Shown here: piece after piece, positions 1 through 64,000 of the stretch
Layout of the letters: every line of letters starts with the position of its first letter
How positions within the stretch are numbered: position 1 is the stretch's first letter
Notes under the pieces: model-generated
Seen by the model: the letters and a program-made list of their open reading frames with translations, nothing else
Database searches by the model: none
Told to the model about the DNA's origin: nothing
Made by a program: the position numbers and the translations under genes
NCBI RefSeq assembly: GCF_026151205.1
Contig: NC_087077.1
Span: 20,853,510-20,917,509, forward strand
DNA from: Bolinopsis microptera
Lineage: Eukaryota > Ctenophora > Tentaculata > Lobata > Bolinopsidae
Direction: 5' to 3'
Length of the DNA: 64,000 nt

Positions 1-3000
1 AAAGAGGAAATTTTTGAAAAATTTTACCCAAAATTTTCGAAAATTTTTTTGGATAAAGAAAATTAATTGGGAAATTTTGAAGAAAATTTTTTTGATTGTA
101 TAAAAAACAAAAAGGAACACCTGTCAGTTTTGGAACGCAGTGAAATACTGATTTAGAATGCGATTGCGTTGTGAAGTTTTCCAAAATTTTCTAGTACTTG
201 ATTTCTTTCAAACCCCCCCTTTTTGCTTCCTACAAATTTCTTGAATGCCAAAAGTCTCTAAAAACCCTTTTGCAAAAAATTTTCCTGGGGCTGCCCTCCC
301 AACCCCCCTAAGGCTTCGCTACGCTCGCCGACACCCCCCCCAAAGAAAAATCCCCGGCTACGTCCCTGCCGTGAATTGGGCCCCAAGAATTTTAAGAAAA
401 AAAAAAGCATTGGGGGGAAATAAAAACTTTCTGGATGTGGGGTCCTGCGCGCCCAAAACGCCCACGTTTTTAACTAGCCTGCACAAATTATTTTTCAGAA
501 ATTCCCAAATTTAAAAAATTGTTTCCGCGGGGGCTGAACGACCAAGTAAATTGTTAATTTCATTTCACCATGAAAGGGACTATCCCATTAGGCAAAAATT
601 TTTTAGAACTGGTTATAAGTTATATTTATTTACTATTTTTGACAAAACCGTTCAGGGGGCATAAAGTTTTTAAAAAAAAAAACAACGGTTTCTCATTTTC
701 AAATTCGGTATGGAATTAAAATGGGCGGGGGGGGCTGGCCGTCACCCGCAAAATCGCATGCCTTTAAACAGCTAAGATGGGAACCCCGGGTTTTTCTTGT
801 AGGGGGGGGGGGGACTAAAACTCTGGGGAGGGGACAAAAACCTTGGGGGGCTATATAAACCTGGGGACTCTAAAACAAAAAGGGACCTATAACTCTGGGG
901 GGGGCTATATAAACCTGGGGGAGGGGGGCCTATTAACTTATTAAGTTTATAAGACCCATTTTTTTTTTGTTGCATAGTTAAATTTTACCACGGTACTTTA
1001 AAAGGGAATTTCAGATTGTATGTCACAGAAAGACAGTAAGATTTAAAGAGCATCTCCCGACACATTTGGTTTTTTACCACCTACTCAGAGACCCACCTCA
1101 CAACGGCCCGAGGGAGAGTCGGGGTCGGGAAAGGCCCTAACCTTGCTTTTTTGAGGGAAAGTAGAGGGGTGTTTAAACGAAAATTGAGATGAAAATTTTG
1201 TAATTAAAATAAATGGGGGCAACCAACAACCAGACCATCCCCTTTAAACCCGCTCACAAAAAACAATTTGCCGGGAGGTACGCGAACACTTCCCCCAACA
1301 TAGTGTGCCCCGCACGTCAAACCTTTTTTACGCACGATCCTCCTACCTCCCAGGGGGACCTTTTTCCTAAAATCTCTCCACCCGTAACCATCCTTCACTT
1401 TCGGAGAGTACAAAAGGTAGGACCAGAGGCACGTAACTTTTAAAAGTGCCCCGAAAAGAAGGAAATCACAGCACTGATCCGCGTGCAATCCTGGGGGACA
1501 GACACCTGATCCGTCCCCGCGCTGCACGTCCTTTTTTCAATTTAGGAGGCGACCAACACTGCGCAGTGGCACTTTCAGCAGCACAACTGTGGGGGGAAAA
1601 CCCCAACACCCCTACTGGGCCCTAAAAAAATACCATGCTCAACACTATCACAATAGAGGGTAAGGAATTTTACTATTTTAACATTAAACAAGCCTGTGGT
1701 AACTTAACGAAGTTCAGATATTTTTTTCTATTCTAGTTTAAATTATTGAAATCTGTAGTTACTCCTTCAGCCGACACAGTCACTGGGGGGGCTATAAGCC
1801 TAACGAAGTGGGTACAGTGTAAGCACGCCGATTTTTCTTTACTTTGCGAGACACTGGGTCCCCTTTTACGGCAAACTGGTGGAAGAACCAGTCTCCGATA
1901 ACCCTGTTTAAAGGAAGGAATCGTCTGTGTGTGTTGTGTGTTTGTTTTTGGGGGGTGTGTCTGTGTGCTGATGGTTTTTTTTGGGGGAAAAATGTGATCC
2001 AGGAAGCTAAAAATTTTCAGTAAACATTGTATAATACAAACATTGCGGTTTGTAGCGTAGTTGCACAATAACTCGTCCAGGGGTTTACATTGAATTTTGC
2101 GTGGTTCACAGAGCAACTGTCCGCCCAAGACTTCCTTTAGATAGCTCCGCAAACCCCCCTTTCCCAACACCCACTGACTCACCTCACGCGCCGGGCCCCC
2201 AAAGTGGCAGTCAGGTACCTGTCCATTTACCCGGCCACCATGTGGTTATTACCTGAATATATAATACGAAACCTAAATCACGGGCCGCTGTTTGAACGAA
2301 ACTGTTTTTACCCTTTTTAATTTCTGGAACAGTACGGCATTTTCTGATAAACCAGAACTGCAATTCTCTAAATCATACCCGACTTATTCTTGAATTTTCA
2401 GGCTGAAGCACTGGAACGAAACTCAGTGTTGCTAACTGAGACTACTGGTTCAGTACAGTGTCGAAGCGTTAGAGTTGTGGATAGGTACTTTGCGAATACC
2501 AGTTTCATCTTGTTGCGGAAAGACTTCCAATGGTAAATTTCAGTTACTTTTTCTGGACTGTAATATGAATTTAGTTTTCATTGACCATTTAATCGCTGCA
2601 TCATCACAATTATTATGTAATGACTTAAAACCATTCCTGTCTAGTCGACGGAGTTGTAGAAAGTTTTTTGCGCGCGATCTCCGCGCCATATTGTATTGTG
2701 TAAAAGCACATTTGTAAGCATTTAAAACGTACTGCTAAATTTTATTTATAAATTTTGTTTCGCCGCAATTTATGAATTTATCACTGCACTTCTTATATCG
2801 ATAGTTAAAACTTTTAGCTATCGATAGTTAAAACTTTTAGCTATATCAGGGGTTTATCAATAAATATTACATGCAACTTTGATACATTCACCAGTCTGTA
2901 ATCTGTATGATAATATTTCAAATAATCATATCGGAATGAATGACTAATCTCCTTGTACAGCGATCAGACTAGTAGTCTGCTGAAGGGTACAGAGCAGTAC

Positions 3001-3228
3001 TACCACTTATTTTTTGTCTCATCATAAAAATAATATATAATACACAATTCTAAAACCAGGGTTACAACTTTCTGACGCTCAAAATCTCAGAATATCAAGA
3101 AGGACCCTCTGCAGAAACGACGTTCAGAAGATTTAGTTGTAAGTGGTAAGCAGATAACTGTAGCTCTTATCACGCTCGATATGGAGAGATTTTCGGGACT
3201 CCAACTTGACAGATGCCCTCAGTGCCAG
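1..3228 (+). pseudogene. NUP155: NUP155 middle exons, degraded plus-strand copy
   Basis: These are counterparts of six exons that are intact in the right arm, in gene order: about 1001-1180, 1275-1660, 1770-1917, 2066-2210, 2402-2532 and 3091-3228. Each aligns to the clean exon, but single-base indels break every reading frame. Splice signals are mostly kept, for example the CTCAG acceptor before 3091 and the GTTGGT donor after 3228. As placed, this copy is colinear with the plus-strand NUP155 exons at 9323-11062: the exon ending at 3228 would splice in phase to the one starting at 9323. It is either a decayed duplicate or the true gene path represented by unpolished sequence. The indel-heavy error pattern favours the second reading. 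Confidence 0.8.
785..940. repeat. 20-bp G-rich intronic tandem repeat (left copy)
   Basis: Units resemble GGGGGGACTATATAAACTCT and show variable G runs. The region corresponds to the C-rich repeat at 32700-32890 on the right arm and lies in the same NUP155 intron. Confidence 0.8.
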
Positions 3229-3565
3229 GTTGGTCTTTAAGGGGCCGGGGGGAGGGGGTCTTTAATAACTATGTCCTGTATTTATAGTTATGATGAGAGG
3301 TTCTTCGTAAATCCGACCTTCCACATGTGCTCCTGTCACATTGTATTTAACTACATAGTTGCTGGATTTAGTTATTTAATTCAGTTATATTTGAAAATGG
3401 AATTGGTTCCGTATGTTTTTACTATCTTCGTAACCGATTAATAATAAATAAGATCAGTAAGACGAGAGAAATACAACCAATCTAATGTTAGAGGTTATCC
3501 GAAGTCTTTTTAACAGTCCTCCTAAGTAAACTGATTGGTGGACCGAATCCTCGTCATAGGAGCCT

Positions 3566-4135
3566 ATTATTAGCCCTCACCCTACCCCTTCGGTAGGGGG
3601 CTGGTGGTTATTGAGTGGTCCTAGGAGCCTATTATTAGCCCTCACCCTACCCCTTCGGTAGGGGGCTGGTGGTTATTGAGTGGTCCTAGGAGCCCTTTAT
3701 TAGCCCTTACCCCTACCCCTTCGGTAGGGGGCTGGGTGGTTATTGAGTGGTCCTAGGAGCCTATATTAGCCCTCACCCTACCCCTTCGGTAGGGGGGCTG
3801 GTGGATATGAGTGGTCCCTAGGAGCCTATTATTAGCCCTTACCCTACCCCTTCGGTAGGGGGCTGGTGGTTATTGACTAGGAGCCTATTATTAGCCCTCA
3901 CCCTACCCCTTCGGTAGGGGGCTGGTGGTTATTGACTAGGAGCCTATTATTAGCCCTCACCCTACCCCTTCTGTAGGGGGCTGGTGGGTATTGAGTGGTT
4001 AGGAGCCTATTATTAGCCCTTACCCTACCCCTTCGGTAGGGGGGCTGGGGTTATTGAAGTGGGGTCCTAGGAGTCTATTATTAGCCCTTACCCTACCCCT
4101 TCGGTTAGGGGGGCTGGTGGTTATTGAGTGGTTGG
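3566..4135 (+). repeat. 63-bp minisatellite, short left array
   Basis: About nine units of the same 63-bp repeat that fills 15560-27868, here in the opposite orientation. Units contain AGCCTATTATTAGCCC, CCCTACCCCTTCGGTAGGG and GGTGGTTATTGAGTGG. Most units carry single-base errors, unlike the nearly perfect units on the right. Several are joined by a TCCTAGG linker, as are the arm-proximal units at 27500-27860. The array ends with the marker GGTTCGGTCTGCTAACT, which also occurs inverted near 20580, 27000 and 27595. Confidence 0.92.
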
Positions 4136-4152
4136 GGTTCGGTCTGCTAACT

Positions 4153-4524
4153 GGGGGGGGGGGGGGGGGGTACCAATGGCATAAAATGGCATAAATGGCA
4201 TACGTTTTATGGCATAATATAAATGGCATAATATTATGGCATAATATAAATGGAAATTTTTATTGGCCAATTCTCCATTTATGCATGAATTTAGGTCTTC
4301 ATATTTGACTTTAAAATTCGCAAATTATTATTAGTACTTGAATAAGAGACATGTTTCATGCTTTATAAACGCTTGGAATGATTGTTAAAGATTCATATGA
4401 CAAATAAAGAAAATAGAAATGTATTATATCAAAAATGGCATAAATGGCATACGTTTTATGGCATAAATGGAAATTTTTATTGGCCAATTCTCCATTATGC
4501 CATTTATGCCATTGGTACCCCCCC
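4153..4524. mobile_element. Non-autonomous element 1, G-run termini, TSD GCTAACT
   Basis: A 372-bp insertion begins with 18 G and ends with 7 C. The inner inverted ends read GGTACCAATGGCATAAA in both directions. A block of about 65 bp (ATGGCATAAATGGCATACG ... GGCCAATTCTCCATT) is present at both ends as a direct repeat. It is flanked by GCTAACT at 4146-4152 and again at 4525-4531. The uninterrupted site GCTAACTGCT occurs, inverted, in the right array near 20580, 27000 and 27595, giving natural empty sites. There is no coding capacity. The superfamily is not assigned. Confidence 0.85.
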
Positions 4525-4531
4525 GCTAACT

Positions 4532-4796
4532 GCTTACCTTCTCTGTGAAACTTAGGAAGTTGGATTGAAGACTGCAGATATTCCCTTAAAGTTGACATAC
4601 AATATATTTAAAAATTCAATGAAATTTTAAAATGTTTTTTTTTTGAAACGTGATCTCTTTGCTTAGGTTAATTTGTACGGTGAAAGTCACAAATCTTCAT
4701 AATACACATTTGGTGATGAAATTCTTTAAAAGCCTGTTTACACAAATTCTCAATACAGTATCTATATGTATTAGCGAAAAAGTTAGCAAATAAATC

Positions 4797-4797
<1 letters not shown>
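4532..4797. other. Spacer between two insertions, no supported gene
   Basis: The minus strand from 4598 reads MSTLREYLQSSIQLPKFHREG followed by a donor-like GTAAGC. No partner exon or family match is visible, so I do not call a gene. Confidence 0.4.
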
Positions 4798-4828
<31 letters not shown>

Positions 4829-5768
4829 ACCATATTAAAGTATATTAAAGTATATCCCCGGGTCAAAATCGGAAAAAATCCTACATTTTAATATATTTTA
4901 TATACCTACAATTAGAAGATTTATATTCTTCGTTAAGATTTACATGATGAACTATATTTTTCACTCAGATTCGCAAGATAAGCCTGTTTTAGGAATAGTA
5001 CATGAATTTCCATCCAGATTGGTCAAAAATTGGCTGAGCTATGAGCTTTAAAAAATATACCCATATTTGGGCATACGCTTTTGCCCAAATTCGCTTTTGC
5101 CCAAATTCGATAAAATTTCAATATGTTTTAATGAGACTAACTCTATGTGAAAGATATAACTCAGTGTTTGTTGAATATAGTGGATACTAAGTAAAAAGAC
5201 CTCCATGAACAAAATTGGGAAAATTGTACATAATTAATTGACAATATAACTTTATGTTATTTGCTTAAACTGTTTAGGATGCAACCTAATGTCATGATCT
5301 TTTTGAACTTATTAGCAATTAGACTGTTAGCTCGCTTCATAAGCATGTCATCTTCGTTCCAAAACTTTTTATGTCCTATGCATACAATCCTTGATAGTTG
5401 TCTTGATCTAGTATCTTTGTTTCACACAATAGAGCATAAGTTTTGTGGTTTATCCACTGGGCTTAGAGTTTGTGTTTAAGCTACCAAATTTTATTATTAT
5501 TATTTATAATATCTCGGTTCGGAATACTAGCCAAAATGACTTCATTAAAATTGAAATAACTCCATCAGTTTTCAATATTTTTTCAAGAACTTTTTGGAAT
5601 CGATTAAGAATTGCATTTCAAGCTTATTTTGGGCAACAATTTTTGATGTAGACCTCCGAGGAGATAAATATATATTAAAGTGTATTGTAGGTATATTAAA
5701 GTATATTAAAGTATATCCCCGGGTCAAAATCGGGAAAAATCCTACATTTTAATATACTTTAATATGGT

Positions 5769-5809
<41 letters not shown>
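4798..5809. mobile_element. Non-autonomous element 2, 29 G / 39 C termini, TSD AAATCT
   Basis: A 1,012-bp insertion starts with 29 consecutive G and ends with 39 consecutive C. After the G run both ends read CAACCATATTAAAGTATATT inward. A second block containing TATATCCCCGGGTCAAAATC is directly repeated near each end (about 4850 and 5711). AAATCT flanks the element at 4792-4797 and 5810-5815. Internal ORFs are short and AT-rich, and no transposase is seen. The architecture matches the elements at 4153 and 28389 although the sequences are unrelated. Confidence 0.83.
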
Positions 5810-5811
<2 letters not shown>

Positions 5812-5857
5812 ATCTACAAGTCTCTATCAATCTCCGCGGCTGATATCAGCTAAATTT

Positions 5858-7300
5858 CTATTGTTCAAGTTGTTCACCTGTCATTTCCCTCTTGATGCCG
5901 TATATTACACCGGTTGTAACCAATAGTGCGGTTTGCATCATAATTACAACTAAACCCGAACTTTCGTGATATGCATATTGAACAGCCACAGAAGCAATTA
6001 TACTGGCTAAGCTGTAGCAACTGTTCATTATCGAAGATGTAAATGATCTGACGGATGTTGGAAAATATTCGGAAGCAAGGACGAAGTTTAACCAGCCCAT
6101 TACGGCTAGTGTACCTCTGGTTATAAGGAGGACCGTCAACTTCAAAGCGGAAGGTATGCAGAAGTAAAGTGGGATGAAAACAAAAACTGGAATAAGGCTG
6201 GAGATAAAAAACAATTTTCTTCTCCCTATCTTATCAACGAGAAGCAGTCCTATGGCTACAGCAATTGGGTCAGCTAGTCCGATGACCCCAAGATCAAATA
6301 AAACAGAATTATCAAATGAGCAGGACTGGGAAGACTGTTTCTGTGTGATTTTCACCGTATGGCAAGGACCTTCGTCCATAAAGAGAGGAGCTGCATAAAT
6401 AAGACCCATATAAACTGACTGTCCCGTTAATGTTATGATCACAAGCTTCCAAAAATCTGATAGATACCCTGTTGTCCTCAAAATTTGATAACTTTGGTAA
6501 AAGGTTGTTATTTCCAGTTCCTCAGAATTCTTGTCCTGGGTAATTTCAACCTCCCCCAGTTCTTTAGTGCAGTTCAAGTTGGCTAGTGTTTTCAAAGTTT
6601 CTTGAGCATTTTCCAATTTACCTATCCGGACATCATGCCTGGGAGACTCTCTGATTATTAAGAGAAGGACTAAGATTGGTTAACAGAGAAGTGCAATGAT
6701 GATCAAATAACCCCGCCACCCATATGGTCCAAGCGTAAGATAAGCCAATGCACCGCTAAGTGCTGTCCCAATACCCCAACCAATTCCAACTGATGACATG
6801 CTGAGTGACCTGTATTTTATCGTTGGTATTTCTGCTGAATAGGTTGCCGCAGGACCAGCTCCAATGCCCTCACTTGCCCCAACAATGGCCCTGCAGATAA
6901 GTAACTGCCAAAGATTCCCAGCGAGCCCTGACAAGAGTCCTGCTGAAAGCATGGAGATGGTTGTGATGATTAATAGTTTCCTTCTTCCAAATCTATCGCC
7001 TAAATGAGATAGAAGGAAGCCGAATATTGTACAAGTAACCATACTGATAATTTGAAGTGCTGAAGTCCAGAAAGTTGACAGGCCCCACTCGCATTTCAAA
7101 ATCAAGCTTACTACTGACATTACAGCAACTTCGGCTCCTTCCATAAGCAAGAAGCAATATGGCCCTAAGCCGTACAAAACCGAACCAAATCCACATCCCA
7201 ATCGTTCTATAGCCTCTCCTATGGTAAGTGACTCTCTTGAAGACGGTTTCCCTTCAATTGCAGCTGTCAGCAGAGTTTTTTCGTCATTTTCCGATTCCAT
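5858..7300 (-). pseudogene. SVOP/SV2-like MFS transporter, one in-frame stop
   Basis: One continuous frame of 480 codons plus a terminal stop, without introns, begins at ATG 7300. It carries MFS features: the loop 2-3 motif GDRFGRRK at residues 101-108, the repeated motif VDKIGRRK near residue 355, and about twelve hydrophobic segments. CEWGLS after the first helix and RESPRHDV after helix 6 resemble the SVOP/SV2/organic-ion branch. Codon 207 is TAA (6682-6680), and the same frame resumes immediately with PILVLLLIIRESPR. A 15-nt GTTAAC...TTAG stretch spans the stop but is too short for a normal intron. This may be a nonsense allele, a young pseudogene, readthrough or a base error. It lies antisense between the degraded NUP155 exons (to 3228) and the exon at 9323, so it would sit inside an intron if the plus-strand NUP155 path is real. 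Lack of introns suggests retroposition. The substrate cannot be told. Confidence 0.85.
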
Positions 7301-7522
7301 TTTTTTCTGGGATAAAAGGGTTTACGATAACATAGTTACTGATCTAGGAATTTATTGATATTCGCCATAAAAAATAGTAATTTCAATTTTCCTCGCTAGT
7401 TTTTGAGATGGGGCGCTAGCAGGCTCGGTTGATTGCAGTGCCCAGCATCTTCCTTGGGATCTTCTAGGTGTTTACCTGCCTTAACTTCAATAATCAGGGT
7501 TCTGGCAATTATTTCTGTCCTG

Positions 7523-7557
7523 AACCAGCTGATGATCATAATGATCATCAGCTGGTT
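7523..7557. repeat. 35-bp near-perfect palindrome upstream of the transporter
   Basis: AACCAGCTGATGATCAT is followed by one A and then its exact reverse complement. The arms are 17 bp with a 1-base centre. It lies 223 bp upstream of the transporter ATG on that gene's promoter side. Function is unknown. Confidence 0.85.
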
Positions 7558-7619
7558 AGTTAATTACAAGTTACAATCGACAGGGAACTCAGAATTCAAA
7601 CCTGACGTTTCTATTTAGG

Positions 7620-9322
7620 ACTAATTCCCTCATATATTTAGCAGCGCCCAAGATGGCCGAATAAAGAGCAAGTTCTAGCAGAAGTCAAAGTATAGACTAC
7701 TTATTGAAGTTCGTTACCTCGATACTTCTTAGCTGACAATTTGTTTGCCTATAATATCGTGGTATGTTTTATTTGCCATCCCAGAGGAATAGAACCACGG
7801 CAATTAAAAATATATAATCAACAAAACTAACGAGCAGTTAAAACTTTATTATTCAAATAGTCACTCTCACTCACTCACACTCGCTGAGCAACGACACTTG
7901 CTCCACTTCTTTCAATGTGGACAATGAGTTGTGTGTGTATACTATGTGTTATATAATCTTATATACAGCTCATGTTATACAGCTCATGAAGGGGTGTCGA
8001 GTTCAGCTGGGCAAGCAAATAAAGGACGGGGTCTATATCGTCTTCTGAACTAAAGGTCTCAAAGTAGACGACTATACGGCAACTCATATCAAACTGGGCA
8101 GTCGCTACGACAAAATTTACTGGGCAAGTTTAACCGTGAAGACATGTTCTGCAACAAGTCCAAGAAACTCCATAATAAGCAGTGTGCTGGATCTTTGCAA
8201 CTCTGGTCAAGCAGATATACAGTTCTTATGCAGAGGCAGTATATAAGTGCGGTGGGTGCGGAATCGCATTATTGACATAATACACCTATACCTGCCGTCA
8301 TTCGTTCTACCGGTTAAAATCAAAGTTTTTCATGACATAACATTAAAACTATCGGAAATCGTCCCTGGAGCAGAAGTGAATGTTAGCAAACTAGAGCAGC
8401 TCTATGTAGAGGGATAGGCGATAGCCGCTGAACCCTTGTGTCTCAACATTCCCTCTTGTTTCCTTTGTTTCCAAAAAATATACATTATTTGAATATTATC
8501 TTTAAATGCACATACAATGTTTGTAAAAACAACAAATTCTCATCGTTAATGTGGAGATACAATGTTTGGAAAATTGTTTGCTGAATTTTGCTTTGAAACT
8601 GTACTTAAGATGTGTGGAATTGAACGTAGATTCGTGATATGTAAAAATCTCAATTTTGAAAAAATTGGACATGCGATGTTAGGTAATGTGAGCAGCGATA
8701 ATTGTATATATGTACGTATATTCTTTAACTTTAGTCTCAAGTTACAGTTTAGTTAAAATGCTCTAGAGTATTGAAGTTTCTTGAGCAAATATTAAAGAGT
8801 AGAGTATTAGATCACGGTGTTTTTTTCCTCCAAATTTGCCGCACATAAAATAATTGAGGCAGGTTCGCACTATTTGCATAATTTTACCGCACCTATATGT
8901 TGCCTCTGTAACTACCAGTAGTAACCAGGGTAACCAGGAGTCGGTTAGCTCGACCGTCATTAAGCTTGTTGTCGGAATCCTATTTAGACGTTTTATTGCC
9001 GGAAACGACAATTTTAAGAATTTTACCTGTACAGATGTACAGATAAGATAACCTAGCTCTAGCACAAACCAATATACTCAAACCCACGGATAACATACGT
9101 GGACATGCACAGACATCATGGATCACCTCCCTAATTCGATTCAACGGTTTTTATACATAATTTGTATTCCAAGGAATAGGTTGTTTTTAGCAAGACTGGT
9201 GATATTTACAGATATTTTGATATACTATTTCACCTAATTACTCATCTGATTACTATCAATTGTTCAGTATTTGCTGGTAAGTAAGTAATAAGTATCTGAC
9301 CTCTTAACTATTTAAATTTCAG
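7620..9322. other. Non-coding stretch before the NUP155 3' exons
   Basis: Only short AT-rich ORFs occur on either strand (for example 8546-8756 on both strands) and none resembles a known family. A TCACTC-rich patch is at 7860-7890. The stretch ends in the acceptor TTTAAATTTCAG at 9322. Confidence 0.5.
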
Positions 9323-11062
9323 GTTACGAGAGATCTGTCCTAATCTGTACGGAGCAGCTGACCTGAAAACTACAAAAGCGAACGAACTTTTACAAAGCGC
9401 AAAACATCAGACCAACAAAACGGAACAAACAACTATGCTTCATAAGAGTCTTGAACTTTTCAAGTAAAGCAACCATAATTCATCAATATTACAATAAATT
9501 TATTCTTTCTGATGAGACAAATTGTAGCCTGAACAGCATGCCAGATGATATTATTTGTTTTAAATATTTTTCCTAAATGATTGGTCCCCCCAAATAACCC
9601 ACTTATTTGTTCAGGCAGGTGACAGTTAACCCACGTACTTGTTCAGGCAGGTGACAGTTAACCCACTTATTTGTTCAGGCAGGTGACAGTAAACCCACTT
9701 ATTTGTTCAGGCAGGTGACAGTTAACATAGACCTGGGTGGTATTTGCAACCAATACGCCAGTGTGGGTTTCTATGAGGGTATCGTGGAGCTGTGTCTGGC
9801 AACAGCAGCTGAGCAGGATAACCAGAACTTAGCTGTTCATCTTACCCATACTGGTCAGTCAGTCAGTCAGTCAGTCAGTCAGTCAGTCAGTCAGTCAGTC
9901 AGTCAGTCAGTCAGTCAGTCAGTCAGTCAGTCAGTCAGTCAGTCAGTCAGTCAGCCAGCCAGCCAGTCAGTCAGTCAGTCAGTCAGTCAGTCAGTCAGTC
10001 AGTCAGTCAGTCAGTCAGTCAGTCAATCAGTCAGTCAGTCAGTCAGTCAGTCAGTCAGTCAGTCAGTCAGTCAGTCAGCCAGCCAGCCAGCCAGTCAGTC
10101 AGTCAGTCGATCAGTCAGTCAGTCAGTCATCTAGTCAGTCAGTCGATCAGTCAGTCAGTCAGTTTTATTACAGGTGAAGATGCAGGAGAACAGTTGTTGG
10201 TGGCTAGAAGGCACTGCTACACTTGTATTACAAACACACTAAACAATCTGCTAGCAATGTCCCAGGGCGCTAGTGGTATTCACAACAACACAGGTCAGAA
10301 TACAAAACATAACCCCTTGCTAAACTCGGTGTTGAAGAATTATATTATGTTACTAGATAACTAACATTTTAACCAGACGACTCAGTATCTTCAACCGTTG
10401 GGGTCGTGAAATGAACCCTATCAGTTGTAATCAGATTCCTAAATTCGCAAACGTCAGGCGTCAAGGTAAGCAGCGCGGCAGAAGCAGAGAAGCAGTTGAC
10501 GACCATGCTGGACTTCTGTTACCGGAGCAATGACGAGGTATTCCACGTCTTTCTGTACGAGTGGCTGATTGGAAACGGGCTTGTTAACCGGCTCCTTGCC
10601 ATTAAGAGCAGTTACTTGGAACCGTATCTGAGGAGAGCTGCTAAACAGCCTGATAACCTACAGATTCTGTAAGTGGTATACTTAGTTTCTAAACCATTGA
10701 CGGAGGGGGGGGGGGGGGGGGCACTGACGATAGCTGCAGTTTATTTAGTTATATCGTTCATCCAAACTTGAGACTCTTGGAAGAGCAATTGTCGTTGGTT
10801 TTCGGGGATCCTGATTTATCAAGTAATCAGAGTTTCATCGTTCAGTACAAATTCTGTACATGACATGATTATGACATGTTGCAGGGATATAATGTGGAAG
10901 TATTACGAGAAAGAGAAGAACTACAGTGCAGCTGCCAGGATCCTAGCTAAACTAGCAGACCGGGACCGGGACACTGATAACTTTACCCTGTGGGACCGTA
11001 TTGACTACATATCACGTGCCATACTGTGTGCTAAAGCGTGTAGTACTTCGCTCAATAACGAG
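9323..11062 (+). CDS. NUP155: Nucleoporin NUP155, C-terminal alpha-solenoid exons (partial)
   Basis: Five exons fit together in phase: 9323-9463, 9711-9853, 10174-10293, 10458-10668 and 10885-11062. They read LREICPNLYG...LELFK, QVTVNIDLGGICNQYASV...FYEGIVELCL, GEDAGEQLLVARRHCYTC, VSSAAEAEKQL...FLYEWLIGNG and DIMWKYYEKEKNYSAAARIL...YISRAILCAKA. These match the conserved solenoid of vertebrate NUP155 (KANELLQ, FYEGVVEL, YNWLI, WRYYEKN, YIARAILSAK). NUP155 is a scaffold of the inner ring of the nuclear pore. Exon 1 here begins in the phase left by the exon ending at 3228 (plus) or 28198 (minus). The last exon ends at a GTGAGA donor in phase 0. The final roughly 330 residues expected of the family are not found downstream. 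A possible in-phase exon at 12500 (VTAPKATRKTAKLQ..., stop TAG) does not resemble NUP155. Confidence 0.92.
9596..9723 (+). repeat. Four 32-bp repeats that copy a 3' splice site
   Basis: Four head-to-tail units (9596, 9628, 9660, 9692) contain TTATTTGTTCAGGCAGGTG. Each holds the acceptor TTGTTCAG plus the first exon bases. The exon really starts at 9711 in the last unit. Because 32 is not a multiple of three, using an earlier unit's acceptor shifts the frame and quickly meets a stop. Confidence 0.9.
9854..10163 (+). repeat. (GTCA)n microsatellite forming almost a whole NUP155 intron
   Basis: The intron 9854-10173 starts with GTCAGTCAGT directly at the exon end (ACTG). It consists of about 77 tetranucleotide units with a few GCCA, ATCA and GATC variants, and then only TTTTATTACAG. 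The donor lies in the first repeat unit, and every unit also offers an AG/GT pair. Confidence 0.93.
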
Positions 11063-12329
11063 GTGAGAACCAACAAAACGTAAAATGAGTTTTGTGCAAG
11101 GATTTTGTTTTATTGGGTCTTTTTGTGGTGTACCAGCCGCGGCTTTACTGAGGTTAGCGTCAAAATTAAGCAAAGCTTATACTAAAAACTTTGAAAAATT
11201 CATTCTTTGCCGTTCTTACTAAACAGGTATCCGCCTCACACCACGTGGATGACGGGCACACCCACGTGTAGGGACGTCACACCACGTGGAGTGACGTCAC
11301 AAGCCGACGTGGATGCTGAAAAAGACTACAAAGTTCAGACCTCCCCCGGCCCGTTCTTACTAACAGGTAGCCTCATTGTCCTCTGGCTCACTGTTACACA
11401 GTATCTAGCCTTCTACTTCCCACGACCATTCTAATTAAACCAATATTTCCCTGCTCAGCAACGTCTAGTCTATAACCCCCCACTTTACTAATCATACAAG
11501 TACTCCCGCAAAATGAAGGGTATTAATTTGTCCAGTGTGGTGCATCCCCGCTTTCTTTCTAGTTTCAAACTGGATGAAGACAGAACCCATTTCGGAATAA
11601 CTGTTCTAGAATCTAATCACTTTTTTCTAAAATATGCAAATAGTTTTAATCTTGCTAAGTCCGGTCCGCCGCTTGTTATTCGCGAGGTACCAGGTTTCGT
11701 TCCCAGCTGAGCTACCACCATGGGTGAGCGTCATGACTAAGGATTCGGAGTGGTCCACGCAGCCGAATTTTAGAGAATCGGGGTGTGAGGGTTACATAGG
11801 AGCTGCCCATTGCATAAAAGGTCTCGGGGCGAAGAAATGTATAATGAATCCATCGGCTTCCTGTTTATGGGCTGGTTACATTCGTGTAACAATGTTGGCT
11901 GTTGGAATGTCCGAAGTAAAATAAGGGTTAGATTTACTAGTTACTGAAACAGCTAAAAAGAGTAATGTTCCTCAAAGGCAAGACTTTCCATTATCCAGCT
12001 AAGGAGAGATATCCTCAGAAAAGGTGCTACTGTTCATATGCGTCCCGAAACGCTGTAAGAAATGAAAACAGGACGTCTAGAAGGTGTAATTACAATCCCT
12101 AACCATATTATTAGATTAATATATACCTGCCAGATGAAGATTTGATAGTGCGGGAGGGAAGTTTTTTACGTCAGCAAATACCCACCCTCTACAAACGCAC
12201 ACGGCACATTCGGGGAGAACCATCCCGTGAAACCCTATCTTTCTTGAGGAGAGCGCAGAGATTTACCTTTATACAGCACCCCAGTCAACAAGTGTACTTC
12301 ACTCGATTTGTCAACATATAGTGGAATTT

Positions 12330-12450
12330 ACAAGTGTACTTAACACATTTAACATATTTTAACAGATTTTAAAACATATTTAACATATTTTAACATATTT
12401 AAACATATTTTAAAACATATTTTAAACAATTTAACAATTTTAACCATATT
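12330..12450. repeat. AT-rich (TTTAACATAT)-like tandem repeat
   Basis: Degenerate repeats of about 10-13 bp built on TTTAACATATTTTAAAACAT, with no coding potential. They precede the TTTCAG acceptor-like site at 12499. Confidence 0.75.
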
Positions 12451-13439
12451 TTACCATTCCAAGCTCGATGTACTCTCTGGTTTAAATTCTTCCTTTCAGG
12501 TTACTGCTCCAAAGGCCACTAGAAAGACCGCCAAGTTGCAAGACAAACCGGGAAATTACAAACACAGAGAGATGCAGTGCCTCGTCGCCCTCTCGGAAAC
12601 GGGGACATTTCTCCATCGTAGAAGCTGCTGGTAGCCTGAGTTGTCCTAAAATAAGAGTTGCTATTAGTATATAAAGGGGAGCAATACACTGGAATCTTTG
12701 AACACACATGATGATGAAGTTGAACAAGCTCACGAATTACGAAATAGTCAATTTATATTTAGTATACACTACTAAGAATCTAAAAAAAATCTTGTCAGAG
12801 TGAGTTATCGGGATCCCCCTGGCCATACGCTGAATCAGTAAAACTGCACAGTTTCCCTCACAAACACACGAGTATGGACGTCACACCACGTGGAGTGACT
12901 CCACTAAAAAAGACGTAGTCGAGTCTTTTTTTTTTTAATACTTTACCACAGTTTTTGGTGTGAGTGACGGGAGGTGCCCAGTAAATAGAAGGGTATGCAT
13001 TTTGATTTTTGTCCTTTACGATGGATAGACCGTTCGCTTACGTCCTTTTTTTTTTATTTCTTCAATATTTATAGCATAAATGACAGATGTACGATCTTAG
13101 CTAATATCTAGTAGTAGTAGTATAGTAGTTTGCATGTTTTAATCAGATTTATTTTGTGTATTAGCTGTTGTTATATTTATGTTAACTAACTGCCGGTTTA
13201 ATGTTTATGAATGCTGCTTTTATTTGTAAAATTTAAATTAAAGTAGTTTCCAGAAATTTTGACGATGTTTATTTCCCCTTTATCATTATACAATTGTCAT
13301 CAGTCCACCCACTTAAACTGGCAGTTCCTCAAAAAGCAATGATAATAATAGTTACCCTTAAGAATCAAATCATTTCATTGGCCTACTTAATTACTATACC
13401 TGGAGACGAAGGCTCAGTGTGGAGATAGATGACAGACTG

Positions 13440-13700
13440 AGCACGCCACAGTAATGCCGTATGGCACATAATGCCGTAATATGGCACAGTAACGGCACAG
13501 TAATGCCGTAATATGCACAGAAATGGCCGGAATGGCACAGTGAGCCGTATTATGGCACATTCTTGGTCGTAAGGCACAGTAAATGCCGTACTAGGGCACA
13601 GGAAACGGCACAGTAATGCCGTAATGGCAACAGTAACGGCACAGTAATTGCCGTAAAATGGCACAGTAATGCCGTAATATGGCACAGAATCCGTAATGGC
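13440..13700. repeat. Degenerate GGCACAGTAATGCCGTA tandem repeat
   Basis: Irregular units of about 12-20 bp alternate GGCACAGTAA and TGCCGTAAT. The half-units ATGGCA and TGCC(G/A)T are partly self-complementary. The array is noisy, with variable unit length. Confidence 0.8.
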
Positions 13701-15559
13701 CGACTATGCCCCTTTTCTATCTGCAACGGGCCCTAAAGTTGTTTGATTTGAATCGGTCAGCAAATAATACAGAACTTATATAAAAGTTGGCGACAAAGAA
13801 TGGTGTTCGGCTGGCAAGTGGAATAACAAAAAGCTCAGGCTGGTTAGGACAGGCAACAATAAACAGACTTAACTGTACTAAGACTATGTGAGATTCTGAT
13901 AAGGGAAACCAGTAACATCCATGTTGGAAAACTTGGCTCTTACTCTGCCCATAAGTTGTTAAACGTATTTAACTTATTAGCTGACCTTGTTCCATGTTTT
14001 AAAAACAAAAGTTTTGACTCTGTAACACTAACACAGAACTAGCTTCGCTAGTCCTATATTCGCTCGCTTCTTCTCACTTGCATATTCAGGGAGCTTGAAA
14101 AGAGCGCCGCGCACAGGTATCGGCGACCAGGGAAACCATGCAGGACGCAAAGGATCGGAGAGGAATAACTAAAGAGTTTGTTAGCTTTCATTTTACATTC
14201 TCGCCGTATATTGTAAACTTTCTAGCTTGAAAAAGTACGTATTCATATTGTATATTACAACCCAATGTAACAAAACGAATGATAAATAGGGCCCGTCGGG
14301 GATATCATGGCTCGCTTAGAGGTTCCACATCCAGGATCTGGTAGTCCCTCATAATTCGCGGCCTCTATTATCGTCATCCCGAACACCTCTTTAAGAATTA
14401 AGGGATTGGCATGTGAAAATTTGCAGCCTTCCCGAAACTTGATAGGGTTAACGAAGTGTCGTTTACGTACACCTCAAGATCGGTACAGGGGCTGACCAGC
14501 CAGAACCCCATTGATGGTCTGAGGTCACGTGGGATTAATGACCCTGAGGTCACGTGACTACAGACGTCACCAGACCTTGTTTCACTGTTTCCCGCTCATT
14601 TGGACACGGTTGAGCTTGCATGCTTGTGAAATGTGTGTAATGTACAGCCTGTACTGTATTTATCTCCGATAAATGCCTAAAATATGTACAACAACGGATG
14701 TCAAAAAACTTCAAAAAAAAACGATATTTTCACTGGGGTGCGAGTCACAAAATATATTCTAGACATCTTTTTTAGATATCAATGTTTTATATTTGCAGTG
14801 CTAAGTTAGGTGTCATATATCGTTTAACTAGGTATTCAATTTGATCGCTCAATGTCCCCTAAGATGTGATCCTGATTCGAGCGTGCTAAATCACTCTACA
14901 CAGTCGATCTTCGAGATTATTCTAAAAGGGCCTCCGATGGTTGTAACCAACTTCAATCGAAGTATATGTCGGACGCCTGATTCCGAATCGACCCCCATAA
15001 CATAAGGTTAAAATGCTCTCCTGAAGAGATATTGGCGAAAAAAACTGTATCGATCACGTGATAAGACCGTATAAGTGCAGTTAGCCTAATTTCTCGTTAG
15101 GTTATGAGTTTCAGCAAATGTTTTTGTTTAACGATTGGTTTAGGGTTAGTGTTGGATCAGATTAGAGGGTTAGGAGTTTCGAAAAGTCGTCAGAACCACT
15201 AGAGAACGGGTTAAAAAAGTCACGGTGACAGTCGAGTGTAGAGTGATTAATCATCATCCAAGCGATTCAAATATTGATCCTTGCTAAAATTGTGCATTGT
15301 GGGTCTGTTAAAGGTCATTGCGTATGACCATGTGTAATGGTGTTATTCCACGTGCAATTTTAAAATCGGGATTTAAGTTCGTTTCATGGAAATTTTTATA
15401 AATCGGTAAAATGGAGTACGCATGAATTTGACAAAAGTCCCGTACTTTTGGTTATACATCGTGCAACACAAATTGGGTTCATGAACATGTATATAAAATT
15501 TGCCCCCTTTTCCCCCTACGAAGGGGTTGGGTGAGGGTAATTGGGCCCCAACCACCAAA

Positions 15560-16804
15560 AACCCCCCCCAGCCCCCTACCGAAGGGGTAGGGTGAGGCTA
15601 ATAATAGGCTCCCAACCACTCAATAACCACCAGCCCCCCTACCGAAGGGTAGGGTGAGGGCTAATAATAGGCTCCCAACCACTCAATAACCACCAGCCCC
15701 CTACCGAAGGGGTAGGGTGAGGGCTAATAATAGGCTCCCAACCACTCAATAACCACCAGCCCCTACCGAAGGGGTAGGGTGAGGGCTAATATAGGCTCCC
15801 AACCACTCAATAACCACCAGCCCCCTACCGAAGGGGTAGGGTGAGGGCTAATAATAGGCTCCCAACCACTCAATAACCACCAGCCCCCTACCGAAGGGGT
15901 AGGGTGAGGGCTAATAATAGGCTCCCAACCACTCAATAACCACCAGCCCCCTACCGAAGAGGTAGGGTAAGGGCTAATAATAGGCTCCCAACCACTCAAT
16001 AACCACCAGACCCCTACCGAAGGGGTAGGGTGAGGGCTAATAATAGGCTCCCAACCACTCAATAACCACCAGCCCCCTACCGAAGAGGTAGGGTAAGGGC
16101 TAATAATAGGCTCCCAACCACTCAATAACCACCAGACCCCTACCGAAGGGGTAGGGTGAGGGCTAATAATAGGCTCCACTCAATAACCACCAGCCCCCTA
16201 CCGAAGGGGTAGGGTGAGGGCTAATAATAGGCTCCCAACCACTCAATAACCACCAGACCCCTACCGAAGGGGTAGGGTGAGGGCTAATAATAGGCTCCCA
16301 ACCACTCAATAACCACCAGCCCCCTACCGAAGAGGTAGGGTGAGGGCTAATAATAGGCTCCCAACCACTCAATAACCACCAGCCCCCTACCGAAGAGGTA
16401 GGGTGAGGGCTAATAATAGGCTCCCAACCACTCAATAACCACCAGACCCCCTACCGAAGGGGTAGGGTGAGGGCTAATAATAGGCTCCCAACCACTCAAT
16501 AACCACCAGCCCCCTACCGAAGGGGTAGGGTGAGGGCTAATAATAGGCTCCCAACCACTCAATAACCACCAGACCCCTACCGAAGGGGTAGGGTGAGGGC
16601 TAATAATAGGCTCCCAACCACTCAATAACCACCAGCCCCCTACCGAAGAGGTAGGGTGAGGGCCAATAATAGGCTCCCAACCACTCAATAACCACCAGCC
16701 CCCTACCGAAGGGGTAGGGTGAGGGCTAATAATAGGCTCCCAACCACTCAATAACCACCAGCCCCCTACCGAAGGGGTAGGGTGAGGGCTAATAATAGGC
16801 TCCC
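15560..16804 (-). repeat. 63-bp minisatellite, segment 1
   Basis: Head-to-tail 63-bp units contain CCCAACCACTCAATAACC, ACCAGCCCCCTACCGAAGG and GGTAGGGTGAGGGCTAATAA. Each unit holds a 7-bp stem (CCCTACC / GGTAGGG) around a 5-base loop. As 63 is divisible by three and the frame lacks stops, the minus strand reads a 21-residue repeat (WEPIISPHPTPSVGG, WWLLSG). I regard that as a by-product. Variant units (AGACCCC, GAAGAGG, GGTAAGG) mark sub-blocks. Confidence 0.95.
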
Positions 16805-18955
16805 AGTAGGACATTCTCTTCCCCAATCTAGTCGATGTGATTTTGATATGGAGCTGGAGGACTCCTCGCCCTCCGAAATTGCTGAAATCATACATGATCT
16901 TAAGAACAAATCGACTTCAGATATGAATATACAGCCTCTTAAAAAGGTTTGCAATGTGCTGTCTCCAGTAGTTAATCACCTGATCTCACACTCCCTTCAC
17001 GAAGGAGTATTCCCCGAAAAGCTCAAACTTGCTAAGGTTATCCCACTCCATAAAGGAGGATCGCGCAGCGAAATTACAAACTACAGACCAATCTCACTTT
17101 TGTCCTGCTTCTCAAAGATATTCGAAAAAATAATGCATGCACGTTTAGTAAAGCACCTAAAATCACGTAATATTCTATATGCATCGCAATTTGGTTTTAG
17201 ATCGGGTCACAGTTGTGAACATGCGTTGCTTGAAGCTCAGTTTAACATACATAAAGCTCTAGAAAGGAAGCAAGTGTCAGCATTACTGCTTCTTGACTTC
17301 TCCAAGGCGTTTGACCTAGTAGACAGTGAGATACTGCTACATAAGCTGGAGCACTATGGTGTAAGAGGCCTTAGCTTATCCTGGTTTGAGTCTTATCTAA
17401 CTAACCGGAAACAGTATGTTCACGTCAACGGTTGCAGTTCAGAAAAAATGGGATTGGAACATGGAGTTCCTCAAGGGTCCATTCTTGGTCCTATATTGTT
17501 CATTATTTACATAAACGACCTTGCAAATGTAAGCGATATAGCCCATTATATTTTCTTCGCTGATGATGCAAACATCATCGTTTCTGCCGACACGTACACT
17601 GAACTGAACATGCGTGCAAACAGAGTATTAAATACTGTACAGACATGGGTTAAAAACAACGGTCTTAAACTTAATGTAGGAAAAACTAAATACATGATAT
17701 TCACTAACAGATTACCAGAGGATATAAATATTAGTATAGAAGGACAGCGACTAGTGAAAAGTGAACATGAACGATTTTTAGGTGTCATTATTGACTCAAA
17801 ACTTAGCTGGAGCCAGCACATTAAACAGTTAAAGACTAAAATATCCAGAAATGCAGGCGTAATGATGAAACTTAAAAGTTCCATTCCGAATAAAGCTCAA
17901 AAAATGCTATACAATAGTTTAATTCAATCTCACCTGTATTACTGCGCTACTGTTTGGGGTACTAAATCTTTAAATTCCATTCAGTCTTTATTCTCTGCTC
18001 AAAAGAAAGCTATTCGCGCCACTGATTCAGAATATCATAACTATTTTTACGACAAAGAAAAACGTAAACTACCATCTCACACAAAATCCATCTTCAACAA
18101 AATAGGAATTTTGGCTCTTCCTAATCTCATTGCTAAAAGCTGTCTAACTTTGATGCACAAGGTTTATATGGGAGTAGCACCATCGAGTATCTGTAGTATA
18201 TTTGAAAAATCACCGCTTAGACAAACGGAAAGGAGAAATCCAAAGTATTTTGAAATTAAGTTCAACAGATTACGGATCACCGATTATAGCATCTCTAACG
18301 TAGGACCACGATTATATAACAACACGATAAACGAAATAAACAAAATCCTTCCCTTCAACGTACCTAAGTTACAAGATAAGTTTATTAATGCATACAAGGA
18401 CAACATTGTACGTTACTTACTGGACAAACAAAAACTTGACCTAGAAAACCTTTCGTGGACGGAAAAGAACTTTGTCCTTTACAACTTTTAAACAAAATAT
18501 TAGCAAAATATAACAGCTGTAAGAATCCTAAACGTTAGTGCAGTCAAATAAATGAACTGCGATAATGCATTTGACAGTCAGTCACTGCAATTTATTCTGC
18601 AACTTATTTTTCAATTTTCACTGCCACACTTAGGCTTATCTTGCCTACACATTTAAAAAAAAACGAAATTCCTTGCGCACCGCGTACTAAAATTACTTGG
18701 ATTTCTACCGCTTTGATAAATGACTACATGAAGATGGGGAGTTAATATTTTTGATTTATATAATATAGATTATTCATTCTTTAGTGTAGATTAACTTTAT
18801 TTTTATATATTTTACCAAGTGTGAAGGATCAACCATACGTTATTGATATTTTTGAAATATTTAATGATACATTGATATAATAATAAATGATTGTAATATT
18901 TTTATTGAGGCACATGCCACCCCATCGCGGGTTTACTACTACTACTCAATAACCA
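16805..18955 (+). mobile_element. 5'-truncated non-LTR retrotransposon (CR1/jockey-like RT), copy 1
   Basis: The element starts abruptly inside a minisatellite unit (GGCTCCCA then GTAGGACATTC) with no endonuclease. It encodes reverse transcriptase to 18491: NYRPISLLSC, LLLDFSKAFDLVD, GVPQGSILGPILF and the catalytic FADDANI. The thumb-like region FLGVIIDSKLSW follows, then a cysteine-poor C-terminal part. Any ORF start upstream of 16805 lies in satellite. About 460 bp of AT-rich 3' UTR follows, ending in a short (CTA)n tail at about 18940-18950, where satellite resumes. Missing 5' sequence is typical of target-primed reverse transcription. The family differs from the LINEs at 41108 and 56569. 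Confidence 0.92.
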
Positions 18956-21900
18956 CCAGCCCCCTACCGAAGGGGTAGGGTGAGGGCTAATAATAGGCTC
19001 CCAACCACTCAATAACCACCAGCCCCCTACCGAAGGGGTAGGGTGAGGGCTAATAATAGGCTCCCAACCACTCAATAACCACCAGACCCCTACCGAAGGG
19101 GTAGGGTGAGGGCTAATAATAGGCTCCCAACCACTCAATAACCACCAGCCCCCTACCGAAGGGGTAGGGTGAGGGCTAATAATAGGCTCCCAACCACTCA
19201 ATAACCACCAGCCCCCTACCGAAGGGGTAGGGTGAGGGCTAATAATAGGCTCCCAACCACTCAATAACCACCAGCCCCCTACCGAAGGGGTAGGGTAAGG
19301 GCTAATAATAGGCTCCTAATAACCACCAGCCCCCTACCGAAGGGGTAGGGTGAGGGCTAATAATAGGCTCCCAACCACTCAATAACCACCAGCCCCCTAC
19401 CGAAGGGGTAGGGTGAGGGCTAATAATAGGCTCCACTCAATAACCACCAGCCCCCTACCGAAGGGGTAGGGTGAGGGCTAATAATAGGCTCCACTCAATA
19501 ACCACCAGCCCCCTACCGAAGGGGTAGGGTGAGGGCTAATAATAGGCTCCCAACCACTCAATAACCACCAGCCCCCTACCGAAGGGGTAGGGTGAGGGCT
19601 AATAATAGGCTCCCAACCACTCAATAACCACCAGCCCCCTACCGAAGGGGTAGGGTGAGGGCTAATAATAGGCTCCCAACCACTCAATAACCACCAGACC
19701 CCTACCGAAGGGGTAGGGTGAGGGCTAATAATAGGCTCCCAACCACTCAATAACCACCAGCCCCCTACCGAAGGGGTAGGGTGAGGGCTAATAATAGGCT
19801 CCCAACCACTCAATAACCACCAGCCCCCTACCGAAGGGGTAGGGTGAGGGCTAATAATAGGCTCCCAACCACTCAATAACCACCAGCCCCCTACCGAAGG
19901 GGTAGGGTGAGGGCTAATAATAGGCTCCCAACCACTCAATAACCACCAGCCCCCTACCGAAGGGGTAGGGTGAGGGCTAATAATAGGCTCCCAACCACTC
20001 AATAACCACCAGCCCCCTACCGAAGGGGTAGGGTGAGGGCTAATAATAGGCTCCCAACCACTCAATAACCACCAGCCCCCTACCGAAGGGGTAGGGTAAG
20101 GGCTAATAATAGGCTCCCAACCACTCAATAACCACCAGCCCCCTACCGAAGAGGTAGGGTGAGGGCTAATAATAGGCTCCCAACCACTCAATAACCACCA
20201 GCCCCCTACCGAAGGGGTAGGGTGAGGGCTAATAATAGGCTCCCAACCACTCAATAACCACCAGCCCCCTACCGAAGGGGTAGGGTGAGGGCTAATAATA
20301 GGCTCCCAACCACTCAATAACCACCAGCCCCCTACCGAAGGGGTAGGGTGAGGGCTAATAATAGGCTCCCAACCACTCAATAACCACCAGCCCCCTACCG
20401 AAGGGGTAGGGTAAGGGCTAATAATAGGCTCCTAGGACCCCACTCAATAACCACCAGCCCCCTACCGAAGGGGTAGGGTGAGGGCTAATAATAGGCTCCC
20501 AACCACTCAATAACCACCAGCCCCCTACCGAAGGGGTAGGGTAAGGGCTAATAATAGGCTCCTAGGACGAGCAGTTAGCAGACCGAACCCCAACCACTCA
20601 ATAACCACCAGCCCCCTACCGAAGGGGTAGGGTGAGGGCTAATAATAGGCTCCCAACCACTCAATAACCACCAGCCCCCTACCGAAGGGGTAGGGTGAGG
20701 GCTAATAATAGGCTCCCAACCACTCAATAACCACCAGCCCCCTACCGAAGGGGTAGGGTGAGGGCTAATAATAGGCTCCCAACCACTCAATAACCACCAG
20801 CCCCCTACCGAAGGGGTAGGGTGAGGGCTAATAATAGGCTCCCAACCACTCAATAACCACCAGCCCCCTACCGAAGGGGTAGGGTGAGGGCTAATAATAG
20901 GCTCCCAACCACTCAATAACCACCAGCCCCCTACCGAAGGGGTAGGGTGAGGGCTAATAATAGGCTCCCAACCACTCAATAACCACCAGCCCCCTACCGA
21001 AGGGGTAGGGTGAGGGCTAATAATAGGCTCCCAACCACTCAATAACCACCAGCCCCCTACCGAAGGGGTAGGGTGAGGGCTAATAATAGGCTCCCAACCA
21101 CTCAATAACCACCAGCCCCCTACCGAAGGGGTAGGGTGAGGGCTAATAATAGGCTCCCAACCACTCAATAACCACCAGCCCCCTACCGAAGGGGTAGGGT
21201 GAGGGCTAATAATAGGCTCCTAATAACCACCAGCCCCCTACCGAAGGGGTAGGGTGAGGGCTAATAATAGGCTCCCAACCACTCAATAACCACCAGCCCC
21301 CTACCGAAGGGGTAGGGTGAGGGCTAATAATAGGCTCCCAACCACTCAATAACCACCAGCCCCCTACCGAAGGGGTAGGGTGAGGGCTAATAATAGGCTC
21401 CCAACCACTCAATAACCACCAGCCCCCTACCGAAGGGGTAGGGTGAGGGCTAATAATAGGCTCCCAACCACTCAATAACCACCAGCCCCCTACCGAAGGG
21501 GTAGGGTGAGGGCTAATAATAGGCTCCCAACCACTCAATAACCACCAGCCCCCTACCGAAGGGGTAGGGTGAGGGCTAATAATAGGCTCCCAACCACTCA
21601 ATAACCACCAGCCCCCTACCGAAGGGGTAGGGTGAGGGCTAATAATAGGCTCCCAACCACTCAATAACCACCAGCCCCCTACCGAAGGGGTAGGGTGAGG
21701 GCTAATAATAGGCTCCCAACCACTCAATAACCACCAGACCCCTACCGAAGGGGTAGGGTGAGGGCTAATAATAGGCTCCCAACCACTCAATAACCACCAG
21801 CCCCCTACCGAAGGGGTAGGGTAAGGGCTAATAATAGGCTCCCAACCACTCAATAACCACCAGCCCCCTACCGAAGGGGTAGGGTGAGGGCTAATAATAG

Positions 21901-23228
21901 GCTCCTAGGACCCCACTCAATAACCACCAGCCCCCTACCGAAGGGGTAGGGTGAGGGCTAATAATAGGCTCCCAACCACTCAATAACCACCAGCCCCCTA
22001 CCGAAGGGGTAGGGTGAGGGCTAATAATAGGCTCCCAACCACTCAATAACCACCAGCCCCCTACCGAAGGGGTAGGGTGAGGGCTAATAATAGGCTCCCA
22101 ACCACTCAATAACCACCAGCCCCCTACCGAAGGGGTAGGGTGAGGGCTAATAATAGGCTCCCAACCACTCAATAACCACCAGCCCCCTACCGAAGGGGTA
22201 GGGTGAGGGCTAATAATAGGCTCCCAACCACTCAATAACCACCAGCCCCCTACCGAAGGGGTAGGGTGAGGGCTAATAATAGGCTCCCAACCACTCAATA
22301 ACCACCAGCCCCCTACCGAAGGGGTAGGGTGAGGGCTAATAATAGGCTCCCAACCACTCAATAACCACCAGCCCCCTACCGAAGAGGTAGGGTAAGGGCT
22401 AATAATAGGCTCCCAACCACTCAATAACCACCAGACCCCTACCGAAGGGGTAGGGTGAGGGCTAATAATAGGCTCCCAACCACTCAATAACCACCAGCCC
22501 CCTACCGAAGAGGTAGGGTAAGGGCTAATAATAGGCTCCCAACCACTCAATAACCACCAGACCCCTACCGAAGGGGTAGGGTGAGGGCTAATAATAGGCT
22601 CCACTCAATAACCACCAGCCCCCTACCGAAGGGGTAGGGTGAGGGCTAATAATAGGCTCCCAACCACTCAATAACCACCAGACCCCTACCGAAGGGGTAG
22701 GGTGAGGGCTAATAATAGGCTCCCAACCACTCAATAACCACCAGCCCCCTACCGAAGAGGTAGGGTGAGGGCTAATAATAGGCTCCCAACCACTCAATAA
22801 CCACCAGCCCCCTACCGAAGAGGTAGGGTGAGGGCTAATAATAGGCTCCCAACCACTCAATAACCACCAGACCCCTACCGAAGGGGTAGGGTGAGGGCTA
22901 ATAATAGGCTCCCAACCACTCAATAACCACCAGCCCCCTACCGAAGGGGTAGGGTGAGGGCTAATAATAGGCTCCCAACCACTCAATAACCACCAGACCC
23001 CTACCGAAGGGGTAGGGTGAGGGCTAATAATAGGCTCCCAACCACTCAATAACCACCAGCCCCCTACCGAAGAGGTAGGGTGAGGGCCAATAATAGGCTC
23101 CCAACCACTCAATAACCACCAGCCCCCTACCGAAGGGGTAGGGTGAGGGCTAATAATAGGCTCCCAACCACTCAATAACCACCAGCCCCCTACCGAAGGG
23201 GTAGGGTGAGGGCTAATAATAGGCTCCC
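18945..23228 (-). repeat. 63-bp minisatellite, segment 2
   Basis: Nearly identical 63-bp units fill this segment, broken by shortened joints (GGCTCCACTC at about 19430 and 19490, GGCTCCTAATAACC at about 19312 and 21218). CCTAGGA linkers occur near 20432, 20563 and 21906. These breaks cut the minus-strand 21-residue frame into several ORFs. No independent gene is present. Confidence 0.95.
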
Positions 23229-25379
23229 AGTAGGACATTCTCTTCCCCAATCTAGTCGATGTGATTTTGATATGGAGCTGGAGGACTCCTCGCCCTCCGA
23301 AATTGCTGAAATCATACATGATCTTAAGAACAAATCGACTTCAGATATGAATATACAGCCTCTTAAAAAGGTTTGCAATGTGCTGTCTCCAGTAGTTAAT
23401 CACCTGATCTCACACTCCCTTCACGAAGGAGTATTCCCCGAAAAGCTCAAACTTGCTAAGGTTATCCCACTCCATAAAGGAGGATCGCGCAGCGAAATTA
23501 CAAACTACAGACCAATCTCACTTTTGTCCTGCTTCTCAAAGATATTCGAAAAAATAATGCATGCACGTTTAGTAAAGCACCTAAAATCACGTAATATTCT
23601 ATATGCATCGCAATTTGGTTTTAGATCGGGTCACAGTTGTGAACATGCGTTGCTTGAAGCTCAGTTTAACATACATAAAGCTCTAGAAAGGAAGCAAGTG
23701 TCAGCATTACTGCTTCTTGACTTCTCCAAGGCGTTTGACCTAGTAGACAGTGAGATACTGCTACATAAGCTGGAGCACTATGGTGTAAGAGGCCTTAGCT
23801 TATCCTGGTTTGAGTCTTATCTAACTAACCGGAAACAGTATGTTCACGTCAACGGTTGCAGTTCAGAAAAAATGGGATTGGAACATGGAGTTCCTCAAGG
23901 GTCCATTCTTGGTCCTATATTGTTCATTATTTACATAAACGACCTTGCAAATGTAAGCGATATAGCCCATTATATTTTCTTCGCTGATGATGCAAACATC
24001 ATCGTTTCTGCCGACACGTACACTGAACTGAACATGCGTGCAAACAGAGTATTAAATACTGTACAGACATGGGTTAAAAACAACGGTCTTAAACTTAATG
24101 TAGGAAAAACTAAATACATGATATTCACTAACAGATTACCAGAGGATATAAATATTAGTATAGAAGGACAGCGACTAGTGAAAAGTGAACATGAACGATT
24201 TTTAGGTGTCATTATTGACTCAAAACTTAGCTGGAGCCAGCACATTAAACAGTTAAAGACTAAAATATCCAGAAATGCAGGCGTAATGATGAAACTTAAA
24301 AGTTCCATTCCGAATAAAGCTCAAAAAATGCTATACAATAGTTTAATTCAATCTCACCTGTATTACTGCGCTACTGTTTGGGGTACTAAATCTTTAAATT
24401 CCATTCAGTCTTTATTCTCTGCTCAAAAGAAAGCTATTCGCGCCACTGATTCAGAATATCATAACTATTTTTACGACAAAGAAAAACGTAAACTACCATC
24501 TCACACAAAATCCATCTTCAACAAAATAGGAATTTTGGCTCTTCCTAATCTCATTGCTAAAAGCTGTCTAACTTTGATGCACAAGGTTTATATGGGAGTA
24601 GCACCATCGAGTATCTGTAGTATATTTGAAAAATCACCGCTTAGACAAACGGAAAGGAGAAATCCAAAGTATTTTGAAATTAAGTTCAACAGATTACGGA
24701 TCACCGATTATAGCATCTCTAACGTAGGACCACGATTATATAACAACACGATAAACGAAATAAACAAAATCCTTCCCTTCAACGTACCTAAGTTACAAGA
24801 TAAGTTTATTAATGCATACAAGGACAACATTGTACGTTACTTACTGGACAAACAAAAACTTGACCTAGAAAACCTTTCGTGGACGGAAAAGAACTTTGTC
24901 CTTTACAACTTTTAAACAAAATATTAGCAAAATATAACAGCTGTAAGAATCCTAAACGTTAGTGCAGTCAAATAAATGAACTGCGATAATGCATTTGACA
25001 GTCAGTCACTGCAATTTATTCTGCAACTTATTTTTCAATTTTCACTGCCACACTTAGGCTTATCTTGCCTACACATTTAAAAAAAAACGAAATTCCTTGC
25101 GCACCGCGTACTAAAATTACTTGGATTTCTACCGCTTTGATAAATGACTACATGAAGATGGGGAGTTAATATTTTTGATTTATATAATATAGATTATTCA
25201 TTCTTTAGTGTAGATTAACTTTATTTTTATATATTTTACCAAGTGTGAAGGATCAACCATACGTTATTGATATTTTTGAAATATTTAATGATACATTGAT
25301 ATAATAATAAATGATTGTAATATTTTTATTGAGGCACATGCCACCCCATCGCGGGTTTACTACTACTACTCAATAACCA
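23229..25379 (+). mobile_element. 5'-truncated non-LTR retrotransposon, copy 2
   Basis: An apparently exact repeat of the copy at 16805, offset by 6,424 bp: same junction with the satellite, same RT frame to 24915, same 3' UTR and CTA tail. An identical satellite junction shows that it arose by segmental duplication, not by a second insertion. Confidence 0.93.
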
Positions 25380-27868
25380 CCAGCCCCCTACCGAAGGGGT
25401 AGGGTGAGGGCTAATAATAGGCTCCCAACCACTCAATAACCACCAGCCCCCTACCGAAGGGGTAGGGTGAGGGCTAATAATAGGCTCCCAACCACTCAAT
25501 AACCACCAGACCCCTACCGAAGGGGTAGGGTGAGGGCTAATAATAGGCTCCCAACCACTCAATAACCACCAGCCCCCTACCGAAGGGGTAGGGTGAGGGC
25601 TAATAATAGGCTCCCAACCACTCAATAACCACCAGCCCCCTACCGAAGGGGTAGGGTGAGGGCTAATAATAGGCTCCCAACCACTCAATAACCACCAGCC
25701 CCCTACCGAAGGGGTAGGGTAAGGGCTAATAATAGGCTCCTAATAACCACCAGCCCCCTACCGAAGGGGTAGGGTGAGGGCTAATAATAGGCTCCCAACC
25801 ACTCAATAACCACCAGCCCCCTACCGAAGGGGTAGGGTGAGGGCTAATAATAGGCTCCACTCAATAACCACCAGCCCCCTACCGAAGGGGTAGGGTGAGG
25901 GCTAATAATAGGCTCCACTCAATAACCACCAGCCCCCTACCGAAGGGGTAGGGTGAGGGCTAATAATAGGCTCCCAACCACTCAATAACCACCAGACCCC
26001 TACCGAAGGGGTAGGGTGAGGGCTAATAATAGGCTCCCAACCACTCAATAACCACCAGCCCCCTACCGAAGGGGTAGGGTGAGGGCTAATAATAGGCTCC
26101 CAACCACTCAATAACCACCAGACCCCTACCGAAGGGGTAGGGTGAGGGCTAATAATAGGCTCCCAACCACTCAATAACCACCAGCCCCCTACCGAAGGGG
26201 TAGGGTGAGGGCTAATAATAGGCTCCCAACCACTCAATAACCACCAGCCCCCTACCGAAGGGGTAGGGTGAGGGCTAATAATAGGCTCCCAACCACTCAA
26301 TAACCACCAGCCCCCTACCGAAGGGGTAGGGTGAGGGCTAATAATAGGCTCCCAACCACTCAATAACCACCAGCCCCCTACCGAAGGGGTAGGGTGAGGG
26401 CTAATAATAGGCTCCCAACCACTCAATAACCACCAGCCCCCTACCGAAGGGGTAGGGTGAGGGCTAATAATAGGCTCCCAACCACTCAATAACCACCAGC
26501 CCCCTACCGAAGGGGTAGGGTAAGGGCTAATAATAGGCTCCCAACCACTCAATAACCACCAGCCCCCTACCGAAGAGGTAGGGTGAGGGCTAATAATAGG
26601 CTCCCAACCACTCAATAACCACCAGCCCCCTACCGAAGGGGTAGGGTGAGGGCTAATAATAGGCTCCCAACCACTCAATAACCACCAGCCCCCTACCGAA
26701 GGGGTAGGGTGAGGGCTAATAATAGGCTCCCAACCACTCAATAACCACCAGCCCCCTACCGAAGGGGTAGGGTGAGGGCTAATAATAGGCTCCCAACCAC
26801 TCAATAACCACCAGCCCCCTACCGAAGGGGTAGGGTAAGGGCTAATAATAGGCTCCTAGGACCCCACTCAATAACCACCAGCCCCCTACCGAAGGGGTAG
26901 GGTGAGGGCTAATAATAGGCTCCCAACCACTCAATAACCACCAGCCCCCTACCGAAGGGGTAGGGTAAGGGCTAATAATAGGCTCCTAGGACGAGCAGTT
27001 AGCAGACCGAACCCCAACCACTCAATAACCACCAGCCCCCTACCGAAGGGGTAGGGTGAGGGCTAATAATAGGCTCCCAACCACTCAATAACCACCAGCC
27101 CCCTACCGAAGGGGTAGGGTGAGGGCTAATAATAGGCTCCCAACCACTCAATAACCACCAGCCCCCTACCGAAGGGGTAGGGTGAGGGCTAATAATAGGC
27201 TCCCAACCACTCAATAACCACCAGCCCCCTACCGAAGGGGTAGGGTGAGGGCTAATAATAGGCTCCTAATAACCACCAGCCCCCTACCGAAGGGGTAGGG
27301 TGAGGGCTAATAATAGGCTCCCAACCACTCAATAACCACCAGCCCCCTACCGAAGGGGTAGGGTGAGGGCTAATAATAGGCTCCCAACCACTCAATAACC
27401 ACCAGCCCCCTACCGAAGGGGTAGGGTGAGGGCTAATAATAGGCTCCCAACCACTCAATAACCACCAGCCCCCTACCGAAGGGGTAGGGTAAGGGCTAAT
27501 AATAGGCTCCTAGGACCCCACTCAATAACCACCAGCCCCCTACCGAAGGGGTAGGGTAAGGGCTAATAATAGGCTCCTAGGACGAGCAGTTAGCAGACCG
27601 AACCCCAACCACTCAATAACCACCAGCCCCCTACCGAAGGGGTAGGGTAAGGGCTAATAATAGGCTCCTAGGACCCCACTCAATAACCACCAGCCCCCTA
27701 CCGAAGGGGTAGGGTGAGGGCTAATAATAGGCTCCTAGGACCCCACTCAATAACCACCAGCCCCCTACCGAAGGGGTAGGGTGAGGGCTAATAATAGGCT
27801 CCTAGGACCCCACTCAATAACCACCAGCCCTCTACCGAAGGGGTAGGGTGAGGGCTAATAATAGGCTC
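25369..27868 (-). repeat. 63-bp minisatellite, segment 3
   Basis: This continues the array up to the unique sequence of the right duplication arm. The last five to six units (27480-27860) are joined by GGCTCCTAGGACCCCACTC, the same linker type seen in the left array. The array ends at CTCCTATGACGAGGATTC, which matches the left-arm boundary in reverse complement. Confidence 0.95.
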
Positions 27869-28197
27869 CTATGACGAGGATTCAGTCCGCCAATCAGTTT
27901 ACTTAGGAGGACGGTTAAAAAGACTTCGGATAACCTCTTACATTAGATTGGTTGTATTTCTCTCGTCTTACTGATCTTATTTATTATTAATCGGTTACGA
28001 AGATAGTAAAACATACGGAACCAATTCCATTTTCAAATATAACTAAATTAAATAACTAAATCCAGCAACTATGTAGTTAAATACAATGTGACAGGAGCAC
28101 ATGTGAAGGTCGGATTTACGAAGAACCTCTCATCATAACTATAAAATACAGGATATAGTTATTAAAGACCCCCTCCCCCGGCCCCTTAAAGACCAAC

Positions 28198-31100
28198 CTG
28201 GCACTGAGGGCATCTGTCAAGTTGGAGTCTCCGAAATATCTCTCCATAAGAGCGTTGATAAGAGCTACTGTTATCTGCTTACCACTTACAACTAAATCTC
28301 TGAACGTCGTTCTGCAGAGGTCTTCTTTGATATTCTGAGATTTTGAGCGTCAGAAAGTTGTAACCTTGTTTTAGAATTGTGTATTATTGGGGGGGGTGTC
28401 ATGTCCGTCTATGTCCGCCTATGTCCTGTCCTTTTTGGATTCTATGAGACAACGGACGTGTTTTTTGGGACATTGGCGGACACGGACGGACATTGGCGGA
28501 CTTGGACGGACATTGGCGGACTCTGACGGACATTGGCGGACTCGGACGGACATTGGCGGACCCGGACGGACATTGGCGGACTTGGATGGACATTGGTGGA
28601 CATTAGCGGACATTGGTGGACATTAGCGGACAAACATTTTGAGGACTGAAGAGTACTGAAGAGTACTGAAGAGTACTGAGGAGGATGGCTAAGAAGGATG
28701 GCTGAGGAGGATGGCTAAGGAGGATGACTGAGGAGGATGACTGAGGAGGATGACTGAGAGGGAGGAGAAGGATCAGGAAGACCCAGGAGGAGGAGGACCC
28801 AGAAGGAGGACCTAGGAGTAAGGAGGAGGAGGAGGAGAACTGAGGAGGATGACTCAGGAGGAGGAGGACTGAGGAGGAGGACTGAGAAGGAGGAGGACTG
28901 AGGAGGATGGCTGAGGAGGATGGCTGAGGAGGATGGCTGAGAGGGAGGAGGAGGAGGAAGAGGACTGAGGAGGAGGAGGAGAAGGACTGAGGAGGAGAAG
29001 GAGGACCCAGGAGGAGGAGGACCCAGGAGGAGGACCCAGGAAAAGGCCCCAGGAGGAGGAGGAGGACTGGGGAGGAGGAGAACTGTTGAGGACTGATGAG
29101 GAGGACTGAGGACGAGGAGGAGGAGTAGGAGGAGGACTGAGGAGGGGAGGAGGAAGAGGACTGGGGAGGATCAGGAAGACCCAGGAGGACCCAGGAGGAG
29201 GAGGAGGAGGAGGAGGAGGACCCAGGAGGAGGAGGAGGACTGAGGAGGACTGAGGAGGACCCAGGAGGACTGAGGAGGAGGACTGACGATGACTGAGAAG
29301 GAGGAGGACTGAGGAGTACTGAGGAGGATGGCTGAGGAGGATGGCTGGGGAGGATGGCTGAGGAGGATGACTGAGGAGGATGACTGAGAGGGAGGAGGAG
29401 GAGGACTCAGGAGGAGGACTCAGAAGGAAGAGGAGGACTCAGGAGGAGGACTCAGGAGGAGGACTCAGGAGGAGGACTTAGGAGAAATGAGAAGGAGGAC
29501 TGAGGAGAACTGAGGAGGAGGAGGAGGAGGAGGACTGAATAGGAGGAGGAGAAGGAGGGGGACTGGAAGAGGACCGGGGAGGAGGAGGACTGATGAGAAG
29601 GATGAGGAGGAGGACCCAGGAGGAGGAGGACTGAGGACCGAGGATGAAGAGGAGGAGGAGGACCCAGGAGGAGGAGGACTGAGGAGGAGGACTGAGGAGG
29701 ATGGCTGAGGAGGATGACTGAGAGGGAAGAGGAGGAGGAGGAGGAGGAGGAGGACTCAAGAGGAGGAGGAGGACTGAGAAGGAGGAGGAGGAGGACTGAA
29801 TTGGAGGAGGAGGAGGGGACTGGGGGAGGACTGAGGAGGAGGATGGAGGACTGAGGAGAAGGATGAGGAGGAGGACTGAGGAGGACTGAGGACTGAGGAG
29901 GAAGAGGAGGAGGATGAAGAGGAGGAGGAGAACCCAGGAGGAGGACCCAGGAGGAGGACTCAGGAGGAGGAGGAGGACTCAATGAAACAAGAAATTTCAA
30001 TGAAACAAGAAATTTAATTTTAGCACATTTTACAGAATAAAAAGATGTAAAACAATTCATAAAATATAATGCCCATTGGGGGGGGGGAGGAGAAGGACTG
30101 TTGAGGACTGATGAGGAGGACTGAGGACGAGGAGGAGGAGTAGGAGGAGGACTGAGGAGGGGAGGAGGAAGAGGACTGAGGAAGATCAGGAAGACCCAGG
30201 GGGAGGAGAAGGAAGAGTAGGAGGAGGAAGCATCTAAATGTTATTTCCATTTTTGTCCGTTTTTGTCCATTTTTTTCCGTTTTTGTCCGCTCTATTTTTT
30301 GTCCGTTTTGAAAATATAGGGTACCGAACGGACAAAAAACATGATCCCCCTATAACAGCAAAAATTGAACATTTTATTTAGCAATTTAGGTGTCCATTAA
30401 TGTCCGCCTATGTCCGCCTATGTCCGCCTATGTCCGCCTATGTCCGTCTATGTCCGCCTATGTCCGCCTATGTCCGCCTATGTCCGTCTATGTCCGCCTA
30501 TGTCCTGTCCTTTTTGGATTCTATGAGACAAGCGGACATAGACGGACGTGACACCCCCCCCATTATTATATTATTTTATGATGAGACAAAAAATAAGTGG
30601 TAGTTACTGCTCTGTACCCTTCAGCAGACTACTAGTCTGATCGCTGTACAAGGAGATTAGTCATTCATTCCGATATGATTATTTGAAATATTATCACCAG
30701 ACTGGTGAATGTATCAAAGTTGCATGTAAAATTTACTGATAAACCCCTGATATATATATATAGCTAAAAGTTTTAACTATCGATATAAGAAGTGCAGTGA
30801 TAAATTCATAAATTGCGCGAAACAAAATTTATAAATAAAATTTAGCAGTACGTTTAAATGCTTACAAATGTGCTTTACACAATACAATATGGCGCGGAGA
30901 TCGCGCGCAAAAAACTTTCTACAACTCCGTCGACTAGACAGGAATGGTTTAAGTCATTACATAATAATTGTGATGATGCAGCGATTAAATGGTCAATGAA
31001 ACTAAATTCATATTACAGTCCAGAAAAAGTAACTGAAATTTACCATTGGAAGTCTTTCCGCAACAAGATGAAACTGGTATTCGCAAAGTTCTCTCCACAA

Positions 31101-31639
31101 CTCTAACGCTTCGACACTGTACTGAACCAGTAGTCTCAGTTGCAACACTGAGTTTCGTTCCAGTGCTTCAGCCTGAAAATTCAAAGATAAGTCGGGTATG
31201 ATTTAGAGAATTGCAGTTCTGCGTTTAATCAGAAAATGCCGATACTGTTCCAGTAATGGCTAGGGTAAAAAACAGTTTTCGTTCAAACAGCGGTCCGTGA
31301 TTTAGAGTTTCAGTATTTATATAGTCAGGCTAATAACACATGGTGGCCGGGTAAATGACAGGTACCTGTACTCTGCCACCGTTGGGCCCGGCGCGATGAG
31401 GTGAGTCAGTGGGTAGTTCGGAGAGGGATAGCGGAGCATACTCGTCAAGGAATGTCTTGAGGCCGGACAGTTGCTCTGTGAACCACGCTAAATCATCACA
31501 TGTGAACCTGGACGAGTTATCTGTGCAACTATCGAACATATGAAACCGCAAACTGATTAGTAACTTATACCATGTCTTACTGCAAATTATAGACCGTTCC
31601 TGAGATCACATTATTCCCAACTAAACCATCACGCACACA

Positions 31640-31678
<39 letters not shown>

Positions 31679-34600
31679 TGTATATCCTTACCTGCTAACA
31701 AGGAGTTTATCAGGAGACTGGTTCTCTTCCACCAGTTTGCCGTCCCAAAGGGGAGCCAGTAGTCTCGCAAAGTAAAGACAAATACCGGCGTGCTTACCAC
31801 TGTACACCACTTCGTTAGGCATTATAGCCCCACCCAGTGACTGTGTCGGCTGAAGGAGTAACATACAGATTTCAATAATTTAAAACTAGAACTAGATAAA
31901 AATATCTAGAACTTCGATTAAGTTACCACAGGCTTGTTTAATGTTAAAATAGTAAAATTCCTTACATCTCTATTGTGACTAGTGTTGAGCATGGTATTAT
32001 TGTTAGGGCCCAGTAGAGAGTAGTTGCTGGTTTGGCCCACAGTTGTGCTGCTGAAAGTGCCACTGCGCAGTGTTGGCTCGCCTCCAAACTTGAAGAAGGA
32101 CCGTGCAGCGCTGGACGCGATCAGGTGATCTGTCCCCACAGGATTGCACGTCAGGATCAGTGCTGTAGCACATCCTTCTTTCTCTGAGTGCAGCTTGTAA
32201 AAGTTAGCGATAGCCTCTGTGTCCATACCATTGCTACTCTCCAGCAAGTGAAGGAGCTGGTCTACGGGTCGGAGAGAGGTTAGGATGAAGGTGCCCTGGG
32301 AGGTAAGGAGGATCGTGCGCTGAACAGGTTTGACGTGCTGGCACACTATAGTTGGGGGAAGTGTTCGCGTACCTGCCGGCAAATTGTATTTTGTGAGCAG
32401 GTTAAAGATGGATCTGGTTGCTTGGATTGTCCCATTTATTTAAATATACAAAATTTTCATCTCAAGTTTCGCTAGACACACCTGCTACTTTAGCCTCAAA
32501 TAAGCAAGGTTCAGGAGCCTCTTCCAGAGCCCAGACTCTCCCCTCGATGGCAGTTGTGATGGTGGTCTCTTGAAGTGAGGTGGTAATACCAAATGTGTCA
32601 GGGGAGATGCTCCATACTACATCTATACTGTCGTTCTGTGACATACACATCTGCACATTCCCTGTTAAGTATCCGTGGTAAAATCTTAACTATGCAACAC
32701 AAATAACTGGAGTCTCTATAAACTTAATAAGTTAATAGAGTCCCCCTACCCCCCAGAGTTTATATAGTCCCCCCCAGAGTTCATAGAGTCCCCGTTTAGT
32801 TTATAGAGTCCCCCAGAGTTTATATAGTCCCCCCAGAGTTTATATAGTCCCCTCCCCCCAGAGTTTATATAGTCCCCCCCCCCCCCATACAAGTACAACC
32901 TGGGTCCCCAGTCTTAGCTGTTTATAGGCATGCAAATATAGCGGAGCGACAGGCCGAGCGCCGCCCAGTTAATTCCATACCGAATTTGAAAATCGAGTAA
33001 CCGTATGTATGTTTATTGTTTAAACTTTATGCAACCTGACACGGATCTGTGCAAAATAGTAATACTAATACTAACAATAATAACAGTATGCTATCAATTA
33101 GTGCCTAATGGGATACGTACATATCATGGTGAAATGAAATTAACAATTTACTTGGTCAGTTCAGCGCCGCGCGACAACAATTATTTAATTCAGAATTTCT
33201 CGCAAAATAACTTTGTGCAGGCTAGTTAAGAACGTGGGCGACATATTGGCGCGCAGGCACCCCACATCCAGAAAGTTTTATATTTCCTCCCAAATGCGTT
33301 TTTTTCTAAATTCTGTGGCCAATTCACGAGCAGGGACGTAGCCAGGATTTTTCTTTGGGGGGGGCTGTCGGCGAGCGTAGCGAAGCCCCTTAGCGGGGGC
33401 TAGGGAGGCGCAGCCCCCAGGAAATTTTTTGCAAAATAGGGTGTTTTAGACGACATTTGGCATTCAAGAAATTTGTAGGACAGCAATAAACTGGGATTGA
33501 AAAGAATCAAGTACTCACGTAAATTTGGTAACTTCACAACAGCAATCTGCATTCTCCAATCAGAATATTTCACTGCGTTCCAAAACTGACAGGATGTTCC
33601 TCTTTGATTTTTATACAATCGAAAAATTTTCTTCAAAAATTTCCTCAATTAATTTGTCTTTATTCCAAAAAAATATTTCGAAATTTAGGAGTAACTTCTC
33701 AAAAATTTCCTCTTTTTCCTCCCGTTTTTTCCTCCCAAAAAAAATGTTCTCCCAGGCTGCCTGTCAAGATGGCGTGTTTCTGGATGTGGGGCAGGCACGC
33801 ACGGTCGCACCTCGTTCGCTAACCCTTGTCCTTGACTCTTTTGTGCCTTTGGCACTTTGAGCCATGGATCTGGAAAAAATCAAGTTTAACAGTTAACACT
33901 GTTAACGATTACCTCTAGCTAGATTAGCAAGATGAACATTGAGTGGTCGCTGGGGCGGGCCATTAGGAGCGAAGCCAGGTGGCATTCTGATGTGAGCCAG
34001 GGACAGGGAGCTGTACCGTCCCCCCAGAGATGCTGCGTTTATACTGAAGTAGAGACGTACTCCTGAGCTTGTCACTCCTGAGATGACCATTTTTAGTGAT
34101 TCGAGCACGATTATTCTCTCTCGAATGATTGTTAAAATAAGTTTCAGGAGTCAGGACTGATTAATATCATAATTAATTTCTGAAGAAAAACAATCTGTAT
34201 GATTCAAACTGTATGATGTCATGCACATGAGTTAAACAGGAAATTGTTTAATAAAATGATTACCTAGCAGTGCAAGTGAAGCAGATTCTGATTTCTTTAT
34301 AGGACAAATAGAGACGAGAGGTTTGAAGTTGGAACTATCAAGACCGTGAGGGTTGTTAGCAGCTCGTATTGCTTCAGACAGGATGGTGTCTTGTGAAATG
34401 CTACAAACACTACCGATACCTGGAGTTGTAAAAATCAAGTAAGAGATCTATTAACGATTCATGATAATCAGAACTACAATGTCAAACGCGGTGAAACCCA
34501 GGCATTCAACTTGAAACCTTGCTTACATCTTTTGTATGGGTTAAAGTAAGCAACTGAGGTACTACCTTGTCCATCTTCAGCTAGGTCGTAGACGTAGATA

Positions 34601-36552
34601 GAACCGTTATCAGATCTAGTGTACAGTAGTTGACGTGTGGTGTCGTATTCTATCTGCACTATTGGGTCATTCTCACCGAACCTTAGGGCTGTGGAGTGAA
34701 AGTTAGATATATGATTACAAGGAGACTCATGGATGTTGGAGGAAATTCAGGTGATTTCAGTAAAATCGAACAATGATCGTTTCACAAACTCTTTGGGAAA
34801 TCTGTAAATCAGTTGATATGATCTATACTAGCTTTCTTAATTTAAATAATTTCAAGTTCACTTTTTACTCATCTGGAAAACATGATCTAATTTTAGTATA
34901 TCCCATCCAAAATCAGTACAAGTGTTTATAAACAAGATGGCAAGGAAAATTGTAATTAATTACAAAACAAACAAATTTGTAACCTGATGGAACTAGGAAT
35001 GAGAAGTAAGAGGAGCTTTGGTTTACGAGTTTGCACCTCTTTCCAAACCAGGATAGATAAGACTGGTATTGCAATTCGTAGAGATGCCCGTTAGCCCCAG
35101 CTAGGAAGATTCTGCCTTCAGGTGTTCCTTTCACCTTAAAATGGGAATAAATTTAAATCGTGATAAGTCTGAGACTTTTCTCATATTCAGCTGGCAGAAG
35201 CCTCTTTGAATCTTATTATATTGCTGTGTAAATTGTATTCTAATTCTAATGTTCATCTCCTCGCTTAACAATTTTCATTCTCATCCTAAAATACCAACTA
35301 TTTTAATTTAACCTTTAAAGTTGATACTGAATAGTTACACTGAAGAAACATCTCCTACCTGTACCATGTTGACTCCATCAGAAGAAAGAGAAAACAAAGG
35401 GTTAGGCTGAAGGTGCATGAGGGCATACTGATCATCACCCTCACTCTCAAACGTTACCCCCAGCACCACTACCTCGCTGGCGGTGCACACTACCAATAGA
35501 AACTTTATGTGAGGTTGGAATACACCGGGTTTGGGCACGACAAGTCCTACACTCAGCACTACCTCTGCTAGCCCCTCGTAGTACGCTAGATCTCCACCTG
35601 TCTCATAGTTCCAGAAATAAATCTCTGTGTCGATCGTTACCCATCCTCTCTCTGAAATATTATCATAATTAATTTAAGGAATTGAGAGGCCTACAACACA
35701 CAGTCTTATTCACAGAGAATTTCAATACAAAATTAAATTATCTCAATGACAATCTGCAAAACATTTTCCCATTTAAGACTTACAATAAACTATTCAATTA
35801 TTTTATAAAACATCTGCATTATATATACATGATCTGAGCACTAATTCTATTTAAAATTAGCATCTTATATCCTCATAACTTACGAATGGTAGGAAGAAGG
35901 CCCATGAAACAGTTGCACTGGACATGAGCAAACTGCTCAGACAGCTCCATCGGTAAAGGGACATGTCTTACTGGTCCTATCAGTGGAACTGATGCTAGCC
36001 CTTGTGCACTTAGAGACGGGTAGTCTCCATCTGTCATACCAGTCTGAAGAAATTGTTATTATTAAATCTTAAATAGCTAATAATTTAACCATTAGTCTGA
36101 AGAAAAGATAATTAAACTGTCACCACAGTCTACACCGCCCATATTCGAGTATCACTAATCACTATAAAATAGCATATTAACATTGTACATACCATTTTAT
36201 AGTGATTAGTGATACATATACACATGTATATAAATTGAACAGCCCAATGATGATCATAACAAATACAAGATAGACTGAAACATTATCCTAGCTTCTGTTT
36301 TAAACAGTTAGAACTGTAGTACATCAGATTCTAATGTATTAAGCACTCAACACATGAGATCAATTCTGGACCTATCTTTACAAATGTGGCAACAATACTA
36401 ACCAATGTACCACCAGCATGTCGAGCATTCCTTAGCAGCGCATCAAGTTCTGAATACAGACGATCTGATTGAAGGGCAGTGTCAATGTTCTTAGCTGCAT
36501 TTTCTAGCGACTCTGTTGATATCGGTTTGTTGGCAGAAGAGCTAGCTGTCAT
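28198..36552 (-). CDS. NUP155: Nucleoporin NUP155, N-terminal beta-propeller and start of solenoid (partial)
   Basis: Thirteen exons join in phase: 36552-36403, 36043-35884, 35651-35359, 35134-34984, 34688-34527, 34419-34264, 34077-33913, 32661-32482, 32372-31966, 31849-31692, 31528-31366, 31172-31044 and 28334-28198. The start ATG at 36552 gives MTASSSANKPISTESLENAA, near the family's N-terminal helix. Family hallmarks follow: VPLPMELSEQFAHVQCNCFM, TIDTEIYFWNYETGGDLAYY, PKPGVFQPHIKFLL, GRIFLAGANGHLYEL, RSDNGSIYVYDLAEDGQG, GVRLYFS, LRPVDQLLHLL, VVYSGKHAGICLYFARLL and TTFRDLVVSGKQ. Residues up to about 590 form the propeller region and the rest enter the solenoid. The product would be a structural inner-ring nucleoporin. 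The last exon ends AG before a GTTGGT donor, in phase with the exon at 9323, but that exon lies on the other strand of this sequence. Intron 12 carries the 2.17-kb insertion. Confidence 0.94.
28389..30561. mobile_element. 2.17-kb non-autonomous foldback-like element, TSD ATTATT
   Basis: Termini are a G run and a C run followed inward by GTGTCA(T/C)GTCCGTCTATGT on both sides. A block of about 50 bp (CTGTCCTTTTTGGATTCTAT and flanks) is directly repeated near both ends. ATTATT occurs at 28383-28388 and 30562-30567. The left arm lacks the whole segment and keeps one ATTAT copy (near 3033), so it is an empty site. The interior has 20-bp GGACATTGGCGGACTTGGAC repeats, a purine-rich tract of about 1.6 kb, and TGTCCGCCTA decamers. 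No transposase is present. It sits in NUP155 intron 12. Confidence 0.9.
28645..30230 (+). repeat. Purine-rich GGA/GAGGAGGAC tract
   Basis: About 1.6 kb is almost purine-only on the plus strand, built from GAGGAGGA, GGACTGAGGAGG, GGACCCAGGAGG and GGATGGCTGAGGA motifs. It is broken by about 90 bp of ordinary AT sequence at 29980-30070. Long serine/proline ORFs on the minus strand are composition artefacts. Confidence 0.93.
31631..31675. repeat. (CA)n microsatellite in a NUP155 intron
   Basis: About 20 CA units. The left-arm counterpart at 1925-1970 is an irregular GT-rich stretch. Confidence 0.95.
32700..32890. repeat. 20-bp C-rich intronic tandem repeat
   Basis: About nine units of AGAGTTTATATAGTCCCCCC with variable C-run length lie in the intron between NUP155 exons 34077-33913 and 32661-32482. 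Confidence 0.9.
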
Positions 36553-36559
36553 TCCTAGG

Positions 36560-38555
36560 GGAAGTAACGATCATTATGATGTATTTATTATTACAATTTT
36601 TTTTATTATGATGTATTTATTGGATTGTTAAAGTATTATTATGTTTCTAGATAATGAATTTAAAGGAAATGTCTGGATATAAAGAATCTAGAATTTGTAA
36701 TATTTATAGCTCAAATTGTTGGCCCTGGTGAAATCATGAATGAAATTAATAACAAATCTACTGTACTGCTTAGAAAATGATTTTGAATATCAAAAAGTAT
36801 ATTCGAGGTCATCAAGACATTCTTTGCCTCATTTTCATCCATGGTATAACATAATGGCCATTCTCAGGACCCAACAGAAACCCATGGCGTGTGGCTAGAC
36901 CCAAGCGCATTCTACTTCCACGTTTTAGAAGTGCTGAAGAAAGGCACCATAGAAATTTGCAAATTAAGGTTGTGACCTTTTGAATCATGGTTAAGTTCCA
37001 ACTTGGATTACAAACGGTTTTGGGACCGGTAAATTTGCCCTGAACTTTGGCAAGTAACCGCAATCCTAAATTCCCTTACTTCTGCTTCATGGCGTACTAA
37101 GAAGTTATCATATAAATAAAGCAGTCTTATATTGAGGAGTCAAAGGTGAACACCTTCACTCGGTAATAGGTTTAAATCCCGATGGGGTCTTACATGAGAC
37201 CTCCAGATACTTTTTTCTGGCTGCTAAATTAAATTGAAGCTTAGATAGAAAATCCAGTCCATACTGATTACTGAATGATAAGTTGGTTTCTATGAATCTA
37301 CATCAACACTGATCCTGAAACTTTCAGTATACAAAATATTGAAGTAAGGTGTTCCTTTTATTTAATATGATGTATTCTTGTGTAAATTTGTATTGATCCT
37401 GTTTGACAAGGAAAAATGCTCTTACCAGGAAAGGAATTACTCAACGTTTCAATGTTACAACACCGTATTCATGATCTCAAATCATTTATTATATATATAG
37501 TAGTGTTGAAAATATTAAAACTTTAATATGATGATGATGAAAATCTTAAAATAACTGGCTACAATAAGCACCATTAATTTAACCTCAAATATGCATATGC
37601 ACTTCATACAACCAGTGGCGTAACGTTCCATGTTGGTACCCCCCATTAACTGTTAAGTCCTTAAATATTTTTTGTAATTTTTTATAATTTGTAAAATTGA
37701 TAATGAGGAAACGTTATATTAACAAAAATCAAAGAACTCTCTAGCATCAAGTTAATTTATTGCTCTAGCCAGAGCCCTCGCGATTACATTGTATCTGCAC
37801 GTCATGACAACGTGACCCCATTGACAATTCAAAACAATTTACAATTTAAATCGATTAAATCATAAATATGTTTTCAAATTTTGAATGCTGATAATTCCAA
37901 ATGGGTGCCTTTTAAATAAAAATGTATACATATATATACACAAAAAGGTCCAAATCTGATTGCACCCGGCCGCGCCGCGCATCCAATAATGCTACTTGCA
38001 ACTTACCTGGGGACCCCAGGCTATTATGTTCATAAACATGATAAATAAATAGTAAATAGACATAAATCGATTAAAGATTCGGCTGCATGATTACTACACA
38101 TTGTAAACCTCTCTGATCGTGCACGCCAAGTGTGCAACCCGGCACACATTGTCTGCGACGCGTCAATTATTAACTTATACAAATACGTAAAATGAGCAAG
38201 CAACAGACTTGCAAGCTAGGCCAGGTATGGCCTCAGATTTAAATTTAAATTTAAATTGATTTATTTATTTATTGCCATTACAATGAATATTTATATCATA
38301 ATAGATATCCGATAATAAACTTATTAGAACTTATTAGAACTCCTACAGCCTAATATAAGATGTTCGACTAACAAATAAAAAGAACTAGCAGGTTCATGGT
38401 CCCTCGAGCGCGCATTCATAGACCATACCGATCCAGAGATAATTCATCATATTATAAACTCTTCATCATCTATTCTACATTGCATCAAAGTTTTCTCCTG
38501 ACATACTGGTTTTAGTATCTTGATGGCAACCTGTGTCACTCTCACCGACCTCACT
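36560..38555. other. Intergenic sequence upstream of NUP155 (minus-strand gene)
   Basis: No conserved ORF is seen on either strand. A piece at 37477-37525 (TAGTAGTGTTGAAAATATTA) resembles the 5' ends of the full-length LINEs at about 48090-48125 and 60790-60835. It may be a remnant of the same family's 5' UTR. The NUP155 promoter should lie within the first part of this stretch, but no clear motif stands out. Confidence 0.5.
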
Positions 38556-38559
38556 AAAA

Positions 38560-39065
38560 GTAAAGTAAAGTAAAAATTATGACATAACATCATCATTAAT
38601 GTCTACAAAGTATCATCTCACTACATGGAAAAATAACTATTTCTCCATCAAATTTAAAAGTAATAATTTATCAAATATTAATCATGAATAAAAACAACAT
38701 TACAAATTTTTTATTTATTCATACTTCCCAGTGGAGTAAAGATTTATATAACGTTTCTTTGCTACATAAGGATGAAACCACAGATAATCATTGTGTTTTT
38801 CCTTATTACTGATATAACTGGTACCTTCAATTCTTGTTAAAACTTCTTTCGAAACATTCCAAAAATGAAAGTCATTTACAATACATTTAGAAATCATATT
38901 CTTTTTAAAACTTTACAATCCAATTTTAAAACTCAAACTGTCAAGCAATTCTTCACCTCCGAAGGAGCTTGTTCCAATAAGGAACAACCCGCTCTGGAAG
39001 AAAAGAACACTGAAGATTCAATTCTTGACCTTTGTCACACTCTTACTACATATTCTGGTGTTTGA
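38560..39065 (-). mobile_element. Old 5'-truncated fragment of the LINE A/B family
   Basis: From a degraded (TAAG)-type tail at 38560-38580, the sequence follows the LINE A/B 3' UTR and ORF2 C terminus (counterpart of YLWFHPYVAKKRYINLYSTGKY at 38730-38800). Frameshifts and about 20-25 percent divergence mark it as older than A and B. The same alignment resumes at about 39760-39945, so an insertion of roughly 690 bp splits it. Confidence 0.8.
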
Positions 39066-39569
39066 CGTTTGCAGCTAGATTGGACTCTGATATTATGTAT
39101 TAGCAAATTTGTATAGTGTATAATTTTTTAGTGTTTATCATACACTGCAACTTGGTAGCGCGGCTGACACAAAACAAAATGTTGGCCTGGCTTATGCATA
39201 ACCTAGTAAATAACACGCACTCCGATAAAAGCTATTTGGAGAAACTCCGCAAAATGTTCATTATAGTCAACGGGCACAAAGAAGCATTACTAGCAATTGT
39301 GTCCTTTACCCTCCTACATAATTTGAACATTTGTGGCTTACTCATTGAACAACATCTGAATTAATATGTATTTAGTAGTAAAAGATTCAGAAAGTTATCT
39401 TTTCATGTACGGTGTACACTGAAGTTAGTAAATGCAAAACAAACTTTTTCGATCAGCTGCGCGCCGGTTAACCAGTGTTGTACTAGGTAAAAATTGTGTA
39501 TATTTTGTACATTTTTGAGTGTAAATTAATTTATTAATTTATCACAAATTATTTTATTATATTAAAACT

Positions 39570-40315
39570 TGACGGATGTTACTCGTATAAATTTCTTCGA
39601 AGTAGCGCGCGCCGGGCCAGATCATTAACAATGGTCAATATTAAAACCACTTATGTGAAAAGGTTATTTTGACTTTAAATATTTGAACTAAATATGAATT
39701 GATTGTGGGTATAAAATAAAATTTGTTTTACTAAAATTTGTTTTATACTATTTATTGGATGAAACCAAATTAAGACCTGACCTGCTTGGTCTAAACAAGT
39801 TTAAACCATTATCGCGATCGTCGCTGTGAGAAGCCTTATTAAGTGCGCGGCGCGGCACAGTAACGCATCGCGCTACAAGTCAAACCATTAATAACCTTAA
39901 AAGCTTCAATAAGGTTCCCACGTATATTTACCGCTTTCATGCTGATTGGTCAATGGTCACTGGTCAAAAATGTAGTAAAAACTGTAAAATTTGGTCAAGG
40001 AGACGGCAGAAAAGCTTTTTTAAATCTTCCAAAACATATTTTTATGTTTTGATGATTTTTTGACCATTGATTGACGATATCAATCCGTTGAGATCGTTGC
40101 TCTGCGAAGCAGAGCAACGATCGTCGATGCAAAGCAAGAATGCTAGTTCGCGCGGCGCGTCGAAGCGGCGAAGTCCTCCAATTTTGACCATTGTTAATGG
40201 TTTGGCCCGGCGCGCTACTTCGTAGCACTTGCCATCAGGCCATTTCGAGAAGAAAGCGGCGCGCGCTACTTCGAAGAAATTTAGACGAGTAACATCCGTC
40301 AATGATTTTTTTGTT
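39570..40315. repeat. Inverted repeat pair with CpG-rich ends
   Basis: 39570-39645 (GACGGATGTTACTCGTATAA, AAATTTCTTCGAAGTAGCGC, then CATTAACAATGGTCAATATT) recurs inverted at 40180-40310, where about 40 extra bases separate the blocks. The segment overlaps the second half of the old LINE fragment. It may be a foldback element nested in that LINE or a local inverted duplication. No transposase is seen. Confidence 0.65.
40092..40122. repeat. Perfect 14-bp hairpin with GAA loop
   Basis: GATCGTTGCTCTGC, then GAA, then the exact reverse complement. It lies within the inverted repeat region at 39570-40315. Confidence 0.9.
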
Positions 40316-40889
40316 TATCGAAGCTTTATTTTGGAGCAACAGCTTATAGCAAAAGTCTTTAAATGCAACAAAACTACACATCTTGCAAAAATTTGGACAA
40401 AATTTTGACTCAAAGGTAACCCCAAAAATGCAAAATGGCAGACTTTGGGGTAAAAAATCCAGGTTAGGATTTGGGTTAAAGACACCAGTTATTAAAGACA
40501 ACAGTTATTTCGATAAGGGGGGACAGAGGGCCCAAGTTGCGATATAAACCAGACAATATTGAAGATTTAGATTTAAATATTGAGCCCTTTGGCTAGAAAA
40601 TACTTTCTTAGATATTTTGGACAGTTTTTAATATTGGTAATGTTAATGAATTGTACTTGATTGATATGTAATATTTAGGCCCGTGGCCAGTTTTCAAAAA
40701 ATTTGGGTTAAAATAAAGAATTTTTGTCAACTCTGAAAAAATCTCCAAAATGATAAAGATCTTGAATTGAATGAAGTCAATCTTGCTAATCGATCTTGGA
40801 ACCTTCTCAACAACGAATTGTTGAAATGTCAAACACTAAATTAAAATGATTGCTGTACTCAATAAATTACTCAATAAAGTAATTATCGC

Positions 40890-40962
40890 TTTTGTATCCT
40901 TGTATCCTTGTATCCTTGTATCCTTGTATCCTTGTATCCTTTTATCCTTGTATCCTTGCTGT
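40890..40962 (+). repeat. (TATCCTTG)n octamer repeat
   Basis: About nine near-perfect copies of the octamer TATCCTTG. Confidence 0.93.
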
Positions 40963-41020
40963 ATGTAACTTTTCAGATTACACTGCTAGTTTTTTTACTC
41001 GTTTATGTATATTGTATCAT

Positions 41021-41075
41021 ACAGGGTGGGCCAAAAGTCAGTACTCATACGTTGGGTCTTATACCTCTGCTGTGT
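41021..41075. mobile_element. Solo mariner-like terminal repeat
   Basis: ACAGGGTGGGCCAAAAGTCA followed by CTCATACGTTGGGTCTTA resembles Tc1/mariner inverted ends. A related sequence lies inverted at 49155-49207. No transposase is nearby. Confidence 0.55.
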
Positions 41076-41187
41076 TTTATATTTGAGAGTTGTTGCTTTG
41101 CAGATGGCATAAGTAAGTAAGTAAGTAAGTAAAGATTATGACATAACATCATCACAAGTGATCTACAAAATATCATTGCACTAAATA

Positions 41188-41896
41188 GTAAAACAAAATT
41201 TTTTAAGTAAAACAAAATTTTTATTTACCACAAAACAATCAATACATATTTAATATTATTATACATTTACAAATAAATCTAAATTTAAATTCAGCTATAC
41301 ACAATACACAGCCCGCCGCGCAGACAGCCACACATTGCTGAGAGATTCTCAGGTGCAGATGTAAGCGCCGCGCGCGCGAGGTTTGTTATCTTACAATTAC
41401 ATGTCACGATATATTATTAATTATCAGAGAATTTTAGGAGCAAAATAATAATTGCATATTGGGCAAATTTCGGTCGTTAACGCAGTATAGGGCGTGGACA
41501 CTGCAATGCTAATAACGGAAAATTTTGAGGCACGAGTTTCATTCAGCTACCCAATTTATATGTGACATGTACTTGTATTAAATTCAGATAAATATTAGTA
41601 ACAATCGACGCCAACATTGTGCAACTGTAAACTGCAAAAGGTTAACGTCGATTATCACTAAATCACATCTCGCAAGTTACTAATTCTTTGCACTATATAT
41701 GTTACGTCACTATAGCATATGTCATTCATATTGTACGTTATTGGTTATATAAGATAAAAATAAACATTTTATAATTGTTTCAATGTTCAACACTGCTAAA
41801 AAACAAATACCTACTTGCCCATCGATTAAGGAGTCGCCAAAACAAGGCTCAAAGTTAATTTACCTTCACACCTCGTTTTGGAGACTGGAGGATGTC
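41188..41896. other. About 700-bp insertion in the LINE A 3' UTR
   Basis: LINE B runs directly from CTCTAAATAG to AAAAATAATTCAAATAGATA, whereas LINE A has about 700 bp between the corresponding bases. The insert is AT-rich with a CpG patch at 41310-41375 and has no ORF of note. Its ends (AAAACAAAATTTTT and GATGTCAATAAAA) show no clear inverted repeat, so its class is unknown. Confidence 0.7.
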
Positions 41897-42003
41897 AATA
41901 AAAAAATAATTTAAATAAATATATTTTTCCATCAACATTAATAATTTATCAAATTCAATTTTATTAATTAATAAAATCTAATACATTATCTATAAATAAT
42001 TCA

Positions 42004-45000
42004 TTAATACTTCCCAGTGGAATAAAGATTTATAAAACGCTTCTTTGCCACAAAAGGATGAAACCAAAGATATTCATTATGTGTCTCCTTATTGCTTAAA
42101 TAACTGGGTCCTTCAATTTTCCCTAAAACTTCACTCGAAATATTCCAAAAATAAAAATCATTTACACTGTTTTTAGAAATCATTTCTTTCTTAAATCCTT
42201 CCAATCTAACTTTAAAGCTTAAAACTGTCGAGCAGTTCTTGACATCCGAAGGGAGTTTGTTCCAGTAAGGAATGACTCGCTCCGGAAGAAAAGAAGACTG
42301 GAGATTCTTAACTTTAGTTACACTCTTATTACACCTATTAGTTGAAACTAGATTAAGACCAGATCTGCTCATTCTGAACAAACCCGATCCATATTCAGTC
42401 AAACCACTAGTTACTTTAAAAGCTTCGATAAGGTCCCCACGTATTCGCCGCTCTGCCAGCGTTGTCAAATTGAGGATATCCAGTCTGCGGCTGTATGGAA
42501 GAGTACCCACCTCATCAATAAGACGGGTAAACCGCCTCTGGACGCTCTCCAGCTCCAAAACAGTCCCCCAACTTCCATGAGCCGCAACTGGATTCCACAA
42601 TTGGACACAATACTCAAGATGAGGTCTTATCAAAGCTTTATAAATAGCTATCATTACAACCTTTTCTCTAATAACTAAATTTCTTACAATCCAGCAGATC
42701 ATACGATTTGCTTTAGAAATACATGCTTTTATCTGTTCATTCCAAAGCAAGGAGCTATGGGTAATAACCCCCAAATCTTTTTCCTGTGCAGATACTTCTA
42801 GTTCTACTCCATTTACAATATAATTCGAGTTAGGATTATTATTCAGATTAATATGGACTACTTTACACTTGGCAGGATTGAAGTTTAAGTGCCAAATACT
42901 CTCCCAAATTTCGAGTTCTAAAATATCATCAGATACACTTCTATGGTTAGCTGCATTACAAACTAGCTTGAGATCATCTGCAAATAATTTAATCTTATTT
43001 TTAACATTGTCAGGTAAATCGTTTATATAAAGAATAAATAGCAAAGGACCCAATACTGACCCCTGGGGAACACCAGATAACACGTGTTTCACCTCAGACC
43101 ATTGTCCTTCTACACAAACCCTCATGGTTCTGTCTGTCAGAAAGTCTTTTATAACATCTAAAACTTTTCCCTTGACCCCAAACCCCTCCAATTTAGATAG
43201 AAGTCTAAAGTGAGGGACTGTGTCAAAAGCTTTACTAAAATCAAAATACAAAAGATCGACAGGAGCACCTTCGTCTAAAATATCAAGAATATTATCAAAT
43301 GTCTCTAAGAGATTAGAAAGACAAGATTTACCCTTCACAAATCCATGCTGATGCTTTGAAATTCGTTCTTCTAAAAATGTTAATAAATGTGCCCTCACCA
43401 ACTTTTCATACACTTTGCACAAAATACAAGTTAATGAGACAGGTCTATAATTTAAGGGATCAGATTTAACACCCTTTTTGAACAATGCTACAACAGATGC
43501 TGTCTTCCAAATGTCAGGCAGGACTCCTGTTTCTGAACACTTAAAGGACCAGTTAACTGAAAAAAAAGTTATCCTCATATTCTGACAGATTGTGACAAAT
43601 AGCAAACTAAGCAACGAGTCGAAATTCCTAAATCTCTAACTGCTCTCTAACGCGTGTAAATAGCGTTTGTATTATTTTGGCGATGACGTCATAAAGTCCC
43701 TCACGCGCGCAGAAGAGCTCGTGAGACTGTATTTTACAGGTAGAAAATGGACATAATACAATCTTTTCCCCCAAATAACTCGAAAAGTAAGTAATTTAGG
43801 GTACATGTTGCTTCATAAGTTGTATATAAACATGGCCATTCTGCACGATTTGCACACATTTAAAAACCTTTAGGGCCTTCATAGCCCAAGTTACCAGATA
43901 CCCATAGTTTTGCATGATTTCTGGAACCGAAAATCAGTTTTTCGCCAATAACTGAAAAAGTAAGCACTTTAAGGCATATGTTTGTTCGTAAGTCATATAT
44001 TAATATGCTCATTTCGGTTCTTTTGCACCCTATCTAAAGACTCTATCACGATCCTATCGAAAATGGGCTCAGCACCACGCCCAAAATGGTTTTTGGCAAA
44101 TTTCTCGAAAAGTAAGGATTTTAGGCCATGTGTTGCTCAATAACTCCTATATAAACATGCATATGTGGCTTCGTTTAAGCCTATTTTGAAGTCTTTACGA
44201 CCTTCAGAAGCAAGGGGTCGGTTACGTTATTGGGTCAATATGGGCGTGGCCCTCCTGGGTTTTCTCCACGGTCAAAAAAATGTCTCGAAAATCGTTTATT
44301 CATACCTTCAGGAAGGTCTGTGCAAAGTTTCGTGAGTATTTGAACATTTGCAGGTTCATTTCCATAAATTTCCATAAATGACTCGAGTACACAACTTAAG
44401 AGTTAACTTTAGAGAAACTCATAAGTCATTTATCTCAAATTAAGCTGTTAGTGTCCATGATCAACCTGTGGCGACAATGTTTTACGTGAAATGTAAAAAT
44501 CAGGAGTAATATCAAAGGTGTGTTTTTAGATTAAAGTGCTAGCTCATAGTTTTAGAATTGTATAGATTATAACGTTGGTCGTTTAGCCATCTAACAATCG
44601 ATCGTGCCGTAATATATGGCCAGAGAATAATAGGGTCTTGGAATTTCTATAATTGTTCAGTGGGTCGATTGACTGAACACGTTTGCACTTGGTATTTAAA
44701 CTTACCAGTAGTTTATTTATGTTATGTACCGATGATAATGCAATTAGGATAACAACTAGGTAAGCCGTAAGTCTAATTCAAAAAACACTGCACACCGTAC
44801 ACTCCGAACAGTATTACTATTTGGTAAACCCGATACCGGGTATTTTGGCGGGAATTCTGTTCCCACGGCACTGTTCTGATAGAAGCTACTTCTACTAATG
44901 GTCCCAGAGGAACGGCCGTAAAGTAGCCAGACTTCTTGTCTCCTGTACTGGCTGACACATGCGGATTATAGTTATAAATTTCGCTATGCTATAAATATAA

Positions 45001-47081
45001 TTGCTCTCGGAATTGAACAAACTCCTACTTATCTAGATCGTTTCTAAATTCGTTAGAGTTTCATGGACTGGGGAAAAATAATCGGTACAGTCTCCCTAGC
45101 TGCTTGTGTAATTAAGCAATGAAAACAATCTAAAATTATCACATATGACATAAGTTGTAATAGCAGAAACTTTCTAATCGTACATTCACCCGCCACTGTT
45201 CAAGAACCTATATCACTGCAACTGTTTAAAATCATGACGTGAGCACTGTACATCCAATCAGCTATTCCTTTAGTTAGAATGATAGCCAAAACTATAAGGA
45301 TTTTGGAGAACTAGGGTAATAGTCATAATTCTAAAATTTGAGTGAGTTACACGTGTTTTATTGACGATGATAAACATTTGTAATGTAAATTACGCTATGC
45401 AAGCGCGCACTGAGGGACTTTATGACGTCACGAGGCCACAGCTTATTATTGCAATAACACGCGTTACACGTACGCTAGAGAGTTGGTTCTTTCGACGATA
45501 CGATTCTTTACCAGTTTGTCACAGCTGATTTAAATCTTAGCCAAATTGGAGACTACAAATTTTTCAGTTAACTGGTCCTTTAACAAATAATTCAGTTACA
45601 GCTTCAACAAACTTTTCATCGTATGCTAAGGATTTCAACAACTTTGGATGAACGCCATCCGGACCAGAACTCTTAAAAACATTAAGCTTTAAAAGCTGCT
45701 TCTTGATATCAGAACTGCTAATTTCCATATCATCAATAACCTCTCTGTTATAACTCTCATTTTGGGGAAGAGGGCCAGGTGGTTCACGCACAAACACAGA
45801 ACTAAAGGCACTAGCAAGTACCTCAGCAGACTCAGATGAACTATCTGTGCGTGTACCATCTCCTCTATCTAAAGAAACAACACTTGATTTGACTTGACGT
45901 TTATTGCGCAAATACGAGTAAAAAGATTTGCAATTCTGTTTTAAATTAGATGTAATCTTCTTTTCATAATTTACTTTAGCTTTAATTTCTGCCACCTCAA
46001 AAATATGCTGCTTGCTATTTGCACAGCTAAAGTTAATATCCGAAGGATTAATATCAAATTCAGCCCATGCTTTATCTTTGTTCTTCCTCATTCTTTTAAG
46101 TGAAGTTGTACTCCATGGCAACTTGACAGGTCTGTTGTCGAGATAAACCGAAGCAGCTGGGACAGCTGCAGCAACAGACTCCAATTTACCATGTAATTCA
46201 ACCCACATATCTTGAACATTATTTGTACAACTATAATCCCATTCAATATTATTCTTACTAAAGTTAAATAACTCTTCTGAGGAAATCTTACCCCAAATAG
46301 GCTTTAAAATCTTTTGTTTGGGACTTTTGTTAGTATTGGGCGAAACAACCAGTTCGACAAGTATCCCAACATGATCACTTTTGCCAAGCGGAGAAACGAT
46401 CTTACAACCGTTGACAAGAGCATCATTTGTATACAAAACCTGATCAAGAAGACTCTCCTGGAGAGTATCTTTCACAAGCCGTCTTCTGGTTGTTTCGTTA
46501 GTAAAGTACCACGTCAAACCACTGTCATTAAATAAATCAATATACTTTTGTTGAATCATTAAAACCTGATTCTTACTAGGAATACCACTATTTACACTAC
46601 CAGTTTCCCAAGATACATTAGGTAGGTTAAAATCTCCTATGATAATGGTTTCAAAAACATTCTTTTCACTAGATATGTTCTTGATGCAAGATAATAACAT
46701 ATTGTTCTGTTTTAAATTCAAAGAAGTAGACCTATAAATACAACAAATACTAATCAATCCACCAGAGGTATTGACATTAATAGCTAAAGAGTCTGGTGCT
46801 TTTAAAAATGAGCTCACTAATGAAGCATTACAACTGTTTTTAATATAAATGATAGAACCTCCACCTCCACTTATGTTGCTAGTGGAGTTATCGATTTTAA
46901 AATCTCTGTCTTTTCTAAACATACTAAAACCTTCAATAAAAATTTCAGCATCTAAAATATCACTATTAAAATGAGTTTCTGTAATGCAGATTACATGAAT
47001 GGATTTATAAACTGATAGAATACATTTTAGTTCATCAATTTTATTAAATAGTCCATTAGCATTAGTATAAAATATATTCAT
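42004..47081 (-). pseudogene. LINE A ORF2 (endonuclease-reverse transcriptase), split by an insertion
   Basis: The endonuclease half from ATG 47081 shows MNIFYTNANGLFNK, CITETHFNSD, IIGDFNLPNVSWE and the SDHVGI motif, as in apurinic-type LINE endonucleases. The RT half ends at 42004 and shows NYRPVSLTCILCKV, YFDFSKAFDTV, GVPQGSVLGPLLF and FADDLKLV. Between them, 2,035 bp of an unrelated TTAA element interrupts the frame at the codon after LFVK. The two halves are otherwise open. The interruption makes this copy unable to produce the whole protein. Confidence 0.93.
43545..45579. mobile_element. 2,035-bp TTAA-specific non-autonomous DNA transposon
   Basis: The ends are perfect inverted repeats AGGACCAGTTAACTGAAAAA, flanked by TTAA at 43541-43544 and 45580-45583. 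LINE B has a single TTAA at the same place (about 58290), which is the empty site. Subterminal inverted blocks share TGACGTCATAAAGTCCCTCA and GCGCGC (about 43684 and 45408). Three diverged copies of a roughly 150-170 bp unit (CTCGAAAAGTAAG ... TATATAAACATG) lie at 43775-44260. No transposase ORF is present. The TTAA target suggests piggyBac or Kolobok-type mobilisation in trans. Confidence 0.95.
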
Positions 47082-47110
47082 GGGCTGACTACATTCTTTG
47101 TTACTGCTAT

Positions 47111-48067
47111 TTACTTCTTCTCCACCTTCTTCTCTGTCTTTTCCTTCTCTGCTTCTTCCCGCCTCTTCTTCCTCTCTTCTCTGGCTAAAAAACGGATCTC
47201 TCGGTCTGCTCTGCAAAGATCCAGATTTATCCAGTATGATGACTCTTTCCAGCCCTTGCCATGGTTGGAATAATAGTTAACTGACTCCTCGTCAGCTGTC
47301 TGGATGATCAATGGCCGACAGGAGTCTGGCTTACCTGGATCCACTTTACCTGCACGATGGCAACTGATAAAGTCACTTTTTTCAATCTTTAGTGTCTCCT
47401 TGCAGAACTTCGAGTCCTCTTCCTGGCGTAGCTTGGAGTTAGTTTTCTTGCTCTCTGGTACATTCAAAACACACAGATTGAGCTTTCTTAAATTTCGCTC
47501 ATATGCATCAGTGTGCATCTTTGACTGAACTTTACTAACAACACTTTGAGAAGCTTGCTGTAGGCTCATTTCTTCAATAACTTTCTTCTGACTATTTGCA
47601 GTAACATCTGCCCAGGTTTGGAAAGCCTGGTTCACAATTTTTGTTATTTCTTTTGGTTTTTCAGATGAATCATTAGAAGAACTGGTATGACTCACAGAAT
47701 CTTCGACAATTCCTCTAATACACGGAGTAAGGGCACCAAGTTCTTCTCTAATAACATTCCGTAGGGTCTTGGTTTCTTCACTGTCTGGATTTGTGGACTG
47801 GCTTCTTGTGCCCTTGATGTGGGGAGAGATAAAGCAATTTTGGCAGCGCCAGTTAGTCAAGTGGTTACCTTCTTCCTGCGTTAATCCAGTAAGCCCAACA
47901 CAGCAGTAGTGCCAGTACATGTCGCAAGTTGCACATGCCAAAGAAAACTCCTCCGCAATATATCTTCTACATTCACAGCTACGATCTTCTTCTTCTTCAA
48001 TTTCTCCATTATCTGCTGTCATATCGACCTTCACTGGACTTTTCTTGACATCTCTTGATCGTGTCAT
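47111..48067 (-). CDS. LINE A ORF1 protein with PHD zinc finger
   Basis: 318 codons from ATG 48067. A PHD-type C4HC3 finger spans residues of about 29-78 (CECRRY, CATCDMYWHYCC, WRCQNC). A charged middle region with SSSNDSSEKPKEITK follows, then an RNA-binding-like segment (NLRKLNLCVLNVPES, FISCHRAGKV, RPLIIQTADEESVNYY), and a very basic lysine/glutamate tail. PHD-bearing ORF1 proteins are known in CR1/L2-group LINEs, where ORF1 is an RNA chaperone-like particle component. ORF2 begins 30 nt downstream. The frame is intact, and it matches LINE B ORF1 with scattered substitutions. Confidence 0.9.
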   Translation of the reverse strand: MTRSRDVKKSPVKVDMTADNGEIEEEEDRSCECRRYIAEEFSLACATCDMYWHYCCVGLTGLTQEEGNHLTNWRCQNCFISPHIKGTRSQSTNPDSEETKTLRNVIREELGALTPCIRGIVEDSVSHTSSSNDSSEKPKEITKIVNQAFQTWADVTANSQKKVIEEMSLQQASQSVVSKVQSKMHTDAYERNLRKLNLCVLNVPESKKTNSKLRQEEDSKFCKETLKIEKSDFISCHRAGKVDPGKPDSCRPLIIQTADEESVNYYSNHGKGWKESSYWINLDLCRADREIRFLAREERKKRREEAEKEKTEKKVEKK

Positions 48068-48129
48068 ATCTCCGCGTTAAGGGGCCTCAAATTATTTGTT
48101 ATATAGTAGTGTTGAAAGTATTAAAACTG

Positions 48130-49150
48130 TACCTACTTGTTTGAGGATTTCCGAGTGTGCGTGCTGTAGATGAGTGTGCGTGCTGTTCGTACTTTAAAGT
48201 TTTCCAAATTGTTGCTATATTTGATTTAAATAAAAATTTGTTGTTTTCTTCAAAAAATTGTTGTTTTCTTAACATGCTTATAATGATTCAGCGTGGACAT
48301 CAAGCGATTATGACATAATGCAGCTGTCATTTGAAAACAATCCCCTTCAACAAATTAAATCAGTAGTCTGTCACTATTAATGCACCACACCGCTACCTCC
48401 ACTCCTTCTAATAGTTATACAATAAATTCTACAATCCTAATTTTGTATCGCGATGGAGACTGGTGTCCATACAAAACTTTTACTAGGTTGCCGTTTGGTG
48501 TGAGCAATAGCGAACAGCACGCACACTCCTCTGCCCCGTCAACCTATATCTAATCTATTTGAGTGACAACCATACTGCACATTGAATTATGATTCCTAAA
48601 TTAAATATCAAATTATTATTATTATTATAAAACAGGATCTTACCGACAAAAATGATTCTTAAAAATACCTTAATGCGGTAAACTGTACCCTTGAAAAAGA
48701 TTTTCCCAACATCTGTTGCATGCAGCTATATCTCTAATTTCGTTCAATTCCTGCAAGTTGTCCATTTGCAAATTTCTACTACTTAAATCACTTCTTAAAA
48801 CCGATAACAAGTTCATTCTAGGCCTCCCCAATCTACCAATGAATAAATTATCTGATTCAATTGCAAAAGAGAGAGCCGTTGAACTTGTTTATTCTGTAAT
48901 AAAATTGAATTTTCGTTTAGCTGAAATTTTTGTTTAACCGATCTGAGAAGCTACAACTCTCACTTAATTCAAATGGTCAAACACAATTCAATAAAATTTG
49001 GCTCAAACCAACTATCAAACAAATGCGAAAATGAACCTTAATTCTTTAAAAATGAACACGAATTTTTTCTATTAGACAAATTTCTCAAACCAGTGGTGGT
49101 AGTAAGTCATACCAAAAACAATTATTTCAATTGGGCACTCAGTAACTGAG
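48130..49150. other. AT-rich spacer, no supported gene
   Basis: Only short ORFs are present. GAGTGTGCGTGCTGT is repeated at 48155-48185, and its complement-like GCACGCACACTC occurs at 48518-48530, hinting at an old insertion edge. Nothing else could be assigned. Confidence 0.4.
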
Positions 49151-49154
49151 CTAT

Positions 49155-49207
49155 TAAGGCCAACGTATGGGTATTGACTTTTGGCCCTCCCTGGCCCGGC
49201 CCTGTAT
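49155..49207. mobile_element. Second mariner-like terminal remnant
   Basis: The reverse complement reads TACAGGGCCGGGCC...GGGCCAAAAGTCAATACCCA then TACGTTGGCC. It matches 41021-41075 apart from a short GC-rich insertion. It directly abuts the Helitron-like pair. Confidence 0.5.
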
Positions 49208-49217
49208 ATAATGCATA

Positions 49218-49739
49218 TCTTACTTATAATTCAGAGAATTCTTTATGCTGTCTGTCTGTCTGTACGAAAGATTGTTAAAACGGCATTTTGATCGGTTTTG
49301 ATGTAATTATGTTGTGTTTAGTGCAACCAACATTTTAATCGGCTGTATCTTCGGTTGTGATGGATGTTTTTTAATGCGATAAAAACTGACTACAAAATAA
49401 TACTATTAGCTTCCTCCCTGTGACCACGGTTTTTCTAGTCTTACTTAAAATTCAGAGAATTCTTTTTGTACACTGTACACTGTACGACCGCCCACGTGCA
49501 CATTAGGTAACAAGCAAAAGTTGCTAAGTAACCATGGTAACGGGGGTTATTAATATTAAGATTGTGCAAAGATTGGCGAACGGCATTTTTATCAGTTTTG
49601 TTGATATTACGTTGTGTTTATTGCGAGCAACATTTTAATCAGCTGTATCTTCGGTGGGGATGAATACTGTTTGACACGATTAAAACTGACTGCCAAAGAA
49701 TACTATTAGGTTCCTCCCTGTGACCACGGGTTTTCTAGT
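49218..49739 (+). mobile_element. Two head-to-tail Helitron/HINE-like units
   Basis: Unit 1 (49218-49439) and unit 2 (49439-49739) both start TCTTACTTA(T/A)AATTCAGAG and both end CTAGT. The bases before CTAGT can form a short hairpin (CCC-T-GTG ... CAC-GGG in unit 2), then TTTT. The units share TTTAATC(G/A)GCTGTATCTTC and CTTCCTCCCTGTGACCACGG-type blocks. A TC start, a 3' hairpin and a CTRRT end without TSD are Helitron marks. A (TGTC)n stretch in unit 1 recalls microsatellite-bearing HINEs. There is no Rep/helicase ORF. Confidence 0.72.
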
Positions 49740-50022
49740 TATATACATAAAATATAACATATATTTACTTTTACTTAAATCTTTGTTTTGCTATGCACAC
49801 ATGGTTTTTTGAACGTACTAATCTAGAAGACTTTACACTACAGAATTTTTCATCATGGCCGGATAGAGATGAGTCTGAACTCGTAAACCTGCCCATTTTT
49901 GATAACTACCATGTCAACTCCTTTGCAGGTTGGAAATCAATATGTTGTGTTCATGTATAAATTCAGATCGTTCAGCTATAAAATATTTAATTTGATTTAT
50001 ATCATCTTGCTTTCGCAATAAG

Positions 50023-53000
50023 GAAAAATTTGGCTGTATCACACGACTTACAGTGGAACAACATAATTCAGAGTACCCCAACTGGATCGAAGTTAGAGAA
50101 TGCACCAAAAGGAGAACTTATCAAGCTGCTTAAGAGACAGCAGCTTCTTTTAAAGAAATCAAACACTGAAAATGGAGTTGCACAATCCGCACTGAAGTCA
50201 ACTATTTCATCACTTGAAAGTGAACTTGAATCAAATCAATCATCCGTAAGTAACCATACATGAGATCTGCTTCAGGTATCATGTATGTTCCCGGTTAAAA
50301 ATAGGTCTTTTCAATGTCAACCCATTGGTTTGAAATGTTTATCAACGAATAACTTGAAAAAACCTGGTAGAAAGTATGTTGAGGCTGCTTCAGTGCTTTA
50401 ATATATTATGCTACCCGTTATACAAACTTAAAGTAAAGTTTCTGCAAAGTTGAACTTCAATCTTTAATTTCAGTTAGTACAACTTAGACAAGAAAACGAT
50501 GACATCTATTCTTCAAACAAGATGCTCACTTCTGAATTTGAGGTTAATTTTATTACTTTTTTGCTGAAATCTTTGAAGATGTCGACTTTTAAAATCATAT
50601 TCTTATTTATAACTATGCAATCTGATTCTAACATGGAAACTATCCTTACATTTTTAAGCCATGGTCCTTTACCTTATATCATTACAATACATGGCAGCCC
50701 CGCTGACTTTGTTATACAGGTACTAAAAAGTGAAGTAGATAATTATAAATCGTCAATAAGCGACTTGGAAAGCTCAGTAAAACAACTGAAGAATGACAAG
50801 GAAGACTGCCTTACCGAACTTGACGTCCTTAGAGATAATAAAGAGGTAGGTATTGGTTGAATTGTCCCACTTGGAGATATTTCACCTTTCAGGCTGTCAT
50901 ACTAACGATACAAAAGTATAAGATTTACCATGAACATTGAACATGATTTACTATCAAATTACCCATTAATGGTCAATGTATTTTAATTAACAGATTATTT
51001 TTGAGCTAACCTCTCATTTTCTCAGCAGCTGAAAGGACTGTTAACAATGATGCAGGAGTCTGATAGCCAGCTTAAAGGAGAAATTACAAGACTGACTTCA
51101 CAGGTTGAGAGTGAGGTAGCAGATAGGGTGTCAGAACGGGAAGCGTGGAAAGAGAACATCAGGATCCTCCAGGAACAGATTGAGGGTGATTAGAAGATCT
51201 TACTTTTAATTAAATACAGTGGCCAGTGCGCTCACTGATAATCGATTGTAGGAATGCTCTAGAGCCGTTATTAATAATAATTAACATAATTAACATAATT
51301 AACATTATTCTCAACAATATAACCTCCTACAACAGAGATTGTAGGAATGCTCTAGAGCCGTTATAATTAATTAATTAACATTATTCTCAACAATATAACC
51401 TCCTACAACAGAGAGCAACGCTAAACTAGCTGAAGCAGAGAAAAGTGTGTCCCTCCAAAAACAATTGTACTCCGCAAAAAGTGACATAGCCTCTCTGAAG
51501 AATGAGGGAGACTCCCTTAAAAACTTGATAAAGGAGTACAATGAACAGTTTGCTCTAGAGACCAGCACCATTTCACAAGTTCTTGGTGCTCTTAATAATT
51601 CCAGTACTGCTACATGGTAACTACTAACTATTGAATGATATGACGTGTCTCGCCAATGAAAATCTAAATACAATTTTAACTGGTCAAATTTAAATCGGGC
51701 ACTGTGCGCGTGTGATTACGTTCATATTTATTATGAACTATAATGTTTATAAATATAATAGTTCATTGATAAAATAGATTTTAGTTGTCGGATTATTTCA
51801 ACTTTCGACAATTAACGTACATTTTATCGGGTAGTTAGTTCGAAGTATTGCTGTAGATAATAAACTCCAGATGATTCTCAATGGTACTTTTCAGTTCTCA
51901 AGATGATTTATTGGTGGAGATGAATGATTTGAGAAGTTACATCGAAAGGCTTGAATATAAGGTAATCAATAATTCTAGGAGTTAAATCTGATTATATTTA
52001 CATTCGGTAATTAAAATAAAATGTCTCTTACACAACAGATAGCCAAGGAAAGTTTAAAATATTGCAACCACCAGGACGCCGAGAGCCAACGGAAAATAGA
52101 GGAGCTTATTCAACAAGGTTCACAGTCGGATCAGAACAATAACGACAATGAGTGTGACAATGTTCAGCCTTCTGTAGAAAGCGCACAAGATCACGAACGT
52201 CAGGTAGGTTTCAGCTCAACTTGATTATGTATTAATTTATTGCTGTCGATTTTCAGTTTTGTTAGGGAATGTTCCATTGATTTTCAGGTATTTGCTCAGA
52301 ATTTTGAACGATGTAAATTTAGAATGAGACAAATGAAAATGATCAATACATATTATTAAATAAATTCCAATCAAAGATTTCCTTTCTAACCCTATCCAAA
52401 ATTAGCTGGAAGAAGAGTTGAACTCTAGTAAATTACAAGTCTGCGAGATGGATGAAAAGATGAAGAACCTGGAGGAAGAAAAAAGAAAGATAAAGCTGCA
52501 TCTTGACGAGTTCATCTCAGAGAACGCTAACTACAAAGATCAGGTAGGACAAGCACCGCTAAGTCCTGTCAAATTCCCGCACGCTCAATGTTAAATGTTG
52601 CTATAGTTGGGACTTTCCTCGTTCAGGATTGCTTTTCGATTCCTTTTCCACGTCAAAGCTATTTTGGAGCTGAAAATCAGGGCTTAAAACATACATGTTA
52701 CACAGATAGACAAATTAGAGCACAAAGAACATCGACTGACAGAGACTATGACCGCAGTGATGGTAAGAAACCAGTTAACAAACCCGCTACTCATAAACCC
52801 GCCACTCATAAACCCGCCACTCATAAACCCGCTACTCATAAACCCGCCACTCATAAACCTGCCACTCATAAATCCGCCACTCATAAACCCGCCACTCATA
52901 AACCAGGCACTCATTAACCCGCTACTCATAAACCCGCCACTCATAAACCTGCCACTCATAAACCCGCCACTCATAAACCTGCCACTCATAAACCCGCTAC

Positions 53001-56000
53001 TCATAAACCCGCTACTCATAAACCCGCCACTCATAAACCTGCCACTCATAAACCCGCCACTCATAAATCCGCCACTCATAAACCCGCCTATCATAAACCC
53101 GCCACTCATAAACCCGCTACTCATAAACCCGCCACTCATAAACCCGCCTAACATAAACCCGCCCCTCATAAACCCGCCACTCATAAACCCGCCATTAAAA
53201 AAAACCCGCCATTTAAAAACCGCCACTCATTAACCCGTCACTCATAAACCCGCCCCTCATAAACCCGCACTTAAAAACCCGCCACTTATAAACCCGTTAC
53301 TCATAAACCCGCACTCATTAACCCGCACTTAAAAACCCGCCACTCATAAACCCGCCACTCATAAACCCGCTACTCATAATAAGTTAGCGGACGATAGTTC
53401 AGTGGTTCGTTATACTGTCGACCAGTGTGATGTATACCCCACTTCTTGTTATATTATATCATATTGTGGTATTAGTAATAAGTATAATAGTTTAACTGTT
53501 TGAATAATATTTAAACACATGATCACATTGCACGTACCCCGAGAGGGCCAAAGTTAGTGTCAGGTGTCTAAACATCGTCAAATTATCGTCAAATTATTAT
53601 AGACAATTTTCGAGTCCACAGTGTAAAATTATCATAGCACAATCAGTGGTACGACTCGAAGCTATTTAATGTTTAAAATAATTGTCAAAAGCATCCGCTT
53701 ACTCGTTAAGTGTTTAGCATTTTTAAGCATGACGCTATTTACTATTAGAATATTTTGAAATGGGTGTTAACTGTTGAAATAAGTAAACAGGCTTTGTTTT
53801 ATAAACTTTATGAAAATCTATGTAAAGAGTAATACTGTTACTATGGAGCTATGGTTACTGCCCATATTAACATGATATGTAGCAATATAATTTCCTCGAT
53901 ATAACTTGTTTTTGGAAAAATAAGATAACAAATATAACCAGTATCGTAAAGATTCCTCAATTAAGCTTGACTACCCTCCAGCAAAACACGGAGGAGGAGA
54001 TGCAGGGACAGTACTCAGCAATGAAGTGTGCTGTACTGGAAAAGGAGGATATTATAAAGGAGCTAAACAGTGAGGTATTCACGTTGAACAGCGAGCTGGA
54101 AACTCTCCGACACACCTTGTTAAAGTTGTCTGAAAAGAATGAGATGTTAGAGGGGAACCTTCAGGCAAATCAGGTTATTTTCCGTTCAAGATATTTTTTG
54201 TGTTGTGGTGCTCACTTTACCAATATCATAAAAATGTCATGTCGCATGGACGTCTAATGGGTCCCGCCTTAATGTTTCTGTTTTGATGTTAAAAGTTATA
54301 TTTAACTTCTGAGATTGGTTTGATCTCTTCACCTGGGCACCTTACAGCAGTTCTAGTGCAGTTCTAGTGCAGTTCTAACTTCTAGTGCAGTGATTGGATT
54401 GAGATCGCATCTTCTGTTCTCCAAATCCCCGATATTAATACAATATCTGATATATGCCAGTGGTAGTGTAGAGTTTAATATAGCACACAAGAGGGGGATT
54501 ATTTAAAACAGTGAAAAGTTTGTTTAGCAGGAGCTTTCAAAATACATATGTAAAACCTCTTCATTTCTTTCGGATTAAGATGGCATTTTACAACACACCA
54601 ACTTAACCTGGGTAAAGTATGATAACCCATTTATTCTTCACAGGAGGCATTGGACATATCGTCGAGAGAAATAGAGAAAGAGCAAGAAGAAAGCGAAACT
54701 CTTTTAAATGAGCAAGCGGAGGAGTTCAGATCAGAGTTGGAGAAAGTGAAAAAAGAGATGGGAACGTTAGAGGCGGAGAGGGATACACTAAGTAGCCAAG
54801 TCTTTGTTCTGGAAGAGCAGGTAACTGGCTTAAATCCTCGTGGTTTTGTTTTATCACTATACTAGATATGGCTTATCAAAATTTGGGTATACAAATAGGT
54901 GACTTATTGACTATGACATGAAGATCGCTATAATTTCTGTATCAGGTGAATCAAGTGACAAGCGATTTGGAGTCGGAACGTTCCAGGATTGAGACTCTGG
55001 AACATTCGGCGAAAGAGGCAGCTAAGATCATATCGTCAAAAGAAAACGAGATATCTCAACTCATAGAGCAACTCAATAGGGCTGAGGAGTTCAGTAATAG
55101 GTGAATTTATAATTTAAATTAGATTAGTTTATCGTAGATAGTACTGTTGAATCTGGCCTAATTTATCTTCGTTAACCTGATGTTTCCATGGTTCCCTACC
55201 CGTCTGTAACAATACAATATCTGATTCCAGGCTAAAGGAGGACACTCAAGGATCCCACCATCTGATGGACATGGAACTAGCTGACTATCAGAGAGCTGCT
55301 GACACTTTACAAGACAAACTTACTGCCGTACGTTTTACTCCATGTTTAATTTTTGATAGGAACAATCTCATATGTGTTTCCTTGCTCCGCCACTTTTCAG
55401 GATGAAGATAATTCATAACTCTGATCATATTTGTTTGTTCGTATTTCTCGCCACAACATGAGTTTTAAAAAATTTTGATTTAAATATTTATTTTTGGTTT
55501 TCTATCACTACTTCATGTTTACTTCAATCTTGTAGAGTAAAGCAGAAGTGGCTCAGCTAGAAGCTGAATTGGCAAAGAAAGAAGAGTCTGTCAACAGAGC
55601 CTGTAATGAACTGAAAGAATCTGAGAAACAGAGATCAAATCTCGACGAAATGATCACAAAATTGAAAGGTTCGTGATAAAGCCATAATATGGGGTGCCCA
55701 CACATCATTTCGATGTTCACCTCCCAGTAACTTGTACCATTTTCCCAGCGCCTTACCAATAATTTTTGTCTAAGGTACAATTTGATATAAAAAGGCCTAA
55801 TTTTCATATTGACTGATGTTACGTATTACGCGCGCCGCGCGCGCATGCTACTCGATATTCTGTTGATTCGAACGAACATAATTAATTATTTATCACTTAC
55901 TTAATTCTGATATAATTACCATTATCACCGAATATGGTCACTACTAAAGAACGGAGTAAAAAACTTACAATCAATAACATGATTTTTAAATTTCAAGTGC

Positions 56001-56239
56001 TATTAATGAAAGCAAAGAAGGAGGCAGCAGATTGCAAAAAAGCTGAAGATGACTTAAAATCGGACTACGAAGAAACCAGGCAGACTTTGGAGCAAACAAT
56101 CCAGAATCTGGAGGACGCGAAATTAGAGCTTGCAGAAGTTCAGTGTGAACTGAATAACATGAGGGAATGTTCCAGAAAGAAGTCTGAAGAAAAGAGTGCA
56201 ATGTTAAAGAACATGGAGGCAAGGTTTACAGCGTTACAG
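50023..56239 (+). CDS. Golgin-like coiled-coil protein, GCC185-like N terminus (partial)
   Basis: Fourteen exons join in phase: 50023-50245, 50474-50542, 50720-50845, 51029-51185, 51412-51616, 51895-51961, 52039-52203, 52406-52543, 53982-54173, 54644-54820, 54946-55100, 55231-55327, 55536-55668 and 55998-56239, about 715 residues. The first holds GSKLENAPKGELIKLLKRQQ, close to the conserved N-terminal patch of GCC2/GCC185 (SKLETLPKEDLIKFAKKQ). The rest is heptad-rich coiled coil full of Glu, Lys, Gln and Leu. GCC185 is a trans-Golgi tether ending in a GRIP domain. No GRIP exon is seen before 61690; LINE B fills the following intron. The start codon is also not identified, and the first acceptor (AATAAG) is weak. 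A generic long coiled-coil protein is the alternative. Confidence 0.75.
51245..51411 (+). repeat. Tandem duplication copying an intron 3' end
   Basis: A unit of about 75-95 bp (ATTGTAGGAATGCTCTAGAG ... CCTCCTACAACAG) is present twice in tandem before the exon at 51412. The upstream copy carries the same acceptor CTACAACAG. AATTAAC repeats vary in number between the units. Confidence 0.85.
52780..53385. repeat. 15-bp VNTR (ACTCATAAACCCGCC)n in the golgin-like gene intron
   Basis: About 40 copies of a 15-bp unit with C/T variants and late degenerate units. As 15 is divisible by three, several frames on both strands stay open (THKPA, INPPL, GGFMS repeats). These frames are side effects of the unit length. 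It lies between exons 52406-52543 and 53982-54173. Confidence 0.95.
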
Positions 56240-56748
56240 GTATGAGTAAAACAACACCATTATAATCTGTTATTTACAAGATAATTTGTTTACCGCTTAA
56301 AAGGGTTTAACCTCGTTTTTACTGGCTTATTAATCAAGGATCTTCTAATATTCCCGTCTGTACGACTTCCGCCCCGAGGTTTGAGAGTTGGAACACCAAG
56401 GTACCCATCTAATTAGGAAATAATGTGCCTCGGGTACAAATTCTAATCAACATTTTGCGCAATTGTTTTTCGCATAGTTTTTAAGTCTCCAGACTTCAGA
56501 GCTATGTGGCCACTGATCACACCCTATTTTGCTCAAACGTGAGTAGCAATTTGTAGTGTTGTAATTAGTAGTAAGTAAGTAAGTAAGTAAATATTATGAC
56601 ATTACATCATCACAAGTGTCTAAAAAAATATCATTGCTCTAAATAGAAAAATAATTCAAATAGATATATTCTTCCATCAACATTAATAATTTATTAAATT
56701 CAATTTTATAAATTAATAAAATCTAATGCATTATATATAAATAATTAA

Positions 56749-59700
56749 TTAAAACTTCCCAGTGGAATAAAGATTTATAAAACGTTTCTTTGCCACAAAA
56801 GGATGAAACCAAAGATATTCATTATGTGTCTCCTTATTGCTTAAATAACTGGGTCCTTCAATTTTCCCTAAAACTTCGTTCGAAACATTCCAAAAATAAA
56901 AATCATTTACACTGTTTTTAGAAATCATTTCTTTCTTAAATCCTTCCAACCTAACTTTAAAGCTTAAAACTGTCGAGCAGTTCTTGACATCTGAAGGGAG
57001 TTTGTTCCAGTAAGGAATGACTCGCTCCGGAAGAAAAGAAGACTGGAGATTCTTGACTTTAGTTACACTCTTACTACACCTATTGGTTGAAACTAGATTA
57101 AGACCAGATCTGCTCATTCTGAACAAACCCGATCCATATTCAGTCAAACCACTAGTTACTTTAAAAGCTTCAATAAGGTCCCCACGTATTCGCCGCTCTG
57201 CCAGCGTTGTCAAATTGAGGATATCCAATCTACGGCTGTATGGAAGAGTACCCACCTCATCAATAAGACGGGTAAACCGCCTCTGGACGCTCTCGAGCTC
57301 CAAAACAGTCCCCCAACTTCCATGAGCCGCAACTGGATTCCACAATTGGACACAATACTCAAGATGAGGTCTTATCAAAGCTTTATAAATAGCTATCATT
57401 ACAACTTTTTCTCTAATAACTAAGTTCCTCACAATCCAGCAGATCATACGATTTGCTTTAGAAATACATGCTTTTATCTGTTCATTCCAAAGCAAGGAGC
57501 TATGGGTAATAACCCCCAAATCTTTTTCCTGTGCAGATACTTCTAGTTCTACTCCATTTACAATATAATTCGAGTTAGGATTATTATTCAGATTAATATG
57601 GACTACTTTACACTTGGCAGGATTGAAGTTTAAGTGCCAAATACTCTCCCAAATTTCGAGTTCTAAAATATCATCAGATACACTTTTATGGTTAGCTGCA
57701 TTACAAACTAACTTGAGATCATCTGCAAATAATTTAATCTTATTTTTAACATTGTCAGGTAAATCGTTTATATAAAGAATAAATAACAAAGGACCTAATA
57801 CTGACCCCTGGGGAACACCAGATAATACGTGTTTCACCTCAGACCATTGTCCTCCTACACAAACCCTCATGGTTCTGTCTGTCAGAAAGTCTTTTATAAC
57901 ATCTAAAACTTTTCCCTTGACCCCAAACCCCTCCAATTTAGATAGAAGTCTAAAGTGGGGGACTGTATCGAAAGCCTTACTAAAATCAAAATACAAAAGA
58001 TCAACAGGAGCACCTTCGTCTAAAATATCAAGAATATTATCAAATGTCTCTAAGAGATTAGATAGACAAGATTTACCCTTCACAAATCCATGCTGATGCT
58101 TTGAAATTCGTTCTTCTAAAAATGTTAATAAATGTGCCCTCACCAACTTTTCATACACTTTTCACAAAATACAAGTTAATGAGACAGGTCTATAATTTAA
58201 GGGATCAGATTTAACACCCTTTTTAAACAATGCTACAACAGATGCTGTCTTCCAAATGTCAGGCAGGACTCCTGTTTCTGAACATTTAACAAATAATTTA
58301 GTAACAGCTTCAACAAACATTTCATCGTATGCTAAGGATTTCAACAACTTTGGATGAACGCCATCCGGACCAGAACTCTTAAAAACATTAAGCTTTAAAA
58401 GCTGCTTCTTGATATCAGAACTGCTAATTTCCATATCATCAATCACCTCTTTGTTATAACTCTCATTTTGGGGAAGAGGGCCAGGTGGTTCACGCACAAA
58501 CACAGAACTAAAGGCACTAGCAAGTACCTCAGCTGACTCAGATGAACTATCTGTGCGTGTACCATCTCCTCTATCCAAAGAAACAACACTTGATTTCACT
58601 TGACGTTTATTACGCAAATACGAGTAAAAAGATTTACAATTCTGTTTTAAATTAGCTGTAATCTTCTTTTCATAATTTACTTTAGCTTTAATCTCTGCCA
58701 CCTCAAAATTATGCTGCTTGCTATTTGCACAGCTCAAGTTAATATAAGAAGGATTAATATCAAATTCAGCCCATGCTCTGTCCTTGTTCTTCCTCATTCT
58801 TTTAAGTGCAGTTGTACTCCATGGCAACTTGACAGGTCTGTTGTCGAGATAAACCGAAGCAGCTGGGACAGCTGCAGCAACAGACTCCAATTTACTATGT
58901 AGTTCAACCCACATATCTTGAACATTATTTTTACAACTATAATCCCAGTCAATATTATTCATACTAAAGTTAAGTAACTCTTCTGAGGAAATCTTACCCC
59001 AAATAGGCTTTAAAATCTTTTGTTTGGGACTTTTGTTAGTATTGGGTGAAACAACCAGTTCGACAAGTATCCCAACATGATCACTTTTGCCAAGCGGAGA
59101 AACGATCTTACAACCGTTGACAAGAGCATCATTTGTATACAAAACCTGATCAAGAAGACTCTCCTGGAGAGTATCTTTCACAAGCCGTCTTCTGGTTGTT
59201 TCGTTAGTAAAGTACCACGTCAAACCACTGTCATTAAATAAATCAATATACTTTTGTTGAATCATTAAAACCTGATTCTTACTAGAAATACCACTATTTA
59301 CACTACCAGTTTCCCATGATACATTAGGTAGGTTAAAATCTCCTATGATAATGGTTTCAAAAACATTCTTTTCACTAGATATGTTCTTGATGCAAGATAA
59401 TAACATATTGTTCTGTTCTAAATTCAAAGAAGTAGACCTATAAATACAGCAAATACTAATCAATCCACCGGAGGTATTGACATTAATAGCTAAAGAGTCT
59501 GGTGCTCTTAAAAATGAGCTCACTAATGACGCATTACAACTGTTTTTAATATAAATAATAGAACCTCCACCTCCACTTATGTTGCTAGTGGAGTTATCGA
59601 TTTTAAAATCTCTGTCTTTTCTAAACATACTAAAACCTTCAATAAAAATTTCAGCATCTAAAATATCACTATTAAAATGAGTTTCTGTAATGCAGATTAC

Positions 59701-59787
59701 ATGAATAGATTTATAAACTGATAGAATACATTTTAGTTCATCAATTTTATTAAATAGTCCATTAGCATTAGTATAAAAAATATTCAT
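56749..59787 (-). pseudogene. LINE B ORF2, endonuclease-RT with a single nonsense codon
   Basis: The ATG at 59787 begins MNIFYTNANGLF. The endonuclease motifs CITETHF, GDFNLPNVSWE and SDHVGI, then the RT motifs NYRPVSLTC, YFDFSKAFDTV, GVPQGSVLGPLLF and FADDLKLV, are all present. The frame is open to 56749 except for TGA at 58164-58162. LINE A has TGC (cysteine) at that codon, so one base change breaks the protein at the start of the RT palm. Length is about 1,010 codons. A recent loss of activity is likely. Confidence 0.93.
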
Positions 59788-59816
59788 GGGCTGACTACAT
59801 TCTTTGTTACTGCTAT

Positions 59817-60788
59817 TTACTTCTTCTCCGCCTTCTTCTCTGTCTTTTTCTTCTCTGCTTCTTCCCGCCTCTTCTTCCTCTCTTCTCTGGCTAAAAAACG
59901 GATCTCTCGGTCTGCTCTGCAGAGATCCAGATTTATCCAGTATGATGACTCTTTCCAGCCCTTGCCATGGTTGGAATAATAGTTAACTGACTCCTGGTCA
60001 GCTGTCTGGATGATCAATGGCCGACAGGAGTCTGGCTTGTCTGAATCCACTTTACCTGCACGATGGCAACTGATAAAGTCACTTTTTTCAATCTTTAATG
60101 TCTCCTTGCAGAAATTCGAGTCCTCTTCCTGACGTAGCTTGGAGTTAGCTTTCTTGCTCTCTGGTACATTCAAAACACACAGATTGAGCTTCCTTAAATT
60201 CCGCTCATATGCATCAGTGTGCATCTTTGTCTGAACTTTACTGACAACACTTTGTGAAGCTTGCTGTATGCTCATTTCTTCAATAACTTTCTTTTGACTA
60301 TTTGCAGTCACATCTGCCCAGGATTTGAAAGCCTGGTTCACTATTTTTGTGATTTCTTTTGGTTTTTCAGATGAATCATTAGAAGAACTGGTATGACTCA
60401 CAGAATCTTCAACAATTCCTCTGATACACGGAGTTAGGGCCTCAAGTTCTTCTCTAATAACATTTCTCAGGGTCTTGGTTTCTTCGCTGTCTGGATTTGT
60501 GGACTGGCTCCTTGTGCCCTTGATGTGGGGGGAGATAAAGCAATTTTGGCAGCGCCAGTTAGTCAAGCGGTCACCTTCTTCCTGCGTTAATCCTGTAAGC
60601 CCAACACAGCAGTAGTGCCAGTACATTTCGCAAGTTGCACATGCCAAAGAAAACTCCTCCTCAATATATTTTCTACATTCACAGCTGCGATCTTCTTCGT
60701 CGTCAATTTCACCATTATCTGTTGTCCCACCGATCTTTTCTGGACTTCTCTTGACATTTCTGGATCGTGTACTCTTTCCGCGTGTCAT
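59817..60788 (-). CDS. LINE B ORF1 protein with PHD zinc finger
   Basis: 323 codons, intact from ATG 60788. Same plan as LINE A ORF1: PHD finger (CECRKY, CATCEMYWHYCC, WRCQNC), Ser-rich linker, LNLCVLNVPESKK, FISCHRAGKV and a lysine-rich tail. ORF2 starts 30 nt downstream, so a termination-reinitiation link is possible. The protein is likely an RNA-binding partner of ORF2; this is inferred from the family. Confidence 0.9.
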   Translation of the reverse strand: MTRGKSTRSRNVKRSPEKIGGTTDNGEIDDEEDRSCECRKYIEEEFSLACATCEMYWHYCCVGLTGLTQEEGDRLTNWRCQNCFISPHIKGTRSQSTNPDSEETKTLRNVIREELEALTPCIRGIVEDSVSHTSSSNDSSEKPKEITKIVNQAFKSWADVTANSQKKVIEEMSIQQASQSVVSKVQTKMHTDAYERNLRKLNLCVLNVPESKKANSKLRQEEDSNFCKETLKIEKSDFISCHRAGKVDSDKPDSCRPLIIQTADQESVNYYSNHGKGWKESSYWINLDLCRADREIRFLAREERKKRREEAEKKKTEKKAEKK

Positions 60789-60839
60789 ACCTCAAATTAT
60801 TTGTTATATAGTAGTGTTGAAAGTATTAAAAAATTAAAA

Positions 60840-61685
60840 GTATAACTCCACTTTTGACCTATTTGGCGGCCACTTATTAATTTCATAATCGCACCGGGTT
60901 TTTTTTCAGGGAGTGCGATTACAAAACTAATTGCACTGTTTTGAGTGACCGAAAACTTATTAGGTACGATTACCAAACTTGTTGCCGTGTTGGGTGGTAC
61001 AATAACATCTGATAATTGCTTGGAAATGTATTATAATGCATTTGATTGGCACTGTTTTATGCATATCATGAAACGTTTTTAGTTATATGAAACATAACCA
61101 CACTTATTACAAGATATGTCAGCTTTTTTACTAAGACTATAGAGGCATGTGTAACTTAATCCGTCACTAATTAAACCATATAATATAAGCTACAGTAATA
61201 AGCAGGGTTAAACTTGTGTGGTTAACGTAAGTGGTATGTATACCGTATAGCCCAATGACTAATGTCTGGGATCTTGTACAATTCATCAGTGGCCAGCTTT
61301 ATAAAGCTGAGCTTTTATTTTGGACAAAATAATTGTCCGCTTATAGTCTGGAAAGCAGCTGTGATAGGGTATGGGCAGGAGGAGCACTATGCGATCCCCA
61401 AGACGAAAGAACTGACCCCTTTTACAGAAAGAAACTTGTTGTTTTTAAATAATTTTATTTAACGATACTTATTTCATTATGTACCGATTTACAATGCGGC
61501 AAATATTACAGCTGCTCAAACAAATCAGATTCTTTAGATAAATAATACCGGGCTAATCATTAGTCCAAAATGGGAGCACGGGATGGCTAAACGAAAAACA
61601 AATAAATAAATACAAATAATGATTTTAGCATCTTAAAATTTTAACAGGTCTTTATAAAATATAAATATAAGAATATACGATTATC
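60840..61685. other. Spacer between LINE B and the receptor gene
   Basis: No golgin GRIP exon is recognised. A 66-codon plus-strand ORF at 61262-61462 has no visible family features. The remainder is AT-rich without repeats. Confidence 0.45.
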
Positions 61686-61689
61686 AAAG

Positions 61690-63126
61690 ATGTATTTTCT
61701 AAGATTATTATTTCCGTTTTCTCTTTTAAATTTCGCAGCAATGCTCCTTTACCTCCGGATAATAATTCTGATGATATACTGCACTACGTGTCTTTTCAGT
61801 TCTCTATCAACAGCATTAAGTAGAAGTACAGGTCCTACTGAACCTACTCCTGCTCCTAAACCGGCTACTCCTGCTCCTATAACGTCTCCTCAAATAACAT
61901 ATAAGTCTTTTCAAATAACATATAACTATAAGGTCCCTACAACAGAGCCTCGTCCTATTTCTACAACACTAACACTAGGAACAGAAACGCCAACTGAAGA
62001 ACTAACTAATGAAACAGTTAACCCTGACGTTCCTAAAAGTGTGCTGCTAAATCTTATTGCGAGCTGTAACAGTATCTTGGCAATTTTTGAAGACATATCT
62101 TGAACAGCATCATCGTATTTTACTACAAAAACAACAGAACCAATCTCCCATCTGTCCTATACTTCCGGAACGGACTTTGTGATATTATCAGTTCAATCGG
62201 ATTCTTGCTTCAAGTCCCTTCAGTTGTTTCTATTCTGAACAAAAGTACCCCGATAAGCCTGCCTTTTCTCAGTTACTCGATAACAACAGTTTCTGTTAGG
62301 ATGAGTGTCTTCATGAACTGTGTACTGGGTGTGGTCAGATGTATCAACATTCTCGACCCTTTCTACCGGGTAAACAGAAAGATAGTCACCCTCTCTACCT
62401 CCGTCTACTTAGTTGTCTGGACTGCAATAGCTACCCTTGATGTCTGGCTGTACTCAACAAAAGTTGGACTAAAGAATAAAGTCTATTTGATTAAGTCGAT
62501 GATTCTGAAAGCCGAACCAGGATTTTTCATTGCAAGTCTCACTGGACCAAAAGGAGCAAAGTCAACCTCACTTTCCCAAGGAGAAATTGTCTTGGTACAG
62601 TTCCTTACACCCATAGCTATTCCAGCTCTGCTTTGTTTCGTACTCATGATAGTCCAGATAGTTCATCTGAATAAAATGCAAATTGTGGGTAGACCTGAAC
62701 AAAATCCAGACGCCACAAATAAAGAGGTTTCAGGAAAAATGAAGAACAAAAAAAGAGTATTTAAGCAAAGTAGCAATGAAAAGGCAGCCACCACGATCCT
62801 GATTGTGACCACGATCTATGTACTGACCTCAATCATCTCTGTTGCTGCGTTGAAGTGCGTGGCTAGTGGTCTACAGAGACCATCTTGGAGGAGGAGACGA
62901 AAAGATGAAGAAACTCTCCTGGGTAGAGTTGGGTGTCATCTACTTCTCTACTTCTACTCTTCCTCTACTCTGCTCTACTCTGACGCCTCTAACTCTACTC
63001 ACCAGAAGTGATGTCATGCAGCTCTATCTACGAAATGCACTGAGGAAAATATCTGCGTCATGCAAAGTTTCGAGCAACAGAACTGAACTGGTTGAACTTC
63101 AAGGAATTGCCAAATGTAAACATTAA
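61690..63126 (+). pseudogene. Rhodopsin-type orphan GPCR with two compensating frameshifts
   Basis: ATG 61690 starts a hydrophobic signal-like segment, then a Thr/Pro-rich extracellular stretch (TGPTEPTPAPKPATPAP) with an NET sequon. TM1 starts at SVLLNLIASCNSILAIF. The frame meets TGA at 62101 and the receptor continues in the next frame: NGLCDIISSIGFLL (TM2), VRMSVFMNCVLGVVRCINIL followed by DPFYRVNRK (TM3 and its cytoplasmic end), STSVYLVVWTAIATLDVW (TM4), VQFLTPIAIPALLCFVLMIV (TM5), a basic loop, and AATTILIVTTIYVLTSII (TM6). Near 62870-62900 the original frame returns for TM7 (IYFSTSTLPLLCSTLTPL) and a C tail ending at 63126. The start and end frames agree. It resembles invertebrate orphan receptors. 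It is a pseudogene or carries two sequence errors; the ligand is unknown. Confidence 0.82.
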
Positions 63127-63129
63127 AGA

Positions 63130-64000
63130 AAATATTAACTGCTCTGTGTGAGCTGAATTAGACACGTGGATACTGGTGGGGAGGTGAGACACATGATAGT
63201 GATTCTGATTTCGATTGGTTGCAAAAACAAGCTGATTGACTAATGGTTGTTTAATTTTAGAAAAAGACATTTAGAATCTGATACTAAAGATCATGATCAT
63301 GATCAGCATTGTACGACCGATGCTGTTAAATACGTAGCGTTTTCAGAAAACGTACGCTTACGCAAACGTATTTGTCGCTAAAAAGTCACGTACTTTAATT
63401 TCAGTGAAGGTGGCCATGATCATGGCCCATGATATGCAGTTGCTCTCATAAATTCAAAACGCGAAATTCACCGGGAGTTATTAGAAGTTAAAATTACGTG
63501 GTTTTTAATATGCCTCAAAAAATTGAATCTGTTAGCGCCAGATAGAGGAAAGCCTTGACGATTTGACGTATTTCTCTCAGAAATAAAATACGCCGTATTT
63601 TGAGCCCTTTGTTTGACGTATTTAACAGCCATTTGTACAACATTGCTGTATCGGTTTTGAAATCAACCTGCTCAATGTTATACTTTAGTTTAAATATGAA
63701 TCAATTATATATAATGGTCGCACTTGATGTATTATTAATATCTATCCAATGTTTCAAATCGACTGTAAAGTGTAAAACCATCTATTTCTGCGAGGAATTC
63801 ATTCTCGCGATTTTTTTACGACTAAAAATCCGCGAAAATGTCGAGAATCCGCAAAAATTAGTAGTGCCCGCAAAATATCTGGTTTTACAGAAAGTTCAGA
63901 GCCCACTGATTTAAAAATAACTACAACTACTGCATGTTATTTTGAATACTGTAAATTAGAACAGCTCATCAGTAGCTAACTTATTTAAAAGTTTGGGACT
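63130..64000. other. Right edge, no supported gene; two short palindromes
   Basis: GATCATGATCATGATC at 63289-63304 and GGCCATGATCATGGCC at 63412-63427 are perfect 16-bp palindromes about 110 bp apart. No ORF with family features is present. Confidence 0.6.

Follow-up and report, generated by a model that had tools for sequence, protein, structure and literature searches.

Transposon families with terminal G and C runs in the ctenophore Bolinopsis microptera share an end design and most likely depend on at least two transposition systems

Three elements in a 64,000-nucleotide stretch of Bolinopsis microptera DNA (hereafter the window; C6:20853510-20917509 in the 264.65 Mb and 232 contigs that we searched) are precise insertions with terminal inverted repeats (TIRs), and they belong to genuine transposon families whose ends follow a common design. 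We interpret these elements, F1, F2, and F3, as non-autonomous MITE-type transposons of the cut-and-paste kind, of which F1 would have been mobilized by a C/DxxH-type enzyme and F2 and F3 by at least one other, a reading to which we give a probability of roughly 0.75. The first-pass annotation had placed the three in a single class, an interpretation that is partly supported, in that most likely two or more transposition systems share the end design.

F1 occupies positions 4154..4524 of the plus strand (4153-4524 with a shared G) and comprises a G run, TACCAATGGCATAA repeats, and C7. It lies between two copies of the target site duplication (TSD) GCTAACTG, at 4146..4153 and 4525..4532, where the last G of the left copy is the first base of the G run. 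F2, which runs from G29 to C39, spans 4798..5809 (plus strand) between copies of AAATCT at 4792..4797 and 5810..5815. Within its 1012 bp lies an independent 271-bp repeat (5235..5505, plus strand) with its own 5-bp duplication, ATAAT, at 5230-5234 and 5506-5510; because this repeat is nested inside, F2 proper amounts to ~740 bp. F3 (28389..30561, plus strand), a non-coding element with G8 and C8 at its ends and a GGA-rich interior, is flanked by ATTATT at 28383..28388 and 30562..30567.

The ends of the three elements are built alike. Just inside the terminal runs (G18/C7 in F1, G29/C39 in F2, and G8/C8 in F3), the inverted repeats match at 12, 12, and 11 of 12 bases, respectively. Among the 18 pairs of G and C runs in the window (runs of at least 7, partner within 6 kb), three had inverted repeats agreeing at 11 or more of 12 bases, against ~0.0009 expected from random window 12-mers, and 20 Markov-simulated windows yielded none. 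Further inside, a subterminal block recurs in direct orientation on the plus strand at both ends, with (i) 35 and 34 nt in F1 (4183..4217 and 4432-4466; 100%), (ii) 69 nt in F2 (4832..4900 and 5693-5761; 97%), and (iii) 58 nt in F3 (28401..28457 and 30480-30537; 98%). This architecture had been described correctly in the first-pass annotation, which was also right that the elements share no sequence and hold no ORF. Indeed, blastn with 7-base words at E 0.1 returned, among the first four matches per pair, only the G runs common to F1 and F2, and no match at all for F1-F3 or F2-F3; no coding ORF was found inside the three elements, the sole listed frame of at least 150 aa being a low-complexity GGA repeat in F3 (29452-30060, 202 aa).

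The direct subterminal blocks are quasi-palindromic; the three right-hand ends fold far better than their shuffles (z -4.7, -4.5, and -6.8), and the left-hand ends do so less strongly (z -2.9, -0.5, and -2.4). When ends were matched against themselves at shifts of 4-20, the best shift was 9 or 10 at 18/18 ends, once or twice in a tie with 19. These ends came from nine copies of six families and hence are not independent; a shuffle test at shift 10 was passed by only 7/18. Units of 9-10 bases correspond to roughly one turn of the helix and could serve as a series of binding sites for the transposase.

It could be argued that the G and C runs and the repeats reflect chance low complexity or assembly error, since the genome is rich in G-run/C-run pairs (2594 pattern matches per strand versus 1104 when the pattern is reversed, with overlaps included in the counts) and long homopolymers are error-prone in sequencing. 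Against this stand (i) the exact end patterns, found genome-wide 106 + 104 = 210 times for F1, 105 + 131 = 236 times for F2, and 369 + 340 = 709 times for F3, but never in the reversed control, (ii) the TSDs, and (iii) an empty site for F3. The window contains a large inverted repeat (1-3041 pairing with 33715-30562, and 3037-4125 with 28387-27268), and F3 is inserted in its right arm. The left arm carries the counterpart site without F3 at 2941..3140 (minus strand); the F3 flanks, minus F3 and one TSD, align through this site with a single mismatch and no gap longer than one base. As F3 is absent from the aligned left arm, its insertion was clean. An artefact is therefore refuted for the boundaries and has a negligible chance overall, the exact run lengths being those of the assembly only.

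All three families have high copy numbers, with 222 (F1), 1391 (F2), and 1455 (F3) first-look candidates, of which 40 were scored for each. Our TSD scoring allowed for duplication letters hidden inside the terminal runs, and the counts exclude both L002-L008, which overlap L001, and the window itself (L009 and L039). In F1, the TSD was 8 bp in 11/11 unambiguous copies, and the flanks matched over at least 6 bp in 28/30 copies versus 4/870 mismatched pairings. In F2, for which 27 left ends and 23 two-ended copies were sampled, the TSD was 6 bp in 10/13 unambiguous copies (7, 5, and 4 bp in the remaining three), with flank matches of at least 6 bp in 20/23 copies versus 3/506 mismatched pairings. 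The F3 sample (eight regions, eight recognised ends, three two-ended copies) gave TSDs in 3/3 copies, one an unambiguous 6 bp and two of 6-7 bp, versus 0/6 mismatched pairings. Copies without a TSD numbered 2/30 in F1 and 1/23 in F2. The target sites of unambiguous copies also differed in composition, G and C making up 39/88 letters in F1 versus 5/60 in F2 (Fisher p 1.2e-6). The 6-7 bp duplications claimed at the outset therefore hold for F2 and F3, whereas F1 makes 8 bp. The first-pass annotation had itself named differing TSD lengths as evidence against its proposal of one transposase superfamily for all three elements, and with such lengths now in hand, together with the differing targets of F1 and F2, that proposal is wrong or unproven. 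TSD length alone is no proof of two superfamilies, as related enzymes could make 6- and 8-bp duplications.

Run lengths vary between copies. The median is 7 in F1, where the commonest tip has seven Gs, and 18 and 21 at the two ends of F2; the lengths at the two ends are correlated in F2 (rho 0.57, p 0.004) and uncorrelated in F1. In our model, the G run would be the stretch of Gs with which the TIR ends, and replication slippage has probably made it longer or shorter from one jump to the next; slippage in inserted copies would account for the range of lengths. The F2 correlation counts against simple independent slippage, although copy age could cause such a correlation.

Other families of the genome have G-run ends as well. 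F4 is represented by two copies with 8-bp TSDs (L072:232-1086, GATGGCTG; L013, ATTTGAAA), F5 by L011:1137-2812 with a TSD of 8-10 bp, and F6 by L017:1113-2640, around which a TSD was sought and none was found; a 74-bp element (L036:1090-1163) is flanked by the 6-bp duplication ATGAAA. The word CCAATGG occurs near the tip in F1, F5, and F6.

A longer element with F1 ends links this family to a gene. The ends listed for 100 of the 210 F1 places form, besides MITE pairs of ~300 bp, plus/minus pairs 0.6 to 6 kb apart, and one such pair (L088, C4:13387185-13390600, 3.4 kb) encloses a decayed gene. The left flank of this element recurs after its C run as an 8-bp TSD, ATATGAAC. F1 looks like an internal deletion of L088, because two parts of F1 align to the two ends of the long element (F1 1-237 to the left end and F1 246-328 to the right end). 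Two segments of the L088 minus strand are open, one over 132 and the other over 151 codons; the 132-aa translation of the first matched 151 places in the genome, the weaker ones at 31 to 67% identity. Close homologues, defined by at least 75% identity with secondary pieces left out, occupy 42 of these 151 places, nine of which have open frames of 344-349 codons. An F1 end lies within 4 kb of 20/24 close homologues on C1-C6, where ~0.006 would be expected per place, although some of the 24 (C2:3943870 and C2:3946066) may belong to a single element; the other 4/24 have no exact F1 end within that distance. Conversely, 23/49 of the listed F1 ends outside short MITE pairs have the gene within 5 kb, versus 0/46 of those in MITE pairs, and 26/49 have no gene match within 5 kb. 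The genome search for an autonomous copy, as proposed in the first-pass annotation, has thus uncovered, for F1, longer copies that carry a transposase-like gene, and no transposase for F2 or F3 among the ends and places listed.

The F1-type protein is probably a DDE transposase of the C/DxxH group, judging from its sequence. One homologue, L089, whose element ends were not seen in the stretch read, gives 597 aa from a 766-codon frame; it is 36% identical to L088 across 165 aa (E 2e-24). By eye, candidate catalytic residues are D132 (in VSIDATAV), D269/D271 (ADDGD), DPLH at 317, and E494 (SDLNEQ). Inspection of this single homologue suggests the order D, D, C/DxxH, E, which is the motif of a group comprising hAT, P, MuDR, Kolobok, and Dada. 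No Pfam or NCBIfam family matched L089 at E 1, and neither the L088 gene segments nor L089 matched MULE (PF10551), hAT dimerisation (PF05699), or DDE_Tnp_IS1595 models at that threshold. Moreover, PDB comparisons returned nothing beyond chance-level matches, and a single-sequence AlphaFold model of L089 reached a pLDDT of 35. No relatives of L089 were confirmed in viral contigs and prokaryote genomes with six exact peptide patterns, an insensitive search, and tblastn found none in phages.

Several superfamilies do not fit. IS3EU/GingerRoot elements make 6-bp TSDs, like F2 and F3 and unlike F1, but their published termini are TA..TA, as opposed to the G run and C run of F1-F3. Dada, a C/DxxH-group superfamily with 6-7 bp TSDs, is published as lacking TIRs, whereas those of F1-F3 match at 11-12/12 bases; Dada also inserts at a fixed site in small RNA genes, while the TSDs and flanks of F1-F3 vary between copies. 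The first-pass annotation had hesitated to assign the elements to either of these, and termini and TIRs now exclude both. Kolobok duplicates TTAA, in contrast to the varied 8- and 6-bp TSDs seen here, and hAT is set aside for F1 by the missing PF05699 match at E 1. Merlin resembles F1 in its conserved terminal GG and its 8-9 bp TSD, but the F1-type protein has no DDE_Tnp_IS1595 match.

The P superfamily is our leading guess for the F1 enzyme, because of (i) the 8-bp TSD, (ii) the subterminal inverted repeats, and (iii) the contact of GTP with the terminal G. Drosophila P, the zebrafish THAP9 elements, and Galileo share with F1 an 8-bp TSD and TIRs accompanied by subterminal inverted repeats. 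According to the accessible part of PMC7776569, P features include the 8-bp TSD, subterminal inverted repeats, and 10-bp internal binding sites, and the P transposase uses a GTP that touches the terminal G of its element; terminal G/C homopolymer runs as in F1 go unmentioned for P in that part. Like F1, P and the zebrafish elements have internally deleted, non-autonomous copies, and the DxxH-type candidate transposase of F1 resembles the superfamily. The DPLH...KKIRN stretch of L089 likewise looks P-like, but the spacing of 137 between its two D residues is long. Pfam contains P-element models, yet the F1-type protein matched no Pfam family at E 1 and no PDB entry beyond chance, and no THAP domain was seen in the stretch read; its relation to P/THAP9 may be a more distant one. 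That the F1 enzyme is a divergent P-superfamily transposase, for which the terminal G matters through GTP contact, is hence a tentative proposal, about which we are doubtful.

MULEs invite a comparison on different grounds. MuDR/MULE, Phantom, and Foldback-like (Tm1) elements resemble F1-F3 in their tandem-repeat TIRs and their G-starting ends, and F1 in their TSDs of 8-10 bp. Our genome family search gave 88 MULE, 150 hAT, and 58 Merlin matches. One MULE locus, L081, has an intact-looking frame of 482 codons with FLYWCH and MULE domains, the make-up of Phantom elements, within a 2051-bp span; it is bounded by terminal repeats of 16-17 bp with a palindromic block and by an 8-bp TSD, GTTATTTG. 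Three further loci called MULE by that search have TSDs of 8 bp (L085, CTTACTTG; L083, TAATATTG) or of 9-10 bp, one extra base being possible (L082, AGTTTTTAT); L082 has 15-bp repeats containing G6, and palindromic end blocks are common to F1-F3, L081, and L085. The ends of these MULE loci likewise start with G and carry tandem repeats. One could accordingly view F1 and the other 8-bp families as Phantom-like MULE derivatives. However, the L088 gene and L089 lack PF10551 at E 1, a model on which three scanned MULE loci score well, 40 F1 copies had no neighbour within 8 kb among 49 of the 88 MULE places, and the TSDs of F2 and F3 are 6 bp; we regard this derivation as improbable.

Proximity to known transposase genes gave no other enzyme. 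The stretches read at two hAT and seven MULE loci contained no F1 end, some of their ends lying outside, and those of two Merlin loci, whose outer ends may lie beyond, contained no G-run ends. When 40 copies each of F1, F2, and F3 were compared with 61/150 hAT, 49/88 MULE, and 48/58 Merlin places, one F1-Merlin, one F2-hAT, and two F3-hAT pairs fell within 8 kb and the other six comparisons gave 0, with 0.12-0.15 expected in each; in the closest pair (hAT-F3, C8:3226379), the gene lies outside the F3 end according to its coordinates. Within 6 kb, 100 of the 236 F2 ends and 100 of the 709 F3 ends, set against 95 of the 151 F1-type, 60 hAT, 37 MULE, and 28 Merlin places, gave one F2 pair with an F1-type locus, one pair of F2 with Merlin, and three of F3 with MULE that fall at two loci, which is near chance by rough reckoning. 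No transposase for F2 or F3 was found among these listed ends and places. The listed ends do include widely spaced pairs, four for F3 (C1:309283-315304, C1:10054538-10059571, C1:10411439-10416382, and C2:6752768-6759298) and one for F2 (C1:9805541-9807589). The long ORF of L069, which adjoins an F3 copy, looks by eye like a reverse transcriptase, not a transposase.

Could one superfamily nevertheless recognise G-run ends and serve all of these families, its TSD being 6 or 8 bp according to lineage? Discrete TSD lengths are known from IS481EU, as stated in the accessible part of PMC10045372, and the same end design extends over F1-F3, F4 (8 bp), F5 (8-10 bp), and the 74-bp element (6 bp), with the best self-match shift of 9 or 10 at every end sampled. 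Furthermore, an F1-type gene fragment of 62% identity lies 1.3 kb from the F2 end at C5:6771143. However, TSD length and target composition split by family, any of 95 F1-type places fell within 6 kb for 0/100 listed F3 ends and for a single locus among 100 listed F2 ends, and the shift of 10 withstood shuffling at a minority of ends. MULEs have similar ends, and end design alone is therefore no sign of common descent. On balance, a single superfamily seems to us unlikely. Unlikelier by a small step is that the F1 gene represents an undescribed DxxH-type DDE superfamily, abundant in comb jellies, whose elements end in G runs of variable length and whose diverged members move the other G-run families with a 6-bp stagger in place of 8 bp.

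Under the reading that we prefer, with a C/DxxH-type enzyme for F1 and at least one other for F2 and F3, F1 would be an internal-deletion derivative of a long element (~3.2-3.4 kb) that encodes the probable DDE transposase. The enzyme would presumably bind the 9-10 bp repeat units near both tips, cut at the tips, and insert the element with a cut staggered by 8 bp. F2 and F3 would be moved by their own enzyme or enzymes with a 6-bp stagger, F2 into AT-rich targets, and the short copies, having retained their ends, would move in trans. The terminal G run probably does not mark one particular superfamily.

Among the literature matches listed, none dealt with transposons that end in G runs or with transposon families of comb jellies, in a search with subscription journals and Repbase outside its scope, and we take this silence as weak evidence of novelty. 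Many transposable-element insertions in looping promoters accompany ctenophore chromatin loops, according to the accessible part of PMC12221973, which names no such G-run family.

The homopolymer tips raise the question of how the cut stays at the correct base when the end of the element is a slippery G run. One G-run system now has a long element and a probable transposase, as predicted from sequence, and its gene family, the tested members of which Pfam does not cover, could be active. That unlike transposons in one genome carry tandem-repeat, palindromic ends calls for caution in classifying transposons by end design.

Within F2, a non-autonomous TIR transposon with G-run and C-run ends (window 4798-5809), a 271-bp repeat is nested at window 5235-5505. 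This repeat terminates in (ATT)n, is flanked by a 5-bp duplication (ATAAT), and, as it was scored at 39 other places, is perhaps a SINE. Directly adjoining F2, on the minus strand (window 5858-7300), are transporter-like ORFs that by eye resemble major-facilitator proteins of the SV2/SLC22 type.

The left edge of the window is reached by a large inverted repeat, whose arms (window 1-4125 and 27268-33715) share 86-92% identity and enclose ∼23 kb. Arrays of a 63-65 bp minisatellite lie within and between these arms (window 3553-4132, 15512-16805, 18944-23229, and 25368-27577). Placed between minisatellite arrays are two 569-aa ORFs, named reverse-transcriptase-like by eye (window 16782-18491 and 23206-24915), which are identical in DNA sequence and spaced 6.4 kb apart. 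An element named LINE-like, also by eye, is present in two copies of 96-97% identity (window 41897-48126 and 56642-60831); its first ORF appears PHD-like, and RT/endonuclease-like ORFs were likewise recognized by inspection.

Elsewhere in the genome, the TIRs of a MULE family (L082:907-3510) comprise arrays of a 15-bp unit, GGGGGGTCAATTGTC, with six Gs per unit, and arrays of this unit also occur at L078:2054-2542 and L024:2808-3007. At L036:1090-1163 lies a G-run element that is complete at just 74 bp, reading G7 ... C20 with the TSD ATGAAA. At a further locus (L013:1494-1829 and 1830-2580), an element of F4, another G-run-ended family, carries at its G-run tip an inserted copy of F1, a G-run-ended transposon that also stands in the window (4154-4524); the end of one G-run transposon was therefore struck by another.
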